Virus record (IMG/VR): IMGVR_UViG_3300025322_000030 | Span: 1-50,363 of that record | Direction: 5' to 3' (one strand) | Length of the DNA: 50,363 nt | Source: a virus | Part shown: positions 1-50,363 of the stretch, one piece after another | Layout: every line of letters begins with the position of its first letter | Position numbering within the stretch: position 1 is the first letter of the stretch | Notes under the pieces: generated by a model | Told to the model about the DNA's origin: nothing | Databases searched by the model: none | What the model saw: only the letters and a program-made list of their open reading frames with translations | Translations under genes and position numbers: made by a program

Positions 1-15
1 TCTTAGGCACATTTG
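1..15. other. Fold-back artefact at contig end
   Basis: The first 15 bases are the exact reverse complement of positions 83-97. They do not match the sequence that precedes the same point at the right end, where the polymerase reading frame is continuous. They look like a chimeric or fold-back assembly end rather than genome sequence. The true genome path joins 50363 to 141. Confidence 0.75.
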
Positions 16-140
16 AATAGAACTATTACAAACCTGTTTGGCCGTAGCAGATTATTCCTCGGTCCTATATTCCAATCCTATCCAAATGTGCCTAAGAGTG
101 CATGTGAAGCTACATATAGAGAAGCTTATGCTCAGTTAGC
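15..140 (+). repeat. Terminal overlap, left copy
   Basis: These 126 bases are identical to 50238-50363. The overlap lies inside one continuous reading frame (DNA polymerase), so it is most simply an assembler overlap of a circular or circularly permuted genome, not a biological terminal repeat. Removing one copy and the 14 artefact bases leaves a genome of about 50.2 kb. Confidence 0.9.
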
Positions 141-528
141 ACAAAGCTCGTGTGCGGATAAGATGGATGAGCAAGGGATTAATTATATCTATTACAACCA
201 GCATCTATTCAGACCAGTCGAACTACTAACTCAAATACATGATAGAATAGTATTTCAGATTCCTTTATCTATTTCATTTGAGGAACATGCCAAGATGTTA
301 CTCCTGATTAAGAATTCACTTGAGACTTCAATGTACTGGCATGAGACTGAGATTAAGACACCAGCTGATTTGTCAATAGGCTTCAATATGTACAACAAAG
401 ATAACGTGGAGATAAAGAGCAAAGATATTCCAACAAGTGTAACAAAACTAACTGAGAAATTACAGGAGGTGTATATTGGACTTCGGAGAGTATCAAAAAT
501 TAGCCAGGAAAACTGCGTTCTATCCTGA
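16..528 (+). CDS. DNA polymerase I, C-terminal part
   Basis: Continuation of the polymerase that starts at 48205; the frame is unbroken across the circular junction. It carries motif C at 238-246, read as His753-Asp754-Arg755. Most family A enzymes have His-Asp-Glu here, so the catalytic Asp is kept but the Glu is replaced by Arg. The last 53 bases overlap the next gene, whose ribosome site (AGGAGG, 465-470) lies inside this one, suggesting translational coupling. Confidence 0.93.
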   Translation, partial: NRTITNLFGRSRLFLGPIFQSYPNVPKSACEATYREAYAQLAQSSCADKMDEQGINYIYYNQHLFRPVELLTQIHDRIVFQIPLSISFEEHAKMLLLIKNSLETSMYWHETEIKTPADLSIGFNMYNKDNVEIKSKDIPTSVTKLTEKLQEVYIGLRRVSKISQENCVLS

Positions 529-808
529 GCGTTATGCAGTTGTATACCCAGCTCTAGGCCTATGTGGAGAGGCAGGAGAAGTAGCAGAGAAAATAAAGAA
601 ACATATAAGAGATGGAATCGACATTGATAATACTCTAAACAAACTAAAGGAGGTACTTTCTAGGGAACTTGGAGATGTGTTATGGTATATATCAAACTTA
701 GCATCAGACTTAGATATCAGCTTAAATTACATAGCTAAGTCCAACATAGACAAATTGAAAGACAGAAAAGTAAGAGATAAACTCAAAGGCTCAGGCGACT
801 ATAGATGA
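476..808 (+). CDS. MazG-like nucleotide pyrophosphohydrolase
   Basis: A 110-aa all-alpha NTP pyrophosphohydrolase of the MazG-like type. The metal-binding pattern is visible as GEAGEVAEK (ExxE) followed about 25 residues later by ELGDVLWY (ExxD). Such enzymes hydrolyse dNTPs or NTPs to monophosphates, and phage versions are thought to adjust nucleotide pools or ppGpp. The start is a TTG at 476, chosen because AGGAGG sits 6 nt upstream and the N-terminus (MDFGEYQ) fits the family. It sits between the DNA polymerase and the primase/helicase-type ATPase, which supports a role in replication. Confidence 0.85.
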   Translation: MDFGEYQKLARKTAFYPERYAVVYPALGLCGEAGEVAEKIKKHIRDGIDIDNTLNKLKEVLSRELGDVLWYISNLASDLDISLNYIAKSNIDKLKDRKVRDKLKGSGDYR

Positions 809-811
809 GAC

Positions 812-2014
812 ATGACACAAAAAGAGAGAAAATTACCAGACTGGTTAGATGGATTCATGGCACTGACAGAGAACTCAGAACCGCCAGTTTTATATAGGAA
901 GTGGGTAGGAATATCTGCAATAGCCTCTGCATTACAAAGGAAAGTTAGAGTTGATCTTGGTATATCACTGACTATGTACCCAAACTTTTATGTGGTCTTA
1001 GTTGGACCACCATCTACAGGTAAGGGTACTGCAATGAAGTATGGAAGTGATATACTGGATCAGATACCTTCCATCAAAATGGCTGCTCAAGCAACTTCAC
1101 TTCAAGCATTAATTCGTAGGATGAAGACTGTCAACTTAACCGACATAGAATTAGATACAGGTCGTCAGATATTTCACTCATCAATGACTATACTAAGCAA
1201 TGAGTTTACGGTATTCTTAGGCTATCACAACAGAGAGCTAATATCATCTCTTTGTGACTGGTTTGACTGTGGAGAAAGATGGGCTTATGATACCATTAAG
1301 AGGGACAGAGAAGAGATAATTGGTGTGTGGGTCAATCTATTAGCTGGCACCACAGCTGACTCACTACGTGAAGCACTACCATCGACTGAAACTGTGAGGG
1401 GGGGACTCACATCTAGAATAATCTTTATAAACGAATATAAGAAGAACAAATTAGTTATATTCCCAACTGTAACACAGGATGAAATAGAACTACAGCAGCA
1501 TCTTATTAGAGATCTTGAGCAAATAGGTCTGATGAGCGGAGTGTTTAAGTATACAGAAGGCGCCATGGACTTCTACACAGACTGGTGTATAGAAGCTGAA
1601 AACAATCCTCCGTTTAGTGATAATAAGTTCGATGGTTACTGTGGTAGGAGACGAAAACACCTAACAGCGCTTGCCATGGTGTGTAGTGCTAGTAGAAGTA
1701 ATAATATGGTACTGACCAGGGATAATTTCGAGAGGGCAGCTCATTTGCTTGGTGAGGCCGAGGTAAGAATGGGAACTGTGTTTAGAGGGATTGGCAAATC
1801 TGACATAGCATCACTTATAAATGATGCAATAGTGTTTCTGCAGAACTCAGCAGTACCTGACATTCCACTGTTTCAATTTGCTAGAAGATTTGAAGGAGAT
1901 GTTGACAAGATAGTTATGGACAGGATATTAACTACACTTGAAAGCATGAAGTACATCCAAGTTATCAGAAGACCTGGGACTGAAAGTGTTATTCATGTAC
2001 TTGGTAAGAAATAA
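812..2014 (+). CDS. DUF3987-like P-loop ATPase, probable primase/helicase component
   Basis: A 400-aa protein with a Walker A motif (GPPSTGKGTA, residues 64-73) and a likely Walker B segment near LSNEF. The N-terminus (a Trp-containing helix, then FMALTENSEPP and a YRKW motif) and overall size resemble the DUF3987-type helicase or primase-associated ATPases of phages. No other replicative helicase is evident in the window, so this is the best candidate to unwind DNA for the family A polymerase encoded just upstream. It is the last gene of the rightward module and converges on the giant late gene, with a 23-bp dyad in the short gap. Confidence 0.7.
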   Translation: MTQKERKLPDWLDGFMALTENSEPPVLYRKWVGISAIASALQRKVRVDLGISLTMYPNFYVVLVGPPSTGKGTAMKYGSDILDQIPSIKMAAQATSLQALIRRMKTVNLTDIELDTGRQIFHSSMTILSNEFTVFLGYHNRELISSLCDWFDCGERWAYDTIKRDREEIIGVWVNLLAGTTADSLREALPSTETVRGGLTSRIIFINEYKKNKLVIFPTVTQDEIELQQHLIRDLEQIGLMSGVFKYTEGAMDFYTDWCIEAENNPPFSDNKFDGYCGRRRKHLTALAMVCSASRSNNMVLTRDNFERAAHLLGEAEVRMGTVFRGIGKSDIASLINDAIVFLQNSAVPDIPLFQFARRFEGDVDKIVMDRILTTLESMKYIQVIRRPGTESVIHVLGKK

Positions 2015-2037
2015 GTTCAATCCAAAATTTATCGAAC
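2015..2037. promoter_or_regulatory. 23-bp dyad copy 1
   Basis: Arms GTTCAATC and ATCGAAC flank an A/T-rich centre. It fills the gap between two convergent genes and covers the stop codon of the giant gene. A site between converging genes does not fit a simple promoter role. Confidence 0.8.
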
Positions 2038-5000
2038 TTGTTCCTGCTCAGCTCTAAGCCGCTCAACTTCCCTGAAAAATTCAGGCCCTGCATAACCTCT
2101 TGCTCCAAGCACTACCGAAAGCTGTCTAGATAAGCTTTCCTTCTGCGCTTCAGTCTTGGCACGATCAAGCCTATCCAAATAATCCCTAGCTTTAGCCTCT
2201 GCAGGTTGGCTCCACATTCTGACCCAGGTAGCTCTGTTAGGTAAGTCCTTAATCTTGCTTATGAACTCAGCCCTACCAATCAATCTTTCCTGCTCAGCAA
2301 GTGTTGGAACCTTCTTCTTGTCATTAAGATGCTCCATAAGCTTGTCATTTGCACCCTTGACTCCGTACCAATAGTGAGCCTTTGAATAATAATCTATACT
2401 TCCTGAGTTTACAAAGTCGTTAAATTTAGTATCTTCAAGTATCTCACCTTGCTTCTCCATTATATCAGTGCCTGATTTGACTACTCTGATAAATCTTTTA
2501 ATTCCTGGCACCTTGGACAATATAAGTGCTAGGTGCTCCTCTTGCATTTCCTTCGGTATGTCACCAAAGGCTTCATCATAGCCAGCTCCAACTGCGTAAG
2601 TCCAGATATTGTCACCTAGAAGTGACCTCTTAACAGCCTCTAGTCTATCAGGTGATAGCTTAGTGACCTGACCTACATCTATTGCCATCTCAGACGTCCT
2701 ACCCTTAGTAAATTCCTCAGCACTCTTTGGCCAGCTAAATGTTTCTGGAGTTATATGTTTCCTTGTCCAGAAATCTATGTTAAGCATATACTCAAAGGCA
2801 GCTCTTTGCGCTGGAGGCAGTGACATAATATCGGGAGCTGCTTTAGTCAGCGATCCAAGTATTGCCTGGTAGTCTGGAGGTCTATCTATAACTCCAGTCT
2901 CATACATAAACTTCTGCGTCAGTCCCCTGAACAAGTTCTTGAAGAAAGCAGCTCCAGAATCAAGGGGGATGGTAAGAGCTAGCCCATTCTCCTGGCCAGC
3001 ACTATCTATGAATCTGAAGCTGTCAGGAAAAGGTATGACCAGGTTATTATCCTCCAAGTACTCAGGTATGTCATCACTAGTTTCTGGCGAATAAAGTTTG
3101 CTGGCAGCTACAACTAAAACAGTTGGTATTCCAACAGTCTGAACAACTCTAGCAATAGCCTGCTGAGGATTTTCGATCATAGATCTGCCAAACGATCTAA
3201 TGGCCTGGACTCCTGCACTAAGATAGATCAATCCAAGCTTGTCCAACATCTTTGTGAACCATCCACCTTGCTGGAAGTCAAGATAGTCCCTAGCAACAAA
3301 CACAGCCTCATCCATAACATCGTTGTTCTTTCTAGCTTCCTTAACACTAATACCAGCCTCAGCTGCTCTTTGTCTAACGACTCTCTCAGCAATTGCCATC
3401 CTAGTCCACATCTCAAGTGATTCAGATGCATACATAAAGAAGTTCTCAAGTGGAGCAAATCTTCCTGGGAGCTTATATCCAGTAACACTTGTTCTAGCTT
3501 GCGTAGAAAGGAATGGCATAAGCAGTCCACGTTCTGCAGCTCTCATATATTTCTCACGTTCTCCTGACTTATAATTTCTAAGAAATGTATCATAGAATGT
3601 ACTCTTAAAGTCTCTCCCTAGCTGCATGAAAAACACTGGAGGATGTGAACTATATATCTGCCCAAATTCTCCCTTCTTATATCTGCCAGCAGTTTGATGT
3701 GCGTGCATTATGTCTCTAGGCAAGTTAACAAACAGTGACCAGAGTGGAGCTGCACCAGTTAACATGGCCTTTGTTATTGGAGCTAAGGTTATATAATTAG
3801 CCCACCTAATAGCCCTTGGAGATATATCCTTACCAGCTGCTTCCAAGCCTCTTGCGAACTGAGAATCAAGATATAGAGTCTTTCTCTGTCCTCCAACTCT
3901 ATAGTTAAACTTTGTCCATAGCCTAGCATCAACAATCGGATCTTGGTCAGGATGAGCATCTTTCTTAGTAAGCTTAACTATAGAATTCTTAGGATTCCTA
4001 TAAGCCATGTCAGCTAGTTCAACAAAAGTCCTATTTCTAAAAGCCTGACCATATACTCTGTTGAATATCTCCAGGGCAACAAGTCTCTGATCGGTCTCAA
4101 GAATATCTGTCAGCCTACCTTTCTGAAGTGACTCTATTCCGGAGCTATTGACTGATCTAGCTCTACCACCTATAGTTACAGTCTCCTTCTCATCATATAG
4201 CAGTTCAATAGGAACTCCTTCACCTTTCTCCAATCTCTGCCCAATTCCTCTAAACTTAGCATAGTCATGCTTCCTAAGTCCATCAGCCATTTCACTACTG
4301 ATAATACCTTCCTGTTCCCTAACATCAACAAGTTTCTTCATCCATTCAAAGTATGCATCCCTTCTACGGATCATCCCAAGATCTTCACCTGGCTTTAAGT
4401 CCTCAAGTACACCAAACAAAGCTTCGTAAGTAGCTGAATTAGCTGGTGATTGACCTTCTGGAAACTTAACTCCAGCCTTATAGCTAGCTATGTCAGTAAC
4501 TCTTTTACCTCTAGTCAGTTTATTAAGAACACTAACTCCATTATTACTAAGTCCTCCAAACACTTCCTTATCAAACTGCATAAACATCTTCTGTCCATAA
4601 GCATGTCCACCAGATTCATTAATCATTTTCCATAGAACTCTGGTAGACTGTTCATCTAACTCACCAGCCTTTATGCCTTCAACTAGTGCTTTTCTAGCTC
4701 TGTGCTTGGTGTCCCAGATGCCCTCAGCAATTAGTTTCTTGCGCTCACCTAATGTCAGTTTCTTAGCTTCCTTAGACGCAGCCTCATCACGCTCAAATGC
4801 TTCCTTATAATCAAGGGCTTTCTCAACAACAGCTCTTTGCTCAGTGGTTAGTTTACCGAGGTCCGACCTTGTAACTTTCTGTGTTTTGCTTCTAGATAAT
4901 ATCTTCCTAACGACTTCAGCAGTTTTATCAAATGGAAAGCCAGCATATAACTTAGTGCCACTTTCATCATATACACTTCTTACCTTCAAAGGCTTATTCG

Positions 5001-8000
5001 ATACAATATCTCCCTCCTTAATCTCACCAGTGTATTCCACTTCTAATACGTAAGGCTTTGCAGATCTATTCGCATCATATATGACCTTAGCCTTTAGAGC
5101 AACACCAGAGGGATTTTTGTCAAGCGCTCCTAATGCAATAAGAGCATTATCATAGGCCTCTCCAGCAAATTTAGCATACTCTACAGCATCACCAAAATCT
5201 CTAGCCACAAATATTAGCTCATCCTTAAACGGTCTGCCTTCACCAGCCAATGACAATTTGAAATACTCATGATCGTATATTCTATCTTTAGCCCTATCTC
5301 TGGTAATACCAGTTAGATTAAGTTTATCTAATACATCTACAATTATCTGCTCAAGAGACCTTGGTTTTAGATATCCACCAACTATATTCTCTGGTTTAAC
5401 GTACTTAGAACTAGTTCCATGAAACACAGTGCGTAACTTATTTTTCCTTGTATCAGGAGGAAGTTCACTCATAGACTTAGCACCAGATTCAAAGTGGACT
5501 ATCACATGCTCACTTTTGAATTCCTCAGATGTTAGTGGTGGTATCTCTCTCCTCTCAGCCTCAGTTAATCTAACTCTAGCACCTACATCTCTAGCTTCTA
5601 TTTCACCTGCTAACATAGAGTAAGCATAGTAATTTAAACTTCCAGCATCTTTAATTATACCTCTAAGTACAGATTCTTCTTTATTAGTTAATATTTTATT
5701 TATTAGATCTAATTTACTTTCTATAGAGGATCTAACACGTCCTGCTTCTTCACTTATCCTAGCTATATCACCAAGATAAACTGTTACGGTACTTGATGCA
5801 AAAAAGTCATCAACTCCCAACAACTCATGAATCTCCTTTGCAACTAAATAATTATCATTCATTAGCTTACGAACTGTCTTTTGATCCTGAGAGGCAGCAG
5901 CAATAGAATTGAATAGTTCTCTGTCCTTCCTGATCAAGTCATCAAGCCTACTTGACTTACCAGGATCTGATCTAACCTCAGATAATAGTCTAATAATCTC
6001 GTTTAGCTTTCCAAATCTATACTTTTCAGTATCTATGATTTTGCCAGTCTCAGCCACCAATTTGTCTGCCAAGTCTACAATAATATCACCTTTGGCACTA
6101 TCTATAGCTTTACTGACAGTACCACCAGTAGCAAATCCTGACTTGAACTGTATATAATGCTGTAGCTCATGAACGACTGTGTTTAGCTTATCTTCAGCAT
6201 ATGGAGTTACAGTGAGTGTGTTAGTAACGTCATCATACCTGCCTTGTATCTGTTTAAGTAGGTCTGCTAGTATAGGAGGTCTCTCAATTCTGAATTTTAT
6301 ATCAGCAGCCTCAGGATGTGCCCTGAACAGATCTGGATAATCTATAAGATCACCTACTCTTATCTCATTTATAATACCTTTACTGGGAACAGTTTCAACT
6401 ATACTCTCAAGTGAAGTGTTGAACTTAAGCTTACTATCATCAATCTCAAATCTCCATTTACTATCATGAGGATTGAAGAAGAATCCAGTTCTTCTCCATA
6501 TACGATCAGCAGTAGTCTTTGACTCTGGAATGATCTTCCTTATACTTTCAAACAACTCTCTAACAATAGCAGGAGCCTTGGTTGGGTCTATAAACAGATT
6601 CAAGTTGCCCATTATATCTCGTGTGGCAGATTGATCAAATTTGGGCCGATCTGCTTTGCGAGCCCAGTCCGCAGCTTCTGATACAGATTCCTTCCATTGG
6701 TAGAATGATTCTGGATAACCCTCACCAACAAAGTGATATTTAAACTCATCAGCTCTAGCAGCTAACTCACTGAGGAAATCCCTAGTACCAATAATATCTA
6801 TCTTCTCACCATCTAACCACCTATTTACATCATTAACTAATTTCCAATAAGTAACTCCAGGGTCAGGAATCGGCCTGTCAGGTAACTGATTTAGCAAGTC
6901 ATCGACGCTGGTAGCTACAGACTTACTCTTTTCATACACAAGTTTCCTAGCAGCTGTCACATCTGACGTTTGCCGAAGTGGAGAGTTATCATCTGTTAAC
7001 TCAGGAAGTCTTGGAGCCTTAGTTTGTACATCAACTTCAGTAAGTGGCTCTTGTTCGGGTACCTTCTCCTCAAGCCCATAGAACTTATCTATCTCAGCTT
7101 CGGTCAATTCCTCAGCTTTTTTGCCGTAGAATTTTTCTATATCTGATTCAGCAGGTTCAACAACTTTTGGTTCGACCTTTGGTAGCTCAACCTTCGGAGC
7201 CTCACCCTCCAAAAATTTAGCTATATCTTGACTAGGTATGTCCTCAAAGTTTTTGCCAAAATATTTTTCAATCTCATTTATCTGCTTACTAGTAACAAGT
7301 ATTTCAGGCTCTACTGATACAGTTGGTTTTATCTCTGGTGCAGCAGGAAGTGCTTCTGGTTTTGCAGGCTCAGCCGTTGGTTCTGGTTCCACAACTTTAA
7401 CAGGTTCCTCAATCACTCCTCTTTTTCTAACAGCCTCTTTAGCAAGCTCAGTCATTCTCTTCTGAGCTTCTGTAGGTTCCTCAATTCCCTTAAAGGGCCC
7501 CTTAGCTAATGTCTCAGGCTTTTCAGGTTCAGTCTTTGGAGGAAGCTTAGCTTCTTCCTTAGCTTCAATGATCTTTCTAGTTTCAGCAATAAGCTCTTTC
7601 TTGGTAGGTCTCTTAGGCCTTGGCTGAGTCTGCTTAACATCCTTAAGTTCTTTACTCTTAACTTCTGTTTCCTGCTTAGATGCAATTGCATTCTCAGCAT
7701 CTTCAACAGCTTCCTTAGCTTTTAACTCATTTTCAATTCTCTGAGCTTTCAGTACTTCAATTTGAGCCTGTTTGATAGCTTCATCAGGTATTGTATTTAT
7801 CAGATCTTCTTTTTGCTTAATCTCAGCTCTTTTTAGAGTGACATCCTCTATGTCTTTAGTAAGCTTTCTAACCCTTCTGGCTGGCAAACCTCTCCATAAG
7901 AATAAGGCATCAAGACCTAAATCAAATATCACCTCTCCAACATCTCTATTAGTAAACTGATCAGGTCCAAGCTCAACAGCTCGTTGAGCGTTGAGACCTA

Positions 8001-8928
8001 TCATACCAGTGATAAGTCTAGCCCCAAGCTCAACTCCATTACCAGGAAATAGTCCTTTAGCCAAGCCAAATATAGTACCAGTTATTGCTCCACTTACTAT
8101 CCCTTCACCTATTCTACTAGCAGCTCCTGCAAATGTAGTTTCCTTGGCAGCTTCTCCAAGTGAAGCTAGACCAACTGCCGGACCGAGAACTATGGAATCA
8201 CGAAGAGCTGATTTAAGGATTCTAGCAGATAGTTTGTCACCTCTATAAACCCTAAAGAACTTCTCAATTTCTGCAGCTCTACGTTTAGGTAATTGCTTCA
8301 GCAGCGAAGCTCCAGACCTACTTACAATAGATACTGGTCCACCAGGAGTCAAGAAGCCAGCCAGATGACCAAGCCCATAACCTACATAGCCAGTAACGCT
8401 AGTTGGTGGAGGAGGCTTCTCACCAGTTATTGTCTCGACTGTAGCAGGTACCAACCCGGACAGATATGTGGAGAGAAATCCACTAGCTGCTTGCTCTACT
8501 AATTCAGGTGATCGCCTAAATTCATGAAGTGGTTTATTAGCTTCCCTTGCCATCCTTTCAACTACTGCCTGAGCCTTAGCATCTTCAGACAGCTGACCTA
8601 CGACATCGCCTAATCCAAGAACTCTAAGTGCACGCTCTATGTAGTTATATTCTGGTCTAGCGGCTGATATATGGCGCTCACCAGGGACCTTTGGAAGTCC
8701 TCTTGAGACCTCGGTAGATACTGGAGCAGCTGGCTCGTCATAGAACGGGACTCCAGTTAGGAAACCTAACGGAGCACCAAATTCAGGAGCTCTCTTAGGT
8801 TCAGGTAATGCAGGTTCTATAGTAGGAGTTGGCTCTAACAGACTCAATCCTGATATAGGACCTCTCAAATCCTGCTTAGATTTCTGCTGTTCATCTAGGA
8901 GATCAAGCCCTGATTTATCTAACGGCAT
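2029..8928 (-). CDS. Giant polyvalent-type virion/ejection protein with zincin-like and ADP-ribosyltransferase-like regions
   Basis: About 2,299 aa. Residues 1-370 have Gly/Ala-rich hydrophobic stretches. Residues 370-680 are charged coiled coil and Pro/Glu linker. Next comes a segment typical of phage large polyvalent proteins, with a KWRFEIDDS motif and HELQH (HExxH, residues 920-924) followed by GFATGG. A second domain has VFHGTSS (His1170) and an ARDFGDAVEYA helix, like ADP-ribosyltransferase-type domains of these proteins. The C-terminal 700 aa contain hydrophobic segments resembling the conserved tail domain of polyvalent proteins. Such proteins are packaged and injected to act early in the host. 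I chose the start at 8928 because AAGGAG lies 10 nt upstream; a longer form from 8988 is possible. Confidence 0.75.
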   Translation of the reverse strand: MPLDKSGLDLLDEQQKSKQDLRGPISGLSLLEPTPTIEPALPEPKRAPEFGAPLGFLTGVPFYDEPAAPVSTEVSRGLPKVPGERHISAARPEYNYIERALRVLGLGDVVGQLSEDAKAQAVVERMAREANKPLHEFRRSPELVEQAASGFLSTYLSGLVPATVETITGEKPPPPTSVTGYVGYGLGHLAGFLTPGGPVSIVSRSGASLLKQLPKRRAAEIEKFFRVYRGDKLSARILKSALRDSIVLGPAVGLASLGEAAKETTFAGAASRIGEGIVSGAITGTIFGLAKGLFPGNGVELGARLITGMIGLNAQRAVELGPDQFTNRDVGEVIFDLGLDALFLWRGLPARRVRKLTKDIEDVTLKRAEIKQKEDLINTIPDEAIKQAQIEVLKAQRIENELKAKEAVEDAENAIASKQETEVKSKELKDVKQTQPRPKRPTKKELIAETRKIIEAKEEAKLPPKTEPEKPETLAKGPFKGIEEPTEAQKRMTELAKEAVRKRGVIEEPVKVVEPEPTAEPAKPEALPAAPEIKPTVSVEPEILVTSKQINEIEKYFGKNFEDIPSQDIAKFLEGEAPKVELPKVEPKVVEPAESDIEKFYGKKAEELTEAEIDKFYGLEEKVPEQEPLTEVDVQTKAPRLPELTDDNSPLRQTSDVTAARKLVYEKSKSVATSVDDLLNQLPDRPIPDPGVTYWKLVNDVNRWLDGEKIDIIGTRDFLSELAARADEFKYHFVGEGYPESFYQWKESVSEAADWARKADRPKFDQSATRDIMGNLNLFIDPTKAPAIVRELFESIRKIIPESKTTADRIWRRTGFFFNPHDSKWRFEIDDSKLKFNTSLESIVETVPSKGIINEIRVGDLIDYPDLFRAHPEAADIKFRIERPPILADLLKQIQGRYDDVTNTLTVTPYAEDKLNTVVHELQHYIQFKSGFATGGTVSKAIDSAKGDIIVDLADKLVAETGKIIDTEKYRFGKLNEIIRLLSEVRSDPGKSSRLDDLIRKDRELFNSIAAASQDQKTVRKLMNDNYLVAKEIHELLGVDDFFASSTVTVYLGDIARISEEAGRVRSSIESKLDLINKILTNKEESVLRGIIKDAGSLNYYAYSMLAGEIEARDVGARVRLTEAERREIPPLTSEEFKSEHVIVHFESGAKSMSELPPDTRKNKLRTVFHGTSSKYVKPENIVGGYLKPRSLEQIIVDVLDKLNLTGITRDRAKDRIYDHEYFKLSLAGEGRPFKDELIFVARDFGDAVEYAKFAGEAYDNALIALGALDKNPSGVALKAKVIYDANRSAKPYVLEVEYTGEIKEGDIVSNKPLKVRSVYDESGTKLYAGFPFDKTAEVVRKILSRSKTQKVTRSDLGKLTTEQRAVVEKALDYKEAFERDEAASKEAKKLTLGERKKLIAEGIWDTKHRARKALVEGIKAGELDEQSTRVLWKMINESGGHAYGQKMFMQFDKEVFGGLSNNGVSVLNKLTRGKRVTDIASYKAGVKFPEGQSPANSATYEALFGVLEDLKPGEDLGMIRRRDAYFEWMKKLVDVREQEGIISSEMADGLRKHDYAKFRGIGQRLEKGEGVPIELLYDEKETVTIGGRARSVNSSGIESLQKGRLTDILETDQRLVALEIFNRVYGQAFRNRTFVELADMAYRNPKNSIVKLTKKDAHPDQDPIVDARLWTKFNYRVGGQRKTLYLDSQFARGLEAAGKDISPRAIRWANYITLAPITKAMLTGAAPLWSLFVNLPRDIMHAHQTAGRYKKGEFGQIYSSHPPVFFMQLGRDFKSTFYDTFLRNYKSGEREKYMRAAERGLLMPFLSTQARTSVTGYKLPGRFAPLENFFMYASESLEMWTRMAIAERVVRQRAAEAGISVKEARKNNDVMDEAVFVARDYLDFQQGGWFTKMLDKLGLIYLSAGVQAIRSFGRSMIENPQQAIARVVQTVGIPTVLVVAASKLYSPETSDDIPEYLEDNNLVIPFPDSFRFIDSAGQENGLALTIPLDSGAAFFKNLFRGLTQKFMYETGVIDRPPDYQAILGSLTKAAPDIMSLPPAQRAAFEYMLNIDFWTRKHITPETFSWPKSAEEFTKGRTSEMAIDVGQVTKLSPDRLEAVKRSLLGDNIWTYAVGAGYDEAFGDIPKEMQEEHLALILSKVPGIKRFIRVVKSGTDIMEKQGEILEDTKFNDFVNSGSIDYYSKAHYWYGVKGANDKLMEHLNDKKKVPTLAEQERLIGRAEFISKIKDLPNRATWVRMWSQPAEAKARDYLDRLDRAKTEAQKESLSRQLSVVLGARGYAGPEFFREVERLRAEQEQVR

Positions 8929-10159
8929 GTCTGATAGTCTCCTTGTCACCAGAAGGCCATTCAACTGACCAAACCATAGTCCTTCCATCCTTGTCGAACT
9001 TAACTCCCTCAGGATTGTCTGTGCTAGGTACTATCTTGCCGCCCCCAGCAGCTATTTTCGATTCTATATAGCCAACTATAGCCTTCGATTTTGCTAGTTT
9101 ATCATTGGATAGGAATAGAGATGGTCCTATACTCTCTATATATCTATTTACATCATCAACCCATCTTGGATTTTTGAAGTAGAATTGGCCCTCAAGATCA
9201 GCAAAGGCCTTTTTCTCTTCAATTTTCTCAGCTGTAGTAATTTTAATGGCCTTAGATTTATGCTGCTCAGTTAACCATTTATCAAATGACTTTCCAGTAC
9301 CCTCCCTTCCTCCAGCGAGATTATAGTTTTCCCAGTCAGTCGTAGTCAGTGGATTCGAGAATTCCTGGAACGATCCCTTAAATTCACCACCTTCTTTAGA
9401 CTTAGCAAACTGGAAGTTTTTAATAGCCTCAGTGCGCTCATCTTCAGTTTTAGTGGTAAGTAGTTTAACAACTTCTTCCCTGGTAAGACCAATGTCTGTC
9501 CCAGGAAGAGTCATTATAGGCTTACCCTCTTCAACTCTAGCCTTAGACTCAATAGCCCTCTGTAACGACTCATCAGTGAGAGCTCTTCTGTAAGGAAGTT
9601 CAGCTTCAAACTCCTCAGACTTCATAATTAAGTTAGCAACGTCAATAAGCCTACGTTGCCCAAGATCAGTAATACCAGCTCTTAGCTGCAGCGCCGATGA
9701 AATCATTTCAGGAGTTAAGCCAGCCAAATCCGACGCTGAGAGATCTAGCTGGCTAGAACCGAAAGGGTTGAATGCCCCAAGAATTTCAGCAAGACCTGAA
9801 AGTCTGCTTGTTGATCCAGCTGGCTGAGCAGCTGGAGCCGCAGCTCCAACCTCTTGCATAGATTGAAACCCAGGCTGGAAGTCAGGTCCTAGATCTGGAG
9901 CTGTCCCAGTCTCCTTAGGCACCTGGATTTTCAATCCTTTATCATCCATAGTGATCTTGCTACCAGCAGTAGCCTTGTTACCCTTTAGCAGTTCTACAAA
10001 GTTCTGGGCAGCAATGAGATTCTTGGTGGCAGAACTTAGCTCACCAGTCTTCCCTCCAGTCGCTATATCACGACCTCCAGCTGCTAGGAACTGTAAGAAT
10101 AACTTGTTCTTAAACAAGTTACTCAGACCAGCTCCGAGCCCTCCTTCTCCGTTTGCCAT
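8915..10159 (-). CDS. Probable internal virion (ejection) protein
   Basis: A 414-aa protein with an Ala/Gly-rich N-terminus (MANGEGGLGAG), a hydrophobic helix and a Gln/Pro/Ala linker near residue 110. No known catalytic motif was seen. It lies between another Gly/Ala-rich virion protein and the giant polyvalent protein, the place where podoviruses keep ejection proteins. The ATG at 10159 is preceded by GGAGG at 5 nt. The stop overlaps the start of the giant gene, so the two are probably translated together. Confidence 0.55.
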   Translation of the reverse strand: MANGEGGLGAGLSNLFKNKLFLQFLAAGGRDIATGGKTGELSSATKNLIAAQNFVELLKGNKATAGSKITMDDKGLKIQVPKETGTAPDLGPDFQPGFQSMQEVGAAAPAAQPAGSTSRLSGLAEILGAFNPFGSSQLDLSASDLAGLTPEMISSALQLRAGITDLGQRRLIDVANLIMKSEEFEAELPYRRALTDESLQRAIESKARVEEGKPIMTLPGTDIGLTREEVVKLLTTKTEDERTEAIKNFQFAKSKEGGEFKGSFQEFSNPLTTTDWENYNLAGGREGTGKSFDKWLTEQHKSKAIKITTAEKIEEKKAFADLEGQFYFKNPRWVDDVNRYIESIGPSLFLSNDKLAKSKAIVGYIESKIAAGGGKIVPSTDNPEGVKFDKDGRTMVWSVEWPSGDKETIRHAVR

Positions 10160-10175
10160 CTTAACCTCCAAATGA

Positions 10176-10198
10176 GATTGATCAATTTTGAATTAAAC
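10176..10198. promoter_or_regulatory. 23-bp dyad copy 2
   Basis: Arms GATTGATC and AATTAAAC. It lies between two late genes and touches the stop codon of the upstream gene. Confidence 0.7.
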
Positions 10199-11061
10199 TA
10201 CCCAAACAAACCAGCAGCAAGTCCAAGAACACCTCCTATTCCAGCCCCCCACGGACCACCTACCATGGCTCCAGCAGAAGCACCCTGCATTGCACCTCCT
10301 ATGGCACGTGCAGCAGTCGATGCACCAGCAACAGTTGTCTTTGAGTCAACTGCACCCTGCAGCACACCAAGTGCTGCAGTGTTGAAGTGTAGTATTGTAA
10401 AAGGCCACAGTACATTCTTGACATGAATATCTATGTTATGACTATCTATATCAACCTTTGCTGTGATATAGAATTTCAGTATCTGTGCATACATCTCGAT
10501 CATATTCCTATTCCAATCAAGGTGAGTTCTCCAACGCTCAGTTACAAGTGGAAGTAACTTGCCTCGTATATCAGCACTGAACCTTGACAGAGCCTTCGTC
10601 CTAGCTACTTCCATCATTCCTCTAGCTACAACAAATGAGCTGCTCATAACTGAATTTATGTCTCTTAAACCAGTCTCAAGTCTGGGAGCTGCATTCTCTA
10701 TAATATCATCTTCGAGTATACCAGCTTCTGCTGAGACCAACTCCCTTACAACAGTTCCATCCACAGTATCACTAAATATCTGATCAAATAATACCTCAAC
10801 ATCAAGACCAGCCATAAACTTCCCATACATATCATAAAGTGATGGGAACGAGTCTAGAGCATATCCTATTCCAAAGAATGCATTTTCAATCTCTATATCC
10901 GTATAGTCCATGTATGGTCTGAAGTCACTGTTCTGAGCTGCAGGATCCCATAGAAGGAAATCTCTATGATCAGAATATGCTGTCAAAACCTCAGTATGCT
11001 CAGCTTCTATATATGGAGCATAGCGAATGGTGTTAGTCGTTCTCTCAGCTGCTCCTCCCAT
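10198..11061 (-). CDS. Probable membrane-active internal virion protein
   Basis: A 287-aa protein. The first 230 residues are mainly helical and hydrophilic. The last 50 residues are Gly/Ala-rich (repeated GGAM, GASAGAMVGG and GIGGVLGLAAG stretches), the kind of tail seen in phage ejection proteins that insert into the host membrane. The start is supported by GGAGGT 5 nt upstream. It follows the GNAT-like gene with a 1-nt gap and precedes the other ejection candidates. Confidence 0.55.
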   Translation of the reverse strand: MGGAAERTTNTIRYAPYIEAEHTEVLTAYSDHRDFLLWDPAAQNSDFRPYMDYTDIEIENAFFGIGYALDSFPSLYDMYGKFMAGLDVEVLFDQIFSDTVDGTVVRELVSAEAGILEDDIIENAAPRLETGLRDINSVMSSSFVVARGMMEVARTKALSRFSADIRGKLLPLVTERWRTHLDWNRNMIEMYAQILKFYITAKVDIDSHNIDIHVKNVLWPFTILHFNTAALGVLQGAVDSKTTVAGASTAARAIGGAMQGASAGAMVGGPWGAGIGGVLGLAAGLFG

Positions 11062-11062
11062 A

Positions 11063-11497
11063 CTACACCTCCAATACGAAGTACCTATGATCCTCGTTAA
11101 ATCCGTGAGTAGTGGCTAACTCATGCACCCTTCTGCTACCAGACTTAAATGCTATTTTCTTACATCCACTGATCTTTGCAAAGTTTGTAACCAGTGGTAG
11201 TTCAGATCTCCACTGCTCAGCACTAACAGGTCTGAATGAATAAAGGCATCTCACAAATAGTATCTTGTCATCTGTAACATCATCTACTGCTATATGGGTT
11301 ATTGCAAGAGCTATTAATTGCCTGTCATCATCTATTCTTATAAAGCACTGAGCCTTGTCACTTAGAAGATCAACTAATAATTTGTTGAGATATTTTTGCT
11401 GGTCCTCAACTTCAACTGCATCAACTCTTGTAGATGCAAATTTAATAGAAGACCACAGAGCTGGAATTTGATTTACTGGTAACTTTATTGTTAACAT
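11063..11497 (-). CDS. GNAT-like acyltransferase fold protein
   Basis: A 144-aa protein. Its C-terminal part (a beta strand KKIAFKSGS, helix RRVHELATTHGF, strand YFVLEV) resembles the end of the GNAT acetyltransferase fold. Similar small proteins are found among virion genes of podoviruses, where the substrate is unknown. The ATG has no Shine-Dalgarno sequence: the 23-bp dyad at 11500-11522 ends 2 nt upstream of it. Confidence 0.5.
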   Translation of the reverse strand: MLTIKLPVNQIPALWSSIKFASTRVDAVEVEDQQKYLNKLLVDLLSDKAQCFIRIDDDRQLIALAITHIAVDDVTDDKILFVRCLYSFRPVSAEQWRSELPLVTNFAKISGCKKIAFKSGSRRVHELATTHGFNEDHRYFVLEV

Positions 11498-11499
11498 AA

Positions 11500-11522
11500 G
11501 TTTGACCCATTTTGGTTCGATC
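11500..11522. promoter_or_regulatory. 23-bp dyad copy 3
   Basis: Arms GTTTGACC and GTTCGATC. It fills the whole gap between two late genes and reaches to 2 nt before the downstream ATG. Confidence 0.8.
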
Positions 11523-12583
11523 TACTCAACAGACTCGAGGTAACTAAATCCATGGATTACTCCAGTTACGTTTATGTAGTCGAGTTCTAAGTACTCGTAA
11601 ATGTAAGATCTGATGTTGAACTTAAACTCAACTCCGTAGCAAGTAATATATGCTATTCCATTAGGATTAACAAGTGCCCATTTTGACTGGTTAAATCCAG
11701 CATCGTTGTATATTCTGGATTCGATCATAGCTTCAAGCTTGCCAGTTAGATCAGTTCCAATTTCTATCCACTTGATAGTCTTCGGTTTGCGAGTGCCAAG
11801 ATCATATATGTCAGTAGTTATGTCAAACTTTGGAATTTCTATTTCAGCAGGAGAAACAACATACAGGTCACCAGTCTGAGAATTTATATCTGTTACGTTA
11901 GCAGGCCCAAGACCAAGACTTCTATCCTTAGTACTATACACATAACCTTTTGTACCATCGCAGATATATAGTAACCCAAACTCTGGATCGAGTGATAGTT
12001 TAGGACATGATAGCTGAGATATGTACTCAGAGTAATCCAGCATCTGGAGTCCTTCGCCAGTTAGTCTAAGCAACCTGGATTTCTGATCTATAAAGTAATG
12101 CTCGTCATCAGTACCAGCTACCGCTGGTTTGCATATTACTCCTATACGATAAATAGTGCGCATTCCGTAGTGCACTCCAGATGGATTCAAAATTGATACA
12201 CCATTCTGGCCATATACAGCTACTGTATTACCAAGCTTTAATATCTGATATACAAAACCTTTCCAATCAAGTGGGCGCTCACCAGCCTCGATACTCTCGT
12301 CTATGGTAAAATCCAACCTACCAATCTTAGACCATTTAACCCAGTTGGCTCTACTTGGAGCCTCAACTACAGCTGCTATGTGAATCAGTGATACAATTAT
12401 ATCTATTCTTGCATTACCTATAAATACATCCTGAGCATAGTTTCCATGAACTGATACAGCTATATTTATAGGATCTGCAAAGTGAACGATGTTAAGTGTT
12501 TCACCGTGTACACTTACAACTATATCTATCGGAGATGCGTATATCCGAAGTATAGGCCAATTAACTATTACATCAGTAGTCAT
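11522..12583 (-). CDS. Tail protein, possible nozzle/beta-propeller type
   Basis: A 353-aa protein rich in predicted beta strands. Residues 16-66 contain three related segments of about 20 aa (SPIDIVVSVHG, DPINIAVSVHG, ARIDIIVSLIH). The middle shows propeller-like strands (GNTVAVYGQNGVSIL, HYFIDQKSRLLRL, GLLYICDGTKGYVYS), as in tail nozzle proteins of podoviruses. The start overlaps the upstream stop as TAATG. Function is inferred from strand pattern and position only. Confidence 0.5.
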   Translation of the reverse strand: MTTDVIVNWPILRIYASPIDIVVSVHGETLNIVHFADPINIAVSVHGNYAQDVFIGNARIDIIVSLIHIAAVVEAPSRANWVKWSKIGRLDFTIDESIEAGERPLDWKGFVYQILKLGNTVAVYGQNGVSILNPSGVHYGMRTIYRIGVICKPAVAGTDDEHYFIDQKSRLLRLTGEGLQMLDYSEYISQLSCPKLSLDPEFGLLYICDGTKGYVYSTKDRSLGLGPANVTDINSQTGDLYVVSPAEIEIPKFDITTDIYDLGTRKPKTIKWIEIGTDLTGKLEAMIESRIYNDAGFNQSKWALVNPNGIAYITCYGVEFKFNIRSYIYEYLELDYINVTGVIHGFSYLESVE

Positions 12584-13017
12584 TAGTTTGGATGCCTCAT
12601 TCTGATTTCTACAGCAGCTATTGTAAAGGTACCACCATCGACTTGTGTGTATTCAGTTCCAAAGTCTATGTAGCCAACTATTGCATCACTCGCATGAGTG
12701 TCATCGAAGATAATAGCTCCAGGAGTCGGACCTATTGACCCTCCAGCAGCCACCCAGGATACATTATCCCAGGTAATCTCCGTTCTATCATCAACATCAT
12801 CTTCAGTTACAACTACATTGGCTAAGACTTTGTTGTTCTGTGTATAACCAGCTCCAGTTGGTAGCTCATTAGCAGATACATCTGCATAGACTTCGTGTGT
12901 ATCTACATCAAACGAAAATCCAGTATCCATCAAGATTATCTTGAAGGAATCATTTGCAAAGTCTATTGCTCCAGTTGCAAGCAGATAGAAAATGTGATTA
13001 GCAGCTCTAGTTGCCAT
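12583..13017 (-). CDS. Small tail or decoration protein
   Basis: A 144-aa mostly beta protein that starts MATRAANH. The start at 13017 is chosen because GAGGAG lies 6 nt upstream; a longer frame to 13041 lacks a better site. It resembles small receptor-binding or decoration modules by length and pattern (Asp/Thr-rich strands, Gly turns), but I do not recognise a family. The stop of the large tail protein upstream lies 2 nt before its start. Confidence 0.5.
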   Translation of the reverse strand: MATRAANHIFYLLATGAIDFANDSFKIILMDTGFSFDVDTHEVYADVSANELPTGAGYTQNNKVLANVVVTEDDVDDRTEITWDNVSWVAAGGSIGPTPGAIIFDDTHASDAIVGYIDFGTEYTQVDGGTFTIAAVEIRMRHPN

Positions 13018-13018
13018 C

Positions 13019-15013
13019 TTAAGCTCCTCTCGACCATTCAAAGATTAGAAAGCTACATGCGTGATAAGGTATGTCCTGACCAAATACAACATCCTTAAAG
13101 TGTATCGTGTATCTATTACCACCAAATACAAGTCCAGATATATCACCAGATCTCTGACGTTCTCTATTAACAGTAGAAAAATTGAGGCCAACTATATCAG
13201 CACCAAGAGCAACCTCTAACCCTACCCAGTCAACCAAGTAACCAGTAGATACTGCGTTATTAGGTTGATTAACTCGCAGTCTAATATCTATGCCAGCCAA
13301 ATCTGCTGGTGTCCACAGTCTGTCGATTCCAAGTCCGTAGGATACACCAGTTAGATTTACAAAAGAGGCTGGAGGGGGATCTGGATTTATAGTTACTTCA
13401 CTCTCAGGTATGTCAACAGTATGCAGTGGACCACCAACATATTGCAAGGAATTACTTGCATCCTGATTTACAATTCCTATTATAGTTCTAGCAAGTACAT
13501 CAGCTATAATTGCATCAGGTGGAATCATAGAAAAGTCGTATCCAGAAGCACTGATTATCGCGGTAGCTAGTGGAACATCAAGTGTGACATGAGCATACGA
13601 TGGTGATGAGATACTAGCACCAGGAGTCAATATCCCATCCTTGTTCTGCCAAGGACCAGTTATGATAGTTGCAACAGTTGGATTGGCTACTACAACTCCA
13701 CTACCCTGAACATTCATTAGGTTTAGACTAGCTCCACCACCTCGTTCTTTAGCTGTAGATTCAAAATAAATCTTTGGTCTAGGAACAAACCTTTCAACTT
13801 GCATGTTGATACTAGAGTACGTATCAATTACCCCGAATCCAAAAGCACCTGCCTCAACGGTCCCAGTCTTAAAATGTACCTCACAGTCATCAAGTGGATC
13901 TACAGTGAGATACATCTCAGATCTATATAGATAGGCAAACCTAAATCCGTCACCTCCACCAGTTAGATATATCCTAGTTTCATACTCAGATAGGTCATCG
14001 AAGTTAACAGCATCTGGCAGAAAATCAGCAGCCTTACGAGTAGGAACAGGATCAGTAAATGTTAGCTCAGTTCCAGCCACCATTAGATCAGTAGTCTTAT
14101 TAAACAATGCTGCTTTCATCTGTTTGCCAGAGGCATATGCCTCATTAGTCACACCTCCAATAGCCTCAAACGTTAAGTGATCTAAAGTTACCCATTTACT
14201 AGAGTCGAAGTAGAATAAGTTAAACCATTCATCACCTATTCCAAATGGAAACTCATAGCCATAAGCTGAGTCATTTGACAGGAGAGCCCAGGCCCAATAG
14301 TTGTTTAAGTCCACATCTCCATACCCACCTCCACTTGACTGATCACCAGACACAAGTGGAATCTGCACTCGAATCCTCGTAGGATCAGGTATATATAGAA
14401 TCACAACAGCTCGTCTAAAAGCAAGTGCAGTTGCATCAGGTGTTCCATGAGTATATACATAGTATTTCTTCTTCGTACTGTTTAGGATAAATCCACCAGA
14501 CAGTGTATCATACACCAAACCAGGAGTTGTTTCCAGAGTAATTAGAGTATCACTGTCCTCATCTTTTAGCGATACAAAGTAAGGACTTGGAGATAGAATT
14601 TGTTCAACTACTGGAATCTCAAATCTAGCCTCAGTAACTCCTGGATAATCCAAGGGATCAATCTCTATTTCAGTTACTGTATAAAGCTGATTGTTAGTGT
14701 CTGTGAATAACAGAGTACCAACCATCTCCAGTGGTATTACTATACCAAGTCCAGCTCCAGGAAGAGTGACTCCCCTATGCCAGTGTCCACACTGATGATG
14801 AATTTTAGAGTCTCCAACAGGATATCTGCGTGTTCTAGGCGGAGTATAAATTTGAGGTTCTTCAAGCTCTCTTCCTGTGTAGTCATCTGGTCCTCCGTGA
14901 ACAAATGGTCTAGGGATAGGCCTCCAGCGAGGATTATTGAGATATCCCCACTTGTTACGCTGAGGTATGAAGGGCCATGGGCCCCTATTTCTATCGTCTC
15001 TCCAGTCAGCCAT
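13019..15013 (-). CDS. Large tail fibre/spike-like protein
   Basis: A 664-aa protein. The N-terminus is short, basic and Trp/Pro-rich (NRGPWPFIPQRNKWG), a probable attachment peptide. The remainder is beta-rich with many Asn, Gly and Thr residues, as in fibre and spike proteins. No catalytic motif was recognised. The start overlaps the previous stop as TAATG, and it is followed by two smaller tail genes. Confidence 0.5.
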   Translation of the reverse strand: MADWRDDRNRGPWPFIPQRNKWGYLNNPRWRPIPRPFVHGGPDDYTGRELEEPQIYTPPRTRRYPVGDSKIHHQCGHWHRGVTLPGAGLGIVIPLEMVGTLLFTDTNNQLYTVTEIEIDPLDYPGVTEARFEIPVVEQILSPSPYFVSLKDEDSDTLITLETTPGLVYDTLSGGFILNSTKKKYYVYTHGTPDATALAFRRAVVILYIPDPTRIRVQIPLVSGDQSSGGGYGDVDLNNYWAWALLSNDSAYGYEFPFGIGDEWFNLFYFDSSKWVTLDHLTFEAIGGVTNEAYASGKQMKAALFNKTTDLMVAGTELTFTDPVPTRKAADFLPDAVNFDDLSEYETRIYLTGGGDGFRFAYLYRSEMYLTVDPLDDCEVHFKTGTVEAGAFGFGVIDTYSSINMQVERFVPRPKIYFESTAKERGGGASLNLMNVQGSGVVVANPTVATIITGPWQNKDGILTPGASISSPSYAHVTLDVPLATAIISASGYDFSMIPPDAIIADVLARTIIGIVNQDASNSLQYVGGPLHTVDIPESEVTINPDPPPASFVNLTGVSYGLGIDRLWTPADLAGIDIRLRVNQPNNAVSTGYLVDWVGLEVALGADIVGLNFSTVNRERQRSGDISGLVFGGNRYTIHFKDVVFGQDIPYHACSFLIFEWSRGA

Positions 15014-15510
15014 TAGGATTGATCTACTCCTGGAGCACCTATGAATATCTGACCGTTGAAGTTACAGATAGCACCTGCTATTGGCTGAGCAGTTGTTACC
15101 TGCCATACTTTATCTTCGGCTCTTCTTATAACAGCAACTGCTCCATTGCTCATGTAGATGAAGTCGTAGAGGTCAATAGCAGACCATATAATACCTACAG
15201 CTAAGCCAGCTAATACAGAAACAAGTGATCCAGCAACTAATTCATAAATCTCAGTTTCACCACAGACTACTATCGTATTAGTAAACACAAACATCTGTGG
15301 ATATGGGAAAGGGTCAGTTATTAGAGCTGTATCAATTCTGCTAAGATTAAGATTGCTGAGCACCTGTAATATGCTATCAAGACCAACAGCACCTTCACAT
15401 TTTGTTAGATACTTCACATTCCTTGGATTTCTTCTAGATGTACGAAGACCTCTTGACAAATCTGTAGGAGGTATAGTGAATGAAAACTCACCACTTGGCA
15501 AGGTAGGCAT
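15013..15510 (-). CDS. Tail-associated protein with a hydrophobic core segment
   Basis: A 165-aa protein. The N-terminus (LPSGEFSFTIPPTDLSRGL) resembles the start of beta-rich tail nozzle or connector proteins. Residues 90-115 are unusually hydrophobic (LVAGSLVSVLAGLAVGIIW). It overlaps the upstream gene by the start/stop codons and lies directly ahead of the large fibre gene. Family not recognised; a broken or split propeller protein together with the 11522-12583 product is possible. Confidence 0.4.
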   Translation of the reverse strand: MPTLPSGEFSFTIPPTDLSRGLRTSRRNPRNVKYLTKCEGAVGLDSILQVLSNLNLSRIDTALITDPFPYPQMFVFTNTIVVCGETEIYELVAGSLVSVLAGLAVGIIWSAIDLYDFIYMSNGAVAVIRRAEDKVWQVTTAQPIAGAICNFNGQIFIGAPGVDQS

Positions 15511-15869
15511 TACAACTCTCCATGACTATTATCTTTGACATTAAGTGACGAGAGATCCCTGTTAGGTCTATCAGTAAGCTTGAAATCAAGACCTTTGGCA
15601 GTACTTAGCCTTTCCCTTATTAAAGGTACTGACTTACTTAGTATATCTTCGTACTTCATACCAGGATTTGTGCCTTCAACCTTCTCTACAATTGAAGCTA
15701 CCAGTTCCTTGTTCTTGGCAAAGTCTGGATACTTTTCGTAGAAGCTTCTGTTAAGCTTTAGTAGTTTAGTCTGATTAACTATTAAATTACCAACTACCTC
15801 TGGAAGTAGCAACAGAGCTTTCTCCACAGCCTCATTGATAATGCTTTGACGTTCTTCTTCGGTAATCAT
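15510..15869 (-). CDS. Small helical head/tail protein, unknown
   Basis: A 119-aa, mainly helical, Glu/Lys-rich protein. The ATG at 15869 is preferred over an upstream TTG (15881) that lies inside the 23-bp dyad. The dyad ends 1 nt before the ATG and no ribosome site is present. Position between adaptor and tail genes suggests a neck or assembly role, but nothing specific is recognisable. Confidence 0.5.
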   Translation of the reverse strand: MITEEERQSIINEAVEKALLLLPEVVGNLIVNQTKLLKLNRSFYEKYPDFAKNKELVASIVEKVEGTNPGMKYEDILSKSVPLIRERLSTAKGLDFKLTDRPNRDLSSLNVKDNSHGEL

Positions 15870-15870
15870 A

Positions 15871-15893
15871 GTTCGAACCAAAATAAATCGAAC
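15871..15893. promoter_or_regulatory. 23-bp dyad copy 4
   Basis: Arms GTTCGAAC and ATCGAAC. It occupies the gap between two late genes; the downstream ATG begins 1 nt after it. Confidence 0.85.
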
Positions 15894-15895
15894 TT

Positions 15896-16111
15896 TTACA
15901 TTAAGCCAAACTTCTTCATCCTCTCCTCAAGAAACAAGCCGTCATGAGCTGAGTAATGTCTGCGCTTCTTACCAGTAGGCTTAAACCCATGCTCGACGGC
16001 GTTAAGTAGTCGTCCCTGGGCCTTGGCCTTTGCCTTTGTCGTACTCTTTGCCTTTACTCCTCCTGGAGTTGACACCCTGTATCCATTTACTTTCTTTATT
16101 CTGACTGGCAT
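15896..16111 (-). CDS. Small basic protein, unknown
   Basis: A 71-aa, Lys/Arg-rich protein (KAKSTTKAKAKAQGR; KPTGKKRRHYSAHDG). A GGGAGA sequence 8 nt upstream supports the start. Its charge suggests binding to DNA or to the capsid interior. It lies between the head-tail adaptor and tail genes. Confidence 0.55.
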   Translation of the reverse strand: MPVRIKKVNGYRVSTPGGVKAKSTTKAKAKAQGRLLNAVEHGFKPTGKKRRHYSAHDGLFLEERMKKFGLM

Positions 16112-16169
16112 TTTCAGTTCTCCCAGACCGAGAGTGACATTTACGTCACTTTCTCCTAATGATTCTCAT

Positions 16170-16892
16170 TTAACCTTCCATGTCATCAACTTCAGCTATC
16201 AGCTCTTCAACCAAGTCATAGCTGAGACGAGTTAGTTCACCATCTATTCCACGATCAAGAACATCAAGCATTGGTTTGTTACTGCTTGCTATGTAAGTTT
16301 GACGAACAGCTGCTTGAATCAATAGCATTGGATGGACAACTGACCAATAGTTCTCATCATCATCTGCTTCAAGCTGCCTTGAGTAGAATAGGCCAATTAC
16401 TTCAACAAGTGATATTTCCTCCACAGGTTTTGACAATATCACTGCATTGTAGTTATGTGCTGTAGGCTCTATAGTACCTACATAATCAACGAAGGTTGCT
16501 AAAGTAACTTCAGTGATAGTTTCTGGAATATACCTAGTTATCGTCGGACTATAGTACAAAGGCACTCCATTAACCCACTGAGCTGGAGGCTGAAGGTAGA
16601 AAGCTGAGATTAGATCTTGAAGGCGTTTCTTCTCAAGTTGCCATTTGGCAGTAGTTGTAGCTATCCACACTTCCTTGATAGCCCTAGCAAATGGAAATCT
16701 GACGTGCCAAGTTCCAGCATCAATAACTCTTGGATAAGTGGCCCAGGTCTTCTGTGTTTCGAGAGTTTTGTCGAGCCACTTGCTACCTTCATTAATGTAG
16801 AAGTCAGATCCGTTGTCACTTAGATCTTCATTTACAAGATCGTAGCGACCTGAAATCTCTCTAAACTTTTCCCTAATTTCTCTAAGGTTCAT
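16170..16892 (-). CDS. Head-tail adaptor/connector-like protein
   Basis: A 240-aa protein just downstream of the major capsid gene. The helical N-terminus (LREIREKFREISGRYDLV), the NEGSKWLDKT segment and the C-terminal helix pair match the adaptor proteins that bind below the portal in podoviruses. The start at 16892 is chosen over an upstream TTG because GAGGT lies 5 nt before it. Confidence 0.6.
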   Translation of the reverse strand: MNLREIREKFREISGRYDLVNEDLSDNGSDFYINEGSKWLDKTLETQKTWATYPRVIDAGTWHVRFPFARAIKEVWIATTTAKWQLEKKRLQDLISAFYLQPPAQWVNGVPLYYSPTITRYIPETITEVTLATFVDYVGTIEPTAHNYNAVILSKPVEEISLVEVIGLFYSRQLEADDDENYWSVVHPMLLIQAAVRQTYIASSNKPMLDVLDRGIDGELTRLSYDLVEELIAEVDDMEG

Positions 16893-16943
16893 AGCCAACC
16901 TCAGCCATTGGAGGTAGACCTAAGCCTACCTCCATAGCAGTCA

Positions 16944-16972
16944 TCACGCCCTTAGCTATGGCTAGGGCGTGA
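16944..16972 (-). terminator. Strong hairpin at the end of the capsid gene
   Basis: TCACGCCCT and AGC pair with GCT and AGGGCGTGA around a 4-nt loop, with one bulged T, giving a 12-bp stem. The capsid stop codon lies in the 3' arm region. No T-run follows on the minus strand, so it may protect or process the capsid mRNA rather than terminate it. Confidence 0.5.
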
Positions 16973-18263
16973 GTCCGTTGTCCAGACCAACACCGTTGAG
17001 GACAGCGCACTTCTGAGGAAGCCCAAACTCAAGTCCACACTCGGTAAGGTACTCCTCATTAGTTCCGTCCAGTCTACGGTTGCCATAGCCTTCTGGGTGA
17101 GTTTTGGCAGTAGACTCTCCGTAAAAGGCAGTATCGTCAATGTAGCGATACGACAGCTCTTTTGGCTCGAGGATAACACCCATATTACGAGTGGTAGCAT
17201 CGTGGCTGAAAAGAGGATGGGTTTTCATATAGATCGAACCAAATGGCGTAAGCCACTCACGAATCTGAAGACCATAGGTCTTCTGCCCAGGCATGATATT
17301 GATCTGCCCACTTGACATAGCAAGTGCATCAATACCAAGTAAAAAGCCGCTACCACAAAGGCAGAGTTTCTCCTCAGCACCAAAACGGAAGATTCGTTCG
17401 AGTGTGGCTTTGAGCCAGATCTCACCACTAGTTGTCCACGCATCTCCTGCGAAGTCAGCATCTAGTGTGTAGTCAACTGCATTGGCAGGCATGAACTGCC
17501 GAATGAAGTTAATTACACCCATAGTGGTACGCTCAGGCTTTCCATTGTCTCCAATGTTCTCAGTTCGAATACCCCAGAGAAATGCAAGTTCCATTTCCCA
17601 AGAGTGCATCTCGAGGGCTTCAGACTTCGCTTTCTGATACTGATCACCAGTACGAAGCTGAGTCTTGCGAGCAGTTCGAGTGATTGACAGTGGAGTGCGG
17701 AAGATCTGAGTGTAGTTGTAGACCTTCGTAGGATTCAGTGCGATAGCATCTGGCATCTCACCACCCTCAGGGTTGATGTTACCGATGATTTTGAAGTTAT
17801 CGCAATCACTGAGGTCGTTGTCAGGTGAGTTGTCATCTGCTTCGAGCAGCCTGACAGCCAACACAGAGTTGGTCGTTCCTCTTGTCACACCAGTGACTTT
17901 TCCAACTACATCTACACGATAGTCAGAAGCATCACGGAGGAGGATCTGGTGTCCTTCACGAATCCTATTTGCAAGGACTGTAGTGACCTGGACATAGAGA
18001 ACATCACCGATAGCTCCACCAGAAACATATGCAACTGAGAGATCAGGCAAGGTAAAGACACCTGCAACTGCTCCAGCAACTGCACTCTGTTCCTGTGTCC
18101 ACCAGTGAAATTGAGGATCATCGACTTTTTCAGATCCTAACATCGACAGGATAGCAGTTAGAGGAGCCATCCCATTCGGATACAGATACAAGATCTGCTG
18201 CCTCCAATTGAGTGGCCTCTGATCAGCTACCCAATCTCCATTTCCACGCATTCCTAGAAACAT
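16962..18263 (-). CDS. Major capsid protein (SU10-like/DUF5309-type)
   Basis: A 433-aa protein in the standard place after the scaffold gene. Its opening (MRGNGDWVADQRPLNWRQ), the central NYTQIFRTPLSITRTARKT segment and the FLWGIRTE helix match the SU10-like HK97-fold capsid family. Codon choice is visibly more GC-rich than in neighbouring genes, which fits high expression. The start has GAGGT 5 nt upstream. It would assemble into the icosahedral head on the acidic scaffold encoded upstream. Confidence 0.75.
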   Translation of the reverse strand: MFLGMRGNGDWVADQRPLNWRQQILYLYPNGMAPLTAILSMLGSEKVDDPQFHWWTQEQSAVAGAVAGVFTLPDLSVAYVSGGAIGDVLYVQVTTVLANRIREGHQILLRDASDYRVDVVGKVTGVTRGTTNSVLAVRLLEADDNSPDNDLSDCDNFKIIGNINPEGGEMPDAIALNPTKVYNYTQIFRTPLSITRTARKTQLRTGDQYQKAKSEALEMHSWEMELAFLWGIRTENIGDNGKPERTTMGVINFIRQFMPANAVDYTLDADFAGDAWTTSGEIWLKATLERIFRFGAEEKLCLCGSGFLLGIDALAMSSGQINIMPGQKTYGLQIREWLTPFGSIYMKTHPLFSHDATTRNMGVILEPKELSYRYIDDTAFYGESTAKTHPEGYGNRRLDGTNEEYLTECGLEFGLPQKCAVLNGVGLDNGLTP

Positions 18264-18296
18264 AAGTTACCTCATGTGAAAGTTGTTTAAGTAGTA

Positions 18297-18375
18297 CTAC
18301 GCAGACGTAGTAGGCGCTAGAGTAGTAGGCGCAGCGGTCGTAGGTGCCGCAGTCGTAGGCGCCAAAGTACCAGGA
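18297..18375 (-). repeat. Short 15-bp coding repeat tract
   Basis: Four to five units of the same APTT-type repeat at the end of the decoration candidate gene, 4 kb from the larger tracts. Confidence 0.75.
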
Positions 18376-18734
18376 GCTGGAGTGGTAGCTATACCAGGCC
18401 AGTCACCGCCACCTAAAGCATGCCACGCTAGACCATCGCTGTAAAGAAGTGCACGATCACACTTACCATCAAAGACAATGTCAGCTACCCAGCATTCTGA
18501 GTCTCCTTTGTCAGTGATGGTGATAGTGTTTACAGCACTTGCTTCACGAGCAATGATTGAGTAGAATCGTCCTTTTGCTTCAGCCACTGATGGCAGTGTT
18601 AGTGTCAACGCAGCGGCATGAGCATTAGGGCGAACTACATAGTCCCTTGTGGACATCTGATAGTCAGCACCAGGATCGACATATTTGTCGACTACCTCCC
18701 TATAATGCTGTTCGTTGTTCTGTTCAAGTCCCAT
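18297..18734 (-). CDS. Capsid-associated protein with APTT-repeat tail (decoration candidate)
   Basis: A 145-aa protein between scaffold and major capsid. Residues 25-110 look like a small beta domain (LTLTLPSVAEAKGRFYSII; NTITITDKGD), similar to phage fibre or decoration modules. The last 30 residues are a Pro/Thr tail made of LAPTT and AAPTT units, the same repeat as in the protein at 22253-24265. A GGGGAG site lies 8 nt before the start. A head decoration role is inferred from position. Confidence 0.5.
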   Translation of the reverse strand: MGLEQNNEQHYREVVDKYVDPGADYQMSTRDYVVRPNAHAAALTLTLPSVAEAKGRFYSIIAREASAVNTITITDKGDSECWVADIVFDGKCDRALLYSDGLAWHALGGGDWPGIATTPAPGTLAPTTAAPTTAAPTTLAPTTSA

Positions 18735-18738
18735 AAGG

Positions 18739-19551
18739 TTATCTCCCCAAAGTTTTATTCATTTCTTCAAGTTCCGCTTGAAGAGGATCGGCTTCTTGTT
18801 TGTCGTCTGCTTTTCCAGCTCTACCACCTTTTACAGGTAGTTTAGGTGCAGCAGATTTCTTATCTTCTTTTACAGGTTCTTTCTTATCAGACTCCTTCTT
18901 CTCAGGAAGTTCCAAGCGCTTTCGGACTTCTGGTCCAACACCTTTTATTACCTCATCGTAGGTTTTGTTAGGATCTATAGCAGTTAGTTCCTCGAATACA
19001 GTTGCTACAACCTTCTTGAATGGTTTTAGATCTTCGTTTTCAGTGTAGAATTTCTCACTTGTTTCTCTAAGTGAGTTTATTAACTCCATTTGGGATCTGA
19101 CAGCATTAGGAAGATCCTTATCAAGATTGCCTCGTATGGCAATCATTCCACTCTGATATACCTTGTTTAGGAGCTTGTTGAATTCCTTAGGGTCACGAAC
19201 TATTTCATCAGGATCTAAATCACCAACAAAGTCCAGTTCTTCAACTTTTGGCTCTTCCTTTTTAGGTTCCTCAACCTTAATCTTGGCAGGCTCAGGTTTC
19301 TTAGCTTCAGATTCCGCTAACTTAGTGCGAAGATCAGCTATGGTCTTATCCTTCTCATCGAGCTCAGGTTCAGGCTCTTCTTTCTTGTCGGCTTCTGGCT
19401 TAGGCTCTTCCTTTTTATCTTCAGGTTTTGGCTCCTCCTTGATAGGTTCAGGTTCAGATTCAGTCTTGACATCAGGGACAACTTCTGGCTCCTCAACAAT
19501 ACCCTCATCTATAGACTTAATCATCAGATCTATTTCATCCTTTACAGCCAT
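18739..19551 (-). CDS. Capsid scaffolding protein
   Basis: A 270-aa, highly charged protein. Residues 20-105 are runs of Glu, Lys and Pro. The centre is helical and the last 60 residues are basic, ending in a Lys-rich segment and an amphipathic helix. This composition and its place between portal and capsid are typical of podovirus scaffolds, which guide head assembly and then leave. GGAGG precedes the start at 4-5 nt. The 100-bp gap upstream may hold a promoter for the capsid genes. Confidence 0.7.
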   Translation of the reverse strand: MAVKDEIDLMIKSIDEGIVEEPEVVPDVKTESEPEPIKEEPKPEDKKEEPKPEADKKEEPEPELDEKDKTIADLRTKLAESEAKKPEPAKIKVEEPKKEEPKVEELDFVGDLDPDEIVRDPKEFNKLLNKVYQSGMIAIRGNLDKDLPNAVRSQMELINSLRETSEKFYTENEDLKPFKKVVATVFEELTAIDPNKTYDEVIKGVGPEVRKRLELPEKKESDKKEPVKEDKKSAAPKLPVKGGRAGKADDKQEADPLQAELEEMNKTLGR

Positions 19552-19652
19552 AGTTCCTCCATTATACGTTTAGAAACATAATAAGTTTGTGTTTAACAGT
19601 TACGTAAATTACAGTCCATCTTCTGCATAGATGACAGCCACATAGTCCGTGA

Positions 19653-19946
19653 CTAACTTCCTTTTTCTCCTCGCTCACTTTTCTTGTCCTCCAGTATTTG
19701 TAGGAAGATATCAGGTAGCCCTAGTAAGTAATCAACTGCTTTTTGCCTTCCGTTTAAGTCTCCCATATGTAGCAGGACAGATGCACTTGATGGATTTTCC
19801 TTAGCTGCATCATCTACAATCGACTGCATCTCGAGATTAAAGCCGTACTTCCAGGCCTTGAGTTCCCTGACTATGTCTTTCCACAGAACAGAGGATTTGA
19901 GTTCTTCTATTTGATCTTTAGTAGCATTTACCTGAATAGTTTCCAT
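19653..19946 (-). CDS. Small protein downstream of portal, unknown
   Basis: A 97-aa helical, Glu/Lys-rich protein. A conserved-looking motif LLHMGDLNGRQKAVDYLL precedes the C-terminus. The ATG overlaps the portal stop codon, so the two are coupled. Small genes at this place occur in many podoviruses, but the function is not known to me. Confidence 0.6.
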   Translation of the reverse strand: METIQVNATKDQIEELKSSVLWKDIVRELKAWKYGFNLEMQSIVDDAAKENPSSASVLLHMGDLNGRQKAVDYLLGLPDIFLQILEDKKSERGEKGS

Positions 19947-21898
19947 TACTCAGCTCCAACTGGTACAATGTTGCCAGCCTCAGCCTGACGTAGAGCAGTT
20001 TCATCAGGCACAACTTGTCCCTCAATTCTACCAACATCCCTCCTAAAATCCTCAACATTCTTCGCACCAAGTTGCTGTGCTATGTACATAAAGATACGAG
20101 TTATATCAAATTGACTTACAAGTTCTGGGGTCGTACCTATGACCTTAAATAGATCAATCCATGCCTGAGAGAAGTTGCCTCCAGGTATGGAACCGTCCCT
20201 TACGATTAAATCGTAGTTAACCGTTAAGTCAAATGGAGTCACCTTGATACTAGATTTTTGGCCAAGTGTCTTTCTCAGCTGCTCAGCGTAACGTCCGACT
20301 ATTCGAACATAGGTCTCATTACTCATATATTGCTGAGTATGGATAGCAAACATGGTGCCTATGTCCTGCATAAACTGCATACCGATTATCATCGCTATAC
20401 GCTGAAGTCTGGATATTGCGCTACCACGAGTGCCTTGGAATTCACTACTTGTTAGACGCTCAGGACCAGTCATACGAAGTGCGCCTTGCATAGACTGATC
20501 TGCACCACTTATTCTGTCCATCCACTGAGTTATGTATGCACTGTCTGCGATATTGAGACGAGTAATGTCCTGGACAACGAGCTGCTGTACAACTTTATCA
20601 ACTCCACGGCCCCAGGCCGGACGGCGTAGACGGATGAGCTTTCCAGGCTTAGGATCTTTAAGGTCCTCAATATTGACAAGAAACGGATCAACAACCAGCA
20701 TATCATTGATAGCCTTACGCACATTAGCAACGTGCGAGTTGAAGAGGAAATCAAGAGTATGTTGTAGTCCATAAAGAATCTCCATTCGACCTATTGGGGT
20801 AATTGAGTAGCCATCGAATTCAGGTGAAGCTAAAGCTACTGGGAACATTCCATGGCTGTGATCAGCTCTTTCACATGCTATAACCACATCATCAGATGCT
20901 AGTTCTAAGTACCACTTCTCAGGATATTCACCTCCAGGTAGCTCCCATTCCTTTGGTATGAGTTTAACATACATCCTTATGCGGTCAATAGGATTTGTGG
21001 TGTTAGTCATTGATCTGTGTAGATCTGTAGACCCACCATGCCTGGTTAGTCTGTCACTCTGATCAAGTGCCAGTGTAGAGCGCTTGTCACCCTTTTTCCT
21101 AAGGTACCTAACATTAAATAGTCCTGAACCTGGCTGAGTTTCCTCATCAAGTAGATTCATGTAGTTACCACGATCTATCCAGCCAACAAATTCAGCTTTC
21201 TGAATCTCACTGCTAGAAACAGATGGATCTGGCAGCCACATATAAGGATCTATGTTGCTTAAGTCGTTTCCTTCAAATAACACAGAAGGAATAGACTGGA
21301 TGTTCCTCTCAGTTTGTACTCCTAACTCTGATACAGTTTCTGTCTCTGATCTAACAAATTTCTTCCCATGTATCTGTCTCCAGCCAGGAACTGCTGCACC
21401 GAAGCCGTAGCATAGTGAGTCACGGAGAACCGTGTGAACGTTTAGAGGGACCTTACTCTTTATGCAATGAAGTCTGATGACTAACTCCATTAACATAGCA
21501 CCTACAGTGTCGCTGTCTTCCACACCTTCATACTGGAACATAGGGTCTTGGAAGAATGCTAGAGTTAGATATGTTAGTAATGCTTCCAGCATTGAATATG
21601 AGTATGGAAATACTATTGACACAGGCTTATTTGGGTCTTTCTTCTTTATCTTATCTTCGATTTCCTTGAGTGGGATGTAGGTGGTTAGAGTTCTATCAAT
21701 TTCCCTCCAATGGCCGTAACGCTTAGATATTTCGTGCCTGGCTTCAGTAGCACGCTGCCATATTCTATCACGAAGTTTATTGTGAAGCTTACTTCCTGGC
21801 TTTAGATCTAAGCCGTAAGGATATTCGTAGTTGTAAGTCTCCCTACTGTAAATATCAGATTTCCAAGAAGATGGTTCGCCTCTAACTATATATGGCAT
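19946..21898 (-). CDS. Portal protein
   Basis: A 650-aa protein of podovirus portal type. The N-terminus has a helical region with ISKRYGHWREIDRT; the centre has DSLCYGFGAAVPGW and DPYMWLPDPS; the C-terminal third includes QMDRISG-like and GTRGSAISRLQRIAM segments typical of the portal stem and crown. It forms the DNA entry ring and meets the terminase during packaging. The ATG has no ribosome site and follows a 23-bp dyad by 6 nt. Confidence 0.8.
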   Translation of the reverse strand: MPYIVRGEPSSWKSDIYSRETYNYEYPYGLDLKPGSKLHNKLRDRIWQRATEARHEISKRYGHWREIDRTLTTYIPLKEIEDKIKKKDPNKPVSIVFPYSYSMLEALLTYLTLAFFQDPMFQYEGVEDSDTVGAMLMELVIRLHCIKSKVPLNVHTVLRDSLCYGFGAAVPGWRQIHGKKFVRSETETVSELGVQTERNIQSIPSVLFEGNDLSNIDPYMWLPDPSVSSSEIQKAEFVGWIDRGNYMNLLDEETQPGSGLFNVRYLRKKGDKRSTLALDQSDRLTRHGGSTDLHRSMTNTTNPIDRIRMYVKLIPKEWELPGGEYPEKWYLELASDDVVIACERADHSHGMFPVALASPEFDGYSITPIGRMEILYGLQHTLDFLFNSHVANVRKAINDMLVVDPFLVNIEDLKDPKPGKLIRLRRPAWGRGVDKVVQQLVVQDITRLNIADSAYITQWMDRISGADQSMQGALRMTGPERLTSSEFQGTRGSAISRLQRIAMIIGMQFMQDIGTMFAIHTQQYMSNETYVRIVGRYAEQLRKTLGQKSSIKVTPFDLTVNYDLIVRDGSIPGGNFSQAWIDLFKVIGTTPELVSQFDITRIFMYIAQQLGAKNVEDFRRDVGRIEGQVVPDETALRQAEAGNIVPVGAE

Positions 21899-21904
21899 TT
21901 CATA

Positions 21905-21927
21905 GTCCGATCAAAAATGGTTCAATC
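21905..21927. promoter_or_regulatory. 23-bp dyad copy 5
   Basis: Arms GTCCGATC and GTTCAATC. It fills the gap between the small Ig-like gene and the portal gene, ending 6 nt before the portal ATG. Confidence 0.8.
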
Positions 21928-22269
21928 TCACCATGGCTCAGTTGTTGGACCAGGAGTTGTTGGAGGAGTGCTAGTTTCAGGTAATGGTTCGTAGACGTTG
22001 ATGTCAGCCCAGAGGCCGTGTAGTTCTACATCAGTATCCTCAACATGAGCTTGGACAACCCAAAGTCCTGGCATGTTTAAATCAGTTACAAGCAAATCAT
22101 AGATCATACGAGTTGAGTCTGCAGGATCTATAGATGCAGTCCAGTAACCAGTTGTTCTGTTAGGACGCTTGAACTTTATTATGAGAGTAGCATACACACT
22201 CAAATCAATTCCAGTGTTTACAACTAATCTCGGAGTATCACCTACAAAGGTTTTATCTGCAGAGGCCAA
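21928..22269 (-). CDS. Small beta-sandwich-like protein with PTT tail
   Basis: About 113 aa. The pattern (VGDTPRLVVNTGIDLS, LIIKFKRPN, MPGLWVVQAHVED) resembles the small immunoglobulin-like or BppU-type domains of phage baseplates and fibres. The C-terminus is a Thr/Pro tail (TPPTTPGPTTEP) related to the repeats of the neighbouring gene, whose end it overlaps. The TTG at 22269 is chosen because AGGAG lies 7 nt upstream. Confidence 0.5.
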   Translation of the reverse strand: MASADKTFVGDTPRLVVNTGIDLSVYATLIIKFKRPNRTTGYWTASIDPADSTRMIYDLLVTDLNMPGLWVVQAHVEDTDVELHGLWADINVYEPLPETSTPPTTPGPTTEPW

Positions 22270-24265
22270 GGTCAATCTCCTTTGTTATAGGTGAGAAAAG
22301 TAATAGTTCGATAGGTATAGCTGAGATCAATTCAAGTTCACATATCTCAAGTGGAGGAGCAGTTGTTGGACCTGAAGTTGTAGGCAATAAGGTAGTTGGG
22401 GGTAGAGTAGTCGGAACAGGTGTTGTAGGAGCTGGCGTAGTCAGTGGAAGCGTAGTTGGTGATGGAGTAGTAGGTATAACAGTAGTTGGTGGAAGTGTCG
22501 TTGGAGGAAGAGTAGTGGGAGCTGGAGTCGTTGGTGCTAAAGTTGTAGGAGGAAGGGTAGTTGGAGGAGCCGTAGTCACACAACCATACAAGCCCTGACG
22601 AACTCTATCTATTTCATTTTCAGTTAGAACCTTATCAAATATTAAGACTTCATCAATCTCACCATCCCAGAAGAATACAGGATTGGTATTAGAGTGAATA
22701 CATGCTATCAGAAATGGAGCAGCAGTTAACGCTATGTTATTTACAGTGGTTCCACTATTCTCCTGTGCTGTTTCAGTTATGTCATCCCAAATCTTTGCAT
22801 ACCATGCCTTTGTAGCATCATCGTAAGAGAATGCAAGGTGGTACCATCTATCCAAGACAGGAGTGAATGTAAATAGGACTATCGTCTCCCAACTACCACC
22901 GCCGCTATAACCATGAACATAGGCAAGCCTAACAACTCCACCTACATTCTGCCATAATAGTCCCCAAGATACAGTCCCGTTACCTGCGTCAGCTTTACAA
23001 ATTAAATATCTGTTTTCTCCTACAGATAAGTTAGATTCACTTCTGAAAGCCATTAAGACAGTGTGGATCTTATTAGTTGTGCCAGACTTAAACGGGAAAT
23101 TACTTGACAGACCAACATTGTTCCTGCGATAGTGCTGAGATGAACCAAGTTCAAAATCAGCTGCGCAAGCACCTTCCCAAAAATCAGTTGTGTTTTCGGT
23201 AGGTGGACTAGCCGATGCAGTTAGATCATTAGCATCCTTTGAGTCTACAGTTAAAGCTCCACTTTCGAATCTATACAGTGCTACAGCGTTAGGATCGTCT
23301 GATACGTCGTTGTAGCATGGAGGTTCAGTAGTTGGACCAACCGTAGTGGGAGGTAGAGTAGTCGGTGCCAACGTAGTCGGAGGTAAGGTAGTCGGTGCAG
23401 ATGTTGTAGGAGCTAATGTGGTCGGAGCAAGAGTCGTAGGAGCCGGCGTTGTGGGAGCTAGCGTAGTAGGTGGCAATGTAGTCGGAGCTGGAGTAGTTGG
23501 AGCTAAGGTGGTAGGAGCAGGAGTAGTAGGAGCTAAAGTTGTTGGTGCAAGAGTTGTTGGTGGTAGCGTAGTTGGAGCTAACGTTGTGGGAGGTAAAGTA
23601 GTTGGTGGTAAAGTTGTCGGAGGCAGCGTAGTAGGCGGTGCGACAAATGCCTTGTATGAAGCAACTGCCATCGTCCACTCATCGTCCGCTCCAGCCCAAC
23701 TCATAGTCTGTGGTTGGGCAGTAGTTTGGATGATGTAGCTCGCACCAGCAACACGAACACCTAGATCATGGTCATGGATCAAAGTCTGAGCAGGCGTTAA
23801 AAGATCATTTGCCTCGCTCATCTGAACAGAATTGACTAGCTCTCCATCTTCTGTAGGAGTTACAGCAAGACTCGGATCAGTAGAACCAGTACCTCCATTA
23901 GTCTGATCTGCTCCAGGAGTTTGATTAGCACCATCGTACCAGGAAGCAAAGATGGATACTGCAGATGTGCCATTTAGGCTGTTGAATGTAATAGATAATT
24001 GATTAGATCCGTTAGGTGGATTCTTTAAGCTTAGCTTTGCTACTGTGTGGAATGGAGCTGCAGCAGTCCTGTTCTGCTGCTTATCTATTGTCATCGCCTG
24101 ACCACCATAAGTGGCAGATGAGACAGTAAATGAAGCGTTAGCTGTTTCCGCAACATCTACCAACAGCAGACCATTGGTTCTAGTGCCAATGTCAAAGGTA
24201 AATGTACGAGGATTGACATCCCCAGTGTTGTTCTGCTCAGCTTTTCCAACAAAGGTAATAGGCAT
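22253..24265 (-). CDS. Virion surface protein with two APTT-repeat tracts and a LamG-like domain
   Basis: A 670-aa protein. Residues 1-205 form a beta domain. Residues 210-320 are about 20 tandem PTTLP/PTTLA pentapeptides. Residues 320-560 look like a laminin-G/concanavalin-type lectin domain (YRFESGALTVDSKDANDL; RWYHLAFSYDDATKAW; FWDGEIDEVLIFDKVLTENEI). A second repeat tract follows, then a hydrophobic C-terminal segment. The Thr/Pro tracts are mucin-like and could be glycosylated. A role as host-binding or decoration fibre is inferred. Confidence 0.65.
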   Translation of the reverse strand: MPITFVGKAEQNNTGDVNPRTFTFDIGTRTNGLLLVDVAETANASFTVSSATYGGQAMTIDKQQNRTAAAPFHTVAKLSLKNPPNGSNQLSITFNSLNGTSAVSIFASWYDGANQTPGADQTNGGTGSTDPSLAVTPTEDGELVNSVQMSEANDLLTPAQTLIHDHDLGVRVAGASYIIQTTAQPQTMSWAGADDEWTMAVASYKAFVAPPTTLPPTTLPPTTLPPTTLAPTTLPPTTLAPTTLAPTTPAPTTLAPTTPAPTTLPPTTLAPTTPAPTTLAPTTLAPTTSAPTTLPPTTLAPTTLPPTTVGPTTEPPCYNDVSDDPNAVALYRFESGALTVDSKDANDLTASASPPTENTTDFWEGACAADFELGSSQHYRRNNVGLSSNFPFKSGTTNKIHTVLMAFRSESNLSVGENRYLICKADAGNGTVSWGLLWQNVGGVVRLAYVHGYSGGGSWETIVLFTFTPVLDRWYHLAFSYDDATKAWYAKIWDDITETAQENSGTTVNNIALTAAPFLIACIHSNTNPVFFWDGEIDEVLIFDKVLTENEIDRVRQGLYGCVTTAPPTTLPPTTLAPTTPAPTTLPPTTLPPTTVIPTTPSPTTLPLTTPAPTTPVPTTLPPTTLLPTTSGPTTAPPLEICELELISAIPIELLLFSPITKEIDLGLCR
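22355..22575 (-). repeat. Second 15-bp coding repeat tract
   Basis: Tandem 15-bp units encoding xPTTx pentapeptides, less regular than the first tract. They link the LamG-like domain to the C-terminal segment. Confidence 0.8.
23330..23640 (-). repeat. First 15-bp coding repeat tract
   Basis: About 20 tandem 15-bp units encoding PTTLP and PTTLA variants. Codon third positions vary between units, so the peptide is conserved more than the DNA, which argues for selection on the protein. Confidence 0.85.
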
Positions 24266-25243
24266 CTAAGGATTCCACCCAGCTAACTTCGCAATCATAA
24301 CCCAGAAGGCCTTTGCTACACTGACTGTTCCATGAGCTGTAACTAAGTGTCCACCGTTGGCCTCAGGAGTCTTGTTTGGACATACTGCAGATATGTTAAG
24401 ACCATCATCAGGGTAATTTTCCTGCTGGGCCCCAAAACTGAAGGCTACCCCATCTCTGTTATCATAGCAGGAAGATCCATCAGGATTGTGCTGCCCAACA
24501 CCTGCAAAATCAAACAGTGGTCTGTTATGTAAAGCTGCCCAGAAACGTACTGAGTTGTTGAATTGCTCTGCTTCAGCAGTTCCAATGCTACGGGCGAGGC
24601 TACTAGTCCAATAGATGAACTTAGCACCCCTGGGAGTGAGGTGATCATCTATCTCCCGCTCCAGATCCCAAGCATCATCAAATTGTCCGGGACGTACAGT
24701 GAAGAACTGACTTATTGTGCTTCCAACCTCAACATTTAGGTATGAGAACTGAAAACTAAGTATATCATAGTTATCTACAATTACAGTAACAGGAGATCCA
24801 GTTTTAGTCTGAGCTGGGATACCTCCATTGTGTAGGCCTTCAATGAAGTCCTGAACCATGGTTTCCCAAGTATCAGCGAAAATGAAGTAACTCCAGTTTG
24901 AACGATTATAAATTGTAGGTGATGGAGTAAACTTTATGTAAGGATCAAGTGTTGACCAATCTGCGTCAGAGTGTTGAATATACTGCCATACTCCGCCTAT
25001 CTGAACCATCTCACGACGACAGACATTTTGTGCCTTTCCATAACTTTGTGCAGTGAAGCAGTTAATAGCATTGTCTAGATTGACACCAACAGATCTGTTC
25101 ATGAAAAGGACACGTTTGGCCCTGGCAGCTGTTAAGTACTGATCAGGAATTAAGTCAAATTGAGAAACAGCTTCCTTACCAGCAGTCTGTGCATACAGAG
25201 GTGAGAGTGCAAAGATCATGTAAGCAACGAGAGCTACAATCAT
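24266..25243 (-). CDS. Secreted protein, possible SGNH-type hydrolase
   Basis: A 325-aa protein with an N-terminal Sec signal (hydrophobic residues 3-17, cleavage probably after LYAQ). The mature part begins with a block like the first motif of SGNH/GDSL-type proteins (VLFMNRSVGVNL) and ends with GGHLVTAHGTVSVAKAFW, which could carry the C-terminal catalytic His. The expected serine context is not standard, so activity is uncertain. GAGGT lies 4 nt before the start, and the gene is coupled to the FN3-like gene upstream. Confidence 0.4.
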   Translation of the reverse strand: MIVALVAYMIFALSPLYAQTAGKEAVSQFDLIPDQYLTAARAKRVLFMNRSVGVNLDNAINCFTAQSYGKAQNVCRREMVQIGGVWQYIQHSDADWSTLDPYIKFTPSPTIYNRSNWSYFIFADTWETMVQDFIEGLHNGGIPAQTKTGSPVTVIVDNYDILSFQFSYLNVEVGSTISQFFTVRPGQFDDAWDLEREIDDHLTPRGAKFIYWTSSLARSIGTAEAEQFNNSVRFWAALHNRPLFDFAGVGQHNPDGSSCYDNRDGVAFSFGAQQENYPDDGLNISAVCPNKTPEANGGHLVTAHGTVSVAKAFWVMIAKLAGWNP

Positions 25244-25245
25244 TA

Positions 25246-25845
25246 CTACCTCGTAGAAAATGAACCAGTTGACTGATCACAGCCGTCTCCGTTGCAGCTT
25301 TCTGCAATGAAGAACCAGTTCTGGTTAGGCTGCAGACCTGATGCTGTTAGGAAGTGATTGATGACATAGGATGCATCACTAACAGTTTTAGGTAAGAAGC
25401 CTATGCGATTATACTGAACTGCTGAATTTGATGACCTGTCAGTCTTCCATGTAAAGTGGATAGTCTTTTTATCTGTAAGATCCTTTGAGGCTATTACAGG
25501 TGATGTGAAGGTAGGAGGTACTGGTTTCCAATCAGCATATGCTTCGTTGGATGGGTCACTCCTGATGACAGTTCCATCATCCTCCATGACATGTGCTGTG
25601 AGTACGTAGTACCAACGTCCTATTCCAGGTTTGTCTATAGTTGTTTGAATAGAGTTCCCACCAAGTATTGTCTGCTTAGGAATGCTTGGGAAGGTTCCAC
25701 TAGTTGTTGATTCCCATAGCTCGAATCCAGTTAGTCCAGCTGCTTCAGGGTGAGGTTCCCAAGTAGCAGTCTTTGTTTGAGCTATAGCATAGACTGAGGC
25801 TAACACAAAGACAATAGTTTGAACGATTTTGGATCGAACTTTCAT
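25246..25845 (-). CDS. Secreted fibronectin type III-like protein
   Basis: A 199-aa protein with a Sec signal peptide (MKVRSK then a hydrophobic stretch to about AIAQ). Two beta-sandwich segments follow; GFELWESTTSGTF, RWYYVLTAHV and SNEAYADW are typical of FN3 domains. Two adjacent phage genes with export signals are unusual. GGAGG precedes the ATG by 6 nt. A 23-bp dyad lies just after the start codon, inside the signal-peptide coding region. Confidence 0.6.
   Translation of the reverse strand: MKVRSKIVQTIVFVLASVYAIAQTKTATWEPHPEAAGLTGFELWESTTSGTFPSIPKQTILGGNSIQTTIDKPGIGRWYYVLTAHVMEDDGTVIRSDPSNEAYADWKPVPPTFTSPVIASKDLTDKKTIHFTWKTDRSSNSAVQYNRIGFLPKTVSDASYVINHFLTASGLQPNQNWFFIAESCNGDGCDQSTGSFSTR
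25817..25839. promoter_or_regulatory. 23-bp dyad copy 6
   Basis: Arms GTTTGAAC and GATCGAAC. It begins two codons after the ATG of the FN3-like gene, so the palindrome is kept within coding sequence (codons for residues 3-10). Confidence 0.75.
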
Positions 25846-26123
25846 TTCTTGCCTCCACGCTGATCTTTGTTTATTATCAAGTTTAACTGTTGAACAGTTG
25901 CTGCTAAGCTTATTGATGCACTAGTCAAACTTTCTTGATTACTTATAAGTCTCTCAATGACTTTCTCATGTTGCTTCTGGCCAACTTCTAACGTAGTTAT
26001 TCTACTCTCATTAGAAAGTATAAAACCAATTGCAGCACCGACAATAGGAAGTACAACAACCCAAAGTTTGTTGACTTGTATATATCCACTCCTAACACTG
26101 TCCTCAACTTTTACTCCCATCAT
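25842..26123 (-). CDS. Small single-span membrane protein with coiled coil
   Basis: About 93 aa. One transmembrane segment (LWVVVLPIVGAAIGFIL) is followed by a long helical, Gln/Ser-rich segment that probably forms a coiled coil in the periplasm. A holin-like or lysis-accessory role is possible because no other holin is evident, but size and order also fit other small phage membrane proteins. The start at 26123 overlaps the terminase stop and has GGAGG 5 nt upstream. Confidence 0.5.
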   Translation of the reverse strand: MMGVKVEDSVRSGYIQVNKLWVVVLPIVGAAIGFILSNESRITTLEVGQKQHEKVIERLISNQESLTSASISLAATVQQLNLIINKDQRGGKK

Positions 26124-27661
26124 ACGTACCTCCAATCATCAACTGGCTTTTCATAAGTCAGTTCTTTATATTCAGCCTCGATATCTCCTGGATCCTCTTT
26201 CGGTGAGAAGTAACGTTCTCCAAGTTCTAGCATTTCCACGAGATAAGCTAGGCAGTCCATAAGATCCCAGAGAGCTGATCGAGGGAACATGAGAAGTTGT
26301 TGTTCAAGCTTCTTTATTGTGAAGCAAGATGCATTGTGGTAGATGTAGCCGCCACGATAGTATGGAACAAGCTCACGTATACGAAGCTCCTTCTTCATCC
26401 CACCACGAGCTTTGAGCCAAATAAGTTCGAAAAATGTACCTCGGCGAAACATCTCATTTTTGATAGGCTGTTTGATAAACTCATTGAGTGAAGTTTCTTC
26501 AATTCCAAGTACCTTTGCACCCAGCCTTTGGCCCATGCCGAACATAGCGTCGTAGATTTCATCTGGGTACATTTTGTCAGAAATAGCATCTCTGACGTAG
26601 ACCTTGGCACTTGCAAGGTCAATTCCTATACCAATTATAGCAGATTCGGCAGAATGAATCTTGACAGTCTTGGCTGGATCGAGAATTACTACAGTCTCTA
26701 TGTTTTTATCCTGCTGAACCTCGACGTCTAGTAACTTTAGGTCATTTTCTGTTCCAGGACGTTCCGGGGGGAGGTTGTAATACTTAAAATATTGATGTTG
26801 GAAGGTAGAATCTTTGGTAGAGATAGGCAGATTGCGTAATTCTCGGAAGAAAACATCAGTTTGGCCGGCATCTACATGCTGTTGCCACTCTTTTTGTATA
26901 GCTTCGTCAGACATGAAGTGAGGAGCAGTGGATTTGAAGTCGTCATCGCAAGCTTCGAGACGTGCAGATGACCATTCTGGGGAATCTAGTAACTTTTGAA
27001 GTACAGAATCCTCGTGTTTTAAGGTGTCTATGTAGACTATTTTCCAATTTCCTGCTTCTTCACCTATTCTAGGCACAGCTTTCATTACGTCAGCGTAGAG
27101 CCATGAGTACCAGCCCTTGCGAATTTCCTCATTTTCAACCTTTTCAGGGTCCTCAAGATCATCTATGACAATTAGCCCAGGTCGACTATTCTTGAATAAG
27201 ACACCTCGAACCTGCTGGCCAGCCCCCCGAGGCCATACTAAGGTATCATATGCTACCCAAGCTTTCTTGCTAAATACTTCGTCGAACTCAGCACCAGTCA
27301 CATCTCGTTGTTTGAAGTCGCCGAAGAAAGCTCTGATTTCCTTGTTAGTGACCATCTCACGGCGAAGGTTTTCAGTTTGAAGACTGGCCGCATCGTGACT
27401 ATGGTTGATGTAGACTATGAATGGAGTAAGCCTGAACAAAATGTAGCGTGCAATTAGTGCTTCAGCAACAACTGACGTTTTGCCCCAGCCACGAGGAGCA
27501 GCTATTGCAACCTTCTGTGCTGGGCCGTCTATGAGTTCAAATATCTTCCCATGTACATTCTCGGCAAATGGCATGTAGAAGCGCTCAGGGAAGAAAGTCT
27601 TAGCAACCATCCTTGTTGAGATGCCACACCTTACCAGGATTTCAGAAAGTTGATTATCCAA
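26120..27661 (-). CDS. terL: Terminase large subunit
   Basis: A 513-aa packaging motor. Walker A is APRGWGKT (residues 55-62), Walker B is LIVIDDLE (163-170), and the RNase H-like nuclease begins with ILDPAKT (Asp328) followed by GIEE near residue 400. The start is probably the TTG at 27661 with AGAGGT 10 nt upstream; an ATG at 27610 would still keep all motifs. It overlaps the glycosyltransferase gene upstream and the small membrane gene downstream. Confidence 0.92.
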   Translation of the reverse strand: MDNQLSEILVRCGISTRMVAKTFFPERFYMPFAENVHGKIFELIDGPAQKVAIAAPRGWGKTSVVAEALIARYILFRLTPFIVYINHSHDAASLQTENLRREMVTNKEIRAFFGDFKQRDVTGAEFDEVFSKKAWVAYDTLVWPRGAGQQVRGVLFKNSRPGLIVIDDLEDPEKVENEEIRKGWYSWLYADVMKAVPRIGEEAGNWKIVYIDTLKHEDSVLQKLLDSPEWSSARLEACDDDFKSTAPHFMSDEAIQKEWQQHVDAGQTDVFFRELRNLPISTKDSTFQHQYFKYYNLPPERPGTENDLKLLDVEVQQDKNIETVVILDPAKTVKIHSAESAIIGIGIDLASAKVYVRDAISDKMYPDEIYDAMFGMGQRLGAKVLGIEETSLNEFIKQPIKNEMFRRGTFFELIWLKARGGMKKELRIRELVPYYRGGYIYHNASCFTIKKLEQQLLMFPRSALWDLMDCLAYLVEMLELGERYFSPKEDPGDIEAEYKELTYEKPVDDWRYV

Positions 27662-28397
27662 CTTTAGTTCTACCTCTATTGATAAGGTCTACAGCTTCCT
27701 TATTTTTCGATAGGAAGTATTTCATGGCTACTCTAGGCTCTACTTTCCCAGTTCTTCTGTATGAGCTGTGCCAGTTGTGTCCTACGACTAATTTACTACC
27801 TCCCAAGCCATGCATGATAGATACTTTGTTGGTTAGAGCTAACTTCCATCCATGCATTATAGCTCTAACACACATATCTGCATCTTCATATCCGTAGCCA
27901 GAGTAGTTTTCGTCTAGCAATCCTATCTCATCAAGCATTTTTCTTTTAAGATATACGCAGGTAAATGATATTCTATCATTGCTCTTAGCACTGCAGTATC
28001 TTATGCCGGATGGGAACTTGACCCACAAATGCGAATTAGACAGCTTGGCAAACTTATTATTCGTACCTCCATCAACAACTGGAGCTGCTATACCTATTGA
28101 TATGTCACTGTAGGCAGCTTCCCTGAGAGTCTCGAATGTTAGTCTATGAATCAACCTGGTATCGTCATTTAATAGTATTACATCATTAGGAGCTACATGA
28201 TTTATTCCTACGTTTACAGACCTACTGAATATAAACTTATCATAATCAGTCCTCACATAATCATATCCGTAGCCTCTGTCATGACTGTCGGAAATTATTA
28301 GTATGTGAAAACTGCATCCAAACTCCTTTAGTGACTCTAAAAGTGGCTGGATTATATCTTCAAATCTGTTAGGTATGATAATGCTACAGTTGTTCAT
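27654..28397 (-). CDS. GT2-family glycosyltransferase
   Basis: A 247-aa GT-A type glycosyltransferase. It begins SIIIPNRFED, has the metal/sugar motif LLNDDTR (DxD-like), and a downstream GYGYEDADMCVRA segment, all typical of family 2. It would transfer a sugar from a nucleotide donor to an acceptor such as a virion protein or cell-surface glycan. The ATG at 28397 is preferred over a TTG at 28424. It overlaps the methyltransferase and terminase genes. Confidence 0.8.
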   Translation of the reverse strand: MNNCSIIIPNRFEDIIQPLLESLKEFGCSFHILIISDSHDRGYGYDYVRTDYDKFIFSRSVNVGINHVAPNDVILLNDDTRLIHRLTFETLREAAYSDISIGIAAPVVDGGTNNKFAKLSNSHLWVKFPSGIRYCSAKSNDRISFTCVYLKRKMLDEIGLLDENYSGYGYEDADMCVRAIMHGWKLALTNKVSIMHGLGGSKLVVGHNWHSSYRRTGKVEPRVAMKYFLSKNKEAVDLINRGRTKVG

Positions 28398-28920
28398 ACG
28401 GCTCAATGTAAAACAAGTCAGCAACTTGATTGGTTCTCTTAATAGCTTTTACAAAAACACCAGGGCATTGAGGATCACTGTGCAACTTAAGTATTTCCAT
28501 GTCAGAGAGTATGTCAGACATGTTATCTACACTGAATCTCCAGTAATCAGCTGGATGGTCATGTTTCTTGAATCCACGAGATCTGCATGTGAGAAATAAG
28601 GTACCATCCATACGAAGTACGTACTTAATTCCGTATATTGCTGACCTCCAGTTCTTAGCATGTTCTAGCATTTCCGTACATATAATTACATCGAATAGTC
28701 CTGGTGAGTAGTTTGCAGGTAAGTTTTCAGCTTCTATAACTTTGTCAACTCCCTTACCAGGTCTTATGTCTATGCCTACGTATGAGAGTGGCTTGAGTGA
28801 CATTATTATAGTCCTAGGAGATCCATTTACGTCTAGACTACCTACTTCTAGTACAACTTTGTCCTTGATTTCCTCAGGACTTATATTAGACCGCAGAAAG
28901 TCCATTACGCTCTTGTGCAT
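28384..28920 (-). CDS. SAM-dependent methyltransferase, type 11-like
   Basis: About 178 aa. Motif I is VVLEVGSLDVNG, the acidic residue of motif II is in YVGIDI, and FDVIICTEMLEH is the usual motif IV/post region; a HPADYWRFS segment follows, as in phage and cell-envelope methyltransferases found beside glycosyltransferases. The ATG at 28920 starts 2 nt after a 23-bp dyad and lacks a ribosome site; an in-frame TTG at 28980 would add 20 residues. Likely acts on sugars made or moved by its neighbours. Confidence 0.75.
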   Translation of the reverse strand: MHKSVMDFLRSNISPEEIKDKVVLEVGSLDVNGSPRTIIMSLKPLSYVGIDIRPGKGVDKVIEAENLPANYSPGLFDVIICTEMLEHAKNWRSAIYGIKYVLRMDGTLFLTCRSRGFKKHDHPADYWRFSVDNMSDILSDMEILKLHSDPQCPGVFVKAIKRTNQVADLFYIEPYEQL

Positions 28921-29947
28921 AAGTTTGATCAATTTTGGAATGATCTTGATCCCAAGGCTTGGAGGTAAGTAGTTGCTCAAAGCTCATGATCTTACGACTG
29001 TCAAGCCAGTTCTTTTCATTAGTGCCAATTTCAATAGCTTTGGACCACCACTTGTCGATGTTTATGTACTTACCAAAGCGTTCGGTTAGAGCCTTCCTAT
29101 TACGTTGCATCATTGGCTCGCCACCAAGCACGTAGCAACTAACCAGGAACCCAAAAGTGTGGGGGAAGTTGCCACTTGATGTGTAGCGTCTGTACTTCTC
29201 ATGATCGTTTAGGTCTTTGGCTAGGAAGGCCTCATTACTGTTTCCGTTGTTACCTATACGAGGAAATGGACCTATGTGAATGCAAGAGTTGGTAGGAACT
29301 GCCCAGTTTTTGAAGCCGAGGAGCCAAGGCTTAATTCCTATATGCATGTCACCTCCACCCCAGCTGACTCTGTGCTCAGATAGGGCACCGTAGCCGTTTA
29401 GGCCCTTGTCTTTATCTAAGAACCAGCTCCTTCGACAGATCCATGGCATGCCTTTCCAAGTAATCATCCTTTCGTGATCATAAGCAGTGCCCCAAGGACC
29501 TAGTTCATGTCTGGAGATATTTCTATCGTGCCTAGCCCTCGACTCATGCTGATGAGCCCAGGAGATAGGAGCGTGGGCAAAACCTAGAGTTGGGTCGTTA
29601 TATCTACGATCCATGAAACTAACTAAGTCCTTAATGGAGTCCCTACCAACTATCATGTGTGAATCAAGACATATGATGTACTCACCAACAGCCTTCTCAG
29701 CAGCCAACTCACGAGCTGTGAATAGACATGGGAAGTCCTGATAGAACAACTTGAGGGTCCCATCTCTGCAGTAACCAGTTGGAAGAGCACCTCTTAAGTG
29801 GTCCCTAATTTTCTTATCAGAGTTGTCTACGACTATTACTTCACCAGCACCTTTGCCAAGTGGACGTAGCTCTTCTATACATGATCTAACCGTTACAGCT
29901 AGCATTGCTAAGTCGTTGCGATTAGCTATGATGACAGATACTATCAT
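28886..29947 (-). CDS. GT2-family glycosyltransferase
   Basis: A 353-aa protein beginning SVIIANRNDLAML, with EVIVVDNSD and the DxD-like IICLDSHM motif. A WGGGDMHIGIKPW segment near residue 220 matches the acceptor-side motif of polypeptide or polysaccharide glycosyltransferases. Its ATG overlaps the spanin stop as ATGA. Together with the second GT2 and the methyltransferase it forms a three-gene sugar-modification block inserted between lysis and packaging genes. Confidence 0.8.
   Translation of the reverse strand: MIVSVIIANRNDLAMLAVTVRSCIEELRPLGKGAGEVIVVDNSDKKIRDHLRGALPTGYCRDGTLKLFYQDFPCLFTARELAAEKAVGEYIICLDSHMIVGRDSIKDLVSFMDRRYNDPTLGFAHAPISWAHQHESRARHDRNISRHELGPWGTAYDHERMITWKGMPWICRRSWFLDKDKGLNGYGALSEHRVSWGGGDMHIGIKPWLLGFKNWAVPTNSCIHIGPFPRIGNNGNSNEAFLAKDLNDHEKYRRYTSSGNFPHTFGFLVSCYVLGGEPMMQRNRKALTERFGKYINIDKWWSKAIEIGTNEKNWLDSRKIMSFEQLLTSKPWDQDHSKIDQTYAQERNGLSAV
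28923..28945. promoter_or_regulatory. 23-bp dyad copy 7
   Basis: Arms GTTTGATC and GAATGATC. It lies inside the 3' end of one glycosyltransferase gene and 2 nt before the methyltransferase ATG. Confidence 0.75.
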
Positions 29948-30216
29948 TTAGCTACCTTAGCTCCTGCATATACAGCTACAAAGGTTCCAGTAATTGAAAT
30001 AATAATTTCTTTCCAGTGTGTCCTGAACTTTTCCTGTAGCTGAAACCACTCCTTAACAAGGTCTGATTTCTTATCAGGAGGGAGGTTAGACCTAAGAATT
30101 TCCTTAACAACTGGATCCTCAAGTATAATCTTTCCACCTTGAGGGCCTGTAACTTTAACCTGACGGCCTCCACAACTGACGCTAATCGCTAAGATTACTA
30201 TCAGTGCTAGTTTCAA
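29944..30216 (-). CDS. Candidate unimolecular spanin (lipoprotein with C-terminal membrane segment)
   Basis: A 90-aa protein. The N-terminus is a lipoprotein signal: a Lys, a hydrophobic stretch, then ISVSC with the lipid-accepting Cys at 15. The C-terminus has a membrane segment (IIISITGTFVAVYAGA). This two-anchor layout is that of u-spanins such as T1 gp11, which span the periplasm and fuse the inner and outer membranes at lysis. It starts with TTG and overlaps the transglycosylase gene by 35 bp, as spanin genes often do. It is shorter than T1 gp11. Confidence 0.6.
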   Translation of the reverse strand: MKLALIVILAISVSCGGRQVKVTGPQGGKIILEDPVVKEILRSNLPPDKKSDLVKEWFQLQEKFRTHWKEIIISITGTFVAVYAGAKVAK

Positions 30217-30574
30217 ACTGTTTCATCCAATCTTTTACTTTTGCTAAGTAGACTGACCTGTCCTTTGGATCACAGAAGTGAATAGTAGCTTTTTCAATAC
30301 TCTTCCATCGTTTAAGAAGTAACTTTAGAAAGGCTACTCCACAAGCTACATCAACAAGATCGTCGTCAATAGCTTGCATTGATAATAGCAAGTCTTTCAT
30401 AGCAATAGATGACATCTGAAAGACTCCTAGGCAATTTGTAGGTGACTTTTGTCTTAGGCCAAGTGAACTCTCAACCATTGCAATTGAGTTGGCCCAGGCA
30501 GGATCTATGCCAAAGATTTTAGCAAAGATTTCAATCTTCGCCTTTGTCTCCGATTGTTTTCTGTTCAGCTTCAA
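30182..30574 (-). CDS. Lytic transglycosylase (endolysin candidate)
   Basis: A 130-aa protein with the SLT/lysozyme-like signature: catalytic Glu in AMVESS (Glu35) and GVFQMS at 50-55. It would cleave peptidoglycan glycan strands. There is no signal peptide, so it would need a holin. The start is uncertain: the frame opens with a TTG at 30574, overlapping the upstream gene by 44 bp, and no strong ribosome site is visible. The adjacent spanin candidate supports a lysis cassette. Confidence 0.75.
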   Translation of the reverse strand: MKLNRKQSETKAKIEIFAKIFGIDPAWANSIAMVESSLGLRQKSPTNCLGVFQMSSIAMKDLLLSMQAIDDDLVDVACGVAFLKLLLKRWKSIEKATIHFCDPKDRSVYLAKVKDWMKQFETSTDSNLSD

Positions 30575-31106
30575 CTTCTATCACCATACCAGCCTCTTTG
30601 GCTGCTAGAATACCCCTTCTCTTGAACTCAGTCAGTTCTTCAGCTGTTAGACTTAAGGAAGTAGCCTGTGAATAGATCTTGGTAGGCACACGTAGGCCAG
30701 AGAGCTCAAGTAGGACTGTGTCAGCTACCTTCATCTTGTCCCTCAAGCCTATTTCCCCAGACTCGTCATCAAAAATCTCATGATATGTAGCTAATGCTTT
30801 ATCAGTGAGGACTCTGACTTTCTCAACAACTTTCTTAGTCTCCTCATCACGTTCCTGTCTTATCTCAGATAACTTGTATTCCCCAAGATGACTATTTAAC
30901 GTGTTAGAGACAGTCTGAGGATGGATGTTAAGGATCTCAGCAATCTCTGTCTGCTTAAATCCCTTAGCAGCTAAATTAACAATCTCATGATGGCGCTGCC
31001 AGAGCTGCTTAATGTTGTGAGCCTTCCTCTCAGTAGCTGGAACCCTACGTCTGTCCTCTTCTCTATATTCAAACCCATAAAGTCCGTTTCTCTCACTCAC
31101 TTCCAT
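30531..31106 (-). CDS. HTH protein, probable terminase small subunit
   Basis: A 191-aa protein. A helix-turn-helix is clear at about residues 47-68 (KGFKQTEIAEILNIHPQTVSNTL). A helical region follows, then a short LRVPTK motif. Being first in the late operon, this fits TerS, which recognises phage DNA for packaging. It could instead be a late transcription regulator. AGAGG lies 9 nt before the ATG at 31106. Confidence 0.6.
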   Translation of the reverse strand: MEVSERNGLYGFEYREEDRRRVPATERKAHNIKQLWQRHHEIVNLAAKGFKQTEIAEILNIHPQTVSNTLNSHLGEYKLSEIRQERDEETKKVVEKVRVLTDKALATYHEIFDDESGEIGLRDKMKVADTVLLELSGLRVPTKIYSQATSLSLTAEELTEFKRRGILAAKEAGMVIEVEAEQKTIGDKGED

Positions 31107-31142
31107 CACATTATACCTCTAAATATACCATACCACACTTCC

Positions 31143-31172
31143 ATAATAAATGCAAGGTAACTTTATGTACAA
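31143..31172 (-). promoter_or_regulatory. Candidate late-operon promoter
   Basis: On the minus strand TTGTAC (31172-31167) and TATTAT (31148-31143) are separated by 18 bp, ahead of the first late gene. A 23-bp dyad lies 7 bp upstream of the -35. Confidence 0.5.
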
Positions 31173-31179
31173 TTTGAAA

Positions 31180-31202
31180 GTACGATCAATTTTGGTTCGA
31201 TC
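31180..31202. promoter_or_regulatory. 23-bp dyad copy 8
   Basis: Arms GTACGATC and GTTCGATC. It lies in the divergent region between the late (minus) and early (plus) modules, upstream of the candidate late promoter. Confidence 0.8.
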
Positions 31203-31401
31203 TATTACTAAACCTTTAGTTGCATCTCCTCAACTACTCTCTCACAAACCACTCAATTGTCCGTACCAAGATCAATCCATTTCAATTCGTTGACCACAAT
31301 CCTACGAGCATTGTACATTTTAGTTTGATTGGAAGAAGTGTGGGAGAGCTAACCCCGCGCCGTACGTCATACGTCTCCCCCATGCCCTCGAAACAAATCC
31401 C
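31203..31401. other. Non-coding divergent spacer
   Basis: No gene is seen here. It contains one possible plus-strand promoter (TTGACC at 31290, TACATT at 31314, 18 bp apart) and an isolated half-dyad near 31323. GC content rises sharply after about 31350, where the moron-like segment begins. Confidence 0.5.
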
Positions 31402-31430
31402 TTGACAAACAACGTGGGAGGGGTTATGAT
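31402..31430 (+). promoter_or_regulatory. Consensus sigma70-type promoter of moron-like gene
   Basis: TTGACA and TATGAT are separated by 17 bp. No 23-bp dyad is placed in front of it, unlike the early promoters, so this gene may be transcribed independently of phage control. Confidence 0.75.
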
Positions 31431-31476
31431 GGTGACAATCGCGGGTGAAACCGCGAGACGATCATTGACAATTAGG

Positions 31477-31499
31477 GTTCGACCATTCAAATCTCGAGC
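31477..31499. promoter_or_regulatory. Degenerate 23-bp dyad
   Basis: Left arm GTTCGACC matches the family; the right arm CTCGAGC matches at five of seven positions. It lies in the leader of the moron-like gene. Confidence 0.35.
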
Positions 31500-31525
31500 G
31501 GATTTGTGGCATGAAAGGATTTGTC

Positions 31526-31906
31526 ATGACCATAAACCTTAACGAGAAATTGACGGGAATCGTCCGAACAATATCCGCATCCGTTAGGTTGGATACGGAT
31601 ATGCCGAAAACCCAGGCAAAATCAATATTTCTCGATATTGATTTCTCCGAATGCACACTTGGAGATATTTTGGACTTCGCGTGTGCGGACCGGAGAATTG
31701 CATGGGCGAACGGTGGAAATGGCCGGAAGGCATACCCATCGTTGAAAATCGGCCAACATGTAAAGGTGTTGGCCAAATCGGCAGGTGCGAAAACCGTTGA
31801 CATTTTTGCATATGTCAACGAGCAGGCACGTGCGGCCGGTATCACGCCAAAAGAGTGGCTTGATGCCGAGGCCAAAAGGCGCGGTTTGGAACCGCTGGGG
31901 AAATAA
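31526..31906 (+). CDS. Moron-like gene of unknown function
   Basis: A 126-aa protein (MTINLNEKLTGIV...). The middle is acidic with LGDILDFACADRR; the C-terminus has a helical AGITPKEWLDAEAKRRG segment. No family recognised. The segment is visibly richer in GC than its flanks, has its own consensus promoter and stands between the divergent modules, all features of a moron. The ATG at 31526 has AAAGGA 6 nt upstream; a start at 31511 would add 5 residues. Confidence 0.6.
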   Translation: MTINLNEKLTGIVRTISASVRLDTDMPKTQAKSIFLDIDFSECTLGDILDFACADRRIAWANGGNGRKAYPSLKIGQHVKVLAKSAGAKTVDIFAYVNEQARAAGITPKEWLDAEAKRRGLEPLGK

Positions 31907-31962
31907 CAACTTTCCGCCACGAACCGCTCGAGTTTTGGATGGTTAAGCCAATTGGAGGTGTT

Positions 31963-32157
31963 ATGAGATCAATTGGGAAGGTAATATGCACAAAGGAGTA
32001 TCCAAAACTCCTACGTGGTAGAGGTAATAGGATAGTCCTACACCTATCAGATATCCGAGACTGGGATAGGGGTATATGGAATATCGGCTTGTATGAGGTA
32101 TTCAAAGGGCCAGATAGGCCAGGAACTACGCCACCCACCGCACCACCCACTGCATAA
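31963..32157 (+). CDS. Small protein, unknown
   Basis: A 64-aa basic protein starting MRSIGKVICTKEY, with GGAGG 5 nt before the ATG. The C-terminus is Pro/Thr-rich (GTTPPTAPPTA), echoing the virion repeats. A terminator-like hairpin follows closely. Confidence 0.5.
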   Translation: MRSIGKVICTKEYPKLLRGRGNRIVLHLSDIRDWDRGIWNIGLYEVFKGPDRPGTTPPTAPPTA

Positions 32158-32168
32158 CAACTGCTGAA

Positions 32169-32207
32169 GGGTAGATAGTTCACAGCTGTCTACCCTCCTT
32201 CCTTTAG
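32169..32207 (+). terminator. Terminator-like hairpin
   Basis: GGGTAGA pairs with TCTACCC, extended by three inner pairs around a 7-nt loop, followed by a pyrimidine-rich run with several Ts. It ends the short transcription unit before the AT-rich regulatory region. Confidence 0.6.
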
Positions 32208-32222
32208 TTATGTAGTTCCATA

Positions 32223-32245
32223 GTTCGATTTATTTTGGATTGAAC
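32223..32245. promoter_or_regulatory. 23-bp dyad copy 9
   Basis: Arms GTTCGATT and GATTGAAC. It marks the left edge of the AT-rich, iteron-containing region. Confidence 0.8.
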
Positions 32246-32269
32246 TTTTGCTTCTATTATATAGATAGT

Positions 32270-32309
32270 GTGAGTTGTTCGTAGTGTTGTGAGTTGTTAG
32301 TGAGTAGTT
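32270..32309. repeat. Iteron-like direct repeats
   Basis: GTGAGTTGTT at 32270-32279 and 32289-32298, then GTGAGTAGTT at 32300-32309. The first two are 19 bp apart centre to centre, close to two helical turns. They could bind an initiator or regulator. Confidence 0.5.
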
Positions 32310-32336
32310 ATATTGTGTGTCTATAATAATTGTACA

Positions 32337-32366
32337 TTGACATATTAACGACACTCATGTTAATAT
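32337..32366 (+). promoter_or_regulatory. Candidate promoter in AT-rich region
   Basis: TTGACA and TAATAT separated by 18 bp. The inverted repeat ATTAACGA/TCGTTAAT overlaps the spacer and -10, so a bound protein could block it. Confidence 0.55.
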
Positions 32367-32373
32367 CGTTAAT
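32344..32373. repeat. Inverted repeat over promoter
   Basis: Exact 8-bp arms ATTAACGA and TCGTTAAT with a 14-bp spacer, unrelated to the 23-bp dyad family. Confidence 0.7.
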
Positions 32374-32524
32374 AACGAAAATGTGTGAGTGCCATTATGT
32401 ATTATTATATATATATATCTATATATAGGAGAGTAGTGTGTGGTGTGTGTTGGGTGGTGGGATAAGGCACTAACACATTATGGTTAATGTTGGTTATTTG
32501 GTATGGATCAATCTGTCATTAATA

Positions 32525-32547
32525 GATCGAACCATTTTGGATTGAAC
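32525..32547. promoter_or_regulatory. 23-bp dyad copy 10, upstream of early promoter
   Basis: Arms GATCGAAC and GATTGAAC. Its right end is exactly 18 bp from the -35 of the next promoter. Confidence 0.85.
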
Positions 32548-32565
32548 TGGTAATTTGTGAAGTGC

Positions 32566-32595
32566 TTGACAACTGGGTGTAAGTTGTGTTATGAT
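32566..32595 (+). promoter_or_regulatory. Early promoter A
   Basis: TTGACA and TATGAT with an 18-bp spacer. The 18 bp between dyad and -35 (TGGTAATT...AAGTGC) are conserved with promoter B at 33820. An ATG lies 8 nt after the -10, so a transcript could start at or next to it. Confidence 0.8.
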
Positions 32596-32602
32596 GGACA
32601 AC

Positions 32603-32674
32603 ATGAGCGAATTGAACAATGGAGGGAACAATGAACTGCGATCACGAATTAAAACCCATCAGAATCGGACCTAA
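32603..32674 (+). CDS. Possible leaderless leader peptide
   Basis: A 23-aa frame (starts MSELNNGGNNEL) whose ATG falls at the expected transcription start of promoter A. It has no ribosome site. It could be a leader peptide or chance. Confidence 0.3.
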   Translation: MSELNNGGNNELRSRIKTHQNRT

Positions 32675-32726
32675 GGGAAAGTTTATTTCAAGTACTAGCA
32701 GCCCCGCTGGGCAAGGAGGAGAGACA

Positions 32727-32900
32727 ATGGAAAAGAAGACTATGACACCAATCGTGGTGCTAAGAACCTTCTTCGGCCAGAAGGAAGGCCAGACACTGAA
32801 GGGATTTATGGAGGAGATAAAGGAGCTGAGTGAACAGGAGAAGCTCCACCTGGCCAAACTCGCAGCTGAGGAGCTTGGTGTTGAGTTGGAAGTGAAGTAG
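32727..32900 (+). CDS. Conserved small phage protein, unknown
   Basis: A 57-aa helical protein with the pattern FFGQKEGQTLKGFMEEIK then LSEQEKLHLAKLAAEELGV. I recognise this as a small family common in tailed phages, function unknown. The start at 32727 has AGGAGG upstream; an in-frame ATG at 32631, also with GGAGG, would add 32 less typical residues. Confidence 0.65.
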   Translation: MEKKTMTPIVVLRTFFGQKEGQTLKGFMEEIKELSEQEKLHLAKLAAEELGVELEVK

Positions 32901-32912
32901 AGGGAGGAGAAG

Positions 32913-33071
32913 ATGATTAGGTCAGAATATCACTGTCTGGGATGTACTACCAAAGTAACTTTGATCTGGAGCAATTACATAGTAGATGGAGTAGAAATAG
33001 CTGATGCTCCAGTTATCGTGTGTCAGTTGTGTGGTGACTACTTGTTACCAACAACTACACAGGAAAACTAA
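32913..33071 (+). CDS. Small Zn-ribbon protein
   Basis: A 52-aa protein with HCLGC near residue 7 and CQLC near residue 38, a four-Cys zinc-ribbon pattern. GGAGGA lies upstream of the ATG. No enzymatic motif is present; likely a small nucleic-acid or protein-binding factor. Confidence 0.55.
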   Translation: MIRSEYHCLGCTTKVTLIWSNYIVDGVEIADAPVIVCQLCGDYLLPTTTQEN

Positions 33072-33086
33072 CGATTCCTACTTCGG

Positions 33087-33110
33087 CTCCATCATTGAGA
33101 AATGGTGGAG
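33087..33110 (+). ncRNA. Hairpin with GNRA loop
   Basis: CTCCATCATT pairs with AATGGTGGAG (10 bp, one GU pair) around a GAGA tetraloop. There is no T-run, so it is more likely an mRNA stability or regulatory element than a terminator. Confidence 0.5.
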
Positions 33111-33148
33111 TCCTGGGAGGGATTGAAACTAACAATTAAGGAGATAAA

Positions 33149-33334
33149 ATGACTAAGGGAGAATTAATCAAAGCATTACGGAGGAATAAACTCCCTAATA
33201 GCACAGAAGTGCTTATCAGTGTCAAGAAGTATAACGATGGTGAGGCTACATGGGATGAGATAGCTTACGTTGATGATGCTCCAAATTGCGGAGAACCAAT
33301 TTTGATATATCTAGGAAGAACAGTAATGCAATGA
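33149..33334 (+). CDS. Small conserved phage protein, unknown
   Basis: A 61-aa acidic protein starting MTKGELIKALRR. It matches the general form of a small phage family with an N-terminal helix and beta strands (EVLISVKKYNDG). AAGGAG lies upstream. The stop overlaps the next start as ATGA. Confidence 0.55.
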   Translation: MTKGELIKALRRNKLPNSTEVLISVKKYNDGEATWDEIAYVDDAPNCGEPILIYLGRTVMQ

Positions 33335-33771
33335 GTGACTACGACAAAGAGGGGAATCGAAAGATTCCCTATGTTGAAAACAGTACACGTGGTAAGAGCT
33401 TAATCCAGCCACTAAAGCACAAGGATGATGTTCTTGTGCAGGTATGGATTGATAGCAGACTCTTAGCCACTCTAACCAACTGGCTCGAGACCAGCGGTGA
33501 GTATCCACGTTTCTTGAGCGAAGTGGTTAGACGGCCACTCGAGATGCTGCTTGATTACCTAATTCAGGACAAAAGAGTGACAATGAGTGAGGATACAGCA
33601 GTAGCTCGAGAGATGCTTTCTAAGAGGTTCAAGGTGAAGCTCAACAAGGGAGATAGAGGACGCAAGAACGTCCTTCACAACACTTTGTTGAGCGAGAAGA
33701 GCAAACAGGAGCTAGATCTCGAAGAGGTTCTGGCTAAATATAAGGAGATTGAAAATGAAGATAAAGATTGA
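33331..33771 (+). CDS. Ribbon-helix-helix-like DNA-binding protein, regulator candidate
   Basis: A 146-aa protein. Residues 35-75 (VLVQVWIDSRLLATLTNWL, then RFLSEVVRRPLEMLLDYLI) follow the strand-helix-helix order of RHH proteins, with a basic C-terminal half. RHH proteins bind short palindromes as dimers, so it is a reasonable candidate to bind the 23-bp dyads; one lies immediately after its stop codon (33779). It is early in the rightward operon, just after promoter A. The start overlaps the previous stop. Confidence 0.5.
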   Translation: MSDYDKEGNRKIPYVENSTRGKSLIQPLKHKDDVLVQVWIDSRLLATLTNWLETSGEYPRFLSEVVRRPLEMLLDYLIQDKRVTMSEDTAVAREMLSKRFKVKLNKGDRGRKNVLHNTLLSEKSKQELDLEEVLAKYKEIENEDKD

Positions 33772-33778
33772 GTTGATA

Positions 33779-33801
33779 GTTCGATCGAAAATGGTTCGAA
33801 C
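33779..33801. promoter_or_regulatory. 23-bp dyad copy 11, upstream of early promoter
   Basis: Arms GTTCGATC and GTTCGAAC; among the closest copies to the consensus. Its right end is exactly 18 bp from the -35 at 33820. Confidence 0.9.
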
Positions 33802-33819
33802 TGATAATTCACAAAGTTC

Positions 33820-33849
33820 TTGACATCCAACGTACAGTTGTGATACAAT
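33820..33849 (+). promoter_or_regulatory. Early promoter B
   Basis: TTGACA and TACAAT with an 18-bp spacer. The dyad-to--35 segment (TGATAATT...AAGTTC) and part of the spacer (AGTTGTG) match promoter A. The ATG pair at 33856/33859 falls at the expected transcription start. Confidence 0.8.
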
Positions 33850-33855
33850 GAGTCC

Positions 33856-34062
33856 ATGATGAAAAAAAGAGAGTGTTTAAACCCAAGGTGCAAGGATGGA
33901 GTTTACGCCAGAGGCTTGTGTAACTCCTGTTATCAAGTTGCAATTAGAATAGTCTCAGCTGGTTTAACCAACTGGGAATCACTCGAGAAAAAAGGAAAGT
34001 CTCTACCTTTAGGAGTTTCCAGGAAGGTTAGTGAAAAGAGAGGATGGTTCACTGAAGAATAA
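33856..34062 (+). CDS. Small Zn-finger protein, probably leaderless
   Basis: A 68-aa protein beginning MMKKRECLNPRC. The four Cys (CxxxxC, then CNSC) match a short zinc finger in many phages (ARGLCNSCYQ). No ribosome site is present, and the first ATG lies 7 nt after the -10 of promoter B, so translation from a leaderless mRNA is likely. Confidence 0.6.
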   Translation: MMKKRECLNPRCKDGVYARGLCNSCYQVAIRIVSAGLTNWESLEKKGKSLPLGVSRKVSEKRGWFTEE

Positions 34063-34098
34063 GTCCATGATAAAAAGCCGAATCAAATCGGAGGAACT

Positions 34099-34287
34099 AT
34101 GAAAACAAGTAAAAAGAAGCTGACAGAGTTGAAAGCCTATCTAACTGAACAATATGAGACCGGAGATTCAGGGTGGTTGGAGGGCTGGATATGTGGTTAC
34201 TCAGATCTAGATCACACAAAGGATAAAGGTCTCAGGGATACACTGTTCAATCATCTTTCTGAACTGAGAAAGGGAAAAACTAAATGA
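34099..34287 (+). CDS. Small protein, unknown
   Basis: A 62-aa helical protein with GWLEGWICGYSD in the centre. GGAGG lies upstream of the ATG. It overlaps the next gene by the stop/start (ATGA). Confidence 0.5.
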   Translation: MKTSKKKLTELKAYLTEQYETGDSGWLEGWICGYSDLDHTKDKGLRDTLFNHLSELRKGKTK

Positions 34288-34610
34288 ATGAGATAGAATA
34301 TCTCCGAGACCAGCGCAAGCTGGTATGGAAACGAGTTAGAAGCTCTCACATGCTGTACGTAAGAGCCAAGCGTCTCTACGAATGCCTGAAGAAACGCTGG
34401 GAAGAAGATGAAAAAGCATATGAGGATATTGATCATCAGTTAGCCATCTTGGATGGCCGACTGCAGAAGCTTGAAGCTGCTAAGCATACTCCCAAGCTAA
34501 AAAGGCTATCAAACTCCCAGATCAAAGAGCTCCTGGTGATGTTAGGGGCTGAGGCTGATGAGTTAGATGAGATTATCGAGGACGAGCCTGAGGAGGGGAG
34601 TGATGACTGA
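34284..34610 (+). CDS. Small coiled-coil protein, unknown
   Basis: A 108-aa protein. Residues 1-70 form a charged helix or coiled coil; the last 20 residues are very acidic (DELDEIIEDEPEEGSDD). The acidic tail could mimic DNA or recruit SSB-binding partners. Part of a run of overlapping small genes. Confidence 0.5.
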   Translation: MNEIEYLRDQRKLVWKRVRSSHMLYVRAKRLYECLKKRWEEDEKAYEDIDHQLAILDGRLQKLEAAKHTPKLKRLSNSQIKELLVMLGAEADELDEIIEDEPEEGSDD

Positions 34611-34773
34611 GCGTGAGAAGAAGATAAGAGCAGCTAAGGATATATTAGTTGGAGCAAGACTTTACTTGTTAGGTCGCTCATTCATCGGGTGGTTAGAAGC
34701 AATGACGATTCTGGAAGATAGAATTGAGAGACTGGACACTGAATTAGACTGCATAAGCCTGGAGGAAAGATGA
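34603..34773 (+). CDS. Small helical protein, unknown
   Basis: A 56-aa helical protein starting MTEREKKIRAAKD. AGGAGG is inside the preceding gene 7-8 nt upstream. Its stop overlaps the following start. Confidence 0.5.
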   Translation: MTEREKKIRAAKDILVGARLYLLGRSFIGWLEAMTILEDRIERLDTELDCISLEER

Positions 34774-41378: not shown

Positions 41379-42376
41379 CCTTCCCAATTCCTGAGAATCC
41401 AAACTGGTGGATACTCGACTCGTCAAAGCTAGATGATTATCTAGCCTGTCCACGTAAGTTCTTCTTCACTCATATCCTTGGATGGAGGATGGATATTCCT
41501 GCTCATGATCTTTGGTTCGGCTCAGCTTGGCATAAGGCAAGAGAATGGCAGTTGCTTCACGGCTATGAGGATGTGCAAAGTGCTTACTTTGCATTCCTCA
41601 GTGAGTACCGCAAACACTTCGACCAAGAAACAGATTCAATCTATACCCCAAAGGACCCAGCTGGAGTATTAAATGCACTACTAAAGTTCCGGGATGAGAG
41701 ATTCAACGATCTTATTGAGAATAGGGTTGTCGAAATAGACGGAATCAAAATGGTTGAGATCTCTGGGACTGTACCAGTAGATGAGAAAAGAGTCCTTTAT
41801 TACAAGATGGACTCTATAATGGAGAGGATGTCCGACGAGATGATCTTCTCCTGGGACCACAAAAGTACTTCTGGTAGGTATATAAACTCCAGGCAGTGGA
41901 CTGAACAGTTTCATCTAAGTGTTCAGAATGGAACCTATACTCACTGTCTGTTTTGTATGTTTCCAGTTGACAAAGTCCTCGGAGTGGAGTTTTGTGGTAC
42001 AGGTTTTGAGTATCTTCAGCGTGGCTCAGCCAATCGCTCAGCAGGTTATCACGCAACTCTTCAGCGAGTACCTGCATTCAAAACTCCTGACCAGATGAAT
42101 GTCTGGCTTTGGAACGTCCTAGACATAATCAACAACATAGAACGTGACGTTGATAGGTTGTCACACTGCAAGGAGAGTGATCCTGTAATGATGGCCTTTC
42201 AGCAGAATCCTAAGTCATGCACAGACTACAAAGGCTGTCCATTTCATGACTTCTGTTTATCGTGGAGTAATCCGTTACAGCGTTGTTACGAACCTCCTAT
42301 TGGTTTCAGAGTCGAGTTCTGGAATCCTTCAGAGATGGACACAACTGTTAAGAAGAACTTGGAGTGGCCTAAATGA
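41375..42376 (+). CDS. PD-(D/E)XK exonuclease, Cas4/AddB-like with Fe-S site
   Basis: A 333-aa protein. The first Cys of a 4Fe-4S site is Cys25 in YLACPRKF; the other three are Cys282, Cys288 and Cys294 near the C-terminus. His53 (AWHKA), an acidic residue and Asp161-His-Lys163 (DHK) form the nuclease core. It probably resects DNA 5' to 3' for phage recombination, in line with the neighbouring Sak4-like ATPase and SSB. Confidence 0.8.
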   Translation: MTFPIPENPNWWILDSSKLDDYLACPRKFFFTHILGWRMDIPAHDLWFGSAWHKAREWQLLHGYEDVQSAYFAFLSEYRKHFDQETDSIYTPKDPAGVLNALLKFRDERFNDLIENRVVEIDGIKMVEISGTVPVDEKRVLYYKMDSIMERMSDEMIFSWDHKSTSGRYINSRQWTEQFHLSVQNGTYTHCLFCMFPVDKVLGVEFCGTGFEYLQRGSANRSAGYHATLQRVPAFKTPDQMNVWLWNVLDIINNIERDVDRLSHCKESDPVMMAFQQNPKSCTDYKGCPFHDFCLSWSNPLQRCYEPPIGFRVEFWNPSEMDTTVKKNLEWPK

Positions 42377-42609
42377 CGAAATCAATCAAGCAAAAGTGGG
42401 CGCAGGAAAGATGCTTCCTTAACTATGGTTCACTTCTTGGAATTGAAGCAAGATTGAGGCAAATAGCTAAGGCGCGCAGTACTACAAGCAAAGAATCTGT
42501 AATATTAATGCATATAGCAGACAGACTAAATGTTGTTACTCTCATGTGGCTCAGTGAAAGTAGCAAGAAAGCCTCTAAGTCCATATTTACTCTTGAAAGG
42601 ACATGGTGA
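42373..42609 (+). CDS. Small helical protein, unknown
   Basis: A 78-aa helical basic protein between nuclease and ATPase genes, coupled to both. No family recognised; a cofactor of the recombination set is possible. Confidence 0.5.
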   Translation: MTKSIKQKWAQERCFLNYGSLLGIEARLRQIAKARSTTSKESVILMHIADRLNVVTLMWLSESSKKASKSIFTLERTW

Positions 42610-42610
42610 G

Positions 42611-43441
42611 ATGCCCTACGACTTCAAATCAGAGCTAGCTCGAGTCAGGAAGTACTACGAAGGTGATCCACTTCAGAAAAGATTCAGTGCTCTTGTTTGT
42701 GGTGGTATAGGATCAGGTAAGTCATATCTGCTAAGAACGGCTCGCAGACCCGTTCATGTAGACTCATTTGATCCAGGAGGAACAAAATGTAATCTGCCAC
42801 TCATTAAAAGTGGGGATATGGTAGCTGATACCAGATGGGAGACTGAGGATCCTTACTTTCCTGATAAGTTTGCAGCGTGGATGAAAGTTACAAACATAAG
42901 ATTGGAGATGGGATATTTTAATCACTTTGGAACCTATTGCCTAGATAGTGCAACAACTTGGGGAGAGGCAGTGATGAACTATCGCCTGGCTGGTGAAGGC
43001 AGAGCTGGTGAAGCCCCAAAGTGGGCACATGACTATGTGCCACAGAAGACTTACATGGTTAACTACATTAGAAAGCTAATGAGATTACCATGTGACTTCA
43101 TACTGACTGGGCATTTACGTGAGATTGAGGAAATTATCAGCGTAGATACAAAGACTGGAGTAACGAGAAAGAGTATCGAATATAGATTTTATACAGTCGG
43201 TCAAGCTGTCCTGACCATCCCGCTCTTATTCGACGAGATTTATGTACTCCTCGGAAAGGAGGGTAAAGATGGAGTAGAACGTAAAATGCTCATTGATGCA
43301 CAAGGTAAATACATAGCTAGGTCAAGACTTAGGGCTAATGGAAAACTTGATTCAGTAGAAGCACCTAACATCAAAGCCCTACTCAAAAAGATTGGCCTGT
43401 CGTGGGAAGATAAACCTAAACTTGAAATGGAGGTGAAATGA
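42611..43441 (+). CDS. Sak4-like RecA-fold ATPase
   Basis: A 276-aa P-loop ATPase with Walker A GGIGSGKS (31-38) and a Walker B-like FILTGH segment. Size, HVDSFDPGG motif and position match the phage Sak4/AAA_24 recombinases, which promote single-strand annealing together with an SSB. The SSB gene lies 0.3 kb downstream. The ATG at 42611 follows the upstream stop by 1 nt and has AAAGGA about 9 nt before it. Confidence 0.75.
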   Translation: MPYDFKSELARVRKYYEGDPLQKRFSALVCGGIGSGKSYLLRTARRPVHVDSFDPGGTKCNLPLIKSGDMVADTRWETEDPYFPDKFAAWMKVTNIRLEMGYFNHFGTYCLDSATTWGEAVMNYRLAGEGRAGEAPKWAHDYVPQKTYMVNYIRKLMRLPCDFILTGHLREIEEIISVDTKTGVTRKSIEYRFYTVGQAVLTIPLLFDEIYVLLGKEGKDGVERKMLIDAQGKYIARSRLRANGKLDSVEAPNIKALLKKIGLSWEDKPKLEMEVK

Positions 43442-43731
43442 ATAAAGAAGAAGTAAAAGAGTTGATATCAACAAAGGATATACTACAAGCTACCTCAGAA
43501 GAGTTGAAAGAGATACATATGAGGTTGGCTAAGTTGGAGAGTAAACTAAACAGATACGACAGAATATTCGAGTCAGCTTTTAGAGAAGAGGCAGAATCCA
43601 GGTTGCATCTTGGATCACTGCATGGACATGAACAAGCAGATAAAGCATACAGAGCTAGTAGTCTAGAGATGTTAAGAATGAAATTAGAAAGGAAGGTGAT
43701 GCCTGGAACACTAATACCTGTTGACAAATAG
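43438..43731 (+). CDS. Coiled-coil protein, unknown
   Basis: A 97-aa protein of mostly charged coiled coil (SEELKEIHMRLAKLESKLNRYD). GGAGG lies 5 nt before the ATG, which overlaps the ATPase stop. Perhaps a partner of the recombination genes. Confidence 0.5.
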   Translation: MNKEEVKELISTKDILQATSEELKEIHMRLAKLESKLNRYDRIFESAFREEAESRLHLGSLHGHEQADKAYRASSLEMLRMKLERKVMPGTLIPVDK

Positions 43732-43753
43732 TCCGAACCAAAATAAATCAATC
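43731..43753. promoter_or_regulatory. 23-bp dyad copy 15
   Basis: Arms GTCCGAAC and AATCAATC. It lies in the gap before the SSB gene, ahead of its ribosome site. Confidence 0.75.
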
Positions 43754-43773
43754 TTTCCAAAAAGGAGAGACAA

Positions 43774-44247
43774 ATGTCTCTAACTGATTACAGTGATCTT
43801 GAAAAAGAAATAGCAAGTGCGCCAGAGCCAAAGGTTCTCCCTCGAGGAGCTGAGGTTAAGGCAAGGATCATCAATGTCAGAGATGGCATTAGTGATAAGA
43901 ACGATGCTCAGTGGTATCAGCCAGTATTTGATGTACCTGCTGATCCACTTGTAGTGGAGTTCAATGACTTCTTCTGGGACCTGGCAGATCGTGACAAGCT
44001 AGATCCTAAGCAAGCAGCAAGGGCAATGACGAAGTTTAAGAACTTCGCTGCAGCCTTTGGACTTGACTACTCAAAACCATTCGACTGGACCCAGGACCTA
44101 CTTGGACTGCAGGGCTGGGTCATTCTCGGTGTTCGTAAGAGTGACGAGTATGGAGACCAGAACACAGTCTCCAAATACGTAGCAGGTCACGGCAGACCTA
44201 ATGTGGCCAGAAAGGAGGATATAGAAGAAGACGACATCCCGTTCTAA
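43774..44247 (+). CDS. Single-stranded DNA-binding protein
   Basis: A 157-aa protein with an OB-fold-like pattern (VLPRGAEVKARIINVRDG) and an acidic C-terminus ending EEDDIPF, the typical SSB tip that recruits partners. AAGGAG lies upstream. It would protect ssDNA and work with the Sak4-like ATPase. Confidence 0.8.
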   Translation: MSLTDYSDLEKEIASAPEPKVLPRGAEVKARIINVRDGISDKNDAQWYQPVFDVPADPLVVEFNDFFWDLADRDKLDPKQAARAMTKFKNFAAAFGLDYSKPFDWTQDLLGLQGWVILGVRKSDEYGDQNTVSKYVAGHGRPNVARKEDIEEDDIPF

Positions 44248-44256
44248 GCCCTTGAG

Positions 44257-44311
44257 TGCCGGTGTCCTCTTGATACCATCGGTAGGTGAGGCGAAGGCTA
44301 TCGAGCCGGCA
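44257..44311 (+). ncRNA. Three-way-junction RNA candidate after SSB
   Basis: TGCCGG pairs with CCGGCA to close the element. Inside are a short hairpin (TGTC/GATA, loop CTCTT) and a 7-bp hairpin (TCGGTAG/CTATCGA) with a 12-nt loop. It lies in the 110-bp gap after the SSB gene and is GC-rich. No T-run follows, so it is not a simple terminator. Confidence 0.4.
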
Positions 44312-44320
44312 ATTAAACAA

Positions 44321-44343
44321 GTTCGTTCCAAAATTGATCGAAC
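44321..44343. promoter_or_regulatory. 23-bp dyad copy 16
   Basis: Arms GTTCGTTC and GATCGAAC. It ends just before the ribosome site of the next gene. Confidence 0.8.
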
Positions 44344-44357
44344 TAAAGAGGAAAGAT

Positions 44358-44537
44358 ATGGATTACTCAGTCATAATACTTTCAGTTGCTATAATATTAT
44401 TAGCTATAAGTGTATGTGCTTTAGATAGAAAAATACGAGCTCTAAATGACATATGCATGAGTCATTTATGTCAATCAGCGGATAAGCCTGATGACAAAGG
44501 AAAAGACAATGGACTACAAGATTATCAGTGTAAATAG
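44358..44537 (+). CDS. Small membrane-anchored protein
   Basis: A 59-aa protein with an N-terminal membrane segment (VIILSVAIILLAISVCAL) and a polar C-terminus. AGAGG lies 8 nt before the ATG. Function unknown. Confidence 0.55.
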   Translation: MDYSVIILSVAIILLAISVCALDRKIRALNDICMSHLCQSADKPDDKGKDNGLQDYQCK

Positions 44538-44754
44538 AAGAACTTATCCAAAGCAACTTGGAAGTACTGATGAGTGGGATTACTCACCTCCAACAATTGT
44601 AACTGTGTTAGTCCTTGGTAACGTAGGTGACTACGCAGCATACATAGGTATAGGATCTCCAGAATGGATTGCGAGGTTTGGAGCTAAACTCATGTTTGAA
44701 GAAGCTAAAATTCACTTTCCAACTATAGAAAGAGAAAAGTACAGAGGTTACTGA
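44509..44754 (+). CDS. Small alpha/beta protein, unknown
   Basis: An 81-aa protein with strands around TIVTVLVLGNVGDYAAYIG. The ATG at 44509 has AAAGGA about 7 nt upstream; one at 44491 would add 6 residues. Its last base is shared with the next start. Confidence 0.5.
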   Translation: MDYKIISVNRRTYPKQLGSTDEWDYSPPTIVTVLVLGNVGDYAAYIGIGSPEWIARFGAKLMFEEAKIHFPTIEREKYRGY

Positions 44755-45887
44755 TGAACATTCTAGTTCTAGGCTACGACGGTTACATAGGCTGGCCACT
44801 TACACTTGAGCTACTCAAAGATGGACACATTGTTAGTGGAATAGATAATGGATCTAGAAGGTTTAGAGTAACTGAGTGTGGAAGTCAGTCACTGACACCT
44901 ATACTTACAAGAGCTAGCAGATGGACCTACCTGAGAGATAATTTCGATAAGGTTCATCTTCTGATAGATAACAACATCTCACACATGAGTGAGCAGTTAA
45001 AATATATCTTTGAAAACTATAGCATAGACGTTATATTCCATCTAGCCGAGCAGCCATCTGCACCCTGGTCAATGGCTAATTTCCATCGGGCCAATAAGAC
45101 CCAGATAGAGAACGTATCCGGTACACTTGCTCTACTTTGGGCCATGAAAGAAGCATGTCCAAAAGCTCACCTAATCAAAATAGGTACAATGGGCGAGTAT
45201 GGTACACCTAATTGTGACATCCCTGAAGGTAGAATAGAAGAAGGTCCAATGGCTGGACTTCTATTTCCTCGTACTGCAGGCTCGTTCTACCACCTCTCCA
45301 AGGTCCACGATACTCACAACATTGAGTTTGCTTGTCGTAACTGGGGACTTCGTTCGACTGACATAATGCAAGGAGTTGTATTTGGATTGAATGAAACTGA
45401 CAATGATGCAGAGTTGACCAGGTTTGATTATGATGAGTACTTTGGAACTGTCATAAACAGATTCTGTGTCCAGGCTATCATAGGCCATCCACTCACAGTA
45501 TATGGCTATGGAGGCCAAACAAGAGGGTTCATACCACTGAGAGACTCAATCAAGTGTCTGAAAATAGCGATGGATAATCCTCCTGTGAAGGGTGAGTATA
45601 GAACATTTAATCAGTTCGAGAGTATTCATACTATTAACGAGCTAGCTTATATGGTTAGGGATGCACTTCACACTCTCAACATGCCATACAGGATAGATCA
45701 CATACCTAATCCACGTAAGGAATCAGAAGATCATTACTATAATCCAAGGCATTTGGGTCTGGCTAAGTTTGGCTACAGCCCATCTATATCCATACACAGG
45801 GATATATACGAACTAATCAAAAAAATTCTACCATACAAGGACAGAGTAATCAAAGAAGTAATCATGCCAAAGACTACATGGAAATAG
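44754..45887 (+). CDS. UDP-sulfoquinovose synthase homologue (SQD1/SqdB-like)
   Basis: A 377-aa short-chain dehydrogenase-type sugar enzyme. NAD site GYDGYIG is at 7-13. The match to SQD1 is extensive: SLTPI, EQPSAPWSM, GTMGEYGTP (Thr145), SFYHLSKVHDTHN (Tyr179, Lys183), NRFCVQ with GHPLTVYG, GGQTRGF, and HYYNPRH. The catalytic Thr, Tyr and Lys are all present. SQD1 makes UDP-sulfoquinovose from UDP-glucose and sulfite, the precursor of sulfolipids and of some glycans. It is embedded in the early region. Whether this copy is used for virion or host-surface sugars is inference. Confidence 0.85.
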   Translation: MNILVLGYDGYIGWPLTLELLKDGHIVSGIDNGSRRFRVTECGSQSLTPILTRASRWTYLRDNFDKVHLLIDNNISHMSEQLKYIFENYSIDVIFHLAEQPSAPWSMANFHRANKTQIENVSGTLALLWAMKEACPKAHLIKIGTMGEYGTPNCDIPEGRIEEGPMAGLLFPRTAGSFYHLSKVHDTHNIEFACRNWGLRSTDIMQGVVFGLNETDNDAELTRFDYDEYFGTVINRFCVQAIIGHPLTVYGYGGQTRGFIPLRDSIKCLKIAMDNPPVKGEYRTFNQFESIHTINELAYMVRDALHTLNMPYRIDHIPNPRKESEDHYYNPRHLGLAKFGYSPSISIHRDIYELIKKILPYKDRVIKEVIMPKTTWK

Positions 45888-45889
45888 CT

Positions 45890-46075
45890 ATGTATAAAAT
45901 AAGATTTAAGTATTTCTGCTCATCCTGTGGCATAACCTGGTATAGTATGGAAGATGCACCTCATGCCAGAATATGTATAGAGTGTCAGACTGATAAGCAC
46001 ACAGAGTATAGAGAAATAACAGAACACGACGACATACCGGCTAGTATAAATCCACTTACAAATGGAAGTGAATAA
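45890..46075 (+). CDS. Small Zn-ribbon protein
   Basis: A 61-aa protein with CSSCG and CIEC pairs. The start is uncertain: ATG at 45890 or 45878, neither with a strong ribosome site. It overlaps the next start by the stop codon. Confidence 0.5.
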   Translation: MYKIRFKYFCSSCGITWYSMEDAPHARICIECQTDKHTEYREITEHDDIPASINPLTNGSE

Positions 46076-46329
46076 TGTCATCTATAGATTACAAACCTAG
46101 ATTAGTAATTGAGATTACTGAAGAGCAGAAGAAAAGAGCTGACAGGCTAATAGGCCAGTATGGTCTAAGAAAAGCTGTATTTGGGCCAGTCTTGGACGAC
46201 GTACTTGATTTGATAGAGGAGTACGGTGGTGTGGCTATAGGTATTATGATTAGTGGTAAGGTCAAACCAAGGGATATCATTCCAATCTTACGTAGGGCTG
46301 AGGAGGTAGGCAATGGCGAATCTAGATGA
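46075..46329 (+). CDS. Possible ribbon-helix-helix protein
   Basis: An 84-aa protein. LVIEITEEQKKRADRLI followed by a turn and FGPVLDDVLDLIEEYG gives the strand-helix-helix form of RHH regulators. It could be a DNA-binding factor; the C-terminal half differs from known families. Confidence 0.45.
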   Translation: MSSIDYKPRLVIEITEEQKKRADRLIGQYGLRKAVFGPVLDDVLDLIEEYGGVAIGIMISGKVKPRDIIPILRRAEEVGNGESR

Positions 46330-46528
46330 TCTTGGAATTGTGTCAATCTCTGACATGCAGACAGATGAGGCACTGGAGCTTCTTCGTCAGATAAGATTAT
46401 CTAGAAGAATTCCAACTGGTAAGACTAAAACCAAATCACAGACAAAGAAGCAATCCAAATCAGCACTAAACATCAGCTCAGAACAAGCAGCTGAGATACT
46501 AAAACTCATAACTGGAGAAGACAAATGA
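46313..46528 (+). CDS. Small basic protein, unknown
   Basis: A 71-aa protein with a Lys/Thr/Gln-rich middle (GKTKTKSQTKKQSKS). It overlaps both neighbours. Confidence 0.5.
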   Translation: MANLDDLGIVSISDMQTDEALELLRQIRLSRRIPTGKTKTKSQTKKQSKSALNISSEQAAEILKLITGEDK

Positions 46529-46758
46529 CTACATTTAGTATACACTTGAACGAGAGAGAATTAGTAAGCTTGATAAAGTTCTTGATGTGTCTATCTGATG
46601 AAACAGTAGGCACATTTACATACTTCACTAAAGGAAAGGCACTCAGGGTTCACTTCAGAGGAGACAATAAAAAGGTGCAAAAGCAGATATGTGAATGGCT
46701 AAGTATTCCTGAGAGAAAACAGAACTTTATGGGAGCTAAGGATGATAAAAGTCGGTGA
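46525..46758 (+). CDS. Small protein, unknown
   Basis: A 77-aa alpha/beta protein (TTFSIHLNERELVSLIKFL). The start overlaps the previous stop as ATGA, and its end overlaps the ParB-methyltransferase gene. Confidence 0.5.
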   Translation: MTTFSIHLNERELVSLIKFLMCLSDETVGTFTYFTKGKALRVHFRGDNKKVQKQICEWLSIPERKQNFMGAKDDKSR

Positions 46759-48061
46759 AGTGGCTATGATCCCAACGTCGTCAATAGTTGTTGATGATGA
46801 CAGAGCTAGAAAGATAATGGGAGACCTGGATGGGCTAGAAACTAACATGAAAGAATCAGGACTAATCTCTCCATTAGCTGTAAAATATAACAGTGATGGG
46901 AGTTACAAACTCCTGGCTGGCGAACGTAGATATATTGTACTCAAGCGTAATAATGTAGAAAGCATACCAGTTAGAATATATACTGAGGATCTAACTGATC
47001 TCGAGATGAAGATTATAGAGAAGTCTGAAAACTTCTTTCGCAAGGACATGGAATACTGGGAGTTTGACAAGCTAACTCTCGAGATCCATCAAATGCAGCA
47101 GGAGCTGCATGGAGCTAAGACTCCAGGACCTACAAGCGTAGGTTGGGGGACTAGAGATACTGCAGAGATGTTATCCAGTAGTCAGCCCGCTGTAGTTGAA
47201 TCTGTGAAACGAGCTCAGGCTAGAGAAGCATTCCCAGATCTGTTTGACAATTGTAAGACTGCAAGTGATGCCAGTAAGATACTGAAGAAGATAGATGAAG
47301 CTGCTGTTAGGCAGGTTATAGCACAAAGGCTGGAAGCTCAGTCATCTGAAGGCACCATCCATGACTTAGCTAAGAGATTTATAGTGAAAGACTTCTTCAA
47401 AGGTATTAGGGAAGTCCCTGATGGAATAATTCACTTAGTGGAAATAGATCCACCATATGCTATAAACTTGGCTCATCAAAGAAAGAAGGACGGTGAGTCA
47501 CAGTATCAGCTAGAAGACTACAATGATATAGATCAAGACTCATATCCATCATTTTTGGATCGAACTTTGAAGGAATGTTATAGGGTGATGACTGAGCACT
47601 CATGGCTAATTATCTGGTTCGCGCCAGAACCCTGGTTCGATGAAGTATATAAGGCACTAAACAGCGCAGGATTTAGCACGACTAGAATGGTAGGCGTATG
47701 GACGAAAGGTGTGCCTGGGCAGAGTATGAATCCCTCAATCAGACTAGCCAACAGCTACGAAATGTTCTTCTACGCATGGAAAGGTCAGCCTGCACTAAAC
47801 AAAGCTGGCAGAAGCAACGAGTTTCATTTCTCACCAGTTCCATCTAATCAAAAGACCCATCCAACAGAGAGACCAATAGAGCTAATGAAGGAGGTATATG
47901 ATACTTTTGCGTTCCAAGGATCTCGAGTGCTAATTCCTTTTCTTGGATCTGGAAATGGAATACTCGCATCCCAGCAGCTTGGAATGTCAGCTTTTGGATT
48001 TGAGCTTAGTAAGTCGTATAAGGATTCATTCTTAGTCAAAGTACACTTAATGAGAGGATAA
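46742..48061 (+). CDS. ParB-like / DNA methyltransferase fusion
   Basis: A 439-aa protein. Residues 1-110 are a ParB/Srx-like domain (GLISPLAVKY, AGERRY at 59-64, then a KSENFFRKD segment). A helix-turn-helix-like part follows near 135-155 (TAEMLSSSQPAVVESV). Residues 200-439 are an N4/N6 methyltransferase of beta order: catalytic DPPY at 236-239 precedes the SAM motif FLGSGNG at 400-406. It would methylate an adenine or cytosine in a sequence chosen in part by the ParB/HTH region. No restriction enzyme partner was seen, so it is an orphan, perhaps protective or regulatory. Near its middle lies a weak dyad half-site (47543). Confidence 0.8.
   Translation: MIKVGEVAMIPTSSIVVDDDRARKIMGDLDGLETNMKESGLISPLAVKYNSDGSYKLLAGERRYIVLKRNNVESIPVRIYTEDLTDLEMKIIEKSENFFRKDMEYWEFDKLTLEIHQMQQELHGAKTPGPTSVGWGTRDTAEMLSSSQPAVVESVKRAQAREAFPDLFDNCKTASDASKILKKIDEAAVRQVIAQRLEAQSSEGTIHDLAKRFIVKDFFKGIREVPDGIIHLVEIDPPYAINLAHQRKKDGESQYQLEDYNDIDQDSYPSFLDRTLKECYRVMTEHSWLIIWFAPEPWFDEVYKALNSAGFSTTRMVGVWTKGVPGQSMNPSIRLANSYEMFFYAWKGQPALNKAGRSNEFHFSPVPSNQKTHPTERPIELMKEVYDTFAFQGSRVLIPFLGSGNGILASQQLGMSAFGFELSKSYKDSFLVKVHLMRG
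47543..47565. promoter_or_regulatory. Half-site resembling the 23-bp dyad
   Basis: Only the right arm GATCGAAC is intact. It may be coincidence. Confidence 0.25.
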
Positions 48062-48063
48062 TT

Positions 48064-48198
48064 ATGGAAAACTATTCCGCTGTATATGCACTTGGAGGAG
48101 TAGTAGTTGGATGGCTACTCTATTGGCTAACAGTATTTGTAACATCGGAGATAGGATATAGGATCAGAGAGAGACGATATAGAAATGGTAAATTCTAG
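48064..48198 (+). CDS. Small single-span membrane protein
   Basis: A 44-aa protein with one membrane segment (GGVVVGWLLYWLTVFV) and a basic C-terminus (RIRERRYRNGK). The ATG follows the methyltransferase stop by 2 nt, within AGAGGATAATT. It sits directly before the DNA polymerase. A membrane-anchoring or lysis-related role is possible. Confidence 0.5.
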   Translation: MENYSAVYALGGVVVGWLLYWLTVFVTSEIGYRIRERRYRNGKF

Positions 48199-48204
48199 CT
48201 CAAT

Positions 48205-50363
48205 ATGAAACGCACCTTCGTTCCACCATCAGGCAACAAATCTGCAAAGCTAGCTTTGTGTGGCGAGCAGCCTGGCAAAGATGAGATCATGGCTCGTCCA
48301 CCTCAGCCTTTTGTCGGACCTGCAGGTAAGGGCCTGAATGAGTGTCTGGCTGTAACCAAGACACTTCGTAGAGATTTATATCTAACAAATGTAATAAAGG
48401 ACTTGGATCACCCACTTTCATATTACATAGATATAAATCAACGAGGTAGGCATACGATTAGTCAGGAGGGCTATCAGTACATCCAGGAGTTAGCTGAAGA
48501 ACTCAAACAGATCAGGCCTAATTGTGTGGTAGCTCTTGGCAACGTAGCGCTGTTGGCACTGACAAATCGAATAGGAATTACCAAGTGGAGAGGATCAGTT
48601 CTTGAATCAACTGTTGTACCAGGACTTAAGGTTGTTCCTACATTTCATCCAGCTACATTCATACCACCGAAGTTTAACTTTCTCAATAAACCACTGATAT
48701 GTGAGGATTTAGAAAGGGCCAAACATGAAAGTGAGTTTCCTGAAATCAGACGTTTAGCTAGAAACATAATAGTTCGACCCAATTTTGATCAGACTGTTGA
48801 TATACTAAACTATTGCTATGAAGTTGGATTAAGGGGTCAAACTATTGGATTTGACTTAGAGCTTATAGGCGGAGAAGTAGACTGCTTCTCTGTTGGGTGG
48901 TCATCTATAGATTCGATAAGTGTTCCATTAAGAGGACCTCAAGGAGATTACTTTAACCCAGAGGAAGAGTTAGAGATAATGCTACTGTTGGCTAAGATAG
49001 TCCAGGAGCCAAGAATATCCAAAGCTGGAGCCAATGTAATCTTTGATACACAAGTGCTATTTCACAAGTACGGTATCCGACCAAGAGGTAAGATTCACTG
49101 CACACAAATAGCCCAGAAAATATCCTATCCAGATTTCTCAGTCGGACTAGACTTTGTTACTGCAATGTACACAGACATTCCATACTACAAACAAGATGGT
49201 AAGCAGTGGATGAAAATGCAAGCTGGTACCTGGGAGCAGTGGTGGAACTACAATGGAATGGACTCTATAGTACCAGCCGATGTAATTCCAGAGCAGCTCC
49301 AGGCACTTGCTAAACAGCAGAATGAGGAAACCTATGAGAGAAAACTAAGGCTCATGGAACCTCTCATTTATATGTCTGAGAGAGGAATTAGAGTTGATGT
49401 TCAAGGAATGATGGAATATAGGGAGAAACAGCAAACTGAACTTGATAGACTCTCTGAGGAACTAAACAGAGAAGTTGGATATGAAATTAATTTCAACTCA
49501 CCAAAGCAGTTAATGAATTACTTTTATAATGAAACAGGGATTAAGCCATACAAGAAGAGGAATACCAAGAATGAATATGTAGACACAACAGACGTGGACG
49601 CGCTTAAGCGTATCTCAAGAAGAGGTGGACCTGGAAGTCAGGCAGCCAAGCTACTGCTTGATATAAGGTCACTCAGTAAACGAATATCAACTTACTTAAA
49701 CATAGGAAAGGTGGATATAGATGGACGATACAAAAGTTCATACAAGCCGGTCGGAGCTGATACTGGACGACTCTCATCTGGAGAAACTATCTTCGGTACT
49801 GGAGGAAATCAGCAAAATTGGCCTCATGACCTACTCAGATTCTTTCTCTTTGACGAGGGATATATCGGATACTCGCTTGACCTTAGCCAAATCGAAAACA
49901 GAATTGTTGCCCACGTCGGAGGAGTAATAACGCAGATAGAGGCATTCGAGCAAGGTATAGATCTACATAAACTGACTGCTGGTGTGATACTTGATAAGTC
50001 GTATGATCAAATATCTGATGAGGATAGTTCCTCAGACATAGGCGACGGTAGACATAGTGAACGCTTCTGGGGAAAGAAAGGTAATCATGCTATAAACTAC
50101 GATGTTCAATACAAGACATTTGCACTGAAGAATGAACTTCAAGAAGGCGAGGCTAAGTATATACTTGAGAAGATTCACAGGGGATATCCGCAAATTAGGG
50201 ATGGCTACCACGTAACTATTCAGAATATGCTGAAGAAGAATAGAACTATTACAAACCTGTTTGGCCGTAGCAGATTATTCCTCGGTCCTATATTCCAATC
50301 CTATCCAAATGTGCCTAAGAGTGCATGTGAAGCTACATATAGAGAAGCTTATGCTCAGTTAGC
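48205..50363 (+). CDS. Uracil-DNA glycosylase-like / DNA polymerase I fusion (N-terminal part, split by the window edge)
   Basis: Replicative family A DNA polymerase; with the piece at 16-528 it totals 848 aa. Residues 1-180 look like a family 4/5 uracil-DNA glycosylase: GEQPG at 20-24, PFVGPAG at 35-41, then TNV and an HPATF motif. A 3'-5' exonuclease region follows with a DLE motif (GFDLE). The polymerase domain has motif A (DLSQIE, Asp559) and motif B ending in INY. By alignment Tyr632 takes the place of E. coli Phe762, a substitution reported to be common in virulent phages. It follows a small membrane protein gene and overlaps the MazG-like gene downstream. One 23-bp dyad lies inside the gene at 48772. 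The ATG at 48205 is the first start after the upstream stop; no strong ribosome site is visible. Confidence 0.93.
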   Translation, partial: MKRTFVPPSGNKSAKLALCGEQPGKDEIMARPPQPFVGPAGKGLNECLAVTKTLRRDLYLTNVIKDLDHPLSYYIDINQRGRHTISQEGYQYIQELAEELKQIRPNCVVALGNVALLALTNRIGITKWRGSVLESTVVPGLKVVPTFHPATFIPPKFNFLNKPLICEDLERAKHESEFPEIRRLARNIIVRPNFDQTVDILNYCYEVGLRGQTIGFDLELIGGEVDCFSVGWSSIDSISVPLRGPQGDYFNPEEELEIMLLLAKIVQEPRISKAGANVIFDTQVLFHKYGIRPRGKIHCTQIAQKISYPDFSVGLDFVTAMYTDIPYYKQDGKQWMKMQAGTWEQWWNYNGMDSIVPADVIPEQLQALAKQQNEETYERKLRLMEPLIYMSERGIRVDVQGMMEYREKQQTELDRLSEELNREVGYEINFNSPKQLMNYFYNETGIKPYKKRNTKNEYVDTTDVDALKRISRRGGPGSQAAKLLLDIRSLSKRISTYLNIGKVDIDGRYKSSYKPVGADTGRLSSGETIFGTGGNQQNWPHDLLRFFLFDEGYIGYSLDLSQIENRIVAHVGGVITQIEAFEQGIDLHKLTAGVILDKSYDQISDEDSSSDIGDGRHSERFWGKKGNHAINYDVQYKTFALKNELQEGEAKYILEKIHRGYPQIRDGYHVTIQNMLKKNRTITNLFGRSRLFLGPIFQSYPNVPKSACEATYREAYAQL
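48772..48794. promoter_or_regulatory. 23-bp dyad copy 17 (inside polymerase gene)
   Basis: Arms GTTCGACC and GATCAGAC. It lies within the coding region between the glycosylase-like and exonuclease domains. Confidence 0.6.
50238..50363 (+). repeat. Terminal overlap, right copy
   Basis: Exact copy of 15-140. It joins the two halves of the DNA polymerase gene in frame: codon 679 begins at 50239, which corresponds to 16. Confidence 0.9.

Follow-up and report, generated by a model that had tools for sequence, protein, structure and literature searches.

The stretch of DNA analysed here, which we call the window, is a 50,363-nucleotide IMG/VR virus record with a structural arm on the minus strand and a replication arm on the plus strand. 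The minus-strand arm encodes a terminase, a portal, a major head protein and a protein of 2319 amino acids, and the plus-strand arm encodes a RecB-like nuclease, Sak4, an SSB-like protein, a ParB–methyltransferase fusion, PolA and a DUF3987 primase. The PolA reading frame crosses the end of the contig and resumes at its start, which would fit a genome that is circular or circularly permuted. Among named phages the closest is Desulfofustis phage LS06-2018-MD01, whose major head protein is 51% identical, and remoter named relatives include Vibrio, Microcystis, Caulobacter, Roseobacter and Pseudomonas phages. In the pink-berry study, which describes Desulfofustis phages, the phages were predicted to be strictly lytic and orphan methyltransferases were noted in them (PMC10370329).

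A palindrome is repeated throughout this genome (Table 1). The first-pass annotation, made from the letters of the window, had described 17 copies of a 23-bp dyad, and we located all 17. With up to three mismatches, GTTCGAWC-N7-GWTCGAAC matched 15 times, against 0.39 expected in shuffled sequence (100 shuffles, maximum 2). A symmetric matrix scored the 17 copies at 22–30 bits (21–29.5 in a leave-one-out test), whereas the top score in dinucleotide shuffles (n = 12) was mostly below 10 and reached 14.4; the comparison with shuffled controls that the annotation had proposed thus places the copies far above chance. The palindrome is real, but its length had been understated: A precedes and T follows the 23-mer in 17 of 17 copies, making the true element 25 bp, with the full window consensus A-GTTYGAWC-NAWWWTN-GWTCRAAC-T. 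An RNA hairpin or terminator was considered and dropped, because pairs broken between the arms on the presumed transcript strand were more often A–C (368) than G–U (244) in 27 genomes. This agrees with the earlier remark that the mismatches are not hairpin-like, and the annotation was right in seeing dispersed sites that a dimeric protein would recognize in the DNA.

Table 1 Palindromic sites and features of the ParB–methyltransferase gene in the window
Feature	Position	Strand	Description
Site 1	2014..2038		25 bp; junction of two convergent arms (primase / 2319-aa gene)
Extra site, absent from the first-pass annotation	6628..6652		inside 2319-aa gene; 23.8 bits
Site 2	10175..10199		25 bp
Site 3	11499..11523		25 bp; overlaps stop codon of next minus-strand gene
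Site 4	15870..15894		25 bp
Site 5	21904..21928		25 bp
Site 6	25816..25840		25 bp; within first codons of gene 25246-25845(-)
Site 7	28922..28946		25 bp; coding sequence of 28886-29947(-)
Site 8	31179..31203		25 bp; upstream of TerS-like gene
Site 9	32222..32246		25 bp
Site 10	32524..32548		25 bp; 17 bp upstream of TTGACA-18-TATGAT promoter at 32566-32595
Site 11, best copy	33778..33802		25 bp; 17 bp upstream of TTGACA-18-TACAAT promoter at 33820-33849
Site 12	35974..35998		25 bp
Site 13	37902..37926		25 bp; overlaps TAG stop (37901-37903) of ligase-like gene
Marginal copy, possibly chance	40122..40146		HIRAN-domain gene; 19.4 bits
Site 14	40481..40505		25 bp; inside gene 40303-40623, conserved codon position
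Site 15	43730..43754		25 bp; overlaps TAG stop (43729-43731) of gene 43438-43731
Site 16	44320..44344		25 bp
ParB_N–HTH–N6/N4 DNA methyltransferase fusion, 439 aa	46742..48061	+	putative binder; Pfam ParB_N, N6_N4_Mtase
ParB_N (CTPase-fold) domain	46757..47020	+	3.5e-12; G60-x-R62-R63, E96-N97-x-x-R100
Helix-turn-helix, residues 137-163	47150..47230	+	AlphaFold helices 137-143, 148-163; covariation
Codon of Gln148, predicted specificity residue	47183..47185	+	Q pairs with A7
Beta-class N6-adenine/N4-cytosine methyltransferase domain (predicted)	47429..48028	+	1.3e-16; DPPY 236-239 before FLGSG 400
Marginal copy, possibly chance	47542..47566		inside ParB–methyltransferase gene; 16.9 bits
Site 17	48771..48795		25 bp; inside DNA polymerase reading frame

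The annotation had also suggested looking for the sites in related phages, where we found them to be present, some at matching positions. Every related contig that is 25 kb or longer and encodes the family's ParB–methyltransferase, 46 in total, carries its own dispersed palindrome, 25 or 26 bp long and lineage-specific in sequence. Copies number 8–24 per genome across the family and 10–24 in the 26 relatives that we searched de novo for dispersed 25-bp palindromes with a custom-written method. The arms differ between relatives, with left halves such as AGWTCGTTYAAAW, AGWTRATTAAATS, AGATRWATAAAWW and nCTTYGTTTWWTW, and the Desulfofustis phage carries RCTWWGTCCCAAnTTGGGACWWAGY nine times. Motif scores in the relatives were 370–820, compared with 130–240 for the best motif in dinucleotide shuffles, which served as the control; reversed sequence is invalid as a control for palindromes. 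In four genomes a coding repeat ranked above the palindrome, which was the next high-scoring motif. A further 18 contigs of at least 33 kb also carry a palindrome, the 26-bp version occurring in three. For two genomes with the 26-bp version (G042 and G028) the palindrome was first detected with the matrix of a relative, and a fourth contig (G043), beyond the three with the 26-bp version, required more permissive seeds. Most contigs come from metagenomes and could be incomplete, and those below 20 kb at times yielded no motif over the threshold (L055, L014 and L017 are examples), which we read as a lack of power, although true absence is possible. Beyond these relatives, no dispersed sites of 14–33 bp were detected in the Vibrio, Microcystis, 119X and Tiera phages, and none of 23–27 bp in Kuura and CRP-810. 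A search of open PubMed Central papers turned up none in which these sites are described.

Of 462 sites in 27 genomes, 357 lie at gene junctions and 105 in coding sequence. Several window sites fit so tightly into junctions that they run into the preceding gene's stop codon. The gene for the 2319-aa protein contains internal sites in 18 of 24 relatives, and gene 40303–40623 has an internal site in 21 genomes, falling on the same codons and in the same frame in 20 of the 21. At this last site most phages encode the peptide K-F-V-Q-K-L-N-D/E-L, whereas the window encodes K-F-E-Q-N-L-I-E-L. The window motif has GAWC where others have GTTY, and since the peptide differs in the window together with its GAWC motif, the protein follows the motif. 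These comparisons indicate that selection acts on the sites at the level of DNA.

The sites are also spaced more evenly than at random, in 27 of 27 genomes (Stouffer z −9.0) and equally when the null for these 27 genomes is built from real gene junctions (z −9.03). The same was found in 14 of 14 further genomes (z −5.66), bringing the total to 41 of 41. Sites occur approximately every 2.5 kb over the phage genome, and 82% of the sequence in the first 27 genomes lies within 1.5 kb of a site, compared with 70% at random. This regularity spans both arms and the interiors of giant genes.

Profile searches matched the N-terminal part of the ParB–methyltransferase fusion to Noc, Spo0J, ParB and KorB, and its C-terminal part to CcrM/MboII-type enzymes. 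A Foldseek search with the AlphaFold model agreed with the profiles, returning CcrM, RsrI, MboIIA and HpyAVI. Pfam did not recognize the HTH; in the model, its recognition helix starts at residue 148. The homologue of the fusion in the Desulfofustis phage is WBK39746.1. The GxRR and ENxxR boxes are kept in 58–59 of 59 proteins, and the methyltransferase catalytic residues (DPPY/FxGxG) in 57–59 of 59. By these features the fusion can be classed as a ParB/Noc-type protein with a ParB_N fold and a predicted palindrome-reading HTH, and motif order and modelled fold assign its C-terminal part to the beta-class N6/N4 DNA methyltransferases. The same architecture appears in the accessible text of a 2025 survey of ParB-CTPase folds, which describes fusions to N6_N4 methyltransferases as phage-enriched, suggests an anti-defence role, does not report the ParB–methyltransferase fusions as CTP-binding, and records ATP binding by bacterial fusions to SAM-dependent methyltransferases (PMC12704722). 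Because these related bacterial fusions bind ATP, the nucleotide of the phage fusion may not be CTP.

To ask which protein reads the palindrome, we compared all variable columns (2,558) of 10 shared proteins with every motif position across 59 phages. Column-level analysis was required because whole-protein distances are dominated by phylogeny, and their Mantel-like comparison with motif distances was uninformative. For motif position 7, residue 148 of the fusion stood out (adjusted R2 0.88): no other column in any of the proteins exceeded 0.38, and 60 permutations, which ignored relatedness, peaked at 0.48. Residue 148 also ranked first for motif position 6 (0.72), and residues 147, 149, 152 and 153 emerged for positions 8, 9 and 12. 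As the permutations ignore relatedness, the weight of this result rests on the tree and on held-out contigs. On a PolA+Sak4 tree of 54 phages, Gln148 accompanies A7 in five of five, and the other 49 all lack A7. His or Arg at 148 accompanies G7 in five of five, all remaining residues accompany T7 with no exception, and Asp or Asn goes with A6. The five Gln lineages are dispersed on the tree, and an independent-pairs test gave four concordant and zero discordant pairs, too few alone for significance. Held-out contigs added a sixth Gln lineage with A7 (L261), an Arg with G7 (G043), and GTT together with Lys (L264 and L263) or Pro (L333). Two others with Ile or Pro at 148 (G040 and L272) have mixed A/T at position 7, so the residue-148 rule is not absolute outside the fitted set.

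This rule resembles what is known of ParB–parS and Noc–NBS, in which a ParB_N domain is likewise followed by an HTH, the site is palindromic and specificity lies at the first residue of the recognition helix: R173 of Caulobacter ParB reads guanine, and its Noc counterpart, a Gln (Q173 in the same numbering), reads adenine (PMC7383237). By alignment, residue 148 appears to occupy the position of R173; this placement uses the conserved HTH pattern, as profile alignments are unreliable over the recognition helix. Gln here reads a base one step further inwards than position 1 of parS/NBS predicts, so the match to ParB and Noc is in residue and chemistry and not in the exact base position.

One close relative (G027, 32,354 b) is missing only the ParB–methyltransferase gene between the 46313-like gene and PolA. 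It retains the RHH-like, 46313-like, SSB-like, Sak4, PolA and primase genes, and its PolA is 73% identical to that of another family member (G005). We found no dispersed palindrome in this genome, and no relative's matrix gave three or more hits. Although it is a single case, the joint absence of the fusion gene and the palindromes argues against the RHH-like protein encoded at 46075–46329 and for the ParB–methyltransferase. The RHH-like protein, present in almost every motif-bearing phage, had been favoured first as the binder by co-occurrence: each of the first 27 genomes, and the Desulfofustis phage as well, has both it and the motif, and its small helix-rich model fits an RHH protein. Its columns, however, do not track motif positions 6–9, its fold is unconfirmed by Pfam, PHROG or PDB matches, a Foldseek search with the 84-aa protein gave no match, and it occurs in G027; we dropped it and now give it almost no credence as the binder. 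A second RHH-like protein (33286) was set aside because the Desulfofustis phage and many motif carriers lack it, and the TerS-like protein (30531) does not track the motif and is missing or unseen in many genomes. The candidates in the first-pass annotation thus narrow to the ParB-like protein at 46742, those at 46075 and 30531 being excluded or unsupported. We conclude that the ParB_N–HTH–N6/N4 methyltransferase, and neither the RHH-like nor the TerS-like proteins, is well supported as the binder by sequence covariation and gene content.

We lean towards the view that a CTP-gated ParB clamp bearing a methyltransferase loads at the palindromes, which would act as parS-like sites, and that it takes the enzyme along the genome of the phage itself. 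A dimer of the fusion would read the two palindrome arms with its pair of HTHs, a step well supported by the covariation. CTP or another NTP bound at ParB_N might then turn the dimer into a closed clamp, as happens with ParB, Noc and KorB, and the conserved CTPase-fold boxes suggest that the closed clamp would leave the site and slide. From its conserved catalytic residues, the fused beta-class N6/N4 methyltransferase is predicted to modify the surrounding phage DNA. With regular spacing, about 80% of the genome lies no more than 1.5 kb from a site, a distance similar to the one that KorB has been measured to slide. We further propose, as an idea that could as well prove right as wrong, that the system achieves self-marking: the clamp-borne methyltransferase would load at even, phage-specific sites, slide, and modify the whole of its own genome and no other. 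Specificity would then reside in the loading site and not in the methylated sequence, and would diversify as a self/non-self code. The site sequence varies between phages and the methyltransferase varies less, which suggests selective marking of self DNA, most plausibly as a shield against host restriction. Two remote phages with a ParB–methyltransferase, Microcystis Mel-JY34 (25% identical) and Vibrio ABTNL-3, show no such palindrome, which counts against the clamp-loading explanation.

Strong sigma70 promoters are enriched approximately threefold within 60 bp of sites: 460 sites yield 47 site–promoter pairs where 16.8 would be expected, and the promoter starts 1–60 bp downstream of the site in 39 pairs. 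The early sites 32524 and 33778 have identical spacing upstream of two strong promoters. Part of this enrichment is expected because sites and promoters both occupy intergenic gaps. Some regulatory role for the sites is possible. The annotation's operator system, in the sense of stoperators or P1 C1 sites, is not supported, given the lack of an integrase match in 21 genomes, the few promoter pairs and the regular spacing that continues inside giant genes. A different form of regulation is known for KorB of plasmid RK2, a CTPase clamp of the ParB family that has its operators on a small replicon; its OB sites act at a distance as it slides up to 1.5 kb to promoters (PMC11790492). By analogy, the phage clamp might load at its sites, slide, and silence or time phage transcription, leaving the methyltransferase with a separate or secondary job. 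The promoters lying nearly all downstream of sites, and the matched pair at 32524 and 33778, would suit such a role, but we think it unlikely, as pairs are few relative to the number of sites and in part reflect shared intergenic gaps, and as the sites run regularly over both arms and within genes, including a gene of several kb in 18 genomes. KorB moreover acts as a repressor with KorA and has no methyltransferase, whereas the phage sites seem largely unconnected with promoters and a search for a partner resembling KorA identified none.

The presence of a DNA-binding part and a methyltransferase in a single chain, together with the A/T kept at the dyad in nearly all versions of the motif, would also fit methylation of the sites only. 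The ParB–HTH part would then be a target-recognition domain, and the marked palindromes would serve replication, packaging or regulation. Beta-class enzymes normally carry target recognition between DPPY and FxGxG, however, and the phage methyltransferase keeps this full region (236–400). Conserved NTPase boxes would be superfluous for such an enzyme, and even spacing and sites internal to genes would have no obvious role, all of which makes this reading distinctly unlikely.

ParB proteins bridge and condense DNA around parS, and the even spacing agrees with a function in which the sites condense, partition or compartmentalize phage DNA and methylation is secondary. We nevertheless consider this very improbable. 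No ParA family ATPase (PF13614) was detected in 19 genomes (positive controls 14/14), so a ParABS partition system would lack its ParA, and no tyrosine integrase (PF00589) was detected in 21 genomes. There is also no sign of a plasmid state, and the catalytic residues of the methyltransferase are conserved. The even spacing as such would also suit genome organization or long-range silencing, and in this respect counts against the clamp-loading explanation.

Orphan DNA methyltransferases of phages are usually taken as anti-restriction enzymes. The window enzyme shares with them the beta-class N6/N4 type and differs in being fused to a predicted site-specific ParB-type loading module with cognate sites throughout the genome. 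Such fusions were already known from phages, and what is new here is their target sites and the recognition rule; the accessible text of the 2025 survey gives no DNA sites, specificity or mechanism for them and leaves their targets and purpose open (PMC12704722). The present analysis supplies the sites, the candidate reader and a natural one-residue recognition table across approximately 60 phages, making function directly testable. In these environmental viruses of bacteria, the sites may let a virus recognize and chemically mark its own DNA. If the clamp model is true, it would represent a new way of confining a modifying enzyme to one DNA molecule, and the family's naturally separated ParB-type specificities would form a library useful for labelling DNA and engineering proteins.

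Mycobacteriophage L5 has more than 20 short stoperators genome-wide, often in short intergenic gaps as here, but these are 13 bp, asymmetric, oriented with transcription and bound by the monomeric repressor of temperate phages (PMC9283540), whereas the sites described here are symmetric, have a dimer-type reader and occur in phages in which no lysogeny genes were found. Unlike ParB–parS, in which the site is 16 bp, the phage sites are 25–26 bp, number 8–24 spread evenly over approximately 50 kb and differ in specificity many times over within one family; no ParA was detected in 19 of the phage genomes, and a methyltransferase replaces the usual C-terminal part. The commonest phage arm, G6-T7-T8, nevertheless resembles the GTT of parS and lies at about the same distance from the dyad.

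The palindromic site fits into the reading frame of a small gene, occupying identical codons in 20 genomes. Because the frame holds the site at fixed codons, the encoded peptide tracks the DNA motif of each phage. This protein evolves fast, and its start resembles a zinc finger. Three related contigs, G036, G042 and G028:C111 (L354-L356, L370-L371 and L385-L387), carry a 26-bp version of the palindrome with one extra base at the dyad, which co-occurs with a separate HTH subgroup, SIVxDIML.

Two copies of the site stand in modules of identical layout, in which the site is followed by 17 bp, TTGACA, 18 bp and TATGAT/TACAAT, with TG preceding the -10. The sequence between site and -35 is also alike, as if the modules were duplicates of one another. 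A non-coding, AT- and GT-rich stretch with TA runs, lying between the structural and replication arms, is possibly an origin or promoter region.

Features of the window
Feature	Position	Detail
Non-coding stretch	32250-32460	
Site-promoter module 1	32524-32595	-10 is TATGAT (TACAAT in module 2)
Site-promoter module 2	33778-33849	
Small protein gene	40303-40623	zinc-finger-like start; site within frame
Sugar-epimerase-like protein	44754-45887	NAD-dependent epimerase pattern
Small unnamed gene	46075-46329	84 aa
Small unnamed gene	46313-46528	71 aa
DNA polymerase frame	48050-50363 and 1-528	726 aa

The epimerase-like gene sits inside the replication operon, and its product was found in 17 of the 27 first genomes. 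All 27, and also the Desulfofustis phage, retain the pair of small unnamed genes; the 84-aa product has an Arc-like sequence pattern and gave no match in database searches. The polymerase frame runs uninterrupted from the contig end into its start, which suggests a circular or circularly permuted genome.

Follow-up and report, generated by a model that had tools for sequence, protein, structure and literature searches.

Sulfoquinovose occurs in photosynthetic membranes and in the N-glycans of archaea. The window (the whole stretch of 50,363 nucleotides of viral DNA analysed here) contains a gene of the SQD1/SqdB/Agl3 family, called sqd below, and the question is what a phage would do with such an enzyme. 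Our results suggest that phages of the sqd clade coat their particles with a sugar of their own making, which may be sulfonated.

Table 1. Features of the window that are discussed in the text
Feature	Position	Strand	Remarks
670-aa protein, two long Thr/Pro (APTT/PPTT) mucin-like arrays flanking a LamG-like domain	22253..24265	-	Candidate glycan acceptor
Terminase large subunit	26120..27661	-	Phage lineage marker
Second glycosyltransferase-like ORF	27654..28424	-	Glyco_tranf_2_3 / Glyco_transf_7C, weak; terminase interval
SAM-dependent methyltransferase ORF	28384..28980	-	Terminase interval
GT2 glycosyltransferase, DSH (DxH) motif, predicted GalNAc-transferase-like fold	28886..29947	-	Between terminase genes; co-occurs with sqd
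Sak4-like ATPase	42530..43441	+	Upstream edge of conserved replication block around sqd
Conserved gene, labelled SSB, without family match	43774..44247	+	Upstream of sqd insertion site
sqd gene, SQD1/SqdB/Agl3 family	44754..45887	+	377 aa; Agl3-type branch, virus-only clade
ParB-N / DNA methylase fusion	46742..48061	+	Downstream edge of replication block

Family and fold of the sqd protein

The first-pass annotation had called an SQD1 homologue at exactly 44754-45887 on the plus strand, and the search results agree. The open reading frame runs from ATG to stop, encoding 377 aa without an internal stop. It overlaps both neighbouring ORFs: the start codon shares the TGATG with the stop of the ORF before it, and the 3' end runs into the next ORF. 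A ribosome-binding-like stretch, AGAGG, is found upstream of the start. In terms of sequence, the top PDB match of residues 3-377, by phmmer, is SQD1 (1QRR/1I24) with an E-value of 1e-101, with the next family at 7e-12. For the AlphaFold2 model (mean pLDDT 77.9), too, the top entries are those of SQD1 (E 8.6e-39 to 7e-38), followed by UDP-glucose 4-epimerase (1.2e-19), SQD1 being the best fold by 19 orders of magnitude in E-value. In both sequence and fold, sqd is closer to SQD1 than to other nucleotide-sugar SDRs. The active-site fingerprint of SQD1 and Agl3, [ST]MG...Yx3K (PMC8987622), is present as GTMGEYG and YHLSK.

General profile collections are less specific. Pfam assigns only the broad Epimerase and GDP_Man_Dehyd families, and PHROGs only “nucleotide-sugar epimerase”. 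The best model is NF041015, the NCBIfam equivalog for UDP-sulfoquinovose synthase, with 454.7 bits, which misses the cut-off of 575. The full-length Chloroflexota-phylum SqdB-type proteins that we found miss it as well (460-505 bits). Since its score is below the equivalog cut-off (455 vs 575), the product of sqd is unproven. Nevertheless, by sequence, fold and tree the ORF belongs to the UDP-sulfoquinovose synthase family, which bears out the earlier assignment to SQD1/SqdB/Agl3.

Phylogeny and selection

Cellular relatives were taken from GTDB genomes, viral ones from IMG/VR (the best 80 of 117 relatives) and SqdB anchors from plasmids. The main tree has 103 rows with NS-SDR outgroups, whose branches are long, making the root less sure than the clades. 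Within it, an Agl3-type group of 80 rows (SH-aLRT 99) unites a virus-only clade with Agl3 of the Sulfolobales and further proteins from archaea and bacteria; the SqdB/SQD1 proteins fall outside. Known UDP-sulfoquinovose synthases thus bracket the viral clade, SQD1 from outside the 80-row group and Agl3 from inside. For the best 80 of 117 viral relatives, the virus-only clade comprises 36 rows (SH-aLRT 84), within which 34 rows (94) and then a core of 29 rows (99) are nested, the window gene belonging to the core. In an earlier tree of 62 rows, the viral clade had a support of 100 and its stem measured 0.58 changes per site. Phylogeny had been named as the check on the family assignment, with UDP-sugar epimerases as the competing position; sqd was found inside the SQD1/SqdB/Agl3 tree and not among these epimerases. 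A placement with epimerases or dehydratases is ruled out by the tree together with the fold search. As for selection, close viral sqd pairs with dS of at least 0.25 have omega values of 0.06-0.19, which indicates purifying selection.

Some relatives deserve a separate description. One very divergent viral SQD relative (37%), L022 (IMGVR_UViG_3300033145_002956), groups with a haloarchaeal plasmid protein, L181. The Syntrophaceae UBA6112 sequence L024 carries an SqdB-type and an Agl3-type gene about 5 kb apart (544-7182), with genes between them named by eye as cytidylyltransferase-, NeuB- and NeuC-like.

Active site and position 101

An intact active site had been proposed on the basis of Thr145, Tyr179 and Lys183. 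These three are present, together with Met146, Glu148 and Tyr149, but “intact” is too strong, as the Arg101 of SQD1 is Pro in the window. In SQD1 numbering, the retained residues are His96, Thr145, Met146, Gly147, Glu148, Tyr149, Tyr182 and Lys186, and also Asn241, Arg242, Thr254, Tyr256, Arg327 and Glu329. The window protein was aligned by computation onto positions 101, 145, 182, 239-242, 254-256 and 327-329, which we take to be the substrate contacts of SQD1. In Agl3, replacement of His95, Arg101, Met145, Tyr182 or Lys186 by Ala abolishes activity and that of Glu147 or Tyr148 strongly impairs it, with T144A still active (PMC4388408). Of the residues essential or important in that scan, the window has His95, Met145, Glu147, Tyr148, Tyr182 and Lys186. 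As read from the alignment, the predicted active site is complete save for one residue, Pro101.

The motif around this position is HLAEQPSAPWSM in the window, with Pro at the place of Arg101. In L127 it is HFAEQRSAPYSM, where the single Arg nearby is Arg100 in its own count and Arg101 in the SQD1 count. L127 is likely the S. acidocaldarius Agl3 orthologue, judging from its His95, Thr144 and YHWTK, which match the numbering of PMC4388408.

All 29 core viral rows share Pro101, which is also found in many Chloroflexota, Nitrososphaeria and Desulfobacterota-type relatives, and overall in 79 of 97 family rows of the alignment, so that Arg101 probably does not define the family. Only two changes on the tree are needed to explain the Arg and Pro states, with Agl3 (Arg) nested within the Pro group. 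Pro-type orthologues from Nitrososphaeria (603-613 bits) and one from Bathyarchaeota (591.5) pass the NF041015 cut-off. We know of no Pro-type family member that has been assayed, and because of Pro101 sqd cannot be called a proven UDP-sulfoquinovose synthase. As loss of this Arg appears to inactivate Agl3, Pro101 speaks against the function proposed below.

Our reading of the chemistry is that the sqd protein would be an NAD-dependent, UDP-glucose-modifying enzyme of the Agl3-type branch. UDP-glucose would be oxidised at C4, water removed across C5-C6 and sulfite added, most likely giving UDP-sulfoquinovose. We consider this step, taken alone, reasonably probable. An enzyme of the same family could also serve the same GT2 with another UDP-sugar, for example UDP-glucose-5,6-ene or one with a differently substituted C6, if Pro101 reflects altered chemistry. 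The invariance of Pro101 in the viral core, its frequency in cellular relatives and the missed equivalog cut-off fit such a change, and Agl3 without sulfite does yield UDP-glucose-5,6-ene (PMC4388408). We judge it unlikely, as the Nitrososphaeria Pro-type proteins exceed the cut-off, the Arg and Pro states call for only two changes on the tree with a proven Arg synthase inside the Pro group, and the remaining mutated Agl3 residues that were checked are all kept.

A second substitution, Met205 for Asn208 of SQD1 (TDLNQG to TDIMQG), was rejected as a sign of lost function because Sulfolobales Agl3 sequences carry the same Met.

The catalytic loop of another viral SQD homologue, L021:3403-5598 (IMGVR_UViG_3300033148_001011), is split precisely at the junction of TMGEYG and TPN by an intein-like insert carrying a LAGLIDADG domain. 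The SQD gene of G437 itself (L177/L178; Anaerolineae MAG phylum) has an insert related to it (37% over 364 aa).

Phage lineage and genomic site

Most sqd-positive contigs of 45-51 kb share the terminase large subunit of the window, mostly at 64-83% identity; IMG/VR contains more than 230 terminase relatives. Among named phages, the closest by terminase is Desulfofustis phage LS06-2018-MD01 (OP947158), with 47% identity in this protein and the same gene order, without sqd. Its host was assigned by CRISPR spacers as Desulfofustis sp. PB-SRB1 (PMC10370329), and on this ground a Desulfobacterota host is our guess for the window phage. A host search by terminase, run without a positive control, gave no match in 395 Syntrophaceae-MAG-phylum and 400 Anaerolineae-MAG-phylum genomes and shows nothing. 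A search of 50,697 INPHARED phage records gave no match to the sqd protein or to the GT2. Positions 48205-50363 and 13-528 of the window are parts of one DNA polymerase gene, a single gene in relatives. Since both ends share it, the contig probably represents an almost complete genome that is circularly permuted and was opened within this gene.

The comparison covered 23 genomes with a length of 42 kb or more, 15 with sqd and 8 without. The site is the same in nearly all sqd-positive genomes: Sak4, a small conserved gene, fam42, a dCMP-deaminase-like gene, sqd, fam40 and the ParB/methylase gene. The dCMP-deaminase-like gene is missing from some genomes, including the window, and in G490 sqd is at another site. 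Genomes lacking sqd have the replication block without it, and on the terminase tree sqd was gained or lost about 7 times. The ParB-N and N4/N6 DNA methylase fusion (46742-48061) is conserved across the lineage and in phage MD01. The position of sqd in the replication block, next to a dCMP-deaminase-like gene in relatives, had raised the idea of a role in DNA hypermodification. It was rejected, as a ThyX-like gene shows no link with sqd (1/15 sqd-positive vs 2/8 sqd-negative genomes).

These data also bear on the origin of the gene. Further viral contigs were placed at several other positions of the tree, and as supported branches force at least four label changes, viruses captured the gene more than once. 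Such distant IMG/VR hits do resemble separate host acquisitions, which would suit a recent capture from a host without a selected role, or a mis-binned host fragment. The window gene belongs instead to a long-stem virus-only clade, has phage replication genes on both sides, and its relatives occupy the same site in many genomes under purifying selection. Clade, synteny and selection together rule out recent capture or contamination, to which we leave next to no probability.

A glycosyltransferase that follows sqd

The first-pass annotation had linked sqd to the glycosyltransferases encoded at 27.6-29.9 kb. Of the 55 variable families, it is indeed the GT2 at 28886-29947 that follows sqd across related genomes, being present in 15/15 sqd-positive vs 2/8 sqd-negative genomes (p 2.8e-4). 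The next-best family has a p of 0.07, and an equally good best association arose in 1 of 500 label shuffles. A location between the two terminase genes is even more discriminating (15/15 vs 1/8, p 3.3e-5). As genomes were selected via terminase, sqd or GT2 hits, the association may be inflated; the two selected via GT2 are divided, G502 being in favour of it and G501 opposed. A tree-aware test gave three independent pairs on supported branches, GT2 following sqd in about two and opposing it in none, which is short of significance because there are only three pairs.

The DSH motif is invariant in 32 sequences of this GT2 family. Pfam assigns the window protein to Glycos_transf_2, and the family profile has weak matches to chondroitin synthase and polypeptide GalNAc-transferases. 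The top 50 PDB matches of its AlphaFold2 model (pLDDT 87.5) are all polypeptide GalNAc-transferases (best E 5.5e-13). The model thus predicts a polypeptide GalNAc-transferase-like (GT27) fold of the GT-A type with a DxH metal motif. Polypeptide GalNAc-transferases are UDP-sugar- and Mn-dependent and glycosylate Ser/Thr. The fold of such an enzyme does not by itself dictate donor or acceptor.

The terminase interval of relatives holds variable glycosyltransferase, SDR, methyltransferase and radical-SAM genes. In one of these intervals, L278:4046-6061 and its family 86 relatives fuse a B12-binding radical-SAM domain to a GT2 domain; family 86 genes occur in sqd-positive and sqd-negative genomes alike.

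Candidate acceptors

Given the resemblance of the GT2 to polypeptide GalNAc-transferases, we looked for acceptor proteins. Mucin-like Thr/Pro repeats of the APTT or STEAP/TDAP types were identified by eye in head- or tail-region proteins of 13/15 sqd-positive genomes. Poly-Thr tracts occur in both genomes that have the GT2 without sqd. The head-region homologue in G474, which lacks sqd, has a PVEPIEP repeat almost without Thr. A repeat score differs between genomes with and without the GT2 (p 0.02, post hoc; exceptions G490, G502 and G499). Grouping by sqd gives no significant difference in the score (p 0.44), owing to the two poly-Thr genomes, and results from fragmentary contigs are mixed. 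In phage proteins of GT2-positive, sqd-negative genomes, the tracts are nearly pure poly-Thr/Ser (G498 41234-43717, G501 20607-21356).

Proposed function

We propose that the sqd product, most likely UDP-sulfoquinovose, is the donor for the co-inherited GT2, which would O-glycosylate Thr/Ser-rich virion repeats such as those of the protein at 22253-24265. The whole chain, from UDP-sulfoquinovose through the GT2 to an O-link on virion repeats, is tentative, and we rate it as possible, slightly on the doubtful side. The data establish family membership, the virus-only clade, purifying selection, the fixed syntenic site and the co-occurrence with the GT2; product, GT2 donor and acceptor are inferred. 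The sulfite could come from host respiration, if the host is a sulfate reducer like that of the nearest named relative. A fuller version, in which mucin-type O-glycosylation puts phage-made sulfoquinovose on virion Thr/Pro repeats and creates a strongly acidic sulfonated coat, is clearly more doubtful.

The same sugar, or a relative of it, might modify a host surface glycan instead, changing the receptor or excluding other phages. Accessory genes that come and go, as sqd does, and the variable gene content of the terminase interval would suit this. Against it, the GT2 linked to sqd has the modelled fold of a protein O-glycosyltransferase, and the scan of window genes turned up neither an O-antigen flippase or polymerase nor a lipid-carrier glycosyltransferase among those it covered. 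We regard it as quite improbable.

Remodelling of host sulfolipids under phosphate stress had been the alternative of the first-pass annotation, and it fares worse still. In Loktanella and Sinorhizobium, SqdB lies beside a glycosyltransferase gene, like in the known sulfolipid operon. The viral clade is outside the SqdB branch, the co-inherited transferase is of the protein type by predicted fold, and the glycosyltransferases found in the window are GT2-type, the main one modelling as GalNAc-transferase-like. Of the sulfolipid operon partners, SqdD was used as query and had no match in the window. Altogether, a lipid role appears very improbable.

If our preferred reading is true, in which UDP-sulfoquinovose feeds the GT2, a virus-only branch of the synthase family that is under selection and passed on with one protein-type glycosyltransferase would mean that phages build sulfonated coats. 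The sqd and GT2 genes form a defined two-gene system open to assay. The analysis also exposes a Pro101 subfamily that is common in archaea and bacteria.

Comparison with known systems

SQD1 of Arabidopsis thaliana (1QRR, 1I24) resembles the sqd protein along the full alignment and in fold, GxxGxxG, TMGEYG, YxxxK and the UDP-glucose site residues 241-242, 254-256 and 327-329. It differs at positions 101 and 208, shares about 44% identity and lies on a separate branch, and as judged with SqdD queries the window gene has no sulfolipid context. Agl3 of Sulfolobus acidocaldarius is in the same half of the tree, with the MQG motif and a role in a glycoconjugate and not a lipid. In contrast to the window, it has Arg in EQRSAP and serves an archaeal N-glycan pathway; identity is about 45%.

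Among viruses, a putative UDP-sulfoquinovose synthase of the same annotated family was reported in a Cariaco Basin Mu-like virus, a single case by homology (PMC7785012). The main text of that paper proposes a role in N-glycosylation and pressure, without a partner transferase or virion model. Our literature search on viral UDP-sulfoquinovose synthases found no further paper. Desulfofustis phage LS06-2018-MD01 shares gene order and replication block, and differs in lacking sqd, the GT2 and the Thr/Pro repeats.

Glycosylation of mycobacteriophage virions by phage glycosyltransferases is established, as reported in PMC12363180. In Che8, Corndog and Myrna such enzymes modify capsid and tail tube proteins (Freeman 2023, cited in PMC12363180). 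This source describes neither a phage-made sulfonated sugar donor nor an SQD1-type enzyme for these phages. Virion glycosylation by phage enzymes is already known; new here are a clade found only in viruses, the caveat on Pro101, the constant site of the gene and a partner transferase with candidate mucin-like acceptors.
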